From Fennellomyces sp. T-0311 (Eukaryota; Mucoromycota; Mucoromycetes; Mucorales; Lichtheimiaceae): a DNA stretch of 64,000 bases. The stretch is taken from the NCBI GenBank assembly GCA_025266875.1, contig JALLLT010000004.1:1302001-1366000 (forward strand), written 5' to 3'. This document shows positions 1 through 64,000 of this stretch, one piece after another (position 1 is the stretch's first letter; each line of letters starts with the position of its first letter). Both the position numbers and the translations under genes were made by a program. The notes beneath the pieces are model-generated. The model searched no databases and was not told where the DNA came from. It saw only the letters and a list, made by a program, of their open reading frames with translations.

Positions 1-881
1 CACTTCCCCTTTTTCCAGCTGTCTCCTCTTTGTATCGCTTCAAAGGGGCACATATTTTTCATTGCCTTTTCCGTTCTTTTATCCATTTTTGTTCTAGTTT
101 ATGCAGTATTGACACCTATCCTATTACCCAGCCTATCTATACTTTTACGTTCCCGAACTCCATTATGCCAGGTGCATCAAGTGTCGTATATTATCTGTTT
201 CTCTTTTCTCCCCTCCTTCGTATATGATAAACCTGTACCCATATGCTCTTTTCCTTTGTTTGATATCCCCACTCCAACAGCAGCAGCAGCAGCAGCAGCA
301 GCCTCATTCCCATTCCTCACATATTCTCTTTTTGTCTTTCTTCCAGCTCTCTTCTGTATGTGGGCAAAACCTTGCTACCCCTTGCATTGCGGTGGCCCTG
401 CCTGCATTTCCTTTTTGCCTCGATTTGGCCAATTTTTCATTTTTTGGGCAAAAGATTCTCCCTTCTTCAGCCAGTTTTCTTTAGTTTTTTATTTCATTTC
501 ATCCTTTGATTCGGCGTCGTGGCCAAACAATTCAAAGAGAAGATGCAACTTTTTTATTTCTTATTCTTTTTTTCCTCCAATAAATGCAATTCTAAAACTT
601 TCTTTATAAAAACGCTTTTTTTGGCAATTTCAGCTCTTGGATATGCAATGCACTTCGGCACGGTTATACTCAGTCGGCGCATGCAAGATACACCTCACAT
701 GCTATAACCGCATAGGAGTCTACATACAAACCGGGGGTCATGAAGGGGTAAGCACACATACATAGGAAAGCGAGACACACTAAGAGGGGCTAACCAAAGA
801 AAAAAATTACGGAGTAAATCCAACAAAACGAGCCTGGATGACAGCAAGTAAAATACAATTCTTCCAGAACGTGCTCTTATT
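1..881. other. Gene-free left edge, pyrimidine-rich
   Basis: I see no convincing gene here. The plus strand is strongly T/C-rich for about 600 bases, as in promoters or 5' leaders of this genome, and it carries a CAG microsatellite. The open frames across it are low-complexity Phe/Ser/Leu translations typical of T/C-rich DNA. It may be the flank of a gene lying outside the window. Confidence 0.5.
278..301 (+). repeat. (CAG)8 microsatellite
   Basis: Eight uninterrupted CAG units lie in a pyrimidine-rich non-coding stretch. In one frame they would encode polyglutamine, but the surrounding frame does not look like a protein. Confidence 0.9.
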
Positions 882-1842
882 TTAATCGTTTCCTATTTGC
901 ACATTGGGTCCAGTGGCTAAGCCGGTCTCTGAATCAACATGATCCAAAGGTACAGATGGCAAGTCACCCAGTACAAAGTCAATGAATTTATGGATCATCC
1001 ACTCGTCGTCATTGTCATTGGCGGGCTCTGTTTCCATTCTCTTCAATTGCTCGTTTGCATACTCCTCCGGAACAATACCAGCATCACGCCTTAGCGTCAA
1101 CAAGATACGCACCACATCACGCACGAATTCCGGATGACCTTGTACCGTGATACACTGGTTGTCGTCTGACAGCATTGAATGTACAGGTGTATGCGGTGCA
1201 GTCGTTGCCAACGTATGGAATCCTGGGGGCAAGTTATTGACGTGATCCTGATGGACTTGATGTACTCTCTGTATATAAAACAGTAAATAATTGCCAACTG
1301 TCAATTGCGAATAAATACCGTAAATATCTTGTCGGTTTGAAGATATCGATGACCGATGGGCGTCAAGTAGACCGGTACGATACCAAACTATGCTTATATA
1401 AATAACCTAATATTTTGCCATGGCAACAAATTACCTCCCAACCATTAGGGTTCTTTTCACAGGACCCACCGCAGGCGCGGGCAATAATCTGGTGACCAAA
1501 GCATATACCAACTAACTTGACTTGGCTGCGATAGGGCTCAGCTCGCAGCTTACAGACAAACTCGACCAGTTTAAGTATCCAAGGCTCATCCTCATAAGCT
1601 GAAGCTGCAGATCCCGTAAGCACAATGCCATCAAATGTTCGATTGTCGGCCAAATCGCGAAGGTCAGGATATTCTTGCTTGTGAACAACATCAAAGTATT
1701 GCCATGTAATCTCTATTTGACGATCCTTGCTTGCTCTACCAAAAAGACTGGTGAACATTTTCGGGTAGTCGCCATACTTCTCAAGAACTTGAGGTCGAGG
1801 CGTGTCGCACACCAGCAATGCTAGATTCAACTTCTTTGACAT
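882..1842 (-). CDS. Class I glutamine amidotransferase-like protein
   Basis: Predicted soluble enzyme of the class I glutamine amidotransferase (GATase1) superfamily, which hydrolyses glutamine to supply ammonia or acts on gamma-glutamyl compounds. I read three exons from the ATG at 1842. The first ends near the NGWE codons (about 1437). A middle exon (about 1322-1389) encodes VGIVPVYLTPIGHRYLQTDK, and the last runs to the TAA at 882. The nucleophile Cys lies in GICFGHQ and the catalytic His in the QGHPEF motif, with the Glu two residues later, so the triad is intact. The N-terminus MSKKLNLALLVCDTP is typical of the free-standing fungal GATase1 family related to yeast YLR126C. The substrate cannot be inferred. 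An ATG 36 nt further upstream is in frame but adds only a low-complexity leader, so I prefer 1842. Confidence 0.85.
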
Positions 1843-2241
1843 TGTATGGGAAAAAAGAGAGAAAGAGACAAGTTCCAATGGTGTCTACTCCGACGTAAAC
1901 TAGTTTGCATGAACGGAAAGCCAAACCACCATGTAAACAAGAAATTTGCTAAGTGTTATATGTTACATGGCAATTATTAACGAGTAAAATACTTCACTTT
2001 TCATGGCTACTACGTAATGTAGCTTTATGTGATTTAAAAAAATGGACGTAGGTACTCTCTGTGTAACATTCCTTTGCATATAAGGCCACGCAACATACTG
2101 ACACAGACCACCAGTGTAGTTACGTTATCAAAATATTTATCCAATGCAACCGCTTTCTGTAACGCTCTCCGTGTTGTTCTAAACTAACTTGCACGCAAAT
2201 GCAAGTCTCTTAAAAACAGAAATTATATTTTATACATTCGT

Positions 2242-4140
2242 TTATATTTTGGAAAAAAGTTCGCCTGACTTGAGCATCTTGACAATGATCAACACAACAG
2301 CACCTGCAAAATAACCTATTGCTGTAAATAATTCATAGCTCAAGTAAGGCCGTGCCTGAAGCGTTTGTTCAAACATTCCAGAAACGTTCGGTCCGAGCAT
2401 CGCTAAAACAGTAACCAAAAGGAAAAGAGAAAGACCAGATTCAAATCTCTTTGCACCCGTAATGATGAGCGTGACAGATGGAGCTGTATATCGAATGTTT
2501 TGGTTAATATGGCCATTTTTCTTTAAACCAGATGATCAACGTACTGAGAGCAATAAATGCACCACCAAAAAATCCAACTAGTATACAAAACACAAGAAGC
2601 ACTTTGAAACTATCAGCAACAATCCAAATACCGCAACTAAATGCGCATAGTATACTGTATAGGATCATTGTGTTTATATGACCTATCCGATCAGCTGTCA
2701 TTCTGTAGTAAAATTTAGTAAATCTGCATATATATAGGTTTTTTCCTAAAGTTTGTCACTTGCCCGGAGACTAGATTACCGACGAAACTCATTCCTGACA
2801 CTGCGGAAATAAGTGCTGATCCATATGCCGGAGGAAGTCCGAGATAAGTCGCATGCGCTTATACGTAAGCACATTAGTTTTTCGTGAAGATACATAGCAA
2901 TGCTCGGTAAAAACTCACATGGAAGGAAAAAGTAAGGTACATAGTATGCCGCTTCCATAAGGATATCTGCAATGCACCATAAAGCAAATGTGTGATCCTT
3001 TAGGATCTCGAACTGAAAGATATCCTTCAATTGCATTCGCTCTTTTGATCGTTCCTTTCTTTCCTTCACTAATGCACAGGAGATAAGGCCCAAAACAAGG
3101 GTTATTAACCCTTGCATCCGATAGCACCTAAAAAGAAGGTTTGGGGTTGGCATTTGATTGAGTCACATGACACTTTATATACTTACCACGCTCCACCAAA
3201 GCGGCTATTCATGGCAGTCATGATAAAGGGCATCGAAAATGCACCGGCACATGTACCTGTGGATGAAATGCCTAACGCCAATCCACGTCGTTTATTAAAC
3301 CATTGCGGTACAATGGAAAGTGCAACCTAAGTTAAAAAAAAAAGCGGTGAGGAAAAAATCATGCTCAGCCAATGCAAGTACATACAAAAAATGCGAGAGA
3401 GGATCCTGCGCCAAAAAGAATGCCCCGAGTCAAGTAGAAATGCCAGATCTATATCCTGTATCAGTTACCATACAATTAAATTCTTTAAAGCGGGTGTGAG
3501 AAGAAATATTAACCTTGGTACTCCAACTGGCGGCTTCCAAGCCGACAACACAAAGGATCACGGATAGTAACATAACTGTTCGAAGACTAGTGGTAGCAGA
3601 TAATAATCGAGCGACGGGACCCATTCCATTGAGCAGAACATTGGATATAGTGCCAACGAACGATACTTGAATCGCGGCATTTGGAAATTGATGCTGCTCG
3701 TGATAGTCCTGCATTACGCCTGTCAATTACTATTTAGTCAGCTTCCAATGGCCGATCGATCCTGTTCTTACCCCTATAAAACAACATGATGTTAAAAACC
3801 ATAAGCTCACATAAAGCATTTTTAACCAACCATGATTCAGAGATGCCTACAGCTATAAACTGTAGCAAAAACCCAACACAAACAATGATCCAGCCATAAC
3901 CGCCGTCTGGGATATCCTTATCTTGGGTACTTGACCAATTTTCATCCAATAATGGACGGGTGAGGGCATCTTTTACATTTTTAGTAAAATGCACACTTAC
4001 TTTTTGACAGCAGCACAATACTAACCTGTTTCACTGTCACAATCAGATATGATATCTTGATTAATATCTGAATACGACCGATCCAAATGGTTTCGACCAT
4101 GATGGCTTTCTTTCTTGTGACCTCCTGACGTTGTTTGCGG
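2242..4140 (-). CDS. Monocarboxylate transporter-like MFS protein (copy 1)
   Basis: Plasma- or organelle-membrane transporter of the major facilitator superfamily, monocarboxylate porter (SLC16/MCH) type. The signature IPDGGYGWIIV, the conserved MCT motif before the first helix, lies in exon 2. Exon 1 runs from the ATG at 4140 to 4026; the intron 3970-4025 joins phase-consistently into ALTRPLLDEN. Later exons carry helices such as MLLSVILCVVGLEAASWS, LGLISCALVKERKERSKER (the central loop) and LILCAFSCGIWIVADSF, and the last ends GYFAGAVVLIIVKMLK before the TAA at 2242. The substrate is not inferable; relatives move monocarboxylates or riboflavin. Gene 8216-9992 on the same strand is a clear paralogue with matching intron layout, so the two are a tandem duplication. 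Confidence 0.82.
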
Positions 4141-6459
4141 CATAGCGGGAAAGAAAAGAATAAATTTTTCGCTGGTTGGCCGTTGCGTAGATCAAAACAT
4201 CAGATCCAACTCCGAGATTACCACAGATTACCAAAAAGCGACATCCCTTGGTAACAAAGTTTCTTTGTTCAACGCAGTTTGTGGCATGATTTGACTATAC
4301 TTTGATAAAGCGCTGCATAAACAAAGAATTTTTGGATAATAAAAAAAGCACACGGACCTTGTAGATATAGGCCCCTGTCAATCGGAGTAGATGCAACAAA
4401 GTGAACGAATTATATGCTTAGTTGGAAGTGAGTGTCTTTTATTACACCATCACCGCTTCCACAAAAGTGGCTAAATAGTTAATAATTAATCGTCTTTTCT
4501 ACCATTTCAAGTCGACTCCCTGCCCTGTCACTACTAGAGTCGCGAGGTCCGGGTTGTGCCGCTCAATTCCTATTGGTCAACTGAAGACCCTTCATTTGTT
4601 ACTATCATACTTTCCTGTTAACATTGTTACGTAGTGACCGTAGCGGAACTGATCTGTGTATGTTGTCGGCGTAATCATTCAGTAATAGTACGGTTGTGGA
4701 TGGAAAGGATAGGAAAGCTTAGGCGGAAATATAATATGGTGTTTTAGTAGAAATGGGACGACACAGATCAAGAAGGTGCCTGAAAAGGTTTGGTGTGCCT
4801 CACTCAAAACTCTGAATTCACTTATACTCACTCCAACAGTCGACACATCTTTTTCAAAAATCTGTGCATCCGGATCAAATAATATATGTATTGCTTTCAA
4901 AAAAGGTCCAACATATCAAAATGCTCTAAAGCGTTCTAGAAAAATTCAGTCGTCTTATTATAGGAATAATGGGTACCATAGTTACTACATAGCTACTGTG
5001 TTGCGATGTAGCTGAATTAGCTGTTACTCCTACAGTAATATCTAGTTCCTACTGTAATCAATCTTGGGCCAAACTTTCAAGAGCATTTTCGAGCATTTCA
5101 ATATGATTGAGCCAAATTGGAGAGCATACAAAAGCTTTTTGAAAACAGATGTGTTGATTTTTGAAGCGGTCATGTCAGCTTTTAAGAGTGAAAGTCAGAG
5201 ACTTGACAGAGGTACACCACGCTTTCTCAGGCACTTTCTCAGCTTTTTTGTAGATACTAGGAAGTCTCAAACCTCTGGAACTTGAAAATCCAGGACCCGG
5301 AGATGGTTTGCAGTGGAACATTTCTCGGTACTTCCTGTAAACGAAGTCGATAGTTGAGATAGTCGAAGCAAATGGAAAGCATCGAGCACCTATGTCTTTA
5401 AAATCTATACGGCTATGAGTATCTCGCGGCTAGATTAGCAGCTATTCTAATTGAATATTGAGGTGTAGGCAACCAAAAGCTTATCGTTATGTACCAAAAA
5501 GTGACAAATGCTTACATCCGCTGACAAAAAGGATCTCAAAGTTGCGAACAACTCTCTATAATATGATTGACTACATTCAACATCTGCTCAAAGTTGAATT
5601 GCGGTTGAGACACCCTACTGTAAAATTCGATGTGTGACGTCCCATTTCAACCTAAAAATACTGTAAATATCAAAAACTAAAACTAAAATATGGAAGCGAC
5701 TAATAATCTTGGCGCCGATAAAGTCACAAAGGATCATGTTATAGAGGTATGACTACTAGTGTCCAATTTGGACAATTGTCTTTTCGCTATACTGGCTCTA
5801 CATAATCGTTCAACTTTGCCGGTGAATTGAGCGATCTTTTATACCGATGATAATGCAACTAGGACATGTGCTATAAACCATGTGGAGTGGAGTAGTAATG
5901 AAAACAGTAAAGGCATATAGTAAGAAAAAGCTAGATCACAGAGCACAACTATATATGTCGATGAAATTTGGAAACTTTAAAATGTTTGCTTACAATATCC
6001 AGTCAGTATACGCTTAGTAAACTGTTATAACTAATGTGTCAGACGAGTGCAACTGTATTGGATCCAACATATGTGATCTTAATGATCAGTGTCTTCTGTA
6101 GTATTTCAAAAAAAAAAAAGAGGACATGCTGATATAAAACACTGCATTTCTTGAATGCAAGATAGAATTGATATCTGTATAGAGCCGGTTCGCGCAAGGG
6201 GGATGGTAGTCATGTGCAACGCTTTGCCTACAAACAAACAAAACGAGCGTTTCTTATTCAACCCCGTCTATGACGCGTTCCTTCCTTGGCGTTAACAACC
6301 ATTTGGTTTCTAAACCTCTTTTTTCTCACTTTTCAACTTGACAACGAGTAACCCACAAGCAAACAAGCCTGTGACACGAAAATGAAAGCCTACTGCTATT
6401 CTAAAGGCTACCAAAGATGAATTGCAAGGTACACAATGACCGCACGTCGACATGGATAG
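4141..6459. other. Intergenic stretch between transporter copy 1 and HNH copy 1
   Basis: AT-rich, with no open frame that looks like protein. It should contain the promoter of the transporter ending at 4140. A run of eleven or more A residues near 6108-6119 is the only simple repeat noted. The short ATG frame at about 5692 followed by a GT dinucleotide was considered as a first exon of the HNH gene downstream, but it is about 800 bases away and does not end in the required phase. Confidence 0.4.
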
Positions 6460-8131
6460 AGCTATCTTGTCCTGAAACAAGTTTGTAAAGGCTCCGAAAA
6501 GAACAAGACCCAAAGTGATAAAAATATTGATGACTCTCAGGAAAACAGCGGTAGGTGTACTTAGGTAATGTACCGTCAATTATCTTTAAAACTGACTTGC
6601 TGAAGACGGGTCAACTGCCAAGCTCGAGAACGACGTGTCCACGGCGCACACAACTGAAGAACGGCTGGAGTGGCACCCAATCCATCACCCAAGACTACCA
6701 ATCACCACACCTCCCCGCTACTTTGTCAACAAGCGCGGTGATGTATGCTCGGATGCTACTGGAGAGCACAAGCTATTGCAGAGGATGAAAGGAAAAAATA
6801 CTCCTAATTACGGACTTTCTGTCTCCAAAAACAAGAAGACCACCTTCAAATTGGAGGAAATGATGGTGTACACCTTCTTGGATCCGCAGTTCGACAGCGA
6901 TAAGCAGTACATATTCCACAAAGACGGGCAACAGGAGAATTGTGCATTGGACAACCTGACTGTATGCGACTTGCCTACGTTGCAGCAGCTGGAAATCGAA
7001 AGGCTGGAGAATCTACATCAGGGCACAAAATACATGGTTGTCAGGAACGCACACGACGCTTTAACATTCGAACGTTACCTTGTCTCGGACAATGGGGATG
7101 TTTACTCTCTCATATCACGAAGACATCTCCGTCCCCGCGTAAACGAGTACGGATATCAGATTGTTGAGCTCTGTCCCGATATCGACATTGATACAGAAAA
7201 AGCAAGAAGTAAGCGACACACCTTGCAAGTACACAGCATCGTGATACAGTCTTTCGAGAGGCGTCGGGGGAAGAATCTCCAGACAGATCACATCAACGGT
7301 GAAAAGTTGGACAATTCTCTCAAGAATCTCGCGTTCGTTACCCGTTCCGAAAATGCAAGTCGAGCGTATGGTCCAACACAAACCACAGCACGAAATATGC
7401 GCAAAGAGCAAGGAAACGGACCGAGAAAAGTTACAACGCGGCCATTACCACCGGCCACTGAAGAGACAAAATGGAAGTCAGTTGGTGTGCTTCCATGGAA
7501 TGGACGGTCGTTCAGTCGATACGAAGTGTCGAACATGGGCCACGTTCGCAAGGTAGACAACTTTACACTCCTCAACTTGCACTGGATGCCGAATGGGTAT
7601 ATCTATGTGCACATGTATCTTGATAAAAGGGATTTGAAAAGCAAAGACTTGGCCACAACAAGCGTTCGTCAACATTCAAAGGTGTCTATATCCCGCCTTG
7701 TGGCAAAGGCGTTCGTTGACGGTTATAGTGAAGAGCAAAATGCTGTCAAGCACCTTAACGGAGACCGGCAGGACAATCGCGCGCAGAATTTGAAATGGGT
7801 TTCCAAGTGCTGTAGCTCCCTCCAGAGGACTTCCCGTAAAGTGGTTGCGTCACTTGTGGATGACCCAACTATACAAAAGGAATTTCCATCTATATCAAAG
7901 GCAGAGCGTGAGCTACGAAAGTGTATAGGATATCTGAGGCTTCAGTTCTCTGAAACGACTTTCGGAGGGATGTTGTTTGGAATGGCGAAACACGAGCAGC
8001 ATACCTTCAAATATTTTAATTCTTGGTACAAATGGTTAATAAATTTAGTGCACGCACAAAGAAGCAAGCTGATAAATCGAGATTTACATCGAAATCGACG
8101 TTGGACATTTTATAATATCAGAGTTTTCTAG
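6460..8131 (+). CDS. Triple NUMOD4/HNH-like protein, copy 1 (5' end unresolved)
   Basis: Protein related to homing-type HNH endonucleases. The main exon starts at 6606 after a ...GAAG acceptor. A preceding exon ends at 6550 (GT donor at 6551) and lies within 6460-6550; the junction is phase 1, as in the other two copies. No initiator ATG was identified upstream. Three tandem units follow. Each has a Tyr/Phe-x-Val-Ser-type strand with Gly, then an H-x-(N/D)-G...N...NL box: YIFHKDG at about 6918, TDHINGEKLDN at about 7285, and VKHLNGDRQDN at about 7745. The third unit begins with a clear NUMOD4 signature, YEVSNMGHVR, near 7518. A NUMOD1-like helix-turn-helix (KEFPSISKAERELR) follows at about 7880. 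The last 40 codons look frameshifted: another frame from 7954 to 8019 restores the family ending. Whether it is catalytically active is unknown. It lies between two transporter paralogues and ends 84 nt from the stop of the second, tail to tail. Confidence 0.75.
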
Positions 8132-8215
8132 TGGTTACTCTACGTGACGAACCAGAAAAGACGAAAAAACCGAAACAATGAATGAATTTCTGCACTTGGC
8201 ATTATAACAAACATA

Positions 8216-9992
8216 CTAAATTTTTGAGAAAACCCTTTTGGCAACCAATAACTTGATGGACATCAATACGAGAACCCCAGCAAGATAACCAAATCCTGTA
8301 AACATTTCGTAGCTGAAAAATGGTGCTGCCGAAACCTTCTGTTCAATGGCACCGGCTGCGTTGGGTCCGAACATTGAGAGCGTAGTCAAAAGCAGGAATG
8401 CCGAGAATCCAGACTGAAACTTATCAATGCCGGTGATGATTACTGTGATTGCAGGAGCTTAGGTGGACTTGAGTATTTTTTCTTGGCTTCCTTTATGTCA
8501 AAAAGCTTACTCAATGTTAAAAATGCGGCGCCAAAGAATCCAAAAATGGCTGCAAATGCCATTAACGGTGCGTAGCTGGCTGAAAAGGTCCAGAGTAATA
8601 AGCAGCTTAAGGAACTTATGGCTCCATATATAATGACCGTGTTGATATGCCCTATATGGTCAGCTATAAGCCTTTAGATTATAAGATACTGTTAGATGTA
8701 ACAAAGCGGCAGAATGAGGCTGATATGGATTACCCAGCGATTAAACGTCCCGCGAGACTCATGCCTGAAGCCACAGATATCAAAGCAGAACCGTGCGTTG
8801 ATGATAACTTGAGGTATGTTGCGTGTGCTAATATCAATATCTGCGTTAACCATAATATCATATTGTATTCGTTGAAGTATAGGTCACCTGGGAGATAGAA
8901 AAATGGGACGTAGTAAGCACCTTCCATAAATATGTCCGTAAGGCACCATAGTAGAAATATGGGGCTTCGCAGCATATCAAACTGAAACACCTCTTTTAAC
9001 TTTGGCTTTTCTTTTTTGCTGTTGTCTCTTTCTTTGAATAAAATACAGGAGAGTGCACCAGTCACCAGCATGATCAAGCCTAGAATTCTATAACACCTGC
9101 AGACATCGTTAATAATTAAGCTTAATTTTCGGTCTAAACTATTTACCAACGGACATCAAGTTGAGTATTCAATGTTGTCATCAGCAAAGGCATGATGAAT
9201 GCCCCGATAGACGGACCGGTGGATGCAATCCCGAGTGCAATTCCCTGTCGCTTATCGAACCATTGTGGTACAACACTCATTGCAATCTACGTTGAGCGAC
9301 ATGTCAGATTATCTATGATTCCTTTTCGTATAGAAAATACTTGCGTAAAATATAATTGATGAACCCATTCCATAAAGAACACCCTGAGTAAGATATAGGT
9401 GCCAAATCTGTCGTTACTTATTACCGTTAAATCGGGCGATCACCGGCATATCATTGCTTACTTGCGTGCTCCAACTGGCTGCTTCGAGACCTATAACACA
9501 TAAACTTACTGCAATCGCTATTACTAGTCGAATATGCATCAATGCCAGCAAAAGTTGAGCCACGGGCCCAAATGAATTCAAGATAATATTTGCAATGGTG
9601 CCAACAAATGATAGCTGAAATGTAGAGTTCTTAAAGTAATGTTGATCATAATGGTCTTGCATTACTCCTGTATTGCAGTGTAAGAAAAGTATGTTAAAAT
9701 GAATGCAAAGTATACTGAAGCATCATTTAAGCGTACCCCTAAATAACATCAGAATATGTAATTAGTATCGTTGATTGAGGTTGTTATTGAGGAAATACCA
9801 TGATTGTGCTATCCCTTGTCCAGCAACTTGGATCAGACATGCAGCTGCTACAATCACCCATCCATATCCACCATCAGGAACTACAAAAGTAGTTTTTTCG
9901 TCGGCCTCTTCACTGTGCTCATTGATTGTTGGCTTGTAGGCTATATCATCCGTTACTGCTGTATCCAACTTTTCATCAAGAGTTCGTTCCAT
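8216..9992 (-). CDS. Monocarboxylate transporter-like MFS protein (copy 2)
   Basis: Paralogue of the gene at 2242-4140. It starts MERTLDEKLDTAVTDDIAYK at 9992 and has the MCT signature VPDGGYGWVIVAAACLIQV. Later exons encode STFQLSFVGTIANIILNSFG, ILGLIMLVTGALSCILFKER with a charged central loop, and FQFDMLRSPIFLLWCLTDIF. It ends LLVAKRVFSKI before the TAG at 8216. Intron positions match copy 1, including one after the YVPFFYLP segment, so the pair arose by duplication after the introns were in place. It is predicted to be a 12-helix proton-coupled carboxylate or related porter. The two genes share orientation and are separated only by HNH copy 1 and about 2.4 kb of AT-rich DNA. Exon edges in the middle were placed by eye. 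Confidence 0.82.
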
Positions 9993-11679
9993 GGGGTATT
10001 AAAAGGAGAAAAGAAGGGAGAAAATACTGTAACAGCATCTCGCATAAAGCTGTAATCTATTGTAATGCGCTTTCATAGTAGCAGTCTGGATTGAGAATTG
10101 AGACGGCAAATATTAATAGTACGTAAGGATCGTGATTCTTCTCAGATAAAACGACGATCCCAGCAAGATCTCCTTTTTTTTCTACATCCGCACAGTTTAA
10201 GCTTTTTATATTCCTAGTTTCTGCAATGTCTACAACAGACGATTCACATATCGCATAGCATAGCATAACGTATAAACATTTTAGATTTCGCTATGGAAAA
10301 ATAACACAAAGCTATCATATTTTACCAGACTAATATCTCAAGTGGTAATTCCCATACGAACATAGTAAACGGATCACTCATAGCTTGTTTAAGTCTGATA
10401 TTTAAGTATTTAATCATCTAAAATGTTCTGTATATCTAATTAAAGTCAGCTCTTTCCTTTTGCGACATTCCAAGGTGCAAAAACTTTGCTTCAGAGTGCC
10501 ACGCCTTGAGATAGCCGTGTGCATCTTTATATATACTTTTATTTACTAGAAAATTCAACATGATCATTGCATTTTATCATGTGTCTGAGATTGTTGTTTA
10601 TCTTCGTTCTTATAAACAATATATCCGAAGTGCTTGCTTTCTTACTGCTCCATGTTCCACTGTCTTCACAGACAATGCTACAAACGTTTTGGCATCAATC
10701 CTTCTGCAAGCAAATTCGTAGCACTCAAAGGTCAATATATTTTTGGATTAAATGAGACTCACCTGTCAATTGCATTTGAGGTGGCAAAAAGTAGTTTACA
10801 CAGGTCCAAAGGCGCGCGATTGACTGTGATTACACATATAAGTACATTTATGTCCACATTGACTATCTTTGTATTTTACTGATATGTAAGTATTTATCAA
10901 CCAATTTAATGTCTGACGCACTAATCATAAAAATATTTCTTTTGTATATAAGCATGGTCACAGCAATTCATGGAAGCAAGTACATGTATCAACAAGCAAA
11001 TATTCTATTGCGGTCCACCATAATTAAGAACTTTATTTGAATTTCCTCGGGGAGAGGTCTTAGTCTGACGCCGTGCATGAATGAATACTAACCCCGGCGC
11101 AGGTGTGATTACGATAACAAGGTTGTGTATGATAATTATGAACCAGTAGTTTTTTATCGTAACCCTTGATTGGACCAGATAATATTTTCTTACAGAGATC
11201 GTCATCGCATACCTCAAAACAGCTTAATACATACAATCTAAGCCCAAGGAAGTGCAGTGAGAAAAGTACAGCTATAAGCGCGATAGTATCAGCACTTTTG
11301 TCCCTGTTCCCGGAACACACTAATTCAGTATTAAATTTAATTTCGGCTCGGATGCCCATTTAAAAGAGTGAACTTACTCTTATAACCGGAAAAAGGAAGT
11401 TTATCAGTTCTTATCCAACCACTTTATTCTTAAAGTAACCGATCACCTTCAAACACCGACGAACGGAGATCATGTTTCGTCCATAGCCCACAATCACCGC
11501 AAAAAGATACACACATGTGGTAACTTATACAATCAAGAACCATTTTTGCTGAAAGTTTCACACTAATATATACACTTTGATAGAAATATTACAATCCAAT
11601 CATACTTTCGTCTTTTAAAGTTAATTGCTCCGATCACTCCAGACCATCATAATCCAAGGATCTTCAGGGTCTCATTTAA
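9993..11679. other. Intergenic region upstream of transporter copy 2
   Basis: Holds the presumed promoter of the transporter starting at 9992 and the 3' flank of ALG6. Short open frames occur on both strands. None has recognisable motifs or plausible splice partners, and I see no repeats. Confidence 0.35.
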
Positions 11680-13582
11680 TTAAGCTGATTTGAGCTTGGT
11701 AGCTGCGCCAAACACAGTTTGGCCAGCAACAAATTGCTGATATGTAAAGTATACGAAGATAAGTACAAAGTATCCGCAGCTGATTGCAGCGTTGAGGACC
11801 GTGTACAAATCTGGCCATTGCTCAGGAGGAGCCACATAGTACTCAGCGGCATGCCAGGCCAGTAAAGAGCCGTAAATTGCCTGGATAAGACATGTGTCAG
11901 CAACGCACTCAATCCATTCAGCTTTCCAATATCCATACCCATTTGATAGACTTTCTGCATCCGGATAACCCACCAAGCCAATTCCAAAGGAAGGTGACTG
12001 CAAAGTACGGTGTACTCAAGCCCTCCCGTTTCAAAAGTGGGAACATACTATATTTCAAAGCTTTAGCGTGGATGATCCTATACTTGCAGCCAAAACTTAC
12101 CTGAACATTGCGACATTCATAAACACCTCTACAGCATCAGGTTCTTCACTCATGATCAATAGGATGGGAAGAGCAGGTAATAGGATCGACTTCTCATGAA
12201 CCTGGAACGAAAATAGGAAAAAGGCGAGCGAAGTGTTCACTAGGGCATAGCCAAAGCGTTTGCGTGAGGGTGCCCGGCCTAGATGTATGTTGATCGGCAA
12301 GATCGCTGCTAGAGTGGCACAAAGGCTAATTACAACAATAAGCACACACACACATACTCCCTGTTTTCATTTATATGTCTTCACCTGAGACGTACAGTCG
12401 ACTGTAGGCTAAGCACATTGCGCAGTTTGATTACCACGTTCAGAGCACACCATACATTCGCCACCTTATCTTCATATAAACCACGGGCGACAGGAAATAC
12501 GCGATGAACGATTTGCAATAGATCCTCCACGGAAGTAATCCAAGGATACAGCATGAGTGCAAAAGTGGCAATGACTGTAACACCTAACTTGACGAACAGC
12601 AACATGCTACTTCGAGTGAGAAGCGATCAAATGATTGAAGAATATCATACCCATCCAGCTTTTTTGGCGTAGAAATACACACTCCGAGTAGAAATCCAAA
12701 GACGGAGGGAGCATAGTACAGTGCCATCTGCTTGAAGCCAAGGGCCAAACAAAAGAATACTGATCCAAGTACGTAGTACTTTATGAGATAGCAATTGATC
12801 GCCCAGAGTGCTAGACCAAGCATCACGCTGTTAAACCTGCAATATTCCGAGTTAATACAAGAAATTCCAGAGTAAACTAGCACCTATGCTTACTGAAAGT
12901 GTCCGTGATCAATAATAATGAGTCCCGGTTGCATTAGGATAAGCAGGACAACCAGATACTAATCCCTTCCCATTAACATATGAATATATCCTAGCAAAAC
13001 AGTGACCCACCTTCTTTTGCTGTTCAGGATACACGATACGACCGAAGCACCATACTGCGGGAATGTAGATCAATGCTTCCGAAACGGCCACAGTCGCACG
13101 CATAAAAAACTTGCTGTTGGGCGATTCGTATCCACGCGACGCGTCCAACGCGAACCAACTCGGGTTAATTAATAGTCCACTGCATCCATTGTCAGTCGTG
13201 CCAAAGTGACGTTTGTTTGCCTTACTTGCATATATCCACAGAGCCAGCTATGAAACGCAGTCAACGGCGGGTAGTCTAAACCCCACCAGTCCAGATCGTA
13301 GGTATACCACTTTGAGGGAGGCAAGCCATTCGTAATTTCCATCCAGTGCCGTTGAGCCTCATAGTCGCCATACATTGGGGGTGTGTTGAATCCTTTGTAG
13401 GCGAGGCGTTCAGTTCAAAGGCGCACGGGTCTCATTAAAATAAATAACCAACCAGAATAAGGATTCAGCGAAACGATCCATCGGATGAGTAAAGGAAATA
13501 AAGTACAGATGAGAGGGATTGTCCACGCGGTCTGTGGAGTTGTCAGGAGTTGCAGCCATCGGGCTGCTGGACCTTGCTCCAT
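11680..13582 (-). CDS. ALG6: Dolichyl-P-Glc:Man9GlcNAc2-PP-dolichol alpha-1,3-glucosyltransferase
   Basis: ER-membrane glucosyltransferase that adds the first glucose to the lipid-linked N-glycan precursor, using dolichyl-phosphate glucose. It starts [13 protein letters not shown] at 13582, and several short introns divide the frame. Family landmarks appear in order: [14 protein letters not shown], the luminal [12 protein letters not shown] motif, a SRGYES motif, the DHGHFQFN motif split by an intron, [19 protein letters not shown], the [13 protein letters not shown] motif, and [17 protein letters not shown]. Multiple hydrophobic helices fill the rest, and the end is GAATKLKSA before the TAA at 11680. 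ALG8 is the closest alternative. NVWCALN and the overall order favour ALG6, but ALG8 shares several motifs. It is divergently arranged with the DNA polymerase at 14057, with 474 bp between starts. Confidence 0.85.
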
Positions 13583-14056
13583 GACGTTCCTGGAAAGTTT
13601 CTAAGCAACGTGTGGCACTGATAAAATGCGAAATGCACTTTTATAATGACTCCGAAACAAAGGCGAGTCTGTTGGCGTGTCACTCACATAACACCCCTCC
13701 CATCATACTTAACATTTACCCAAGATACGCACATTGTCTTAGGTTAAATGCCAATGATGGTTTAGAGTTTCAGAAATAGGCACTTGCAACAATGACAGTG
13801 TACATACGCTGCGTATCTGAGAATATGTTGTCATCACTAAGCTCTGGATAAGCATTTGAAGTGGGCAGGTACCATATTCCATATAACGTGCGCTACTCTC
13901 CTTCTGACTCTCTAATATAAGTAGGTTTTTTGTATAATTTATTTATACCTTCCACGCTGATTTTTCGACTTTTTTCTTTGTGTTGGTGATGCGTAGCAAC
14001 TGACAACAGTTGGAGCAGCAATTAATCAGGCTTTCTTAACTGAAACATATCAAAAC

Positions 14057-16372
14057 ATGGGAAAAGAACGGCACGTTTACCTTCGTCTCCATCATATGAG
14101 ATTCTTTCTTCTCTCAATCAAGCTTTCCAGCGATTTGGACCTTACGATCCGTAATCTGATCAAGGATCATGGACATTCAGTAATTAATTCGGCTGAACAT
14201 GCCGACTACATTGTGACATGTCTGAGGAGCCCGGATCGGATCTCGCGCCATGTGAAGGTACCTTACCTATATGCTGCGCAAAGTTCAAGTTTGTAACATG
14301 ATGTTTATTTATGGTAGCACACTACACCTGTTGTCCACACAGACTGGTTTACCAAAGAGGCCATGAATGAGGACCAGCTGAAGGCGCACACTATTGCCCT
14401 GAAATGTAAGAAGCGCAAGATTGAGTCACCATCACCGCCACCACCAGCAACGATGAAGGCAGAAGTGATTGCTCTTTCGTCAGAAGACGAACAACAAACA
14501 TTGCCTCGTCAAGTACGCTCCTGGGACCATTTGCAGGAAACATTCGCCAAACATGGATGTAAGGTTACACCACGTATGGTCATTGCTGGTCATCGACCAG
14601 TGCCCACCCTTAAGTAAAGTATTCACCTTCCATTGTAAACAACGCATGGCACTTAATCTTTTTTTCGGCAAAGTAGAAAGGAAGAGAGCTATCAGACGAC
14701 TACAACCACTGGACAATCCACTTCTCTTGAGCGATTCTCTGATTTTAATTTCACGGAGGCTGATACTACAGATGATGAAAAAGTGAAAGAAGAAACCCTC
14801 AATTTTAGTTCCCAAGAAACTGTGGAGAAGCTGGGAGTCTATGCTTGTCAGAGACAATGCGACTGGAATCCATTCAACAAACCCATTGTTGAATTACTTG
14901 AGTTTCTGGAATACGCTCGAGAACTGCAAGGTAATTTTAGTGACGGAATTTGCATTAGAAGGATAGTAGTAATAGTCTACCAGGAGATCCAATGAATAGC
15001 CGAAGCTACCATATCGCAGCTAATGTAAGTTCATTTTTCAAGCGTCGCTGCAATTTTATTTATATGTACCATTCTGTAATATACTAGTCAATCCGGGTTT
15101 GTAGCTAGCTCAGTACATGTGCTAGCCACACCATTATTCTGACGTGAAGAAAACTGTAGGGGTATCCCAAGAAGATTAAGTCAGCAGCTCAAGTACAAAA
15201 GCTACATGGTATCGGTCAAAAAACAAGTCGCATAGTGAGTATTCGAATGACTGGTCGTCTATATATGAGCTTATCAAACTAATGGACTACTAAATATATC
15301 GGTAGATTGCGGATTTCCTAAAAAACGGCTGTGTTGACGAAATTGGTGAGTGCAAAAGCTATGCTTAAGTACACTTTGTGCGCGCTTCACTCATGGCAAG
15401 GAGCAATAGAGTTGCTGAAGAAAGATCCAGATTTTAAAGTACTTGATACTTTCTATAATGTTCACGGTGAGAAAATATACAGCACACAGGCAAAGATAGC
15501 AAATTTAATATTGATCTAGGCGCTGGCGCTTACACCGCCAGAGAGTGGCATCGAAAAGGATACCGAACCCTTGACGATGTCTTCGTCAATGCAAAACTTT
15601 CGAAAGATCAAAAGATAGGGATCAAGTACTACGATGACTTTCGGAAAAAGTAAGCATGTTCTTTCCTTTATGCAGCATACATGTGTTTACATTTTGAAGG
15701 ATCCCGCGCATAGAAGTTGAGGAGATTTGGAAGAGTGTCGTAGGCATCTTGGATGTCCACTTTCCTGGTTCACAAAGTACCATTTGCGGTAGCTATCGGT
15801 ATATGGTCACAGTTATATTAATGATTGCGTATTATTAACTCGAAACTAGGCGCGGAAGTTTTGAATCAAGTGATGTGGACATCGTCATCACTCATAAGGA
15901 CGGTTCAGTAACGTCGAGTCTGCTCCAGCGATTGCTCGAAATACTTAAAGAAGAAAGTAAGTTTGCTCATTTGTTTTCACTACTTTCGTTTATCTCACTT
16001 TGATATGCAGAGCTGTTGGTGGAAATCATCAGTCTAGGATCTGAATGTCAGCTTCGAGAGGGTGATGACGAACACCTGCGACCACATCAGGCATTGTGCA
16101 TATGGAAACAGCCAAGAAGTTCTATCTTTCGACGAGTTGACCTTGTTGTGTCACCGTATGAGAACTATCCAGTTGCAATTCTTGCTTGGACCGGATCAAA
16201 GCACTTTGAACGCAGCATTCGGCTGTATGCTAAAAAGGTCATGAACATCAAAGTTTCTTCTCACGGGTTCTATTCAAGAGCTACTCAGCACAAGATACCA
16301 GTCAAGAGCGAACGTCATGCATTTGAGATATTGAATCTCAAGTGGTTGGAACCGAATCAACGCAATTGCTAG
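14057..16372 (+). CDS. X-family DNA polymerase with BRCT domain (Pol mu/Pol4-like)
   Basis: Gap-filling DNA polymerase of family X, expected to act in non-homologous end joining in the nucleus. I could join about eleven exons without a frame break. The order is a BRCT domain (LTIRNLIKDHGHSVINSAEH, then TPVVHTDWFTKEAM), a Ser/Thr/acid linker, the 8-kDa domain (NPFNKPIVELLEFLEYAREL; KLHGIGQKTSRI|IADFLKNG), the fingers helix-hairpin-helix (GAGAYTAREWHRKGYRTLDD), and the palm motif CGSYRRGSFESSDVDIVITH with the two catalytic Asp in DVD. The third Asp is in RRVDLVVSP. Then comes AWTGSKHFERSIRLYAK and the end LKWLEPNQRNC. The WTGS and SHGF segments resemble vertebrate Pol mu and TdT more than Pol beta. 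At the position of the dRP-lyase lysine of Pol beta (K72) there is an Ile. The gene is intact and divergent from ALG6. Confidence 0.9.
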
Positions 16373-16851
16373 TTAAAATAATCAAATATATATCTCTATA
16401 ATCTTACATTACACGATATTATTACCACAATAAGCATTTCCTTGTTCTGTGTACTGGATACGTTACGTACCTGCCATAGCTGCTTAATAACTCTTTATGA
16501 TTTTGTAACTCCATTCACAACCTGCACGTTATTTTGGCTGGCCTGAAGTAGCTGTGCGTGATGCAAGTGAATGAACAACGAAGCTAGTCTCCCTGTCCTA
16601 CCTAAGCAGCCTATAACATGTTTTGCTACGCTATCGAAAACTGATAATGCACGTTGCGCATTATGCTTTCAAAAGAGTGATATTATTTGCTTTGGGTAAT
16701 AGACGGTTTCCACATGCGCAATGCGTTATGTATTTACGGCGACAAACATACTCTCCATTATTTTAAAGGTGCAGCAACCAAACAAATCCAACTAATAATG
16801 ACAGCCAATCGGATGTTCATATCAGTAAAGTGATGAAAGAATAGCAGGTTG
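16373..16851. other. Downstream flank of the DNA polymerase
   Basis: AT-rich, non-coding as far as I can see. It contains the 3' end signals of the polymerase gene and no recognisable repeat. Confidence 0.35.
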
Positions 16852-17277
16852 CTAAGTGAAACCAAAGCAGAGTGCCAAGACTTTGCTTGCTTTTTCTTCT
16901 GTTACCTTTGCAATGAGTGAGAACCAAACGGCAAGCTGTTCTTTCTGAGAAATAGTACGATCTTCATAGTTAGCAAATATACACATTGATTGCTTCGGAG
17001 CATTAGCCCATCTCCTTTGACTTTTGTTAAAGCCGGCTGAGCTTTTTCGCAAAATTCAATTTGGATCTCCAAGATTCTGTTTCCTCAAGCCTTCTAAACC
17101 CCTCCCAAGTTCAATTTTAGTAGTTTCTAAACAGGCTCTTAGTCTGCCTGTTGTGTACTCAAACGCTTTTTCGCGCGTCTTCTTTCCCTCAAAACACACC
17201 CTGGATTCCCATAATTGAATAACTGCATAAAGAAAGTCAAGATCCCAACTTTGATGACTTAGTCCCAAAACAACCAA
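16852..17277 (-). pseudogene. Decayed Myb/SANT-like reading frame with one in-frame stop
   Basis: A 142-codon frame on the minus strand (ATG at 17277, final stop at 16852) is interrupted once, by a stop codon at 17056-17058; both halves are in the same frame. The segment WDLDFLYAVIQLWESRVCF followed by a helix-rich RLRACLETTKIELGRGLEGL resembles the Myb/SANT-like (trihelix) DNA-binding fold found in transposon accessory proteins. That assignment is tentative. Part of the same DNA recurs near 19022-19065, which supports a repetitive origin. It is most likely a dead fragment. Confidence 0.3.
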
Positions 17278-17340
17278 AATTTCGCAATATGGATCTCCAC
17301 TGGAGCTAGAGCTTGCACTTCAAGCCGGGGGAGGGAGAAT

Positions 17341-18007
17341 CGACCGATTATGCCCAACCTTTACAGACTTCGGTCAATGGTACTCGCCCGAATAGAGATG
17401 CCTGAATGGGCCCGTCTTGTAAACATGACCGACCGCCAGTCCAAGTATGACCGTTGGACGCCCGAACATGTTCTGCGGATCCAGTTTCAGTTTATAACTC
17501 ATTTAAAAGAGGATACAAAGGTCAGCGAAAATGAATATTGATGATATAGCAACAATTCAGGGAGGTCAAGTGATTCGGTGATGAGGAATACGCTCAATGT
17601 GCCAAGCATTTTCGAAGATGATGGTTGCTTACGTCGTACAAGGTCAGAGGTCGAGAACAATGGAATATTATACGTGCAACAACAAATTCCATACTTGCTT
17701 ATGCTGTCTCCTCGCACACATCCATTTCGTTGTAGGTTTCATTGCGATAAAAAATGCAGCGTTATACTTAGTAAAGTCCCGCCGGGAAACATGAATCCAA
17801 AATTGGTGGTGAGAAAAGTGATCATTAATGCTAAGTCCTTTGAGTGACGTCGTATGCTCCTGAGACCAACATTTTCATGTTCCTGACACGAAGCGCTTTC
17901 GTTTGATATATATTTTACTTCCCACCATGGTCTCATTCCCATTAGAACGTGCTTAATCTGCCATTACAAAAAATGAGTGGATCACGTTTATTCGCATATA
18001 CAAGTTT
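17341..18007 (+). other. Fragmentary reading frames, repeat-like
   Basis: Two short plus-strand frames (17350-17541 and 17578-17847) look protein-like. One contains DRWTPEHVLRIQFQFITHLK and the other THPFRCRFHCDKKCSV followed by VPPGNMNPKLVVRKV. They do not join cleanly. The PPGNM segment recurs in inverted orientation at about 18756-18786, so this is probably debris of a repeated element and not a host gene. Confidence 0.25.
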
Positions 18008-18562
18008 TTGATCGAGCAGAACAACCTGGGAAACTTTGTTAATAACAAGCCCTGGCGGAAGCTGTTAGAGGAGGTCCTTGGTATTGGAGAACCAACGGCA
18101 AAAAAGATCATTGCCTTGGCCAAAGGAAATAAGATGCCTAAAGAACCAAAGCAGACTAGTCGGCCAAAGAATATTCTCATAAAAGAATACATTTAGGCAG
18201 TGCGTAAATTCGCTCTCGACCGTGTCAAAGTTGGTAAGCCTGTTACTGCACAGCTACTCCAGGATCACCTTAAGGATGAAAGAATTAGGACGCCCTGCCT
18301 CACGGTTCTCAAAGAGGATATGAAGAAGGCTGGATTACGTGACATCGCCAAAATATTTTGCAAGACTGCGACCGATAGGGAACTTCAGGTCACCGTTAAG
18401 CAGGAAGTCGCGTATAATCAGGTCCTCAACTGCACTGAAGTACAACTTGCTCGACAATTGTATACTCACTTCTCTGATGTGGGTAAAAGCGACCTCATTT
18501 CCCTTTGGAAAGCGGTAGAGCAATTCCGACAGTATAATGAAGATTCAGTCGGGAAAAATTAA
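18008..18562 (+). pseudogene. Transposase-like helix-turn-helix fragment interrupted by TAG
   Basis: A continuous frame of 185 codons is broken only by a TAG at 18194-18196. The first half contains WRKLLEEVLGIGEPTAKKII, a helix-turn-helix-like segment. The second half contains VRKFALDRVKVGKPVTAQLL then DHLKDERIRTPCLTVLKEDM, resembling the N-terminal DNA-binding part of Tc1-type transposases of early-diverging fungi. No DDE catalytic domain follows; after about 18370 the frame loses resemblance. I infer a dead transposon fragment. Readthrough or an unrecognised intron is possible but less likely. Confidence 0.35.
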
Positions 18563-20007
18563 AAGGTTTGTGTTTCGTTCTTCCAAAATTTCATGCAAAA
18601 AAAATGCCTGAAATTACGTTTTACAACAGTGTACAGTTTTAAATCAATAAATTAAAAACCCAACTATATATTACATGAAAAAACTCCTTCAGCTATCAAT
18701 AGCATTTTGTTCCATACGAAACAGACGTGAATTCACAAAGTTATCGGCGTTTAAAGTTTGGATACATGTTTCCCGGCGGAACGTTACCTTCTAATCGTGT
18801 TCAGCAATTAGCAATCTTGATCTGAATTAGTCATAATGCTATCGACAGCTCCAAATTAGACACAGTTATGTCGGTCGACTCAAGTTTTTAGGGGTGCCTG
18901 GATTTTCGGAAACGGTCCAGCAACTTTGTCCATCTCAAGATGCCCGTTGGTTTCCTACCCTTGTGTACGGACCGGCCGAAGATGCCCCAGGACCGCGGTC
19001 CACGCCCTTTGAAAGCCCTACCAAGATCTCAGCTATGATGACTTTGTGCTAAAAAGCAACCAAAGTATCCCAAATGGGTGCTCTTGTTTCTCCTGAACAA
19101 CTTTTTGGTGTGCGGAAGAATCGCTTCCTAAAATTCTTTCCTGGAGTAAAAGGTCTCAGTCAAAGGTACGTAAGGTCAATTGCGAACGACTTCTTTCCAA
19201 TGGTTAACTAGATATAGACTACTGTGGTTACGCAAATAGTTATACTTCTACTTTATGAATGACTGACAAAAGTCTGTGCATTATCAAAGTGAGTAACACA
19301 GAAAAATTGGGAGGGTGACTAAAAAGCCTGACGCTAGCAAATCTAATGAAACTGTTTACTCCACATACAGAGAACTAGCCAAGACAGTTATGCAGTGCAA
19401 GCATTCAAGATTCTGAAAGGACTGAGCTCCGTAAGCGCTGACATGATCCGAGCGCACCAACAAAGAAACCAGTCGTCAAATACACAGGCACATCCACAAG
19501 AAGGGCAGGGATAATATTGTATATTGTCCCTGAAAATTGTAGTTACGTTGAAGAGGTGTTTGGAGGCCCGTTTGAAAAAGTGTCTCAGAACCTAATTAGA
19601 CAATATTCCCTCACACCCATTTAAAAACCATCTGCCCGCTTCATAGCACTTTCATATGATAATGATGTATCATAAGCATGAGACAGTCCTAGTAGTATTA
19701 AAAAATGTCTGTCAGAAACATTGGTATCAAACACATTATGAGTACGATATGGTGGGTATCTTTAACATGGCCTCGTGGCACGTATTCTGCAAAGCTGTGG
19801 AAATTTTTCCCTCACTGGCTATCTCACATATGTAGATGAATATGATTTGCACTGCCATGGAAAAGAAATTGGTAGTATACAAATGACCTGCGCAAGAAAA
19901 ACAAAAAGAGGTACCTAGGCCCAAGAAACCAGCACGAATCAAGGATCGCATCCGCGAGCCTATCACCACAGTCAACTGCTTCGCTAAGGAGCAAACTGAA
20001 CATAATA
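18563..20007. other. Gene-free stretch with decayed repeat pieces
   Basis: No intact gene. About 19,080-19,212 holds a short plus-strand frame (SPEQLFGVRKNRFLKFFPGV and on to a TAG) that looks like a protein remnant. Around 19,022-19,065 the DNA resembles 17,239-17,280 in direct orientation, and 18,756-18,786 resembles 17,776-17,806 inverted. This points to more than one decayed copy of the same element. Confidence 0.35.
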
Positions 20008-20179
20008 CAGTGGCCGCTTTATATAACGATACGATGGTGCAGCCCAAACTTTATCGTTATATCAAAATATCGTTATATAAAATGGGATTTGGCAGTGATT
20101 ACCGTATTGGTGCATCAAGAATTGTATCGTTATAGCGAATTATCGTTATATAAAATATCGTTATATAAAGCGACCACTG
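20008..20179. mobile_element. pogo/Tigger-type MITE, 172 bp
   Basis: The ends are inverted repeats of 24 bp with one mismatch. The left end begins CAGTGGCCGCTTTATATAAC and the right end, read inward on the other strand, begins CAGTGGTCGCTTTATATAAC. Both continue GATA. The element is flanked on both sides by TA (20006-20007 and 20180-20181), the expected Tc1/mariner target duplication. The CAGT start and TA duplication are typical of pogo/Tigger non-autonomous elements. The inside has several TATCGTTATATA sub-repeats and no coding capacity. It was presumably mobilised in trans; no intact transposase lies in the window. Confidence 0.85.
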
Positions 20180-20269
20180 TAAGTCTTTAGAAAAGCTGTA
20201 AGCAGGAAGATGGATGCATCTTCTCTACTCACACTGCAAATAATTTCGATGGTTAAAAGTGGTTAAAGG

Positions 20270-20341
20270 TTAAACATAAGCTTTTTAACCACTTGTACTA
20301 CCATTTTTGGGAACTCAAGCGGTTAAAAAGCTTATGTTTAA
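20270..20341. repeat. Perfect 21-bp inverted repeat with 30-bp spacer
   Basis: The left arm 20270-20290 and right arm 20321-20341 are perfectly complementary; the core of the left arm is TTAAACATAAGCTTTTTAAC. It could form a stable hairpin. It lies 90 bp from the MITE, but the arms share no sequence with the MITE ends and there is no flanking TA duplication. It may be a second small foldback element or a hairpin by chance. Confidence 0.75.
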
Positions 20342-20823
20342 GCACTTCACCAAAATTCACTAAAAATTATTTACGTGGCCTATCTTGCTGAAAATTACAA
20401 GACCGTGAGGAATCCATCAGGTATGCGACATATACATTCATCCACAGCCACCATTGGTTCTAACCGAATAGCGATTACGGTAGGCTCTTCGTCGTACCAC
20501 CTGAAATAGTGGATGAATTTGGTAAGTAAGAATGCGCTTCAATCCATATATAGAATATTAACACCCAGGCATTGTATTGCTGTGGATTAATTTGAAAGTA
20601 CCAGCGCATTAGAACCTTTGCCGATAGAAACTATACATAAACAGAAATCCACAATAAGCGCTGTTATGTATATACTTTTACTAACGCGAAGTTAGTAGGC
20701 GATAGCTGTGTGATGGGCCCGCCTCATTACACTGTGCTGGTTAAGCTCGTTGAGAAGTTACACGAACACTATATATGGACTACAGACCACACTCATCCTC
20801 GTTCGCTTTCTCATCGCTCCACG

Positions 20824-22476
20824 ATGACTAGCTCCATCCCAAAAGAGTCCATTTCAAATATGAAAAAACCTGATGACTCAAATGCTGCGGCCCAGCGATC
20901 TTCAGGTACGCAGTGAAAAAATGACATCAGCAAAGTCATTCCATGCTAAGGCTGTGATCTATGTAGAAGCCAAAGAATGGGAAAAAAAGTCTGTCGAACT
21001 AGGCAGCAAAAATAAGAACGTTCAGAGTAAGTACTGTAAATAAGCGAGGAATTCACTCTAAGGCCGCGCTATATAGATACACCTGCACCTAAATACGAAG
21101 ATGACCCTTCCACAGCCGAAGAACAGGAATATCATCCAATCCATCACCCAAGACTACCAATCACCACCCCTCCCCGCTACTTTGTCAACAAGCGCGGTGA
21201 TGTATGCTCGGATGCCACTGGAAAACGCAGGCCACTGCAGAAGATGAAAGGAAAAAATATTCCCAGTTATGTACTTTCTGTCTCCAAAAACAAAAACACA
21301 CCTATCAAGTTGGAGGAAATCATGGTGTACACCTTCTTGGATCCACAGTTCGACAACGACAAGCAGTACATATTCTACAAAGACGGGCAACAGGAGAATT
21401 GTGCATTGGACAACCTGACTATATGCGACTTGCCTACGTTGCAGCAGCTGGAAATCGAAAGGTTGGAGAATCTACATCAGGACACAAAATACACGGTTGT
21501 CAGAAACGCACACGACACTTTAACATTCGAACGTTACCTTGTCTCGGACAATGGAGATGTTTACTCTCTAAGAAAGCGAAGACACCTCCAGCCATCCAAA
21601 CTGAACAAATACCAAGTGGTTATGCTAACTTCCGATGACAACACAGTCAGGCCTGTAGTCATCACAGTGCACACCATAGTGATACGGTCATTCAGAGGAA
21701 TTCAAGTGGCAGATAGTCGAATCACCTATATCAACGGTGATAAGGGTGACCTATCCCTCGCGAATCTCGAGTACGCCTCGCAATCTGGAACACTTATACG
21801 GGCAAATCTACCGAGCCGAGTTAAAGCACGAAAGCTACAAAATGAGCGAGAGGATGTCCCCGAGAAAGATAAATTACGGCCATTACCACCGATCAGCTAC
21901 CAAACAATTTGGAGATATATCAATGTCCTTCCATGGAATGGGCGATCGTACTGCAGATATCAAGTGTCAAATATGGGCCATGTTCGCAGGGTAGGCGACC
22001 TTGTGCCACTCAAACAGTACATTAATCGCGGATATGTCTGTGTACAACTGTACAGAGATGTGGACAACTGGAATTCGAAGAAAGTACCCGTCGCTGCATG
22101 CACTGTGACTGTATCTCGCATCGTAGCAAAAGCATTCGTTCGTGGTTACAGTAAAACCAAGAGCTCTGTCAAGCACCGTAACGGGGATAGGCAAGATAAT
22201 CGCGCAGAAAACCTGGAATGGGTGGATAGAAAATCCAGCGCTGTCAATCGAAGATCACGCATGGTGAAAGCGTCACTTGTTGATGATCCACGTGACGAAA
22301 AAGAGTTCGAGTCCATATTAAAGGCTGAACGCATGCTCTCTACCTTTCATCTCAGCTATCACGATGCCAAACACAATGGCGAACCTTTTATAAGGGAAGT
22401 TACATGGGACGGCAGGAAACAAAAGGTGTTGTTTCGGATATTCCCATCTGAACTTCAGAGCTTTCAAAGATTATAA
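20824..22476 (+). CDS. Triple NUMOD4/HNH-like protein, copy 2
   Basis: Complete gene model of three exons, 20824-20905, 20967-21026 and 21077-22476, both introns phase 1 with GT-AG ends, giving 513 residues. The N-terminal 60 residues are charged and probably disordered. Unit A (about residues 66-180) is close to copies 1 and 3, but its His box reads FYKDGQQEN (His to Tyr). Unit B (about 184-290) has ITYINGDKGDLSLANL, again lacking the His and the central Asn. Unit C (about 323-430) starts with a NUMOD4 signature, YQVSNMGHVRRV, and keeps the complete box VKHRNGDRQDNRAENL. A NUMOD1-like helix-turn-helix follows (KEFESILKAERML) with the family ending VTWDGRKQKVLFRIF. An in-frame ATG at 20713 would add 37 residues; 20824 is preferred because a similar start occurs in copy 3. 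Function unknown; homing-endonuclease ancestry is the inference. Confidence 0.82.
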
Positions 22477-22641
22477 ATCTATTTCATTATACCCACTTTC
22501 AATAAACTATATATCAGGACTTCTGCCATTTATTTCTTTGACATCTGCTAACAATAAGACAAATCAGGACAGCAACAATATGCATGCATCCAGCTAATAA
22601 GTTTCCAGTCAAGTAACAGTGGTTGCTATGACAAATGAAAA

Positions 22642-24087
22642 TTACAGTCGAGCCGCCCTACAGTTGGGGCAAGTCATATCCCAACCAGAAATACACTTCG
22701 TATGAAACTGATGACCACACGGCAAAGTGGTGGTGGTATTAAAATCATCCAAGCAAATTGTACATGGGTCGCTCGTGCTAGCTGACAACGGTTTTGATTC
22801 AATTCCCAGTCGCTTCCAAGATGTCTGCGTCGACGGATCATAAAGCTGATAGTGATCCTTCTCAGTAACGCGGAACCAATCCGATCGATAGTGCGTTCCA
22901 TCCGCTTTCAAACCATGAATTCGATATTGGCAATTGTAGAAGCCAACTGTCTCTGGTTTTCCATCGGTGCCGTCGCAAACGGGACATTTCACAGGTGTGT
23001 CGCCAAGCTCGTAAAGTCCGAATCTCTGCTGCGAAATTACGCGATGAGCAGATGTGCACTTGCAGCGTACTTCAATATTGGTTCCTGGAGCACAATACCG
23101 CCCTGTGGCCGCCTTTGCTGCAAATGTCACCTTTTTGCGGGCAGAGATATCTGAGATATCAGCGAATGGTGTGTACAATTCAAAGCTACCACCCATCAAC
23201 CGGACTGTAAGGTTTACCGTGTCGTTACTTTTGATGTAATAGTCCTTCAATAGCCATGTATCCTGTGCCAGTTGCTTCCCTTCAAAGGTGAGACTCTGCT
23301 GCTCTGGAGGAATTCCTTGTTTGTCGTAAATAATATCCTTCAGCTTTTGAATAGGCTGGTCCATTCGGATACGGCAGACAATAGTTTTTCCATCCAGTGC
23401 CTTGACGAAAACAGATGTGGATGGTATGTTGACACGACGAGCTACTAACAGGTGAATAGTAGCGTCATTTTGGATGTTGTAATCAGATAACATGAGTTCG
23501 TCATCCAATTTGGATCCATCGAAAAAGAGACACAATTGGTCTGCGGATAACTTGCTGTCGGTCTTGTTCATAAGCTTTGCCTTGAATTGTCCCACCGTGT
23601 CTCTTTCGCTCATGTCGATCTTGAGAATTTCGTCCCGTTCAGTGACAACCTTGACACTTGTTGCCGTTGGTTTGTTGACTATCTCTTCCATGGCCGGTTT
23701 TTCTAGGCGCTTGCGTCGTCGCTGGACCACCATCACAAACATCTTGGGGGCCTTGATAAATTTGGTATGCAGCTTTTTGGGTCCCTTGACTTGTTCCTTA
23801 GAAGCTACCTCCTTGGAAAAACTGACGGAAAGAGTATCTTTGCGAGATATTTGATTGTACGTCACCACGCGGCCAAAAAGGTTATAGTATTCCATTGACT
23901 TTGTATAGTCATCGATCTCAATGCCATCGACATACAGTCTCCTGCGACTCCGCATATCGCCATAAGCGGTGTTGGCTAGCTCGCTTGTGACTCGGTCCAA
24001 GGTACGTTGCATAGGCTCGTCCCTGCAATAGGGTACGCTCACGGAGAGCCCTGGAAATCCAGCAATAATCACAGGGAATGTCTTCAT
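22642..24087 (-). CDS. Multi-ubiquitin-like-domain RING-H2 protein (putative E3 ligase)
   Basis: Single-exon gene, 481 residues. Residues about 145-217 form a ubiquitin-like domain (LSADQLCLFFDGSKLDDELM). Residues about 225-300 form a second one much closer to ubiquitin (FVKALDGKTIVCRI, IYDKQGIPPEQQSLTFEGKQ), ending RLMGG at 296-300 with a diglycine. The first 90 residues may be a third, divergent ubiquitin fold. A Cys/His-containing middle region (RCKCTSAH, KCPVCDG) follows. The C-terminus is a complete C3H2C3 RING-H2: C442, C445, C457, H459, H462, C465, C473, C476. RING-H2 proteins recruit E2 enzymes, so an E3 ubiquitin ligase is likely. The fused ubiquitin-like chain is unusual and might be a scaffold or an autoinhibitor. 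Divergent from the dehydrogenase at 24745. Confidence 0.82.
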   Translation of the reverse strand: MKTFPVIIAGFPGLSVSVPYCRDEPMQRTLDRVTSELANTAYGDMRSRRRLYVDGIEIDDYTKSMEYYNLFGRVVTYNQISRKDTLSVSFSKEVASKEQVKGPKKLHTKFIKAPKMFVMVVQRRRKRLEKPAMEEIVNKPTATSVKVVTERDEILKIDMSERDTVGQFKAKLMNKTDSKLSADQLCLFFDGSKLDDELMLSDYNIQNDATIHLLVARRVNIPSTSVFVKALDGKTIVCRIRMDQPIQKLKDIIYDKQGIPPEQQSLTFEGKQLAQDTWLLKDYYIKSNDTVNLTVRLMGGSFELYTPFADISDISARKKVTFAAKAATGRYCAPGTNIEVRCKCTSAHRVISQQRFGLYELGDTPVKCPVCDGTDGKPETVGFYNCQYRIHGLKADGTHYRSDWFRVTEKDHYQLYDPSTQTSWKRLGIESKPLSASTSDPCTICLDDFNTTTTLPCGHQFHTKCISGWDMTCPNCRAARL

Positions 24088-24744
24088 TAAACAATACTAA
24101 AATAGATGATAGTAATGAAAGTATCATGTAGGCGTTGCTGCTTTTTATACAAAAGTGGATATCCGTCACATCGACATAAGTATATACTTTCGTGCGCTGA
24201 GCCATAGTTGTTTCTAGATCGAAATTTGCAAATGGCTCAGCAAAAGCAAGCGGTATTACGTGCTCACTTGTACAACTTCAGTTTTCTATAGATTATAATG
24301 CGACCGATCGAGCTTCATCTATCGGATGTATTGTCAGGCTTTCTGTGCCGTTCTTGGACTTAGTTGACGTATTCCGTTTATCTTGCTCTCGTTCGTATAA
24401 TCAAGTCAGTTCTGCGCTTTACTTGTGGCACATGGTCTAGAGACCCCGCTACATACTCTCTAGTTACTACCTGGCCTGGTCAATGGAAACTGGCGCAGCT
24501 ACAAGGAATTCCAAACTAGGAAGTATTCTCTGAGCAGCATTGGGAAGTGTTTCAAAGACGGGGTCACACATTATTCATCAATGTGAATAAGCATTGAAGA
24601 GAATAGTGCGTAATGTATCGTAAACATGACGTTGTTGGCGAACATATCTCAAAGTGACTTCATACTTTAGTGCATTAAATATGGGCATGGGTTTATGACA
24701 CCTCTTTTTCCTGAATAGCTCAGTCAAGAACACCCACGCGCAAA

Positions 24745-26159
24745 ATGATGAACACAGCCGCCAACGTTGCTCAAGCCAAGCTGGGCGCTCACCCAACATC
24801 TGCATCCAACCAAGACACTCAAAATACTGATCCAAACAACAAAATGCAAGCGTGCATCTGGCTTGGCAAAGAAAAGCTCGAGATGCAGCAAGTCCCCGTT
24901 CCCACACTGACAGATCCCGAAGATGTTATTATCAAAGTCACCGGTAGCACGGTCTGCGGCTCAGATCTGCACTTGTACCACGGCGAAATTCTCCAGTTGA
25001 AGAAGGGTGACATTCTGGGACACGAAATGATGGGTGTCGTGGACAAGGTCGGAGATCGTGTCACCAAAGTCAAACCAGGCGATCGGGTCGTAGCTGCGTT
25101 CAATATTGCATGCGGCAAATGCGAGTACTGTAAAAAGCAACTGTATACATCATGCGATACGACGAACGACAGTACGCTTCAGGAAAAGCTTTATGGACAC
25201 CGAATTGCTGGCGTAATGGGATATTCTCATTTCGTTGGAGGGTTTGCAGGTTAGATCGCATTCGGTGGTTCATCGATCCAAGTTTGACCTTGTTTTAGGC
25301 GGCCAGGCCGAGTATGGACGCGTACTGTTTGGTAACACCAATCTACTCAAAGTACCCGACAGCGTGCCCGATGAGAAAGCATTGTTTTTGTCTGACATTG
25401 TGCCGACGTCGTATCATGCTGTCTGGGATGCCGGTTGTCAAGAAGGAGAAGTCATCGGCGTCTGGGGCTTGGGACCTATTGGCCTTTGCGTAGTGCAATG
25501 GCTACGCAACGTTTTCAAGGCTAGTCGTATCATTGTCGTTGATGATGTTCCCGAACGCCTCCACCTCGCCCAGATTCATTGGGATGCTGAGCCGATCAAC
25601 TTTAAGGAAGAATCCGATGTCGCCCAGAAGGTTTCCGAGCTCGTGCCCGGCGGATTGGATCGTGCCATTGATTGCGCTGGCTTCCGCTACACCAAATCGT
25701 TGCTACACAAAATTGAGCATGCTGTTGGCTTGGAAACCGACTCGCCCGAGGTGATCAATGAATGTCTTCGCTCAGTCAAGAAGTTTGGTACCATTGGCCT
25801 GATTGCCGACTATGCTGCTTACACCAATCATTTCCTTGTGGGCGCGCTCATGGAGAAGGGCATTCGATTGATTGGAAACGGCCAAGCACCTATCCAGCGT
25901 CATTGGGCTACGTGTCTTGAGCATATCGAAAACGGAACTGTGAGTACAACTGAAGATCTTGTGACATCAAACACTTGCTCACTGTCGATAGTTTGACCCC
26001 ACAACAATCCTGACCAACCGCTATCCATTGGAGCGTACACCTGAAGTCTACAAGCGCTTTGATGCAAAGGATGCCGGTATCATCAAGGTGTTCCTTGAAA
26101 CCAAATTTAGCAACCCGCCCACAGCTGGCACACCAGCACTAGGCGATCCTGATGAGTAA
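24745..26159 (+). CDS. Zinc-dependent alcohol dehydrogenase (MDR family)
   Basis: Cytosolic NAD(P)-dependent medium-chain dehydrogenase of the threonine/formaldehyde-dehydrogenase-like branch. There are three exons; introns lie at about 25251-25298 and 25939-25992. Catalytic zinc ligands are visible as Cys71 in TVCGSDLHLYHG and His93-Glu94 in GHEMMG. The structural zinc is held by Cys123, 126, 129 and 137 (CGKCEYCKKQLYTSC). The Rossmann fold has the VWGLGPIGL glycine motif and the acidic end VVDDVPERL. It ends NPPTAGTPALGDPDE at 26159. The long N-terminal leader before MQACIWLG is Ala/Asn/Gln-rich, and Met34 is an alternative start. Related fungal proteins are annotated as formaldehyde or other alcohol dehydrogenases; the true substrate cannot be told. 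Confidence 0.9.
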
Positions 26160-26505
26160 ATAAACTCGATTTGACAGAAGACAGAGGCTCGCTGGTTCCA
26201 GCTTCGATCGATAGTGATGCACCGTAACCCCCCCCCCCCCGCACAACAGCATTGAACTGGGCCGAATAAATAGTTGACGCGATGCCTAGCATTCGTGGCC
26301 TCAAACACTGGGCAGAAAGAAAACGTGCCAAGTCAAGAGTTGTTTTGGGTGATTACTGCCAATGACTTCTTTAGACCATGCCAATACCTGATTTGGTGAC
26401 GATATGGTGAGAAAGCAGTTGTTGTCAAGCCTTAGCGCAGATTCAGTCTCAGATATTATTTTGACCAAGCAATTGAAGTTGTTTGTTTTTTAAGTCAAGC
26501 GCAAC
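26160..26505. other. Intergenic, dehydrogenase to PPR gene
   Basis: Short non-coding gap that contains a 13-base C homopolymer and the promoter of the PPR gene. Nothing else was recognised. Confidence 0.4.
26228..26240 (+). repeat. C13 homopolymer
   Basis: An uninterrupted run of thirteen C lies 70 bp after the stop of the dehydrogenase. It is conspicuous in an AT-rich region. Its length may be uncertain because homopolymers are error-prone in assemblies. Confidence 0.9.
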
Positions 26506-27513
26506 ATGGGTGGTCGCGCGATCGATCTCCTTGTAAAAATGTACATGCAGCCATCGCTGGCACTGTATCGGTGTCGGACGTCGCCATTACCACTAGTCAA
26601 ACGATGCAATGGATGCGGGCGATTTGTACGAGGGCAGGTGCCTCTGCAGCTGAAAAGAAACCTGGCCGTGCAAGCAACAGCACTTCAGCAAGAACTACCT
26701 ACGGAGCACCCACGCGACATTTCGGCGGCGATCATTAAGCTCTCACGGAGACGGCGAACGACTGATGCATTCCACAAATACCTCAAAGCACTCTCGCAAG
26801 ATCAGATTCCAAGCAAAGAATCGCTATACCAACTCTCATACGCGCTCTACCGACAAAAGAACCTGGCTGGCTTATATGCACTGCACGATACCCTTCTTGT
26901 ACAATACAAAAAAAACTCAATATCACAACGCACGCGCCGATCCATGGTCTACCTCTACACAAAGCTTATCAGTCTTATTGCAAACAGTGCGCAACACAAC
27001 GCCGATTTGAACGCAATCACCCGCCTGTGTCACGAAATGGCAGAGTTCAACTTGACCGACCACTCATCGCTTTACAACTCGCTGATTCACCTCTTTCTGA
27101 AGCGGCGAGACTTGTCCAGCTGCCATGCGCTTTTCGATAACATGAAGCAGCGGCACGTGCAGCCCACGGTGCACACCTACAGCCTCATGTTAAAGGTCTA
27201 TGGATGGCAAAGGGATATAGACGGCATGTCCAAATTGCTGGACGATATGTACAGTCGCAATATCTCCCCAGATACGGGTATTGTCAGTGTACTTGTGTTC
27301 GGATTATGTCGCCAGCGCGAATTCGATCTTGCCCGAGATTTCGTCAACAAGGTGTTCCAAAGCAGCGGGGGCGATGCGTGGCTGCTTGGGATCAAGATGC
27401 GCGAACAGCTGTTGAAGAATATAGACCAGGCTCAACAGAAGCGGTGTAAAGTGGTGCGCGCTAGGGCCACTTGGAGGAAAAATGTAAAGAATAAAAGACG
27501 CAAAAAAGCCTGA
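26506..27513 (+). CDS. Pentatricopeptide-repeat protein, probably mitochondrial
   Basis: Single-exon gene of 335 residues. The N-terminus is basic and lacks acidic residues until about residue 65, as expected for a mitochondrial presequence. The middle and C-terminal parts contain consecutive PPR units, best seen in SSLYNSLIHLFLKRRDLSSC and HTYSLMLKVYGWQRDIDGMS, then GIVSVLVFGLCRQREFDLAR. Such proteins bind organellar RNA. The last 25 residues are very basic and end KNKRRKKA, which could add RNA affinity. A specific target cannot be assigned. Confidence 0.82.
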   Translation: MGGRAIDLLVKMYMQPSLALYRCRTSPLPLVKRCNGCGRFVRGQVPLQLKRNLAVQATALQQELPTEHPRDISAAIIKLSRRRRTTDAFHKYLKALSQDQIPSKESLYQLSYALYRQKNLAGLYALHDTLLVQYKKNSISQRTRRSMVYLYTKLISLIANSAQHNADLNAITRLCHEMAEFNLTDHSSLYNSLIHLFLKRRDLSSCHALFDNMKQRHVQPTVHTYSLMLKVYGWQRDIDGMSKLLDDMYSRNISPDTGIVSVLVFGLCRQREFDLARDFVNKVFQSSGGDAWLLGIKMREQLLKNIDQAQQKRCKVVRARATWRKNVKNKRRKKA

Positions 27514-29502
27514 TTATGGGCATGACGCTTTGTTTCCATTTGCAAGCTGAGGCCTTGGCGGCAGACGGTATCCCTGTGTGGGGGATGTTTGTCCACACAA
27601 TAGCATGGTGGGCACTCCCTCCAAGATCACGGGCGTTAGCGTCTTGTAGCCGTTCGCACGATATCATCCGAGCTGGAATAATCATGCAACCTTTTTTCAT
27701 GCAATTATGTAATGGCATTTGAACTTGTTGGCCTGAAACTCACTGACCTTATCCATACCGAGATGCACAAGGTCACTCTGGGTGCACATCGGCACCGATG
27801 ACCGATGTTTAGATTATCATTCCATGGTAAGACATAAGCTTCTGAATAGAGCAAAACAAGGACTTTGGCGCGACGTGCCACACTATGATCTCTTCCCCCA
27901 TGTTTTCACCCAACTTGGGATGGTAGTACCTTACCCCAGAATCACATGAGGGTTACCCAACCCCGGCTAATTGGTAAGGTCCCGATGACCAAAAGCACAT
28001 CTTTATCCAAACTGGTCTCGTCGGTGTATGTTTTTATCTGTTCAAAAAAGAAATTGCAACGCTGGCTGACTTGTAATATCTATTCATGGACATTATCGGC
28101 GCGCTCCACCGGGTTAGTGGGGCTGCATGACACCGGAACATTACGATTAACATTCAACACCAGCCGATCGACTGGTGAGTGCAGTAGATCCCACGGTCTG
28201 ATGTAAACCTTTGGCTACTGCGCACCCAACTTTAACTAAAATTACTGGTTTTGAACACCTGAAGAATTCTACGAAAGCGAAATGCTTTTTTTTTCACAAG
28301 CGATGCCTCGATTTCTGTATCCATGACTACGATAGTTTCAAAGTCAATTACTAAGATGCTTTTTTTTAACCCGGGAGAAGGAGATACATACACCACTCGG
28401 GCCGGATTTCATCCAGGACAGGTAAATGGCCGAATACGATCACAAGCCTACTTGCTAATCTCCAGATTAAGAAGCACTATGGGCCCAGGAAAATGTAGGT
28501 TCAGATACGAATATTGCCTTATATAACTAGTGGTACCGTATACTATTCCTGGAGACGTTTGACATGTCCGCACACCATCTCAACATACCAGCAATGATAC
28601 CAGAAACGTTGTAAACACACCCAATACCAATCTATACCATTCCTATTACCAGCTACCACATCACCTCGGTCCGCTGAAGTACTCTTAGGTGATAGTGATC
28701 TTCTCAATGCCACAGAAAACGATCAAGATACATACAAGCATTCTGGAAAAGGTCTATGACCTACTATCTTGACGTTAAAGTACAGATTTGCAACGAGGTT
28801 CCTTTTTGATTGTGTGGACGACATATAATAGTGGGGTTTTGGTGCGATGTTTAATGCACAGTAATATATTTTCTAGTTCAAAAGTTATAATTTATTTTTG
28901 AGAGGTAATAGACCAGCTCCTATAGGTAAATATATTTTCTAAGCCAGTGCTTCTAAGTTATTACGTAAGGTCACTTTACACTTTTTCTGATGTAGCTTGT
29001 CAGTTTGACACATTATTTTATTTTGGCACGGTCTATTAAAAAGCGGATCCATTTCCTTCACCTCATTCAACGTTCTTTTTAAGATTGAAAAAACATCAAC
29101 CTTTTCGTATTCGGAAATGAACCGTTATGATGAAGAAACTGAAGAAACATGACAACAATTCACAAGATGGAAGCTCCTTCTCCAAGATTCATCCACGTAG
29201 ACATAAAAAAGCATGTGGTCAAGCGCAAAAAGACAACGCGAGCGGTATACGTTTTACTCATTTAAAGTACCCTAAAAGCTTCTTAACATATACGAGAATA
29301 AGGTGAAGGAAACATAAATCTGATACGTCAATTTGTGTAAAGCTACACGCAAGAAATTTAAGACCTGATATTATGAAACGACTTGAACAAGTGATTTACA
29401 TTTGAAGCGACCATTTTCAACGCCGTTCGTGGGTTATGACAAATAAAATGATGTCAATCCGGATGCTGTACCGACACGGCTAACGCAAATCACAATCCAT
29501 GA
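27514..29502. other. Long gene-poor stretch
   Basis: No open frame with recognisable domains and no clear repeats. T-rich runs occur around 28287 and 28361. I see nothing that explains this 2 kb. Confidence 0.35.
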
Positions 29503-30168
29503 TTGAGAATAGGTCTTTTTGCTGATTGTGTGTCCAAGGTCTCAGAGTCGAGCAATGCGGTGAACGATGGCCTTACTAGCATGGCGTCTGAAAGAGCTAT
29601 CACATGGAGTGACATCCGTGTTGCGCTTTCAAGCCCTTCGTGTATGGGCATCCGTAACCAGCCTATGAAACTGGAGAAGTTTTACAAAGCAATCAACCCA
29701 GGATACGAGAGTTGCTGTCAGTTTAATTCGGATCTGCTCAAAGAAGAGTTTCATGCAACTAGCCATGATGCCGAAGACCTCATTCCCTGCAACGTCTACA
29801 GAGCTAAATTGCTCCACATAGCTCTATGTAATGCAAGACATTCAATGTGCTTAACTTTATGTATTAAGGCTAAAAGCAAGAAAGTGATCGCTTGCCATAC
29901 AACCAGCATCACGAATGATCGTGATCTCAAATGTTTCGAGAATGCAAAGCAGGATATATCTCAAACATTTGTTATGGTATTCCAAGTCTTCTACATGCGC
30001 GAAAGCCGGGCTTGCACAATTTGCGAGACCAAACTGACATTCATGACGGATAGCCGCACGCAAACAGAAACTTGGTCAGAGTGTATACTAATCAGTATAA
30101 GGAGTTACCCAGTTACGTCTGCAATTGCCAACGTATTTCTGTACAGAAAATTTAACGCTGCTTATTGA
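29503..30168 (+). CDS. Orphan reading frame, 221 codons
   Basis: An uninterrupted frame in a gene-poor area. The track start is a TTG; the first internal ATG gives MASERAITWSDIRVALSSPS, about residue 27. It is Cys-rich in two places, GYESCCQFNS and ESRACTICETKLTF. I recognise no family. Its length is unusual for chance in AT-rich DNA, and amino-acid use is not low-complexity. It may be a real orphan gene, an exon of a longer gene, or a transposon remnant. No splice partners were identified with confidence. Confidence 0.3.
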   Translation: MRIGLFADCVSKVSESSNAVNDGLTSMASERAITWSDIRVALSSPSCMGIRNQPMKLEKFYKAINPGYESCCQFNSDLLKEEFHATSHDAEDLIPCNVYRAKLLHIALCNARHSMCLTLCIKAKSKKVIACHTTSITNDRDLKCFENAKQDISQTFVMVFQVFYMRESRACTICETKLTFMTDSRTQTETWSECILISIRSYPVTSAIANVFLYRKFNAAY

Positions 30169-30645
30169 ACAAAACAACAGCTTAAAACCCGAACCATCGA
30201 GGGACGAGGACATATGTACTTCCCCGATTCATTCACCAAATTAGTGAGGGATTTGGGGCTAGCCTCAGATTGTGTAGGTAAGCACATATCGTTTAGTAAA
30301 GTATATCGTGCCATGGTAACTATGTAATCTCTACGTAGTATCGATCCTTTCTCGTGTTTTTTTTCATGGTTTTCCTGAAAATATGTATTACGGAAAAGAC
30401 CACATTGTATATAATTAAAGCTGTACCCCATCCGTACACGAAACATGTAGATAATCGATATTTTTTGTACACTATATATTTTTACATTATTATACAAAGT
30501 AATTAATATTAGAGTTGTACTTGCTATTAGTAAAGGAAGGGAATGGAAAAATAATGAAATGATATACAATGTTTTGCTCTGCACTGCAGGAAACAATTTA
30601 GGTGATGTATCTAAAGTCAGGATGCTATTAAGTGAGAGAAGACAG
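30169..30645. other. Intergenic, AT-rich
   Basis: Between the orphan frame and the 3' end of the ACS permease. AT-rich, with T runs near 30357-30364; no feature recognised. Confidence 0.35.
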
Positions 30646-32819
30646 TTAAGTTAGCCATCGAATATTTCCCAACGCAGCACCGCTTATACTCACGTAATCA
30701 CAGAGCTCTGTACCCTCGCATGCCTTCTTGTATTCTTCAGGGGTCAGATTTTCACGCTTCTTGTTCATACGATGCAAAAGATACTTGAAGAGGCAAGAAA
30801 GCACAATGGCACCAGCCATTAAACCGGCGCAAATTTCGTGACCACGGGTATAGAAAGGACCATCATCGGTACGGTACACTTGACCACCGACCTAACATTA
30901 CAGATGTGAGTTACGCTGCGAGATTTTTTTTTAAAAAAAGTATATCACTTACAGCACCACCAATGTTACCAAGCGACACAATAATAGCGGTAGCAACACC
31001 ACGCTTGGTGTGACCACCAATGTTGTTACTGAACCACGAGAGCATAGCGGGAATCTGGGCAAACACACCGATAGTAGTGATACAGGCGGCGACATACATG
31101 GCAACCATTCCCTTGTGTTTCAGAGTAATAAGCAGAATGTAGCCGATCAAGCCAAGACAGCCGGGAATAGCAAGGTGAAGACCACGCTCATTGTGATGAT
31201 CGGCATGCATAGCCGTGAGAATCGTGGCAACGCAGGCTGTAAATGTGTCAACATTAATTTCCTTTTCCAGAACAAATTGTGATTCAATAATTACCGAAGG
31301 CATATGGAGGAGCAGACATGGCCTGAGCTGTAAGACTTTCGAAACCCATACCCCTAATAATCGTAGGCATGAACATACTCAAGCTGTACAAAGGTGTAAC
31401 AGCACAAATGTAAATCGCCGCATGCATGTAAACTTTCCAATCGGTAAAAGCCATCCAGAATTGCTTCATCGAGAAGTGGGTCTCTGTCGATGGGCCAGCA
31501 TCAACCTTGAGGCGATGAACGATAATTTCACGCTCACGCTCAGTCAAGACTAAGCGAAAAAAAGAATCGGTGTGAATTTTGTGGGATTCTTGTCACCCTG
31601 GGAATGTCACCCTGGGAAAAACCTTACATTTGTTTTTGGTTTCTGGGAAGTCCGGAAGGATGAAGTAGGTCGTGCATGCAAAGACCAAGGTAGGAATGGC
31701 TTCAATGATGAAAATCCATTGCCAACCGTGCAAGCCGCGGATACCTTCCATTTGCATAATGCCATAAGCCTAAAGTATACTCTCCGATCAGTACATTTGT
31801 TCTTTTTGCTGCACTGAAGATAAAATTATAACTCTCTTACCAAGACACCTCCGAAAGCCTATGGTCACACAAAAATAGAAGAACCAATTGTCAATGCTCG
31901 GAATAATAATTAAAATTCAGTATCACTTACACCAGCCAAAGTAGAACAGCCAAAGAAGAATGCCAGTCGAGTGGCCTGTTCCTTACGGGTATACCAAAGC
32001 GTCAAGTAGAAGATAACACCCTATAATCAAGGACCAATTGTTTAATGATATGTGCATCCGTGACATTTGCCTCATGCTTACAGGGAATAGACCAGCCTAT
32101 GTTAGAGATGTAATTAGTTTCTTAGCCTAGTAATTTTTTTTGTTTTGTTTCTACCTCTGTGACACCTAAGAAAAAACGACTTGCGAGAAGGCCGGCACCG
32201 TTGTGGACAGCAGCCATGGCAGCCATGGTCTAAGCAATCATTAGACGTGTGATCTACTACTTGTTCAATTTTATACTTACTGTACCCCACGCGATCATGA
32301 CAATTGAGATCCATTTGCTCGGACCAATCCACTTGAGCATCAAATTCGACGGAACCTCAAAAATAATCTAAGACAGATCATGGAAAAACAACGCGGATCA
32401 GCATGACAAAGTTTCTTCTCCGCGTCCAACCAGATACGCCGAGTCACTATGACTCTTTTAACTTACATAACCGATGAAGAAGATGGAGAGAGACCAATTG
32501 TACTGACTATCGGTAATGTCGATATGCTCGGTCAATCCAGCAATTTTGGCGTTACCTAGAATACTGTCAGAACACAAATTACCTTATTGAGATCAGTCAT
32601 AATCATACCAATATTCACACGATCCAAGAAAGAGCATAAGTACAGAATGCCGACGTATGGAATAATGCGTAAATCAAGCTTCCACAGAAGACGTCTCCAT
32701 TCTTGCGGGGTTGGAGGGATAAAACCACCGTCGCTTACAGATCCTTGTGTACTTTCGACATCGCCTGCAATGACTTGCGACTTCTCGTCGAGCACTTTTT
32801 CCACGGCAGGGGTAGCCAT
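30646..32819 (-). CDS. ACS-family MFS permease (allantoate/nicotinate type)
   Basis: Anion:cation symporter family member of the major facilitator superfamily, related to yeast DAL5 and TNA1, expected in the plasma membrane. It starts MATPAVEKVLDEKSQVIAGD at 32819 and is divided by about nine short introns. Family landmarks in order are LRIIPYVGILYLCSFLDRVN in the first helix, YNWSLSIFFIGY, EVPSNLMLKWIGPSKWI, SRFFLGVTEAGLFPGVIFYL (partly rebuilt across introns), GWQWIFIIEAIPT, the cytosolic loop VLTEREREIIVHRLK, ATAIIVSLGNIGGAV, and the tail RMNKKRENLTPEEYKKACEG. The CSFLDRVN motif and the position of the central loop fit the family. Substrates in the family include allantoate, nicotinate and other carboxylates; none is indicated here. 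Confidence 0.87.
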
Positions 32820-35800
32820 GACAAACTGTAAGAAAGGAAAAAGTGTGCTAATTAAGGTTGTTATGCTCCACGTCTTCTCTTTATATAGTGAAAAAAACCC
32901 CGCACTGCTGAAAATGGACAAGATGATCTGCTCGATCTGGTTTTTTTTCCCTTTGGTCACTGCTGGTCACATGCTCCTGTTGGTTAGAAACGTCCTAGTG
33001 GTGCTACAGTCCGATCGAGGTCCAGCGTGGGGATGTCTGTTATCTCGCTTATCTATCCTAATGCCACTCTATTGGTTATAGCTCATCTCCAGGGGTCGCT
33101 ACTTTTTTTTTCTTTGCCAGACAGATGACTGACTCATATTCTCGGTTGGTGTAGTATCGATTTATTTGTAAATGGCACCACAAACACTTTTTGGCGAAAA
33201 AGAATCTATTTCGCCAAAACGAGGTGAGCCATACCCCACTAATCTTACATTGATACGTAGTATTTCTCCCTGTTTCGTACATAATACTTTCACATACACG
33301 TGATGAATCTGACACCAGAGAATGGACAAATGGTTCGATATATTCTTTATCTAGCCTTCTCTATTTAGTTGCAAAGTAAGAGGATCCTTCTCAGTGTGTA
33401 GGTGTACGACTTGAGAAAGCGACATTTTTTCACACACTCTGCACTGAAATAATCCACCCGCATTATTAGCTACTTTAACTACCCGAATCCCGGCGAGCTC
33501 TGATGCACAATTCGTCGATATTTTGCTTTGTATTACCCCAGCGCGCAATTGCCAATGGTCCACCCCGTTGAATACTAATCCGACTTGTCCAAAAAAAGAG
33601 TGACCCACGTCTGAATAATTTTTTAGGAGATGAGAAAGAAGCAAAAGTGCATACTGCTCATACCGAAGATCCATTGAATGTAACAAGTACATGATCGATC
33701 CCACGCATAACGTATACAAGGAGAGTTACACTTGACGCATCAAAAAAACTGGAACGTACGCCGCTGGCGAATCTTATTTCCTGCTGCACGGTGAAAAAGT
33801 GCTACTTCTGGGACCATTGACAGTAAGCACTTCATACTATATTGGTATCTTGATACGCGTAATATTAGCAGTCGTTTTGAAAACTATTTGAGCACTCCTA
33901 ATCCAGAAGGAGAGCAAGGTTTTCGACACAATAGTAATGCCGACTTTGCTATTTGCAGCTAATATTAGTTACTGGTGTGGTCGATGCTGACTGTACATAT
34001 CAGAAAACTTGGAAAACACACTGTGCGCTTCTAAGTGACCTTCACATTCCCAGTCTAAATGTTATCTGTGGCGCTGTATGGGCTAAGCATTATCTAAGAA
34101 ACATGTGACGGACCACAGATTTGGATATTATCATTAATACCGTGGTAAAGTGCAAAAGTTTACTTTTTATTTGGCAAAACATAAGTATATTTACAATAGC
34201 TATGTGGATCGAAAATTTCCAAGTTAGTTTACATATACAAACTCATATAAACTCTATTAAAAAGCATTCAGGAAATGTACACAGGAAAGTCTTGTGTTAC
34301 TGTACTTGCGTCTTTTTCGTGAGACACTTCGGTCTTGGCCGGTTACAATTCTATGTAGATTTGGCACTTGAAAAGCAAACCTTGCTCTGTTCATCAAGGC
34401 GACTTTTCATATTCGCACGATCAATAGCATTTGCGCATATATGAAACAGCAGCTGACATTAAGACAACAGTAAGCTGGCTTTCAGTAAACGAACCCAGAA
34501 CACCAATTAGGATGGCTTTACAAGCCAGTGAACTTCAAAAGTAGACGAATACCATGTACTTTAGGATTCAGCTGGGTAGAAAAAGTAATATGCAAAGCAG
34601 TGTCTAGCTCTTTGCTTCTGACCAATTCAAAACTGTTACATGGGTGATATGTTGTTCGCAGCATAAATAATAATAGATATACTGCGGCGAAGTGTTCGTT
34701 GGATGAATTATTTAGTTCTGAACAACTGGATTGTCACATGTGCCATCGATAATCGATAACACAAGGGGACTTCCACTATATGCGCTTAATCAAGTTAGCA
34801 GAAAAGAAGTAGACTTTGAAATAGGTTACAAGAATAACTGAAAGATACAGTCATCAATTACAAGATCTGCAGGTGTTTGATGGCTATTTATATATATATT
34901 TGTTATCCGATCGATGGTTGGACGACGCGGTTTAGCGCTTTTATGCACCCTGTAGCGCATTCATTTGTGTACTAAGACTTACTTTATAAGGGGACACTAT
35001 ATCGTCTCATCCGTCTTATCCCGGGTATTTATCTAGACCAGTTGACTATGTATGGACCGGACAATTTACATTAATGCCCGATTGATAGGCACATTTTGCT
35101 CACTTCCTTCGTGATATCTTTTTCTTAATATTTGTACGCACGCAATGCCTTTAATTGACTTCTTTTTGGTATGTATTTCGAGCCCTCCATTTACCCAATA
35201 GGCTTATTATTTTGCGTTTATATAGGTTCGACAATGTTGCAGTGGCCACGTTAAAGCGGATCAATTTCAAGTAGTATATTTACTGTGCGGTATAGGCATT
35301 CGTAAAGAATCTTAACAGAGAATAAATACGCCGAATGGAATGATTGTAGTAACTTGTATATGTTTGCGAACTGTGCGATTATTTGCGGTATAACACCGTG
35401 TATAGTAAGCATTCGTTATCGTGGAGGTCTGTTGCATTGGTATAGGTGAAGAGAGTAGCGAATGCTTCTTATTTTGTTGATGAATAGTTTACTCACTGCA
35501 AAGCTTTTTACATAAAGAGCTGCAGTTAATTCACTAGCTGGTGTGCTTTCGCTGCTGTTAGGTGCGTTTTGAGAGCTATAAACAGTGGAGTATCAATATC
35601 ATTTCTACATTAGAACCATTTTCACTAGGATCTTATTCTATCGGGATTAATGTGGAGTGAGTGATCCTATGAAACTATGCAGCTCGAATCTGAGCTTGTC
35701 CACTTAACTCGGCGTCCTACACAATAAGTTGGTTGATTCGATTGGTCATATGCATGCAGTAGGTAAACAAGAGTCGCTTCTTTCATTCGACCACCACCGT

Positions 35801-35839
35801 GACGTGTTTACTCCTCCTTCTCTCACCTACCACTTTACA
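32820..35839. other. Long gene-poor AT-rich stretch
   Basis: Contains the promoter of the permease and about 3 kb without a convincing gene. Frames of 80-120 codons occur (for example minus 33351-33719, plus 34121-34444) but lack recognisable motifs. A TA dinucleotide run lies near 34889-34899. A sequence resembling one MITE end begins at 35240 without a matching partner. Confidence 0.35.
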
Positions 35840-35920
35840 ATGAGCAACTCCAAAGCTAAGGAGCACACTTCACTAAAAGAAAGCGCTGTGACTGAAAAAG
35901 TTATTCACAAGCAATCATAA
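35840..35920 (+). pseudogene. Candidate first exon of HNH copy 3, closed by TAA
   Basis: The frame MSNSKAKEHTSLKESAVTEK starts at the ATG 35840 after a pyrimidine-rich leader, placed like exon 1 of copy 2. It ends at TAA 35918-35920, immediately before a G|GTAAAT donor that would give the expected phase-1 junction. The stop would truncate a protein made from this ATG. The next in-frame start of the gene is 35972. Confidence 0.4.
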
Positions 35921-35971
35921 GGTAAATCATGCAATTTTGCTGACTGGAACAAGCTCATTGACATCTAGTGA

Positions 35972-37474
35972 ATGCAAGTGGATTCGGTACAGAAAAAAGA
36001 TCAGGCTGTCAACCTAAATACATGTGATAACAAAGCGCACGCTGAGATAGAGACTGGTAAGCGGAGCTAGTGATACCGCGTTCAGCAGTATTAAAATTGG
36101 TTTGCAGAAGACGCGTCCACGACGCACACGACTGAGGAACAGCTGGAGTGGCACCCAATCAGTCACGCAAGATTACCAATTACCACGCCTCCCCGCTACT
36201 TTGTCAACAAACGCGGTGATGTATGCTCGGATGCCACTGGAAAACGCAGGCCACTGCAAAGGACGAAAGGAGTTAATACTCCTAATTACAAACTTCATGT
36301 CTCCAAAAACAAGAAGACCACCTTCAAATTGGAGGAAATCATGGTGTACACCTTCTTGGATCCACAGTTCGACAGACGCCAGCAGTACATATTCCACAAA
36401 GACGGGCAACAGGAGAATTGTGCATTGGACAACCTGACTGTATGCGACTTGCCTAGGTTGCAGCAGCTGGAGAATCTATATCAGGACACAAAATACACGG
36501 TTGTCAGGAACGTACACGACATTTTAACATTCGAACGTTACCTTGTCTCGGACAGTGGGGATGTTTACACTCTCATATCACGAAGACATCTACGTCCCCG
36601 CCTAAACGAGCAAGGATATCAGGTTGTTGAGCTCTGTTCCGATATCGACATTGATGCAGAAAAAGCAAGAAGTAAGCGACACAACATGCAAGTACATAGC
36701 ATCGTGATACAGTCTTTCGAGAGGCGTCGGGGGAAGAATCTCCAGACAGATCACATCAACGGGGAAAAACTGGATAATTCTCTCAAGAACCTCGCATTCG
36801 TTACCCGTTCCGAAAATTTAATTCGAGCGTATGGTCCAACACAAACCACAGCACGAAATATGCGCAAAGAGCAAGGAAACGGACCGAGAAAAGTTACAGT
36901 GCGGCCATTACCACCGGTTACTGAAGAGACAAAATGGAAGCCAGTTGGTGTGCTTCCATGGAACGGACGGTCGTTCAGTCGATACGAAGTGTCGAACATG
37001 GGCCACGTTCGCAAGGTAGACAACTTTACACTCCTCAACTTGCACTGGATGCCGAATGGATATATCTATGTGCACATGTATCTTGATAAAAGGGATTTGA
37101 AAAGCAAAGACTTGGCCACAACAAGCGTTCGTCAATATTCAAAGGTGTCTATATCCCGCCTTGTGGCAAAGGCATTCGTTAACGGTTACAGTGAAGAGCA
37201 AAATGTTGTCAAGCACCTTAACGGAGACCCGCAGGACAATCGCGCGCAGAATTTGAAATGGGTTTCCAAATACTGTAGCTCCCTCCAGAGGACTTCCCGT
37301 AAAGTGGTTGTATCACTTGTGGATGACCCAACTATACAAAAGGAATTTCCATCGAAAAGAAAGGCTAACTCTGGCTTATTCGTCGGTCTCACTCATGTTA
37401 AACCAGGGCAATCCGTCAAGAAAATAGCCAACTGGAATAGCGAGAAAAAGCAAGTCTTAATCGAAGTATTTTAA
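35972..37474 (+). CDS. Triple NUMOD4/HNH-like protein, copy 3
   Basis: Two-exon model, 35972-36056 and 36108-37474, joined in phase 1 (ACT G | AA GAC) with a clean GTAAGC donor and TTTGCAG acceptor, 483 residues. Units A, B and C follow almost the same sequence as copy 1. His/Asn boxes are YIFHKDGQQEN (about 36399), TDHINGEKLDN (about 36747) and VKHLNGDPQDN (about 37207), and the NUMOD4 signature YEVSNMGHVR opens unit C. After QKEFPS (37353) the sequence departs abruptly from copy 1, but the family ending ANWNSEKKQVLIEVF is intact. Compared with copies 1 and 2, unit B lacks the four-residue IERL segment just upstream. A possible upstream exon carries a stop codon, so the N-terminus may be shortened. 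Function unknown. Confidence 0.8.
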
Positions 37475-40400
37475 ACTACTACTACTTGTAAATTATCACT
37501 GCTCTCAATTTATACGCTTCTTTTGACCTGTACATTTTCAATTTTCGGTGCAAATGTCACCTAGTATATAAAATATTGAATATTGTAGTACATACTTGCT
37601 TTTGACTTACGCTGCAGTTGGTGGCTACGAGCAATTGATTATTGATCAGGGATGGGCTACTACCCTGGTGGGGGTAACGAGATACGTAACATACATTATG
37701 CTTCTTTCTGATTCTTTCTGTGATATAGCCAAGTGTATGTCTAGACAAATTTGAGTGATACTCGAGGCTCACAGCCAACATCCAAATTTTTATTCCCCAT
37801 TTCTTTACGTAACTACTAGAGCTTGCTCAAATGTTTGTAAAGGACCCGCGTTGGGCGTTATACGTACACTGATACAAAAAGTCAAGCATATAATCAAAAA
37901 AACAATATAATGCATGAACGATCATTCATTAGCAGCATCAGAAATTATATGTAGCAGCTGCGCATAACGTGTAGATTTAAGGAATATTCCAAGGTATCTT
38001 GTCAAAGAAGCAACAGTGTCGTTGTTAGACGACATTCTTGGTAAGTCTATGTTTCTCTTTTGTACAAGATCGCTCACTTTCTAATAATGTTGTGCTGCAT
38101 TCTATTTTAGAATGTTGAGGATTCCATACCCAATGATGTTGTGGAGAAGGCACTGAAAAATTGAACAATCACGGAAGAATTTTTAGATGGATGTAAATGC
38201 ATGCGATGTGATATTGTACTATGGCTGATTTGGAATGCGGCGCGTTGCTACTGCGAAGCATACATCATGCATATCCATCAGAAAAAAGAGAAACAGTGCA
38301 TATATGCTTACGGCATAATATATGGAAACAACATTGACGCACATATTAACCACGTTTTAATTGCCATGTGCTTGCTGGTTGCCGATTGTCAATAAACGAT
38401 TTACATTACATGCATCTGATCAGTGTCCCTAATAATGTGAGTGAAAAAATCCGGTCATTTTAAAATCGCAAAAAGAGCGACCATGGAATCATGGCAAGTT
38501 TAGTTTTGTTCTTTCAATACATACGAAGAATGAAAAAAAAAGATCGTACGTAATAAACTAAGCGTTTATACTGCACTTTTTAGAGAACGCTCTACAGGGG
38601 TGCCAAAAAATTGGGAGTGGTTCAGATTCAAATACATGCCCCTTCTTCCAAGTATTATTCTCCGTATAACCATGCGCGCATATTACGCTACGTTAGTTTT
38701 CTCGTCTGTTTTCGTTAGAGAGAAAAGCAGAATAGGTTGAATCAATTTATTTTTAATCCGATAACTCAAAATGTGTAAATGTCCTATCAAGTTCCTATAT
38801 TGTTAGCATAATGTAATGCTTGTTGGACGGATTACATACATGATGACGGATGTATTATTACTACAACTCCCTACATAAGAGTAATTTTATCTCGTCGGGC
38901 TCCATGAAACCAGCAACGACGAAAGTAGTGCAAACATTAAGCCCAGCACAGCCTTTGTGTACACATAGATGAGGGTAAAATCTTGGCAAGAACTCATCCT
39001 TTCCTTTGCCTCTATTCTTTGTTTACTGTAGAGTGCAATAGAGAGATAAAAAAGACGTAAAATGTGGCCTGGTGACTCCTAGATCAAATATAGATACGCG
39101 TTGAAATGACGAAGACATATCGCGCACATCACACAGTAAAGCCCGTTGGGCAGGTGACTACGGCGCAAGCTACTTTATTTATATCACATAAGGTTCTTAT
39201 ATGTCAATGCTAACCATTATGTAGTGCATACATCTTTACTTCGCCTCATTGCTTCCATGCTAATGTAAAACAGTACATTAGTAATCCATAAAAATAGTGC
39301 TTACACTTACATATGAAAGGACTTGGTTTTCCCCAAGCACTTCACTAATTACTTCTTATTAATAGCTTCAAACTTGGTTCTGTGAGCCACATCGTTACAC
39401 CATATTCACAAACACATATGCTGGGGGAGTAAGTTTCTTTTTGTGCTATTGTTACATTTTTTGAATAAAAAAGTTCGCAACAAAAAAAAATATCCGTGTA
39501 ATATTAGGTCAACTAAGCAATTTGCTTCATATGGGCTTCAGTCATGCCCCGAAAACTTCACAGTAGCACTGACGACTAATTGATCGGGTGTAACTCGTTT
39601 ATAACAGTGTACGTAATCGTGCGACAGCCAACAAGGCATATTTTCCATTTGTCAAAATTCGCAATTGCAACATAGGACTGTTAGACGAGAGATCTGGATT
39701 ATGAGAATATTGAAAGCCAAGTGCCCATAAAATCATCGAATTCCACGGCAACAATATATTATCCGTTTAAAAAATGATGACTAACTATGGTTATCAATTG
39801 ACGACAACTTCTCTTACGTTTGCAGAGTTTAGTAGGGTTGGTTCTAAAAAAAGGTTTCTGTTGTCACTGGACCAGTTGGGGGAGAACATTGCTTTCAGAT
39901 AAAACAAATGTGTACTCGTGACTAATTCAGTGAGGCTGGAAAAAAGATGCTTCAATGTATATAGAGTCAGGCTGGTAACCACAAGAGGCAAGAACAAAGC
40001 GCGGAAACTGAATAAAATGTGCCTTTAATCAATTCAAGGCAAGTTGTGCTAACACGAAAACGGGTGTGTGTGTCTTTGTACCACAGTCTTTGTAGGTACC
40101 AGGGAAGCACACTGAGGTCCCTATAAGCAAAAAAGTTACAGCTATCGAAAGAAAGCAGTGGCGGTTTAAAAGACTTTTTTTTCTGCAGAACGCCATCAAG
40201 CTCGAAAAAGCTTCTAAGATTTCCAAGAACATGCTGCTTACCAAATGATCATCAAGCTGGTTGGTTAGTATAGTGCTGGGTACTATTGCTTACGAAATAT
40301 TGTGTTCAAAACAGTAGATAAGGTTAGTTACAACGACAAATCATTCCCAGTTTCCCACCTGTATAGAGTAAGCATAAATGCTGTTTGCCATACCGATGGG

Positions 40401-40933
40401 ATCGTTTTTCCTAGCTTTTGCAGGCTTTTTACGGGGTGCTGCAAAACGAGCGGTGTTTCGCCGTAGATCAAAAATGGCGTCATTCTTTAATCGATGTATC
40501 TGAAAGGTAAAGGATCAAGTGGCGTCGAGAAGAGCAACCACCGAAAAAGTGTGCCCCTTTTTTAAAGTTCCCAACGACGGATGGTACAGGCACGCGGAGT
40601 CAAGCGACGACGGACTATTGTAGTCAAATTTACTGTTTTTGCACAGTAGTTTTCTGCCAAGGACGGATCGACGGGCGCTAAAAGATTAGATCGAGTGTAC
40701 CACTTGGCGCTACAGAAGCCAGCGACTTTTAATAACAGCGAAAGAAATGAAAACAAATAAAGTTTAGTTGGAAAGACTATGTAATATAAAGAAGCCACCA
40801 AGTAACGCTAGTGGCTGGACCTAAGTGGCAACTGGCAAGCGCTGTTTCAGAACGGTACACTAAAACAATTTCGATAGACCAAAATAAGAATCTCCTTAAT
40901 AAGTCTATAAATATATACGCTTTTCTCTTTGCC
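37475..40933. other. Long gene-poor stretch
   Basis: About 3.4 kb without a convincing gene. Around 38100-38190 a possible exon after a TTTTAG acceptor reads NVEDSIPNDVVEKALKN, a stop, then TITEEFLDG. This faintly recalls the C-terminus of pogo-type transposases. Minus-strand frames near 39794-40244 and 40562-41058 have no recognisable motif. The right end should hold the promoter of the gene at 40934. Confidence 0.35.
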
Positions 40934-42485
40934 ATGAATAAGTTAGCGTCTTCATTCACAGCGCTAGGGTCGAGGAAAACCATATTCCCCATTACCGCTT
41001 TATTAATCGCTCTCACACTTATATTCACCTTTTCGGCATCAGTTCGAGAGTCATCCATTCAGCTATGGAACGAACCAAAAACGGTTAACTACAATTACAT
41101 CGCCAACACAGCAAATGTTCACGAACTACAAGTGGACCGACAGTACTGGGATCAGTGTTTGAATCCGGAACGGCATTCCGAGACATACCTGTCTATTGTC
41201 ATTGTTACCCGTATGGACGATTACGCTGGGTAACTTATGGACGGTTTCTTGGGGAACTTGCTTTTTTTTCTGACATTTTGGTCATAGAAACCAGCATCAT
41301 CGATTCCAGAACTTCATCGATAGCGCCTATTTGCTGGCCGAGCATTCACAAACACCTATTGAATTACTGGTTGTGGAGTGGAATCCACCTAACGATCGAC
41401 GAAGAGTTGTAGATGCATTCGTAAGTTTTGATGAAACGGATAAAAAGGAAACAAAAAGACTTAGAAGAAGGGGTAGCGATTTCGACGATCAGAGTACTTG
41501 CAATACCGCATCATTACGGTACCTACCGGAATCCATGAGGCGCTTCCAAACCGAGGAAACTCTCCTCTTCATGAATTTGAAGGGAAAAACGTTGGCATAC
41601 GTTTTGCACGTGGTGAATTTGTTGTATGCACAAACCAGGGTTAGTATCAGCAGCAAATAGTGTAATGGTGAAGGGAGAAGAAGCTAAAATGGCTATCAAA
41701 GATGATATTTGGTCCCATAACTTCTTGAATGCATTGAAGTCTCGGTCATTTGAGAAGAATGTGATCTACCTCCAACGCCAAGATCATCACAATATGTAAG
41801 GATTGAAAACAAGTTTTGTTTGCATATCATCCGCCATGCTTATTAACTCAATATAGCCACGATAATTTACCACCATCTATTGTTCGACTCCCTGCATTAG
41901 CCGATGACAATGAGCTGTTCAATGCCTGCAAGCTGGGCGAACAGGACTGGGGCAACTATAAGCTACCAGCACCCATCAAAGTGACTACCCAAAACATCCT
42001 CAAGATTGCAGATCAAGCAGGAGACTTTACAATGGCACATCGCGAGACGTGGAGGGTCCCTCGAGGCTATAGAGAAGCAGGAGGAGTTGCATGGTAAATA
42101 ATGGCTAAGCGATCAGAGGGAGGCGGCGTACTGCGCGAGAGATAGAGAAAAGAGAGACAGAGGGTCAATCAAAGGAGCAAAACGGCTAAGCATCCTTTTT
42201 TTTACAATTGGTAGGATGGATATTGAATTTATTTGTACAGCTGCATGGACCTTCGATATCCCTGTTGTATATGAAGAAAAGGGATTCACATGTCACCAAG
42301 ATCACAAGAACATTTGGGAGGCCAACACTGAACAGCATACAGACAACAAAAACATTGACATGGGAGAAATCATGCGAAAGGAGAAGATCTATATGAACGA
42401 GGAAGGTCGATGGGCGCTGCAAAACTTAGACATCTGGGAGTATAGATTAGAGTGTACAGAATTCAAAGGCGGACTTGCCTGGTAA
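40934..42485 (+). CDS. Glycosyltransferase-like type II membrane protein
   Basis: The protein begins with a short cytosolic tail, a signal-anchor (FPITALLIALTLIFTFSASV) and a luminal domain, as in Golgi type II enzymes. At least six exons can be followed. Conserved pieces in order are YLSIVIVTRMDDYAG, then NQHHRFQNFIDSAYLLAEHS, PIELLVVEWNPPNDRR, TVPTGIHEALPNRG, KNVGIRFARGEFVVCTNQ, GDFTMAHRETWRVPRGYREA, then DIEFICTAAWTFDIPVVYE with QDHKNIWE and the end WALQNLDIWEYRLECTEFKG. The VVEWNPP ... KNVGIRFARGEF ... DxEF order resembles family-2-like glycosyltransferases and a group of uncharacterised fungal proteins. Donor and acceptor are unknown. Several GT-AG junctions were placed by eye. Confidence 0.72.
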
Positions 42486-44375
42486 TAAGAAAGAGAGCAC
42501 ATTTTTTTCATGCAATTTACTTGTCGGATCGGCCCTTTTTTTTGATAAAAAGCCATTTTGCATATACTTAAATTGATATTACAGATAAAAATATGTTCGA
42601 AGGGGAAAGGAAGGGGAGGAAGGTTAAGCGTTTTTTTGGTTCCGGGACCTCGCATCATTCCTCCTTATCCAACATGCCAATAAGTAAAAGTGCTCTCGTC
42701 TCCCCTTTTCCCCATGAGAAGATAGTGAAAACTGTGGCGCAAATGTCACGCATTTGGTGTAAGCAAAAACGGCATTTATCCGTTTAGGTAAGGGGGCATG
42801 ACGCAAGTGATAGCGCAGGGGAACGAATTGGTTTGACAGTGTGGTGTGGAGTTTGGATCTCTGTTTACAAAGAATGCAAATCCAAACTGAGTTAGATCTG
42901 TAGAAACATGATTTCGACAAGAAATTCTTTCTATCGCGCTGGATGGATGATGGATTCTCATACTAAGGTGTGTGATATGTTGTAATCACATTGTGTTCCA
43001 AAGAGACGGGGGAGGTGTATTACACATACACACACGGAACCAGGACAAACGCCGAGTGCAAGGAGCAAGATGACCTATACCAAGGATTATAATGGCGCGA
43101 TGAAACTTTTTCTTTTTCGGGCCGTTGATGGAAACAGCGGATCTCTAAAATCGGCATACTTTCTCCGTGTCAATTGGTCAAGTTTAGCGCGCATCGCTTG
43201 GTTGTCTCTCAGCTGAATTGATCTCACGATAAACCCTTTCACAGTGTGTGTGAGAATCAATGTGGGGAAGTTGCACAGATGCGTGTGCTTCGGTAAGCAA
43301 GCTTGCAGTTGCACACAATGCCTTGTTTCGGAGACTTTGCGAGTCATATTTTTGCTGCTGAAAATTATAGATTTCACGGGTAAAAACAAACCGTCGTTTC
43401 TATATGCACATCCGATCTGACAACGACCGTGCGCTAAGCTTATTTCTTTTTTAAAAAAAAGTCACCACTATTCTTTTCTATGGACCTATTTGATTCAGAA
43501 CTGTTTTCTCAAGACGACGAGTGTTCTTTTTGTGTTTCAGATGGCTGGAAAAAAAAAGATTCTCAAGTTTTCTCGGATGCTAACAGGACGCGGCCTTCTT
43601 GGTACTCTGTTCACACGCCAGCTGAGTGGTGCGTATGTTTAGGCTTATTCAATATTCCGGGAGAAGCACCCAATAAGGAAGTGTTCCCGGACTAGCGGTG
43701 TTCCAAGGGAAGGCCACGTGTGTGCGAGGTGAGTCCAGTTGAAGAACGGCGCAGTTTCTTGTTAGCGTCAAATTCTATTTTTTGGCCAGGACCGGTAAGT
43801 TTTTGAAAATGCGGGGAAAACTGTGGTGAAACCATTTTGGTTTTGAGATATGGGGTTCAGTTTAATATCGTTTCATTTTTTCAATGAGTTACCCCGCACC
43901 ATGTAGTTAACCAACCAAGACCGGGCGCTAAATCCGTAACGTAGGTGAACGATACCTGGGGGGTGTCGTACGGCAGTTAATCACCCTGTGCTACGCTCGT
44001 ACGCCTTTGGTTTTTTCCCAATGTTGGGCTTTGTGTGGTCACCAGCAGCATGCTTTCCTTTCTTCTTTTTTGGCAGTAATATTAGCAATAAAGCTGTAAG
44101 CTCCTTAAGTTTCTTCTCTTTAGGGGGCGCAACTTTTTTTCGTGCTACTTCCCCACTTTGCATCATCTGAGGATTTTCCCACCGTGCATTTGGAACCTCC
44201 CGTTTGAAAGGGGGGGGAGATCCAATCACCATTGAACCAGGCTTTTTTTTGATAGCCCGCTCGGTCCCCAACAGACAGGACGCAAAAAAAATGTGTATAT
44301 AAATACGGATCCATTTTTTCTATCCGTTCGAACTCCATCCTTTTCTCTTTTCTAATTCTCTATTAAAAAACGAAA
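42486..44375. other. Intergenic region upstream of the ATO gene
   Basis: No convincing gene. Small frames on both strands (for example plus 43480-43695 and minus 43087-43389) are not supported by motifs or splice sites. The last 100 bases carry the TATA box of the ATO gene and a pyrimidine-rich leader. Confidence 0.4.
44296..44305 (+). promoter_or_regulatory. TATA box of the ATO transporter
   Basis: TATATAAATA lies 71-80 bases before the start codon, followed by a C/T-rich leader ending in TTAAAAAACGAAAATG. A strong TATA and an A-rich start context suggest a highly inducible or highly expressed gene. Confidence 0.65.
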
Positions 44376-45108
44376 ATGTCTGCTGAACAAGATATCGAGA
44401 CCAAGTACCAGGTGTCCCCTCCCCCAGCACCCGTCGTTGCCGCGCCCACCATCGCCAACCCAGGTCCTCTTGGTCTCTGCGGTTTCGCCCTGACCACATT
44501 GGTACTTTCGCTTCATAACGCGCACGCTGGCATGGCCAAAGACTCGCCAAACAACATCGTGACCGGTCTCGCTCTCTTCTATGGTGGTTTGGTTCAGGTA
44601 AAATACAAAAGAATGGATAATGCGGGGTAAATCAGGAAAGAAAAAGACTGATCCCGTCGTTTCTCAGCTTCTTGCCGGTATGTGGGAGTTCCGAACTGGT
44701 AACACCTTTGGTGCTACTGCCTTCTCCAGCTACGGTGGTTTCTGGTTGTCGTATGCTTGTATCTCCATCCCCTTCTTCAACATTAGCCCTACCTACAAAG
44801 CTTACGAAGGTCAGGCTGGTGCTTTGGAGCACTCGCTGGGTATCTACTTGACTGCTTGGGCTATCTTCACTGGTATCATGTTGATCGCTTGCCACCGCTC
44901 GTCCGTCGCCATGGTTGCTCTCTTCTTCTGTCTCACCATCACCTTCATCTTGCTTGCTGCTGCAGATTTCAACCATAGCGACACCTGCAAGGTTGCTGGT
45001 GGCGCTTTCGGTGTGATCACTGCCGCCATCGCTTGGTACAACGCTTTGGCCGGGCTCTTGACCAAGGAATCGTCGTACTTCACGCTTCCCACTTTCCCTC
45101 TGTCATAA
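44376..45108 (+). CDS. GPR1/FUN34/yaaH (ATO) acetate transporter
   Basis: Six-helix plasma-membrane transporter or channel for acetate, and in some relatives ammonium or succinate. There are two exons; the intron runs 44599-44668, joining GLVQ to [16 protein letters not shown]. The family signature NPxPLGL is present as [16 protein letters not shown], and the [20 protein letters not shown] segment is highly typical. The last helix region ends [20 protein letters not shown]. The N-terminal 30 residues are soluble and Pro/Ala-rich, as in yeast ATO proteins. Its use in acetate uptake would fit growth on two-carbon sources. Codon use looks strongly biased to C-ending codons in exon 2, consistent with high expression. 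Confidence 0.92.
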
Positions 45109-45418
45109 ATTATCCCTCCGTTTTCTCTCTTCGCTAACCACTTGTTACGATAGTGGATATTCCCTTGTTTACCTTAATAACATATAATCTTTTTAACTTC
45201 CTTTCCTTTTATAATCCTTACAACTTTCAGTATATATATAAAACTAAAATCTCGATGATTTCAAATGCGCTTGTGCTACGGTCTAAAGAAAGTTTTTGTG
45301 TGATGTTAATCCACAGAATACCCACCGGAGAATTATTTTCAATGTGTAATTCCCCATTTTTCCAAGCCACGCTATCTCTCTTATGAACGCGGCGCTCTGT
45401 ACGGCGTTTCACACACCA

Positions 45419-46387
45419 ATGTACTTTGACTTGAATATTCCGTACACACCCGAATACGATGACAAGAATAGCGATCGCCTACGATTGATCCTTGCTCGAT
45501 TCAGTTCAAGTAAATGAACTTTATCTTTTAAGCTACATGTCGAATAAACAAACACATTACCCTTAAAAAAAAACATGTAGTCGCTGAAAGTGTCGTCGCG
45601 TTAAATCATGTCATTGACAATCCGAATAAGGTTTATATTGAGAATGGGAGAAGTTAATACTTTATTCTAAAAGAACAAGTATGCACCTAGATGCAGGCCA
45701 TCCGACCGATTCCGTTTGACATTTTTCAGCATTCTGTTGTCCAGTTAACGCGTGTTACCTTGGAAACCAATGTTGTCCCCACACAAGTAAAATTACGATA
45801 GCTTGGCAAAAGAGCACAGTAATCCTGACCACCCGCATATAGGAAGAGATCGACCAGATGCGGTCTTGCTACCAGCTCGTCGCTATTCGGACGAGCGACG
45901 AGCCTACTTTGGAGGCTGCATGCCGATCCGCTAATGTGGATATTATATCCATGGATTGCACCAAACGGCTGCCGTTCCGAATGGATCGGGGCGTTATCCA
46001 ACATGCCGTTGACCGTGGTATCTTGTTCGAGATATGTTATGGCGCAGGAACGCGAGGTAACGGTTGTTTGAGTGCACCTAGCAATTATACCTAAAACAAC
46101 AATTAGATAATACCCAGCGTGCTTATCTATTGCAGATGAGTAAGGAATTGATTGCATGCACTGGCGGCAACAATCTCATTGTATCCAGTGAGGCCAATAC
46201 CTGTTCCGATATCCGAGGACCGTTTGATGTCATGTATCTGTAAGTTGCTGCTATATTAAAAAAAAACGCCTCATTTCTTGGCTAATAGTGTATTTATAGT
46301 ATGAAAGCATTTGGATTGCCAAACGATAAGGCCAAGTTCACTACAGAGAAAAACTGCGAGTCACTGGTTCGGAAGCTGCGAAAATAA
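45419..46387 (+). CDS. RPP1: RNase P/MRP protein subunit Rpp1 (p30)
   Basis: Nuclear protein component of RNase P and RNase MRP, acting in tRNA 5' maturation and rRNA processing. I read seven small exons with phase-consistent joins. The start MYFDLNIPYTPEYD is the family's own, so I prefer 45419 over the in-frame ATG at 45383. Next come VAESVVALNHVIDNP, then RPIPFDIFQHSVVQLTRVTL, and YQLVAIRTSDEPTLEAACRS followed by ANVDIISMD and RLPFRMDRGVIQHAVDRGIL. Then FEICYGAGTR, MSKELIACTGGNNLIVSSEA, GPFDVMYLMKAFGL and the end ESLVRKLRK at the TAA 46387. The TIM-barrel fold of p30 is evident from this order. The protein is short at the C-terminus compared with human RPP30. Confidence 0.87.
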
Positions 46388-46642
46388 GGATATGTAGCCG
46401 GGTACACCGCGGTTTTGGTAACACCTTGGGGCTTTAAGCTGCTCCTTCCTGGATCCAAAAAGGGGTGCCAGTTACTAAACTTTATTTTTTTTACGAAATG
46501 TTAAGACCCTACAGTTTCTTTTTCCCCTTGATCGAAAACAGATAAACCTGTATCATGCCTGCAGACTCTACATTTGATATTTATAGTATTTGTCTATTTG
46601 CGGGATGCGTCCCGAGAAAGGAGTTGGCGACTTGCTCTGTGA

Positions 46643-46900
46643 ATGGTGAAAATGTCTCAAAGTAGTAATGATGCCGAGGTTGTCAGAAAAAAGCGATCTT
46701 GGGGGGTCCATTCGGTTGATCGGTCCTTCCTGCCCCGAGACATTCTATATTTGATATACACCATTTTCTTCTCTCACATGTGTTTCATCGGTGCCACTTT
46801 TTTTTTGCTCTCACACATGAAAGTCAAAGCCCTATTATTTGTGATCCCGGTTATTTTTATAAGTATGTGGCACGCTTGGGAAATTTGCACAGAAAAATAA
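46643..46900 (+). CDS. Small membrane protein, two predicted helices
   Basis: Frame of 85 codons. A charged N-terminus (VRKKRSWGVHSVDRSFLPRD) precedes two hydrophobic stretches, ILYLIYTIFFSHMCFIGATF and ALLFVIPVIFISMWHAWEI. Met4 is an alternative start. I recognise no family. The two-helix layout and basic head are plausible for a small ER or mitochondrial protein, but chance cannot be excluded in T-rich DNA. Confidence 0.35.
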   Translation: MVKMSQSSNDAEVVRKKRSWGVHSVDRSFLPRDILYLIYTIFFSHMCFIGATFFLLSHMKVKALLFVIPVIFISMWHAWEICTEK

Positions 46901-48128
46901 TTAGTTAGGTTTGATATTTTAGGTGTGGCTAGAATATGACAGTTAATAATAGATCACACAATTCTATTATGAATGGATAAAGGGCAAAGAAATGGACAAG
47001 GGATAAATCTTACATATTAGGAACATTTCCTTTAGAGTTGAAGGGGTTACATTGATGGTTATCAAACTCTGTGTTACCATGGATATGATAAATGCGCTCG
47101 TCAGGGTTCTTGGGCGTGAGAGTTCTTGAAAAGAAGTGAGATATAAGCGATCGAAATATCGATCTAAAGAATGTCAAGAAGTACTTGCGGAGTAATGTTT
47201 CACTTTTGGTCGAGCCAATCATTTTCAATGTACCTGTACACGTATCCAATGGCGTACCGTGCTTACGAAGCAGCATTGGTGCTGTCCTAATCTGCCACTT
47301 GGCGCATGAAGCCTTATTACAAGATCACGTAATAGTGTTTTCAGGGTAATATATTGCCTGCCTATAATGAATATGCGAGAAAAAAATTGGTGACTACGCG
47401 CAGTTACTTTTTAAAGGAAAGTGATGTAATAATCGAATCAGTTTACTCCAGAGTCCAGGTGTACTGCATAATGAAACAACATCTCAGAGCGATAACAATT
47501 GGCTGCGTAAAGGTACTCTCTGTATCTTTTATTTTCATTCTTTCCGTCGTAATACGTAGGTACGTGGTCGCTATCGATGCATATGATATGTAAGCGATAT
47601 TTTTACTGTACAGTTTGGAACGAGCGTGAGCACGATGGAAAGTTCAACATGGAAAGTGTGTATCGGGGTATTACATATCCAACTATACAGGGGCTCTTTG
47701 TCCCTGTGTGGTGACCGAATGGTCGCGACCAAGCAAGTGACAAAGAAAAAGAGTAGCACTCTGTGGTTCTAGAATACTTGTAATTATACTATTAGCTAAG
47801 GTTCGAGACCTTAGCGCCACACATGTCCAGCCACAACCTAAGTGCAAGCGCCCACCGTGACGCAAAAATACAATTAAACTTGGATATATCCACTTTTAAT
47901 GCCGGTAAAGCAGAATAATGAAATAGTACTATGTGCATTGGATATAGAGACTACATGTCGACATGGTAACGATTACCAGGCAACGACCTGTCTATGTCTT
48001 TGATCGATCAGCACTTACCCGCCGATAGCTGGACCCGAAAAAGAAGATGTGACGTATGGTGCCGCACTCGCATGAATTTGGAAAGCACAGTTGAAACAGT
48101 CATTTTTTCCGTCAGCTTCTTTATACAC
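46901..48128. other. Intergenic, contains a tRNA-like A box and B box
   Basis: No protein gene supported; one 79-codon frame at 47354-47593 has a hydrophobic end but no family. The stretch 47708-47820 has Pol III promoter-like boxes and is listed separately. The right end holds the promoter of the acidic-protein gene. Confidence 0.35.
47708..47820 (+). other. tRNA-like or tRNA-derived sequence (degenerate)
   Basis: TGACCGAATGG (47712-47722) matches 9 of 11 positions of a Leu/Ser-type A box, TGGCCGAGTGG. GGTTCGAGACC (47800-47810) is a near-perfect B box in a 5-bp T-stem (TAAGG/CCTTA). The following GCGCCAC could pair with GTGGTGA at 47708 in 6 of 7 positions (one wobble), but that acceptor would overlap the A box, and no good anticodon arm is visible. 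I take it as a decayed tRNA or SINE head, not a functional tRNA. Confidence 0.25.
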
Positions 48129-48662
48129 ATGAGCTATCGAACATATACTTCCCACGAGGAATACAATGACGGACAAACGTCCATGACAAGCACAGTGATT
48201 GTGCACGAGCTGGATGACAATGAATCACCAGACATGCTCAAAGTACCACGACCTAGCTACGAGATTGAAAGCGAACTTTCTGGACAAGAGGAAGACGACG
48301 AAGACGACGTGTTTACAGACGACGAGGAGCGTCCATTGGACCACTGGTTTCCGTCATTAATGCACCGATCCATCATCGAGCTTCTGGACGACGACGCGGA
48401 CGACGATATCTACATGATGGATCATCCATTTGACATGCTGTCGTCGGAGGATGCGGTGATTGTCGAGGACGAGGAGGAAGAGCAAGGGCGCGAGATGGAG
48501 CAGCAGGACGAAGAAGAGGAGGAGGTAGAGCCAGTTATGGTATCAGACGACGACAAGAAACGAAGCAGCCCGCCACGACGGCGACGGCGGCAAAAGCGGT
48601 CCAAGCGACAGCATGTTGACGATGAACAAGTACCGATTGAAGTTGTGCACATTCTTCTGTAA
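48129..48662 (+). CDS. Acidic protein with basic C-terminal tail
   Basis: About 177 residues from the ATG MSYRTYTSHEEYNDG; the frame is open another 45 codons upstream but that part looks like T-rich leader. The middle is rich in Asp/Glu (SGQEEDDEDDVFTDDEERPL; later EDEEEEQGREMEQQDEEEEE), with islands such as HWFPSLMHRSIIELLDDDA. The tail carries PPRRRRRQKRSKRQ, a strong nuclear localisation signal, then VPIEVVHILL. No family recognised. The composition suggests a nuclear chaperone-like or chromatin-associated factor, but this is inference only. Confidence 0.55.
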   Translation: MSYRTYTSHEEYNDGQTSMTSTVIVHELDDNESPDMLKVPRPSYEIESELSGQEEDDEDDVFTDDEERPLDHWFPSLMHRSIIELLDDDADDDIYMMDHPFDMLSSEDAVIVEDEEEEQGREMEQQDEEEEEVEPVMVSDDDKKRSSPPRRRRRQKRSKRQHVDDEQVPIEVVHILL

Positions 48663-49316
48663 CAATAAAAGCGAAAGCACGGACAGCGCTGCTTTTCTGC
48701 GGAAGGTTCCAGCGATTCTGGGCCGCACGCACAAAGGAATTTGTTTATAGAAGCAAGCAAGGAGAGGCGGGTAGGGAGCGGTCTTGTCTGCTTTGTTTTT
48801 TTAAAGAAAAAATATAACATGTGTTTACGCGTGGCCGTACGACAAGTTGTCAAGGAAATATTGCTAAAAATACAAGCAGGCTTTTTCTGCTCGCCCTCGG
48901 ATGACGAAGAATGAAGAAGGAGTCGCCACTAATGCGACGGAAAAGACAGGTGTGCGCGTGAAGGTGTCGCTATATTTATAGCAGATTGGGGCTCCGTCCA
49001 GGGTGGGGGCGATCGCCGGTTTTCTTTCATACCAGCTGTTGACAGAGTGCGCCTTTTAATAATTTATCCGACCTTGCTCTGGCCCTTCCAATGCGGGATC
49101 GACATATCTGCCGAACACATGGTAGATCCTCTCTTTTTGATGTTCCGAGAAAAGAAACAATGGGAAACTTGAATATAAATACAGCCGCATGGAGCCAGCC
49201 AGCCAGTCTTGCGCTACGCTTTTACTGCCCATCATTCTCCACATCGCTCTTTTTCTCTTTTTCCTCTGATCACATTTGCGCGTTCCCCCTTGCTCCCACG
49301 GGTGTTGCCAACAACG
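48663..49316. other. Intergenic, promoter of the small acidic protein
   Basis: Non-coding. It contains the 3' end of the acidic-protein gene, a CTATATTTATAG segment near 48969 and a TATAAATA box at 49174. No other feature recognised. Confidence 0.4.
49174..49181 (+). promoter_or_regulatory. TATA box of the small acidic protein gene
   Basis: TATAAATA lies 136 bases before the start codon at 49317, followed by a pyrimidine-rich leader. The same TATAAATA core occurs before the ATO gene. Confidence 0.55.
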
Positions 49317-49538
49317 ATGTTTCAGTTTCTGCTTGATTTAACGCGAAAGCCGCACGCTGCCCCCCAGGCCGCCAAGCCCACCATCGTGCGTTCACCCTCC
49401 TCCACATCGTCCGTCGAGACCTGGTCCGTCATGGACGACGACTGGCACGACGACAAGCAATGCTGGTCTTTCAAAGACGACTACGTATCGTTTCCCAGCC
49501 TGGAGATCGACCAAGACGACGAGCGCGATCCACTGTAA
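49317..49538 (+). CDS. Small acidic protein, 73 residues
   Basis: Starts MFQFLLDLTRKPHAAPQAAK and continues SSTSSVETWSVMDDDWHDDK and WSFKDDYVSFPSLEIDQDDE to a TAA at 49538. A TATA box, C/T-rich leader, compact frame and long T-rich 3' flank with (CT)n make it look like a genuine, possibly highly expressed gene. The Trp/Asp-rich pattern is distinctive but I know no family. No transmembrane segment or signal peptide. Confidence 0.6.
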   Translation: MFQFLLDLTRKPHAAPQAAKPTIVRSPSSTSSVETWSVMDDDWHDDKQCWSFKDDYVSFPSLEIDQDDERDPL

Positions 49539-49983
49539 AAATTCTACCTTTTTTTTCTGCATTTGCTACCAACACTACTGCTACTACGCCCGTTTTTGAA
49601 TGATGAATGAAAGAACAACAACCCACTCCCGTTCCTTTGACTCTACGATGGCTTCCCCTCCCGCTCCCTCCCAGCTCTTAATTGTGTGTCTTTTTTTTTC
49701 TCTTTTGTAAACTATGCCTTTCTCTTTTATTATCCTTTGTCGGTCTCTCTCTCTCTCTACGTATGTCGAAGCTATGACCTCTTTATTTTGGACTGAATAA
49801 ACTACCAAATACCAAACCATTTCCCCGCAAGAAAAAAAAACGGTGTGATAATAAATGAATTCGAGTGTAACCTGCCACAACAGCAATGAGCATTCACGTC
49901 AACTTTTTTTTATTTTTAGATCCACGATACAGGACGTTGCATCTTTCATAAAACCAGCTCCGTCCAAGACGACGCTAGCCTCC

Positions 49984-51408
49984 TTAGGTGATGACCGCGC
50001 CTTCACGAATGGACCGCCGTATGCGGTCGGCCATCATTCGGTCCTTACGGCCTATGAGCGACGTGGCCTTTCCTGTACGACCTGCCCTGGCTGTCCGACC
50101 GACCCGATGCAGGTAATCAATCATCGATGCAGGAAAGTCATAGAGTACAACATGGTCCACAAACGTGGTGTCGATGCCTCGAGAGGCAATGTCGGTGCTG
50201 ATCAGAACGTTGTGCTCTTGGTCGTGCTCTAGCTCACCCGAGAATAGCCCCAGCACACGTTTCCTATCCACGTCCTTGTGTAGCGCCAGCACTTCGATGC
50301 CTTTGTCCTGTAACCAGTTTTGCAGCAGTTCCGCCGACTTCCTGGTGTTACAGAACACCAGCGTCTTTTCATCCTTGACGTTCTTCTTTAGCACGTCGAA
50401 CAGCGCCAATTGGCGGTTTCCGTTGAACCGCTGCAGGTCGACAAACGACTGCTTGAGGTTCGGTAATGCCCGATGCAGCGACGGCGTGGTGATTTTGAGC
50501 ATGTCTTCCCCAAACAGCTCGTCGAGCATGCGATGGACTGACCGTGGCAAAGTGGCGGACACGACGATGGTCTTGGCGCTTTTCAATTTGCTCATGATAT
50601 GCCGCACATCGTCACCCCATCCCGCGTCAAACAACGAGTCTGCTTCGTCGACAATCAGGAACTTGACGTCGTTCAAGGACAACGTGCGGTCCCTGACGTA
50701 GCTTCGCAGCGTAGTTGGAGTTGTGATGAGGATATCTACCGGCTGTTCTAGATCCTTGACCAGCCGATGGCGAGGTGTCTTTCCGTCCAACGCTACACTT
50801 CGAAACTTTGCAATGTGCGATAGCTTCTTGCACGTATGCAGGACTTGCTGGACCAACTCGCGCGTGGGCACGAGCACAATGGATCGTGGATGATCCAAGC
50901 GTCGACCACTTTCGTTCAGCTTAAGCATGTGGATGGTAGGCAACAGATACGCCAGCGTTTTGCCTGAGCCTGTTTCAGCTGCACATAAAATATGCTGGTG
51001 TCGCGTGGATATCAAGGCTGGTACCGTGAGTGCCTGGATCTCTGTAGGGTTGGGGCTGTCCTGGCCGAGAAGCGTCTGGACCGCCTGCACAAGCGTTGGT
51101 TGCAGACCAAACTCGTCGAACGTCGTTGCCATGTTTTGAGGCAGCGCCGTCCGGATCGGTTCTAGCCGTCGTTTAACTGGAATGTAAGGCGTGTGCTTAG
51201 AGCCACTACTGCGATCTTTGAGCTTTGAACGTAGGACATCGCGTCGCTCACGGCCAGTCAGTCCATCGGGCTTGATGTGCTTGGTCAGGCTGGAGTAGTT
51301 TGGTTTGCGCAGCTGGGCTCTTTTAGAGGCGAGGGCAGCTGTTGTGGAAAATGACGCCCTTTGTTGAATGCGTAATGTTGCCAGAAACGGATTGAACATA
51401 TTCAGCAA
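49984..51408 (-). CDS. MRH4: Mitochondrial DEAD-box RNA helicase, MRH4-like
   Basis: Single-exon gene, 474 residues. The N-terminus (RIQQRASFSTTAALASKRAQ) is a typical mitochondrial presequence. DEAD-box motifs are all present: the Q-like region PNPTEIQALTVPAL, motif I AETGSGKT (144-151), Ia PTREL (181-185), Ib as TPTTLR, II DEAD (254-257), III SAT (284-286), IV-V VFCNTRKSAELL and STDIASRGID, and VI HRVGRTARAGR (434-444). Yeast MRH4 helps assemble the mitochondrial large ribosomal subunit; assignment to MRH4 instead of another mitochondrial DEAD-box rests on the presequence, size and overall likeness. It shares a 128-bp divergent promoter with AP-2 alpha. Confidence 0.82.
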   Translation of the reverse strand: MLNMFNPFLATLRIQQRASFSTTAALASKRAQLRKPNYSSLTKHIKPDGLTGRERRDVLRSKLKDRSSGSKHTPYIPVKRRLEPIRTALPQNMATTFDEFGLQPTLVQAVQTLLGQDSPNPTEIQALTVPALISTRHQHILCAAETGSGKTLAYLLPTIHMLKLNESGRRLDHPRSIVLVPTRELVQQVLHTCKKLSHIAKFRSVALDGKTPRHRLVKDLEQPVDILITTPTTLRSYVRDRTLSLNDVKFLIVDEADSLFDAGWGDDVRHIMSKLKSAKTIVVSATLPRSVHRMLDELFGEDMLKITTPSLHRALPNLKQSFVDLQRFNGNRQLALFDVLKKNVKDEKTLVFCNTRKSAELLQNWLQDKGIEVLALHKDVDRKRVLGLFSGELEHDQEHNVLISTDIASRGIDTTFVDHVVLYDFPASMIDYLHRVGRTARAGRTGKATSLIGRKDRMMADRIRRSIREGAVIT

Positions 51409-51536
51409 GCACGCTATGTCTATTTTTTTTTCTGTGCAACATCATTTTCCAACCGCTGTAATTAACTCCCGCAAAACTCGTGCTTAGACGATAACTCTGG
51501 TGTTCCCTTTCCTTTCCTCAACTTTTCTGAACAATC
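51409..51536. promoter_or_regulatory. Short divergent promoter, MRH4-like / AP-2 alpha
   Basis: Only 128 bp separate the two start codons, so both genes must share regulatory sequence. It contains a T8 run and C/T-rich segments on the AP-2 side and no clear TATA box. Confidence 0.6.
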
Positions 51537-54500
51537 ATGTCTGCGATGCGGGGTCTCACGGTGTAAAGTCTACGCAATCCAACGAGATGGTTGAAGCTTG
51601 CTAACAATCGCCTTTGTTCAATAGGTTCATTGGTGAGAATGATGTTTTAGCGCGGGGTGCCTTGCATAAGATTACTAACATCCAGGGCCCATTTCGTTAA
51701 TCAATTAACTAGCCGACATTCGCAATTGTAAGCCTGCAGTGCATTCATCCGTATGTCGCCATGGAAACTAATGCAGCGTAGGTCGAGTGCGTGAACTCGA
51801 GGAAAAACGCATCAACAAGGAGATGGCCAACATTCGTTCAAAATTCAAAGGTATGGAGTAAAGGGGAGGTTTTTCACAGCACAAGGCACTTGAATTCATG
51901 GGAATAATTGGTAGAAACGAACTTGAATGGATATCAAAAGAAGAAGTACGTGTGCAAATTGCTGTATATGTATATTCTTGGCTGGGAAATCGACTTTGGC
52001 CATCTGGAAGCTGTCAATCTCATTTCAAGCACAAAGTACAGCGAAAAGCAGATTGTGAGTGGTATTCTCAGCCAGAAGGATCGTGCATCTAACGCAAGGG
52101 TAGGGTTATTTGGCGGTGACGCTGCTGTTTCACGAAAACAGCGATTTGGTGCGTTTGGTGGTCAATTCAACAAAGAAGGATCTGGATGATATGAACGAAA
52201 TCAACAATTGTCTGGCGCTCCATGCGATTGCCAATATCGGTGGTCGAGAAATGGCCGAGTCGCTTGCTCCCGATGTCCATCGCCTGCTTATATCGCCGTA
52301 AGCGCACGCGTATTTCCCAAAAAGTCATCGTTTAACGCCGTGTAAATGAACAGGACGTCGAGGAGCTTTGTGAAAAAGAAAGCAGCATTGACTTTGCTGC
52401 GTTTGTTCCGAAAGCATCCAGATGTGATGCCAGTGACGGATTGGGCCGAGCGAATTGTTTCGTTGATGGACGACTACGATTTGGTACATTAGACGAGCCC
52501 ACTTGCGAAGGCGTCAATTGATTGATTAACTGATTGTTTGTTTGTTAGGGCGTAGCATTGTCGGTTACCACGCTTGTACTCACATTGGCGCAGAGTCATC
52601 CAATCGAATATTCTGGGTGCTACGTCAAGGCCGTGCACAGACTCAAGCGGATTTTGATTGACCGCGATTACAGTTTGGATTACATTTATTACAAGGTCCC
52701 CACGCCTTGGCTTCAGGTCAAGAGTCTTCGACTGTTGCAATACTACCCACCACCAGGTAAACCCAAGGATACACGCACACTCGCCATGTCCTCTGACAAA
52801 GCATAACACAGAGGACCAAAAGCTTCGATCGGATATCAGCGAACTTCTTCAGATCATTATGGCCAACTCGCAGGATGCGCCCAAAAACGTGCAACACAGC
52901 AACGCGCAGAACGCCGTACTTTTCGAAGCCATCAATCTTGCCATTCATCTCGACAGCAACTCGACAATTTGCGCACAAGCGGCACAACTACTCGGTCGAT
53001 TCATTTCATCCAAAGAAACCAACGTTCGCTACTTGGGTCTTGAAACGATGGCACATTTGGCTGCCTGCGTTGATTCTTTGGAACCCATCAAGCGGCACCA
53101 AGATACCATTATGATGTCATTGCGAGACAAGGACATTAGTGTGCGACGACGTGGTCTCGATCTGCTGTATTCAATGTGTGACATGTCGAACGCCAAAGTG
53201 GTTGTTTCCGAACTATTGCGATACCTGCAAGTGGCCGACTATGCCATGCGCGAAGAAATGGTGCTCAAGATCGCCATTCTTGCGGAAAAGTTTGCGACCG
53301 CGTACTCGTGGTACGTCGACATTATCCTCCAACTGATATCTACTGCTGGCGAACAGGTTGGAGAAGAAGTCTGGTTCCGCGTGGTTCAGATTGTCACCAA
53401 CAATGAAGAGCTACAAGAATATGCTGCCAAAACGGTGCTCAATTACTTGGGGTCTCCTCAGTACAACGAAACGATGCTCAAGGTTGGTGGCTATATCCTT
53501 GGTGAATTCGGCCACTTGATTGCCAACTATCCCGGTTGCAGTCCCATCGAACAGTTCCAAGCCGTTCATTCCAAGTTTAACCTCTGCTCCCTCAACACCC
53601 GCGCATTGCTGCTGACCACCTATGTCAAATTCGTCAACCTGTTCCCGGAAATCAAGGGCCAGGTGCTGGCAGTTTTCAATCAGTACCGATTTGTACTTGA
53701 TTCCGAACTCCAGCAACGTGCTTGCGAATACCTTGCCGTATCGACCATGCCGACTGACGATATGCTTCAGACAGTATGCGAAGAAATGCCACCATTCCCC
53801 GAACGCGAATCGACTCTGCTTTTGAAGTTGAATCAAAAGATCGGTGATACCGAAGATAAGCGAGTTTGGTTTATCGGTGGCAAGGAAGCGAATTTGGAAC
53901 GACAGGAGGGTTTGAAACGTATGGCATCGTTGCGTATGAATTCGACGGATTCTCAGTCGTCGCCCAAGCCTGCCTCTGCCCCAACTGTTTCCACGCCAAC
54001 CGTCTCTACGCCAACTGTTGCTAGTCCAACTGCTGCCACCCCACCTCCGCAACAACAGCAACCAACAGCCATTGATCTATTAGCATTTGATGATTTGACA
54101 ATCACGAACAACACTACCACTCCCACCAACAATGAACCAGTCCCTGTGCCTAGCGAAGTACCCCTCGCACCCGGTTACGAACTTGGATTCAATCGATTGC
54201 ACTATTTGCCTGACGGTGTATTGTATGAAGACAACACATTGCAGGTATCTATCAAATCCGAATATCACGGAGCACATGGCCGCTTGGCAGTGTACTTGAC
54301 GAACAAATCATTGTCACCGGTGTCAAACCTGCGTATCCATGTACCGTCGATCCCTGATAAGTTGAATGCGCAACTGACTGGGGAAACGCCTCGTGAAATT
54401 GGAGTTGGGGCGCAAGTGCAACAACTGGTTCAAGTGGAATCCATTGACGTATTTGTGGAGGCACCCTCCCTGCTGATCCAATACAACGGCCAAACTTTAC

Positions 54501-54952
54501 ACCTGAAGCTCCCTGCAATTTTGACCAAGTTCCAAGAACCAATCACCAATATGGATGGCGCCAGTTTCTTTAAACGGTGGAACCAGATTGGTGGACCACC
54601 TCGCGAGAATCAAGTCATTATCACATCCCAGGTACCCATGCAACTGGATAATGTTCGTAATCTATTGCAAGGATTCAAGTTTGGCCTTTTGGTCGGTGTG
54701 GACCCCAATCCGAACAACTTCGTGGGCGCTGGTGTGATTGACATGGGCAGAACGGGTGGAAAGGTGGGAGCACTGTTACGGCTGGAACCGAATCTTGAGC
54801 AAAATGTAAGCTTGCAAAGTATTGTAGCGAAGAAAAAGACTAACAGTGGATGGTGATTGTAGATGTATCGTTTGACAGTTCGAACACCGAGTGAAACCGT
54901 GTCTGAACAGTTGCGAAACTTGCTTGAACGACCTCTTACCTTTGGTGCTTAA
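51537..54952 (+). CDS. AP2A: AP-2 clathrin adaptor complex, alpha subunit
   Basis: Large adaptin of the plasma-membrane AP-2 complex, which links cargo and PtdIns(4,5)P2 to clathrin during endocytosis. About ten exons. The start [16 protein letters not shown] crosses an 8-nt exon (51625-51632). Trunk landmarks: [15 protein letters not shown] (about 51809-51851), the phosphoinositide-binding basic patch [33 protein letters not shown], and [20 protein letters not shown]. The trunk continues through HEAT-type helices to [13 protein letters not shown]. The hinge (about 53940-54080) has three near-identical [12 protein letters not shown] repeats and Q-rich DNA, then a DLLAFDDL motif. The ear has [20 protein letters not shown] and ends ERPLTFGA at 54952. 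The gene is complete and converges on the arginyl-tRNA synthetase. Confidence 0.93.
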
Positions 54953-55145
54953 TAGACTTCTACTTTAATCCTTCCCCCCTCATTACTGTACCACTATTAA
55001 CTCTCTCTCCGTCTCTCTCTTTCTCCTACACGCAACAAACAACATAAGCATTACAATGAATAAAACAATTATATTATTCTTTTCGAATAGAAAAAAAAGC
55101 GCTTTTTTATACAAGGTGGTGTGAAAGGGAAGGGGTTTAATTTTT

Positions 55146-57326
55146 TTACATTCTCTCAAGAGGTCGCAATCCCAACAAACGCATGGCGTTACCGAGAGTG
55201 ACTCGGGCACAGTAGTACATGAAAAGACGGGCATCGGCCACATCAGGAGCCGCGCCGCGGACCCATAAGGTTTCAAAGCAAGCCGAGATATCGTGGGACA
55301 GCTTGAAGGCGTAGGTGACGACATTGCAAGGCTCGAGACCGTTCATCAAGGAGCGAACGAGGTCTGGGTATTGGGAGACGGTGCGAATGACATCGACGGC
55401 GGCAGGCTCGGACAGCAAGTCGAGGTTAACATCCTGCTTGACGGTCAAACCGCTCTTGCGCTCGATAGACATGAGACGAGCATGAGCATACTGGATGTAA
55501 GGACCAGTGTCACCTTCAAAAGTGAACATGCGGTTACGATCAAACTCGTAGTTCTTGATACGACGCGCCGAGTTATCTTGGATCTTGACGGCGGACAAAC
55601 CGATTTCATCAGCGACCTGTTCTGGCTTATCGACTTCGGCGTATTTGGCTTCGTTCTTGCGCATGACTTCGTGCATGATCTCCTGTGCCTCGTCCAAGAT
55701 ATCCTCCAGAAACACGACGGTGCCCTTGCGAGTGGACATGCCCTGAACCATACCAAAGTTGATATGTTCACACTTTCCAGCCCATTCAAACTTCATCAAC
55801 TCCAGAGTCTTGAACAGTTGTTTGAGATGCAGATCCTGTTGCGAGGCAACAACGTAAATCATCTTGTCAAACTTGTACTTTTCGTAACGTTCCAACGCGG
55901 CACCAATATCACGGGTGAGGTAGAGAGTAGTGCCATCACGCTTTTGAACGACAGTCTTGCCCAGCTTGTATTTCTCCAAATCGATCAATTTGGCACCCTC
56001 AGAATCCTGCAACAAACCGCTTTCCTCGAGTTGCTTCATGGCACGGTCCATGCCATCGCCGACTTGGCTTTCACCAGAGTAGACATCAAATGTAATGTTC
56101 AAACGGCCATAGATCTCACGGTATTTGACGATGGACAAGTCACGGAATCGACGCCATAACGCCAAAGCCTCCTCTTGACCATCCTCCATCTGCTTAAAGT
56201 AGGCACGGGCTTCGTCGTGGATTTCGGGGTGTTCTTCGGCATCGCGGTTGATCTTGACGTAAACGTCGTACAGATGCTTGATGGGATCCTTTTCCAAAGC
56301 CTCTTCGTTGCCGTAGCGAGCGAAACCAACGGCCAACAAACCGTACTGCTTACCCCAGTCACCAAGATAGTTCATGGAGATAGCGTCCCAGCCGTTAGCG
56401 TCGTAAACGTTTTTGATGAAAGAGCCGATGATGGTAGAACGCAAGTGACCAGCGTGGAAAGGCTTTGCGATATTTGGCGACGAGAATTCGACAATGGCGC
56501 GCTTGCCGTTGCCCAAGTTGTTCTTGCCATAGTCGAAACCGAGTTTACCGGCCAACGACAAGGTCTTTTGAACGAGAATCTTTGGGTTGATGCGGAAGTT
56601 GAGGAACGGACCGACGGCGACTGCGCCCAAAATATGGTCATTGGGAACAAAGGCCTTTGCCCATTCCTGAGCAAAAGCAGCTGGATTACCCTTGACACGC
56701 AAACGAGGGACAGCGACGGCCAAATCTCCGTGTTCCAAAGAACGAGGCAAATCGAGCGAATCGTAGATCAGCTTGGTATCCAACTTTGAGATGGAAGCGA
56801 GTTGCGAAGCGATCAAGTTTTTGAACACATCCATAACGTTTGATTCGGGTGCAGAGCCTGGAATGGAAGGAACGGAATCGATGGCGGGAGAAGCGGCACC
56901 AGCCAAGACTTCTTCAGCCAAAGTCAACGCATCATGGGTGACAGCCCACTGGTGAGGATAAGGCAAATTGGCTGAGTACAAGGCACCCCAAGCGAGAGCG
57001 TCTACGAGGTGAGGCGCGTCGCTCAACAGGTATTTGGTCTTCTGCTGCTTGACGATGGATTCGACAACGTTAGTCTGAGAAGATAAAACGAGATCGACCA
57101 GACGAGCTTCGTTTTGTGTTTCGACGTTGTGTTCGTTTAATAAGCTGCGGGAACGAATGAGGTAACGAGCGACGGAGGCGGCACCGACAATGACAACGTT
57201 GTCGTGTTTCAAGGTAGTTTCATCCGACGAAGGCTTGAGTTGAACAGACTGCTTCAGTTGAGCATCCGACGCGATAACGGCCAACACATGGAATGGGATG
57301 GCTTTTACAGGCACGCTTAACTCCAT
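55146..57326 (-). CDS. RARS: Arginyl-tRNA synthetase (cytosolic type)
   Basis: Single-exon gene, 726 residues; charges tRNA-Arg with arginine using ATP. Class I signatures: FSSPNIAKPFHAGHLRST, in which HAGH (291-294) is the HIGH motif; the ArgRS-specific MNYLGDWGKQYGLL; TLYLTRDIGAALERYEKYKF; and MSTRKG (530-535) in place of KMSK. The C-terminal anticodon-binding all-helical DALR domain starts near MFTFEGDTGPYIQYAHARLM and ends LRPLERM. Ahead of the catalytic core lies an N-terminal extension of about 150 residues with DALAWGALYSANLPYPHQWA, which may be a GST-like protein-interaction domain absent from yeast ArgRS. No mitochondrial presequence is evident, so the cytosol is the likely site. Convergent with AP-2 alpha; stops 193 bp apart. 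Confidence 0.95.
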   Translation of the reverse strand: MELSVPVKAIPFHVLAVIASDAQLKQSVQLKPSSDETTLKHDNVVIVGAASVARYLIRSRSLLNEHNVETQNEARLVDLVLSSQTNVVESIVKQQKTKYLLSDAPHLVDALAWGALYSANLPYPHQWAVTHDALTLAEEVLAGAASPAIDSVPSIPGSAPESNVMDVFKNLIASQLASISKLDTKLIYDSLDLPRSLEHGDLAVAVPRLRVKGNPAAFAQEWAKAFVPNDHILGAVAVGPFLNFRINPKILVQKTLSLAGKLGFDYGKNNLGNGKRAIVEFSSPNIAKPFHAGHLRSTIIGSFIKNVYDANGWDAISMNYLGDWGKQYGLLAVGFARYGNEEALEKDPIKHLYDVYVKINRDAEEHPEIHDEARAYFKQMEDGQEEALALWRRFRDLSIVKYREIYGRLNITFDVYSGESQVGDGMDRAMKQLEESGLLQDSEGAKLIDLEKYKLGKTVVQKRDGTTLYLTRDIGAALERYEKYKFDKMIYVVASQQDLHLKQLFKTLELMKFEWAGKCEHINFGMVQGMSTRKGTVVFLEDILDEAQEIMHEVMRKNEAKYAEVDKPEQVADEIGLSAVKIQDNSARRIKNYEFDRNRMFTFEGDTGPYIQYAHARLMSIERKSGLTVKQDVNLDLLSEPAAVDVIRTVSQYPDLVRSLMNGLEPCNVVTYAFKLSHDISACFETLWVRGAAPDVADARLFMYYCARVTLGNAMRLLGLRPLERM

Positions 57327-58638
57327 CTTTCAAGTTGAAAAAAGTAAGCCAACTTGGAGGCGCTCACCTTTGCATTTTTAAAAGCTCCTGAAGGAAAATG
57401 AGTCATTGACAAGCCACCACAATATATTCATGGTGATGCATTAATAGCCATGGCAACTGATTCATGAATGGTTGCTATGACACTCCGTTACCATCCTACC
57501 CGCACTCATTCTCGCTGTAATAAGATAAAAGAGTGGTGCATAAAAAAGAGCAGATGCATGCTTCTTTTCTTTGACGAGTCGATTGGATGTAGGAAAATAG
57601 AAAAAAAGTAGTAGTAATTGCTGATATCGATGGAACTGATTCAATGGTGGTGAGAGCGATGGGGAAGATATATTGGAATAAGGGGTGGGAGTACCAAGAA
57701 ACTGACAAACAGAAAAGAATTAGTTTTCTATGTGGGGAAGAAAAACAAGATGGCATCAAATGCAGTGGTTGCACAGACGTTGCACAATGAATCATTTTTT
57801 CATTTTTGCGATGACGATATTTTTCTTTACTCCACATGATCCTTACGGCTAATCGTTCGGGGAGTTCTTTTTCCTCCTCGACATGTCCACACATATACCT
57901 TGCATGTAAATGCTCCTGGATTCCAGTGTCAGAAACCTTAAACCAAGGAACCGGCTCAGAGAAAAAGGAGAGAGAGTGTGTGTGTGGGTGGAAAGGCTGG
58001 CAGTGACAAAACACTATATGCATTTTATTTACGCTAATTAAACACGCAACTTTTTATTTTCTATGCAATCGGCCGGGCAGTTTTTTTTCTTTATGAAGTT
58101 TCTGTGTCTTTCTATACGACGGTGCTACTGCGACGGGAAATAGGCAACCCCATGATGGACCAAGGGCACACATGCATGAAAATAAGGCACTCCATTGTTC
58201 TTTCCAGGTTTTAAGCTTTTTCTTCGCTCCAGACATGCAGCTCACGGCGACACTGGCTGTCCTGGCCTCCGCAACGATGGAATCGCATAGATTGGCAGCT
58301 GGAGCCGGCTGAATGGCGAGCATTCCAGAAAGAAAAAAGGCCGGGCAATGGTCAAAGTGAATGAAACTTGCGCGGTTATTTAATTGTTTCTTTTCTCTCG
58401 CTCCCCTTCTTTTCCTTCTTTATCGCGCGCAAGTTCCCTTTTGTATCGAAAGTACCCCGTCCCTCTATCATTTGCGCACCTCTCTTTCGCTCTCTCTATT
58501 CTTTTTGTGGGGTTCTTGCAAAAAAAGCAGCTGTGGCAACTTTGTGATATAGAGGAGCTCCACTCCTTTTTTTTTTACTGCGGCAACCTTAAACACTATC
58601 GAACCGCGGTTCAGTTACTTTCTCTCCTTCCATTCCCA
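57327..58638. other. Divergent intergenic region, ArgRS to two-RRM gene
   Basis: About 1.3 kb between two divergent starts. A minus-strand frame at 57496-58023 is open for 175 codons, part of which (YMCGHVEEEKELPERLAVRI) looks protein-like, but no start, splice sites or family support it. C/T-rich runs near 58384-58510 belong to the leader of the RRM gene. Confidence 0.35.
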
Positions 58639-60436
58639 ATGGTGAGCAGCGACCCCATTGACACGATAACGGCGGACGGCTCGGTCAAGTCCATTCATTT
58701 GCCATTACTACTCGAAGCCGAAACGGCGGCCGAGAGCGAAAAAGAAGGAGAACAGAAAGCAGAGAAGCCTAAACGGGTGACCCATGTCCGTCAACTGTTT
58801 GTAGGCAATGTGAGTGAGTCTTCAACAACAAGATAATTATGCTGACATATAAGGGTAGCTTCCGTTTAGAGTGCGGTGGCAGGACTTGAAGGACTTATTT
58901 CGTAAGGCAGGCAACGTGCAACGAGCCGATGTTGCGCTTAGTTTCGAGAAGCGATCCAAGGGCCATGGCACGGTTCTGTTTGCCACTGTCGAAGATGCAC
59001 AACGGGCTATCGGTATATTGGCTTTGGCTTGGCACTCTTGATAGCTTTATAACACATTCACCTTTACGTTTATAGACATGTTGCACAGTTACAAGTGGCA
59101 GGGCCGTGTTTTGGAAGTCCGAGAAGATCGCGGCTTTGTTGAGCCTTCGCAGCACATCCTGCTGCCGCAATTACAGTTGCAGCAACAGCAGCAGCAGCAG
59201 TTGCAGCAGCAATTGCACCAGCAGCGGATGGTTGAAAACATGCGTGCGAACAGCGCAGAGGTAAACGGCCGCCGAGCCGAGACTGTATAGCACGGGGTGA
59301 CTGAGTCCGTTTGCCATAGATTGTTCCCGGAGGGAGGCAGTTGTTTGTTGGCAATGTAACTTGATAAGAAGGCGCAGGGTGGATTGGGTTTACCTAACAC
59401 TTTATGGCAGTTACCGTTTCATTGTCAATGGCAGGATGTCAAGGATTTGTTCCGCAATGCGGGCAATATATTGCGCGCGGATGTAGTGCAAGGGCCGGAT
59501 GGACGCAGCAGAGGATTTGGTACTGTATTATTTGCGACGCACGAAGATGCGAAGAAGGCCATGGGTAAGCGATGAATGGCAAGCACACAGAACGATCACT
59601 CACGCACGCAGCGCAGCCATGTACGATGGATTTGAGTTTCATGGACGACAGCTACGCGTCCATTTCGATAAATTTGCACCGGGGCCACTCCCGCACCATC
59701 ATCAGCCACCCTCGGCACCTCGATTCACTTTGGGTCCAGCAACATTTCGACCACGACCCAACTTTGCTTACATGCAACCTCCACTTCCCTACCCCATAAC
59801 CTTTCCGTCGCCACTTGCCCCTTCCACTCCGCCAATCACCAGCCCGACAGCCTCCACTATCCGTCTGCAGCAGCATCTTCAATCGCTTGCGACCGAGAAT
59901 CTACCCCGTCTTTTGCAGCATCCGTTCTACAGCACACCAGCCACACTCCATCAGCCACAACAGTACCGTCAGCCGTATTTGCCGCCACCCTTCGAGGAAC
60001 CATTGGGTGCCGAGCCCATCTTGTCCACGAACCCGTTGGTTGGATCCATTGGTAAGGGTCTTTTTTTTTACATGCAATGCGAGATAAACGATAACTCAAG
60101 CACTATATGTGTTCAGGCATGGGTGAAACAATCTATTCAACGGCGGCGGATTCCGAAATCCGGCCCATCTTTATGCATCCTTGGCAAAACGATGAACATA
60201 AAGATGAAGCATTCTTCTCACCTCCCCCACCGCAACGTCCACCTTCCCTCCCCATCAGTCCTGACGAAGAGCTTGCCGATGCGGTCAAAGTAATAAGCTT
60301 GACGGATGGATCAGCTGGCCTGACCCCCACCGCCACCGCCACTACGGTGACATCCAATAATTCGGACGTCACGGCGCAGGCCAACCTGTTGACATCCAAC
60401 AGTGTGTGGGAGCCGTTGAGCGGGTTCAAGTATTGA
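58639..60436 (+). CDS. Two-RRM RNA-binding protein
   Basis: Nuclear or cytoplasmic RNA-binding protein of hnRNP type. After a charged start come two RRM domains with very similar exon structure. RRM1 has VRQLFVGN | LPFRVRWQDLKDLFRKAG, GHGTVLFATVEDAQRAI and WQGRVLEVREDRGF. RRM2 has GRQLFVGN | LPFHCQWQDVKDLFRNAG, GFGTVLFATHEDAKKAM and FHGRQLRVHFDKFA. RNP2 (LFVGNLPF) and RNP1 (GHGTVLFA and GFGTVLFA) are recognisable in both. A Q-rich linker (LQLQQQQQQQLQQQLHQQ) lies between, and a long Pro/Ser/Thr-rich C-terminus follows, ending SNSVWEPLSGFKY. It resembles fungal Gbp2/Hrb1-type proteins but lacks their SR region. Seven introns; convergent with FANCI. Confidence 0.86.
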
Positions 60437-60666
60437 ACTGGGTTTTCTTGATTATTCCCCTTTATTTTTGTTCTTTGGTGCGTGTTGCTGTGCGAGCAAG
60501 TTGTTGTAATTTTTCTTTTTAACGTAGAAAAAGTGGACCCTGTTGTTGCCGTATCTCGTTATATTATCTCTCTTAGGATGCCCTTTTTTGTATGATTATT
60601 ACAGTAGTTATAATATCTCTCTCTCTCTTTTGTGTTATAGATAAAAACAATTTTGACCGTTACTCT

Positions 60667-63600
60667 TCATACCATGCGCTGCCGTTTGGATGGGCCGCCC
60701 TCATCGCCCTGGGCCGCCTGTAGGAAGTTCTGCATCGCCTCAACCTGTTTGAGCACGTAGCATATTAGATTCCCTTCCATGCAAAAACACACAGTGTACA
60801 TGATACCTTCTCGCGGCTAAGCTCGCCTGGTTCATCGTCCTCCTGATCCGCCTGAATTAGTTGCATATCGATCTTAAAGTCGCGCGATGTGCTACGCTTC
60901 ATATATTGCATAAGATCGACTTTGGATTTCCGTGACAGCTGAATGAGATGGCGCTCAAACTGCTCCACCACAAAGATCAGTCCTGGGATCAGTTTCAATT
61001 CGCGCACAATCTTGGCCTTTTCTTTCTTCGATGCTACCCCCGTTTTCTTTTGGACTGAATCGGATTGGTGTTGGCCGTAGATAGTCAAGAACCGATACAT
61101 TTTGTCTGTAACACGAGTGCCTGCAATCATAATCACGGAAACGAAGTCTTGAGATATCTCTTTGTGCCGTTGATATTTCTGCAATCGAGAGATCAGGCCT
61201 TTTTTGTCAGAATACATACTTCCACAGACGCTTACATATTTCACCAGGGTTGTGAGGGTTTTGTACGCTCTGGTTAGGGTCTTGATCAGGCTTTCGGCTT
61301 GTGCGTCAAGCAACACTGCTTTGGTGAACTCAGCCAGGATGGACAAGTAAGATAATGTGCGTTGACAGATGACACTGTCGAACTCGTCGAGGTTTTCGTC
61401 ATCCGAAGCAGCTGCGAGTTTGAGACGGCCGATGCACCAATTCAAGTTGTCGAAGCATTCGTCGAGGAACGAAAGCAGTTGTATAGTAATCGCGTTACAC
61501 GTCTTGACGTTCATCATCATGTACTGCACTTCGGGCTGCTCGTACTCCTCTTGATCGTAGGTGGCATCGATATCGCCGTGGAGGGAATGGAGGTCTTGGG
61601 CGATATAAATGACGGTCATAAAGTCACCGATTTCGGCGCACAGATGAATATGCAAGTGGATGATTTCTCTGGCCAAAGCAATGTCCTCAACGGGACGTTC
61701 CTTGACAATAGACCCGAGCCATAAAGTCATCTGCTCTGTACGTTCTCGGAAATCATCTGCATCGCGATCCAGACGTTTGGACAGGAACACGACGATCTGC
61801 ATTAATTTTGCGGCTTCCCTGTAAAGTGGACTTCGATCGCTCAGGTATTTCGTCATGATTTCCTATTTTGGATAGAATTAAAAAAATGAGCCAATGCAAA
61901 CGGTCTGTCGCGTGGCATTTTACCTCGAATAGCTTGACCACGTTAAAGATTACCGTGTTGATGCGGCCACCTGGCGATCCAGAGATTTGAGAAAGCAGAT
62001 TGACGAGCCGCTTGGGCCACAGCTGGTGGACGGTGTCGCAGATGTTCATGAAGGTGTCCAGCATGGATTCCAAGACGGAATGACCCTGCAGAAGCATTTT
62101 TTTAATTAAACAGGATGCATGGCATGCGCCGAGAATTACCTTTTTCGATTGATGGTTGACAAAGCTACTGTCACTATCTTCAACTTTTAGAATGTCCATG
62201 TACAATTTAGCCAACTCCAAGCATTTCTCAAAGTCGCGGTCGTGCTGCTTTGTCATCTTTGCGTACAGGCGTTAATCTTGATACCTCTGCTCCCTCCCTC
62301 CCCCCAATGCTGCACTACCTTTTTCAGCACAATCTGCGTGCTTTGCACAATGTATTTTACATAACCAAGATCGCCGCGCAATGCACGGATCGGCCTTTGC
62401 ACATTTCCTTCCATAAACATGCGCCGTGTCACATTTGTCAGAAAGTCGAGTGAAGCGACGGAATACTCGGATTGCAGAGTTGCGCTCTTGCGTCCTATGT
62501 GAGTTATTTAGTTTCTTTTGCTGATTGGCAAGTGAATCAATGGCACCTTTATCCCCGGATGATCCTTCCTTGAGCAAGGCCGCTGCATCCATGCGCTTTT
62601 TGAAAAGGCTTAATGTGGTTTGGTACGATTCCGATGGGTCGGCTTCTTGAGTCATGTACTCATATTCCATCGTTGCCTAAGAATTGTTATTACGCAGCTT
62701 GTTTTAGCAATCATTAAACTTACCTCGTAAACACCTTGCAATAGACCTGCATAGATGTTGTTGCGTAACCCAATGTGTGTTGCCAAATCAAAGGTTGCCG
62801 TTTTGTCCAACTCAAAATCCTCCAGATCAGACTTCGAAAGTCGAGCAATGAGCGACTTGATATCTTGGCGACACTTGTCGATTTGGTCAGTGACGACCGT
62901 ACTCGTGGGGCAGTGTCTGAGGTTGGCCATCGTCTTGGTTAAGCTGGCCAGAAGGATGTGAACAGGTTCGCATAGTTTGGGATATCCTCCGTTCCGGGCA
63001 TTTTCAACGCATGCATCGAGTCGAATGGGCGGCGTTACTCCACGGTCCTTTTCAAAGACTCGGAGAAACTATAAGCGTCGTTGAGTATCTGTACATGGAG
63101 CGGATGTCTTTTGTATCCACCTGTGCATAGAGAACTTCAAAGATATCACTTGCAATGTCATGATGTCGGGATAGATCAGCCAGCCCTTTGTAAGCATTGG
63201 CACGCACTTGAACTTGTTGATTGAAGCATCGTCGCAGCAGACCCAGGATCTCAAACGCAATCCCTCGTGGTCCGTTTTCTTGAGAGAACTGGTCTGAGAG
63301 AAGTGCAAGGAACCCATTTACTGAGACCATTCGGCCGTTTAGGTCTCTGTCATTGTTGTATCCGTTCAGAATATTTGCTTCTACAAACAATAAACAAACC
63401 TCTTACTTGGAAAACATGCTTTTACGCAATACGAGCATGAGTCCATCGCGAAATTGATCATTGTTGGTTGCGACGGGTTGAATGGCCTTCAGTAACCGTT
63501 CAGCGGTGACATACGGAATCATAGGAAGGTAATCGAGCGTGTTTCGTAGCTGCAGATGAACAGTGAAATCAGTGAGAGTGTTTCTTGCTGCAAAAGATAG

Positions 63601-64000
63601 AATTGTACCTTGGGAATGTATGGATCAATTGCATAGTAGCTCTGCGCAACAACATCCTCGAGTAAGTCCAGGAAATACATGGTGCTTGGTGAATGTGAGA
63701 CGATGCGAGCTGTGATCTGTTCCAAGATCTCGGATCGAACAATACTGTGCAACTAACAATCCCTGTTTGTTAGTTATACGTCGCTACATTCTGATGTACG
63801 CATACTCGGAACATTTTCGTCAAGATATCCGATCCCAACTTGACAATGTCGTATATGGGCCCTTGCTTTGGTGGAGATGAGGGGGTTGAGGATGTTGAGA
63901 GTTTTAATAGGGTGGCATTAGTTGCAACATAGTCAATAAGTAGCATGGCGAGTTGTGTAAGTGGTTGAATCAGCTGATCCCACCCGTGTGCAGAGTTCTC
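60667..64000 (-). CDS. FANCI: Fanconi anaemia group I protein homologue (5' truncated by window)
   Basis: Helical-repeat nuclear protein that pairs with FANCD2 on DNA and is monoubiquitylated during interstrand crosslink repair. The window holds the C-terminal two thirds or so; the N-terminus lies beyond 64000. The best landmark is the C-terminal KIVRELKLIPGLIFVVEQFE with RHLIQLSRKSKVDLMQYMKR and STSRDFKI, which follows vertebrate FANCI closely. Other matches are AHGWDQLIQPLTQLAMLLID (about 63940), LMLVLRKSMFSK (about 63410) and LGLLRRCFNQQVQVRANAYK (about 63220). The last exon (60667-60744) ends VEAMQNFLQAAQGDEGGPSK then RQRMV, a basic tail. The Lys in LRKSMF corresponds to the site ubiquitylated in human FANCI. 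Convergent with the two-RRM gene; stops 230 bp apart. Confidence 0.92.

Follow-up and report, generated by a model that had tools for sequence, protein, structure and literature searches.

How nuclear genes come to encode the same nuclease-like unit three times over, and how many of these units can still cut, are the questions raised by three genes dispersed over a 64,000-nt window of the fungus Fennellomyces sp. T-0311, a member of the Lichtheimiaceae (Mucorales), the window being the whole stretch of DNA that was analysed. The three copies noticed in the sequence-only reading were confirmed. The reference for a single unit of this kind is I-HmuI, an endonuclease encoded in a phage intron, in which the NUMOD parts grip DNA and the HNH centre nicks it. 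Its residues D74, H75, N87 and N96, which we take to be the catalytic set, were located in the Fennellomyces units (A, B and C, followed by a tail) by alignment to 1u3e_M and are referred to here as the tetrad. Copies with a complete unit B tetrad are termed live and those with an incomplete one dead, both being sequence-based classes. Each protein consists of three homologous units with the full catalytic set in the middle unit alone (11 of 41 proteins), and the genes belong to a family of about 60 loci, in which the cores of several copies are homogenised by gene conversion. The copies in the window are arranged as follows.

6344..6550, + strand: equivalents of exons 1 and 2 of copy 1 (6344-6428 and about 6491-6550), intron borders from comparison with the other copies
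6596..8131, + strand: long-exon open frame of copy 1 (L012); unit A about 6596-7021, unit B 7022-7435, unit C 7436-7831, tail 7832-8131
6604..7915, + strand: core of copy 1, common to L009, L010 and L011 at 92-95% DNA identity
7286-7291, 7325-7327 and 7352-7354, + strand: complete unit B tetrad of copy 1 (D-H, N and N)
20824..22476, + strand: copy 2 (L019), complete in-frame model with exons 20824-20905, 20967-21026 and 21077-22476; unit A to about 21480, unit B 21481-21882, unit C 21883-22239, tail 22240-22476
35840..36056, + strand: equivalents of exons 1 and 2 of copy 3 (exon 1 at 35840-35921)
36095..37474, + strand: long-exon open frame of copy 3 (L009); unit A to about 36484, unit B 36485-36898, unit C 36899-37294, tail 37295-37474
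36749-36754, 36788-36790 and 36815-36817, + strand: complete unit B tetrad of copy 3 (D-H, N and N)

Alignment of one live and one dead group showed that two short exons precede a long one, an arrangement that is in frame in copy 2. Copy 1 carries ACG at the start position where the other copies have ATG, an in-frame TGA in its exon-1 equivalent and a tail whose reading frame is shifted relative to the family. In copy 3 the exon-1 equivalent ends with an in-frame TAA one base 5' of the donor, and an ATG at 35972 in the exon-2 equivalent opens a frame into the long exon (acceptor 36108). The part of the window that holds the three copies (1-48000) is AT-richer, with a GC content mostly of 0.38-0.47 and at most 0.49, compared with 0.46-0.51 in 48000-64000, where DEAD helicase, adaptin, arginyl-tRNA synthetase and FANCI frames are crowded together. 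Beside copy 2, a 484-aa frame on the minus strand (22645-24096) features two ubiquitin-family stretches and a C-terminal RING finger. Upstream of copy 1, 330 bp at 5268-5597 have an 88% identical counterpart downstream of the dead copy L021 and are perhaps a dispersed repeat.

The identity of the units was established with Pfam profiles and structure prediction. The three window proteins scored 67.1, 51.5 and 68.2 bits with HNH_3 (PF13392; curated cut-off 24.8) and 42.4, 34.3 and 46.3 bits with NUMOD4 (PF07463; curated cut-off 23.4). As single units alone, unit C matched HNH_3 in all three proteins, unit B in two and unit A in none. The I-HmuI-type His-Me finger fold was recovered, with unit A supported by a structural match, in a predicted model whose pTM of 0.50 makes the placement of the units relative to each other unreliable. 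The description of triple NUMOD4/HNH_3 arrays in nuclear genes with short introns was borne out, including units A and B, for which the sequence-only reading had proposed an HMM and structure check: unit B finds its match in Pfam and unit A finds it structurally. The NUMOD1-like C-terminal tail proposed in the same reading found no such support: Pfam detected NUMOD1 (PF07453) neither in any of the window proteins up to E 10 nor in their last thirds up to E 1. LAGLIDADG and zinc finger domains are likewise absent from the Pfam results for these proteins, which consist of HNH_3 and NUMOD4. Rfam families, those of group I introns among them, all stayed below their gathering scores in the window, and the genes are free-standing.

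Three HNH-type units per protein had been claimed, and three homologous units indeed exist, but they are not three nucleases. Among 41 aligned proteins, unit A never has the full tetrad, with neither D nor N ever at position 74 and never N at position 96. Unit C never has it either, D74 occurring in one protein and N96 in three, never in the same one. H75 without metal ligands is found in 33 of the 41 A units and 38 of the 41 C units. The complete B units belong to L009-L018 and L031, and are also present in all three related proteins from the European archive (ENA); across these 14 live rows the tetrad positions are invariant throughout, as are 28 of the 112 unit-B columns overall. The remaining 30 long frames are without the full tetrad and still open. 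In the window, unit B is complete in copies 1 and 3, while that of copy 2 reads T-Y-N-T and is predicted to be dead, none of the three units of this copy having a full tetrad. In a tree of 44 rows with undefined root, one supported group (97/95) unites 16 of the dead rows, and a complete unit B requires four changes. Among the 71 distinct domains parsed from viral single-unit relatives (89 domains in total), 68 carry N-H-N-N and 69 carry N96, in a sample where positions 74 and 75 are biased by the bait word VNHKDENK, the parser demanded H75 and position 96 was free. Since units A and C without metal ligands flank a unit B that has them, the simplest design would combine one cutter with two reading heads and so address a longer target.

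The genome-wide expansion suspected from the three copies proved real, as a genome search with copy 3 returned 90 matches, which manual sorting assigned to about 60 loci, the window copies among them. Open frames of at least 390 aa are present in 44 loci and the remainder are broken, short or cut by contig ends, about 16 of the about 60 loci being broken or partial by manual count. An HNH_3 scan of the genome gave 70 places, all of which, matched by eye, lie within loci of the triple-unit family, and a NUMOD4 scan gave 17. Two loci encode unusual long frames: in L055 (1826-4708, + strand, 961 aa) about 480 residues without a domain match take the place of the second half of unit B and are followed by unit C, and in L052 (1743-4121, + strand, 793 aa) a TDEEEL-type acidic repeat run lies between the second unit and the later ones.

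Outside this genome the distribution is narrow. The NCBI proteins P0001, P0008, P0009, P0010 and P0014 are 100% identical to loci of the window's own genome over most or all of their length; none of 25 database matches to copy 3 is identical to it, and the two best reach 57-58%. Among 5.8 billion proteins, relatives along most of the length were Fennellomyces proteins and those of three ENA contigs of 2.2-2.7 kb (P0003-P0005, 49-51% identity), in a search that relies on shared five-residue words, so that remoter relatives may escape it. Two peptide patterns from the family profile picked out 28 stretches in viral contigs and P0028 picked out 6, none of them confirmed as relatives. In bacterial and archaeal genomes the profile yielded 13 stretches and one weak partial relative, from Nocardia puris. 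The 80 viral loci found with P0025 hold 88 open frames with a unit, 87 single-unit and one two-unit, suggesting that single units may be the rule in viral loci, for a sample biased by its bait.

The relationships among the copies are uneven along their length. Four live copies have only a 1.3-kb core in common, 92-99% identical, with unalignable ends. Among them, L010 and L011 lie about 42 kb apart in opposite orientation and share 1,267 bp of the long exon at 99.2% identity, with no alignment of their 5' parts, last approximately 100 bases or flanks; dS rises from 0.019 in the core to 0.61 in the tail. The core is also present in copies 3 and 1, at 92-95% identity to this pair and to each other; outside 6604..7915 copy 1 is unalignable with the other three, and the faulty ends of copies 1 and 3 surround converted cores. 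L016 and L014 have the long exon alone in common (92.6% over 1,318 bp), and the live pair L014/L015 shares a gene-sized block without flanks (92.8% over 1,761 bp). Identity between copies 2 and 3 is 86.7% across the first 457 aligned bases, with far greater divergence beyond, and the dead pair L023/L025 shows a dS of 0.00 in units A and B and 0.17 in unit C. Such a combination of high-identity cores, unalignable ends and uneven dS is characteristic of gene conversion between old paralogs. The occurrence of conversion in the dead pair L023/L025 indicates that it is possible without a nuclease. In DNA comparison of the 88 flanks of 44 copies, sharing was limited to a few pairs, and no empty site, shared target or common neighbour was found; L023/L025 (3.5 kb) and L020/L030 (downstream flank of 1.2 kb, 71%) resemble ordinary segmental duplicates. 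The dead copies L024 and L026 (G000:C100:185708-189036) form a close inverted pair, face to face and 98.5% identical over 1,761 bp.

Dead groups are under purifying selection, with omega of 0.3-0.6. Codon likelihoods were calculated on a grid of omega and kappa for five dead and two live sets, the two-row set L043/L045 being run with one row doubled and its simulation set aside. The dead sets gave omega of 0.5, 0.5, 0.6, 0.5 and 0.3, each better than omega 1 (2dlnL 13.6 to 114.5), and the live sets gave 0.9 (0.7-1.0) and 0.7 (0.5-1.0), indistinguishable from 1 (2dlnL 1.2 and 3.2), although the intervals of two dead sets, 0.6-0.8 and 0.4-0.7, partly overlap those of the live sets. Pairwise counts, which span 0.43-0.90 in C1 and 0.22-0.53 in C117 among the live sets and lie mostly at 0.3-0.5 between dead rows, give a smaller contrast than the likelihoods, and the difference between live and dead hence depends on the method. 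Under neutral simulation, 5 of 300 replicates of the C117 live set were stop-free, compared with 0 of 300 for the two larger dead sets and likewise for the C1 live set, a comparison weakened by the preselection of the simulated rows as open frames. Constraint that persists after the loss of catalysis points to a retained non-cutting function, most simply DNA binding.

The reading preferred here, tentatively and with somewhat less than even confidence, is a nuclear family derived from an I-HmuI-type homing endonuclease, in which A and C would be reading units round one cutter, B, and which would have spread by conversion, most members now being dead and probably DNA binders. An I-HmuI-type unit (NUMOD4 plus HNH_3, with a His-Me finger) is repeated three times within one protein; units A and C together with the tail would grip DNA and lengthen the recognised site, and an intact unit B would nick or cut it. 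Repair of the break from another family member would copy the core in a homing-like conversion, by which live groups would keep spreading. Most members, without unit B chemistry, would be retained as DNA-binding proteins, either regulatory or shielding the cut sites of live members. The copying of cores into decayed relatives would fit the repair of a family-directed break, and ordinary paralogous conversion would fit it equally. A more specific version, a transition from cleavage to binding within one genome, is possible and rather doubtful: live members would spread by self-templated conversion, and non-catalytic paralogs would be retained by the host as new three-module sequence-specific binders, perhaps shielding cut sites.

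If the family were instead purely selfish, free-standing homing endonucleases that spread and then decay in the customary cycle, as the WHO elements of yeasts do, the dead copies would be relics with no host role. The narrow distribution, the broken or partial loci, the damaged ends of live copies and the near-neutral omega of the live sets, which also fits copies without function, all agree with such a cycle, but it sits badly with the many long frames that stay open without a full tetrad and with omega well below 1 in five dead sets; neutral drift is expected to leave stops, and the two larger dead sets gave no stop-free replicate, with the preselection of open rows to be borne in mind. We consider this account unlikely. 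It is still less probable that an ordinary host gene family of old nuclease ancestry has grown by segmental duplication and paralogous conversion with no nuclease-driven copying. The shared flanks of the dead pairs L023/L025 and L020/L030, as in normal duplicates, and the presence of conversion in dead copies as well speak for it, yet the tetrad is kept in every live row, including proteins of another organism, which fits continued use of catalysis, and live pairs share core- or gene-sized blocks without flanks. On origin only, acquisition of the array from a giant virus or related element, rather than its build-up in the fungus, is very improbable. The top structural matches of the model are giant-virus HNH proteins, exemplified by Klosneuvirus A0A1V0SJK4 (527 aa, E 1e-22, 535 alignment columns), known from the structure match alone and with a TM-score of only 0.35; against this, none of the 28 pattern matches in viral contigs was confirmed and Pfam revealed no viral gene among the 20 other open frames of the window, the units themselves being too short for a reliable origin tree.

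The family is larger and stranger than first described, with asymmetric arrays, conversion and constraint after the loss of catalysis. The route from selfish nuclease to host DNA-binding protein is mostly inferred from end points, of which Smad MH1 is one. Another, WhiA, is named in PMC7282813. Here one genome with about 60 loci allows live forms to be compared with dead ones, together with their conversion tracts and constraint, making the order of events testable. The rule offered is that a tandem array sets dead HNH units next to a live one, and it recurs in a separate metagenomic family; this suggests that degenerate nuclease units are reading heads that lengthen the target site. Should the transition reading be true, tandem arrays of dead plus live HNH units would be a general design, because the metagenomic family has them too.

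Among known systems, I-HmuI from Bacillus phage SPO1 (PDB 1U3E; NUMOD4, HNH and a NUMOD-like tail) is alike in fold and chemistry, but it is a single unit, whereas the Fennellomyces family has three, two of them without metal ligands, and is a nuclear multigene family. The DNA-binding domains of Smad MH1 and NFI match with low Z, which may reflect only a common arrangement, and belong to animal proteins with one domain and no sequence relation shown. A NUMOD4-HNH_3-AP2 fusion is mentioned for cryptophyte viruses in PMC12220804. Nearest in behaviour are the WHO elements and HO of yeasts (PMC7282813), free-standing nuclear endonuclease genes with clusters, many pseudogenes, narrow distribution, conversion and one domesticated member. 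These are intein-derived with a zinc finger and lie mostly beside FBA1, in contrast to the HNH-type, triple-unit Fennellomyces genes, for which the DNA flanks revealed no common neighbour.

The novelty suspected for the architecture stands in part. No description of a triple-unit family was found in the open-licence papers covered, but unit arrays exist elsewhere. HNH endonucleases of giant viruses (Klosneuvirus, Marseillevirus LCMAC101 and others), compared by structure alone, match the model over 300-530 columns, beyond the length of one unit, with TM-scores of 0.2-0.35. The metagenomic family (P0025 and P0033-P0041, 10 proteins of about 590-720 aa) features four tandem HNH units and NUMOD1 tails, and P0025 matches the Fennellomyces family profile with E 7e-20, a distant relation only. 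In all 10 proteins the catalytic His of units 1 and 2 is replaced by F or Y, unit 3 is D-H-N-N in all 10, and unit 4 is N-H-N-N in nine and H-H-N-N in one. The metagenomic proteins differ from the Fennellomyces family in the number of units, in the dead units coming first and in the NUMOD1 tails, and resemble it in the tandem arrangement, with some units lacking the catalytic His and others complete.
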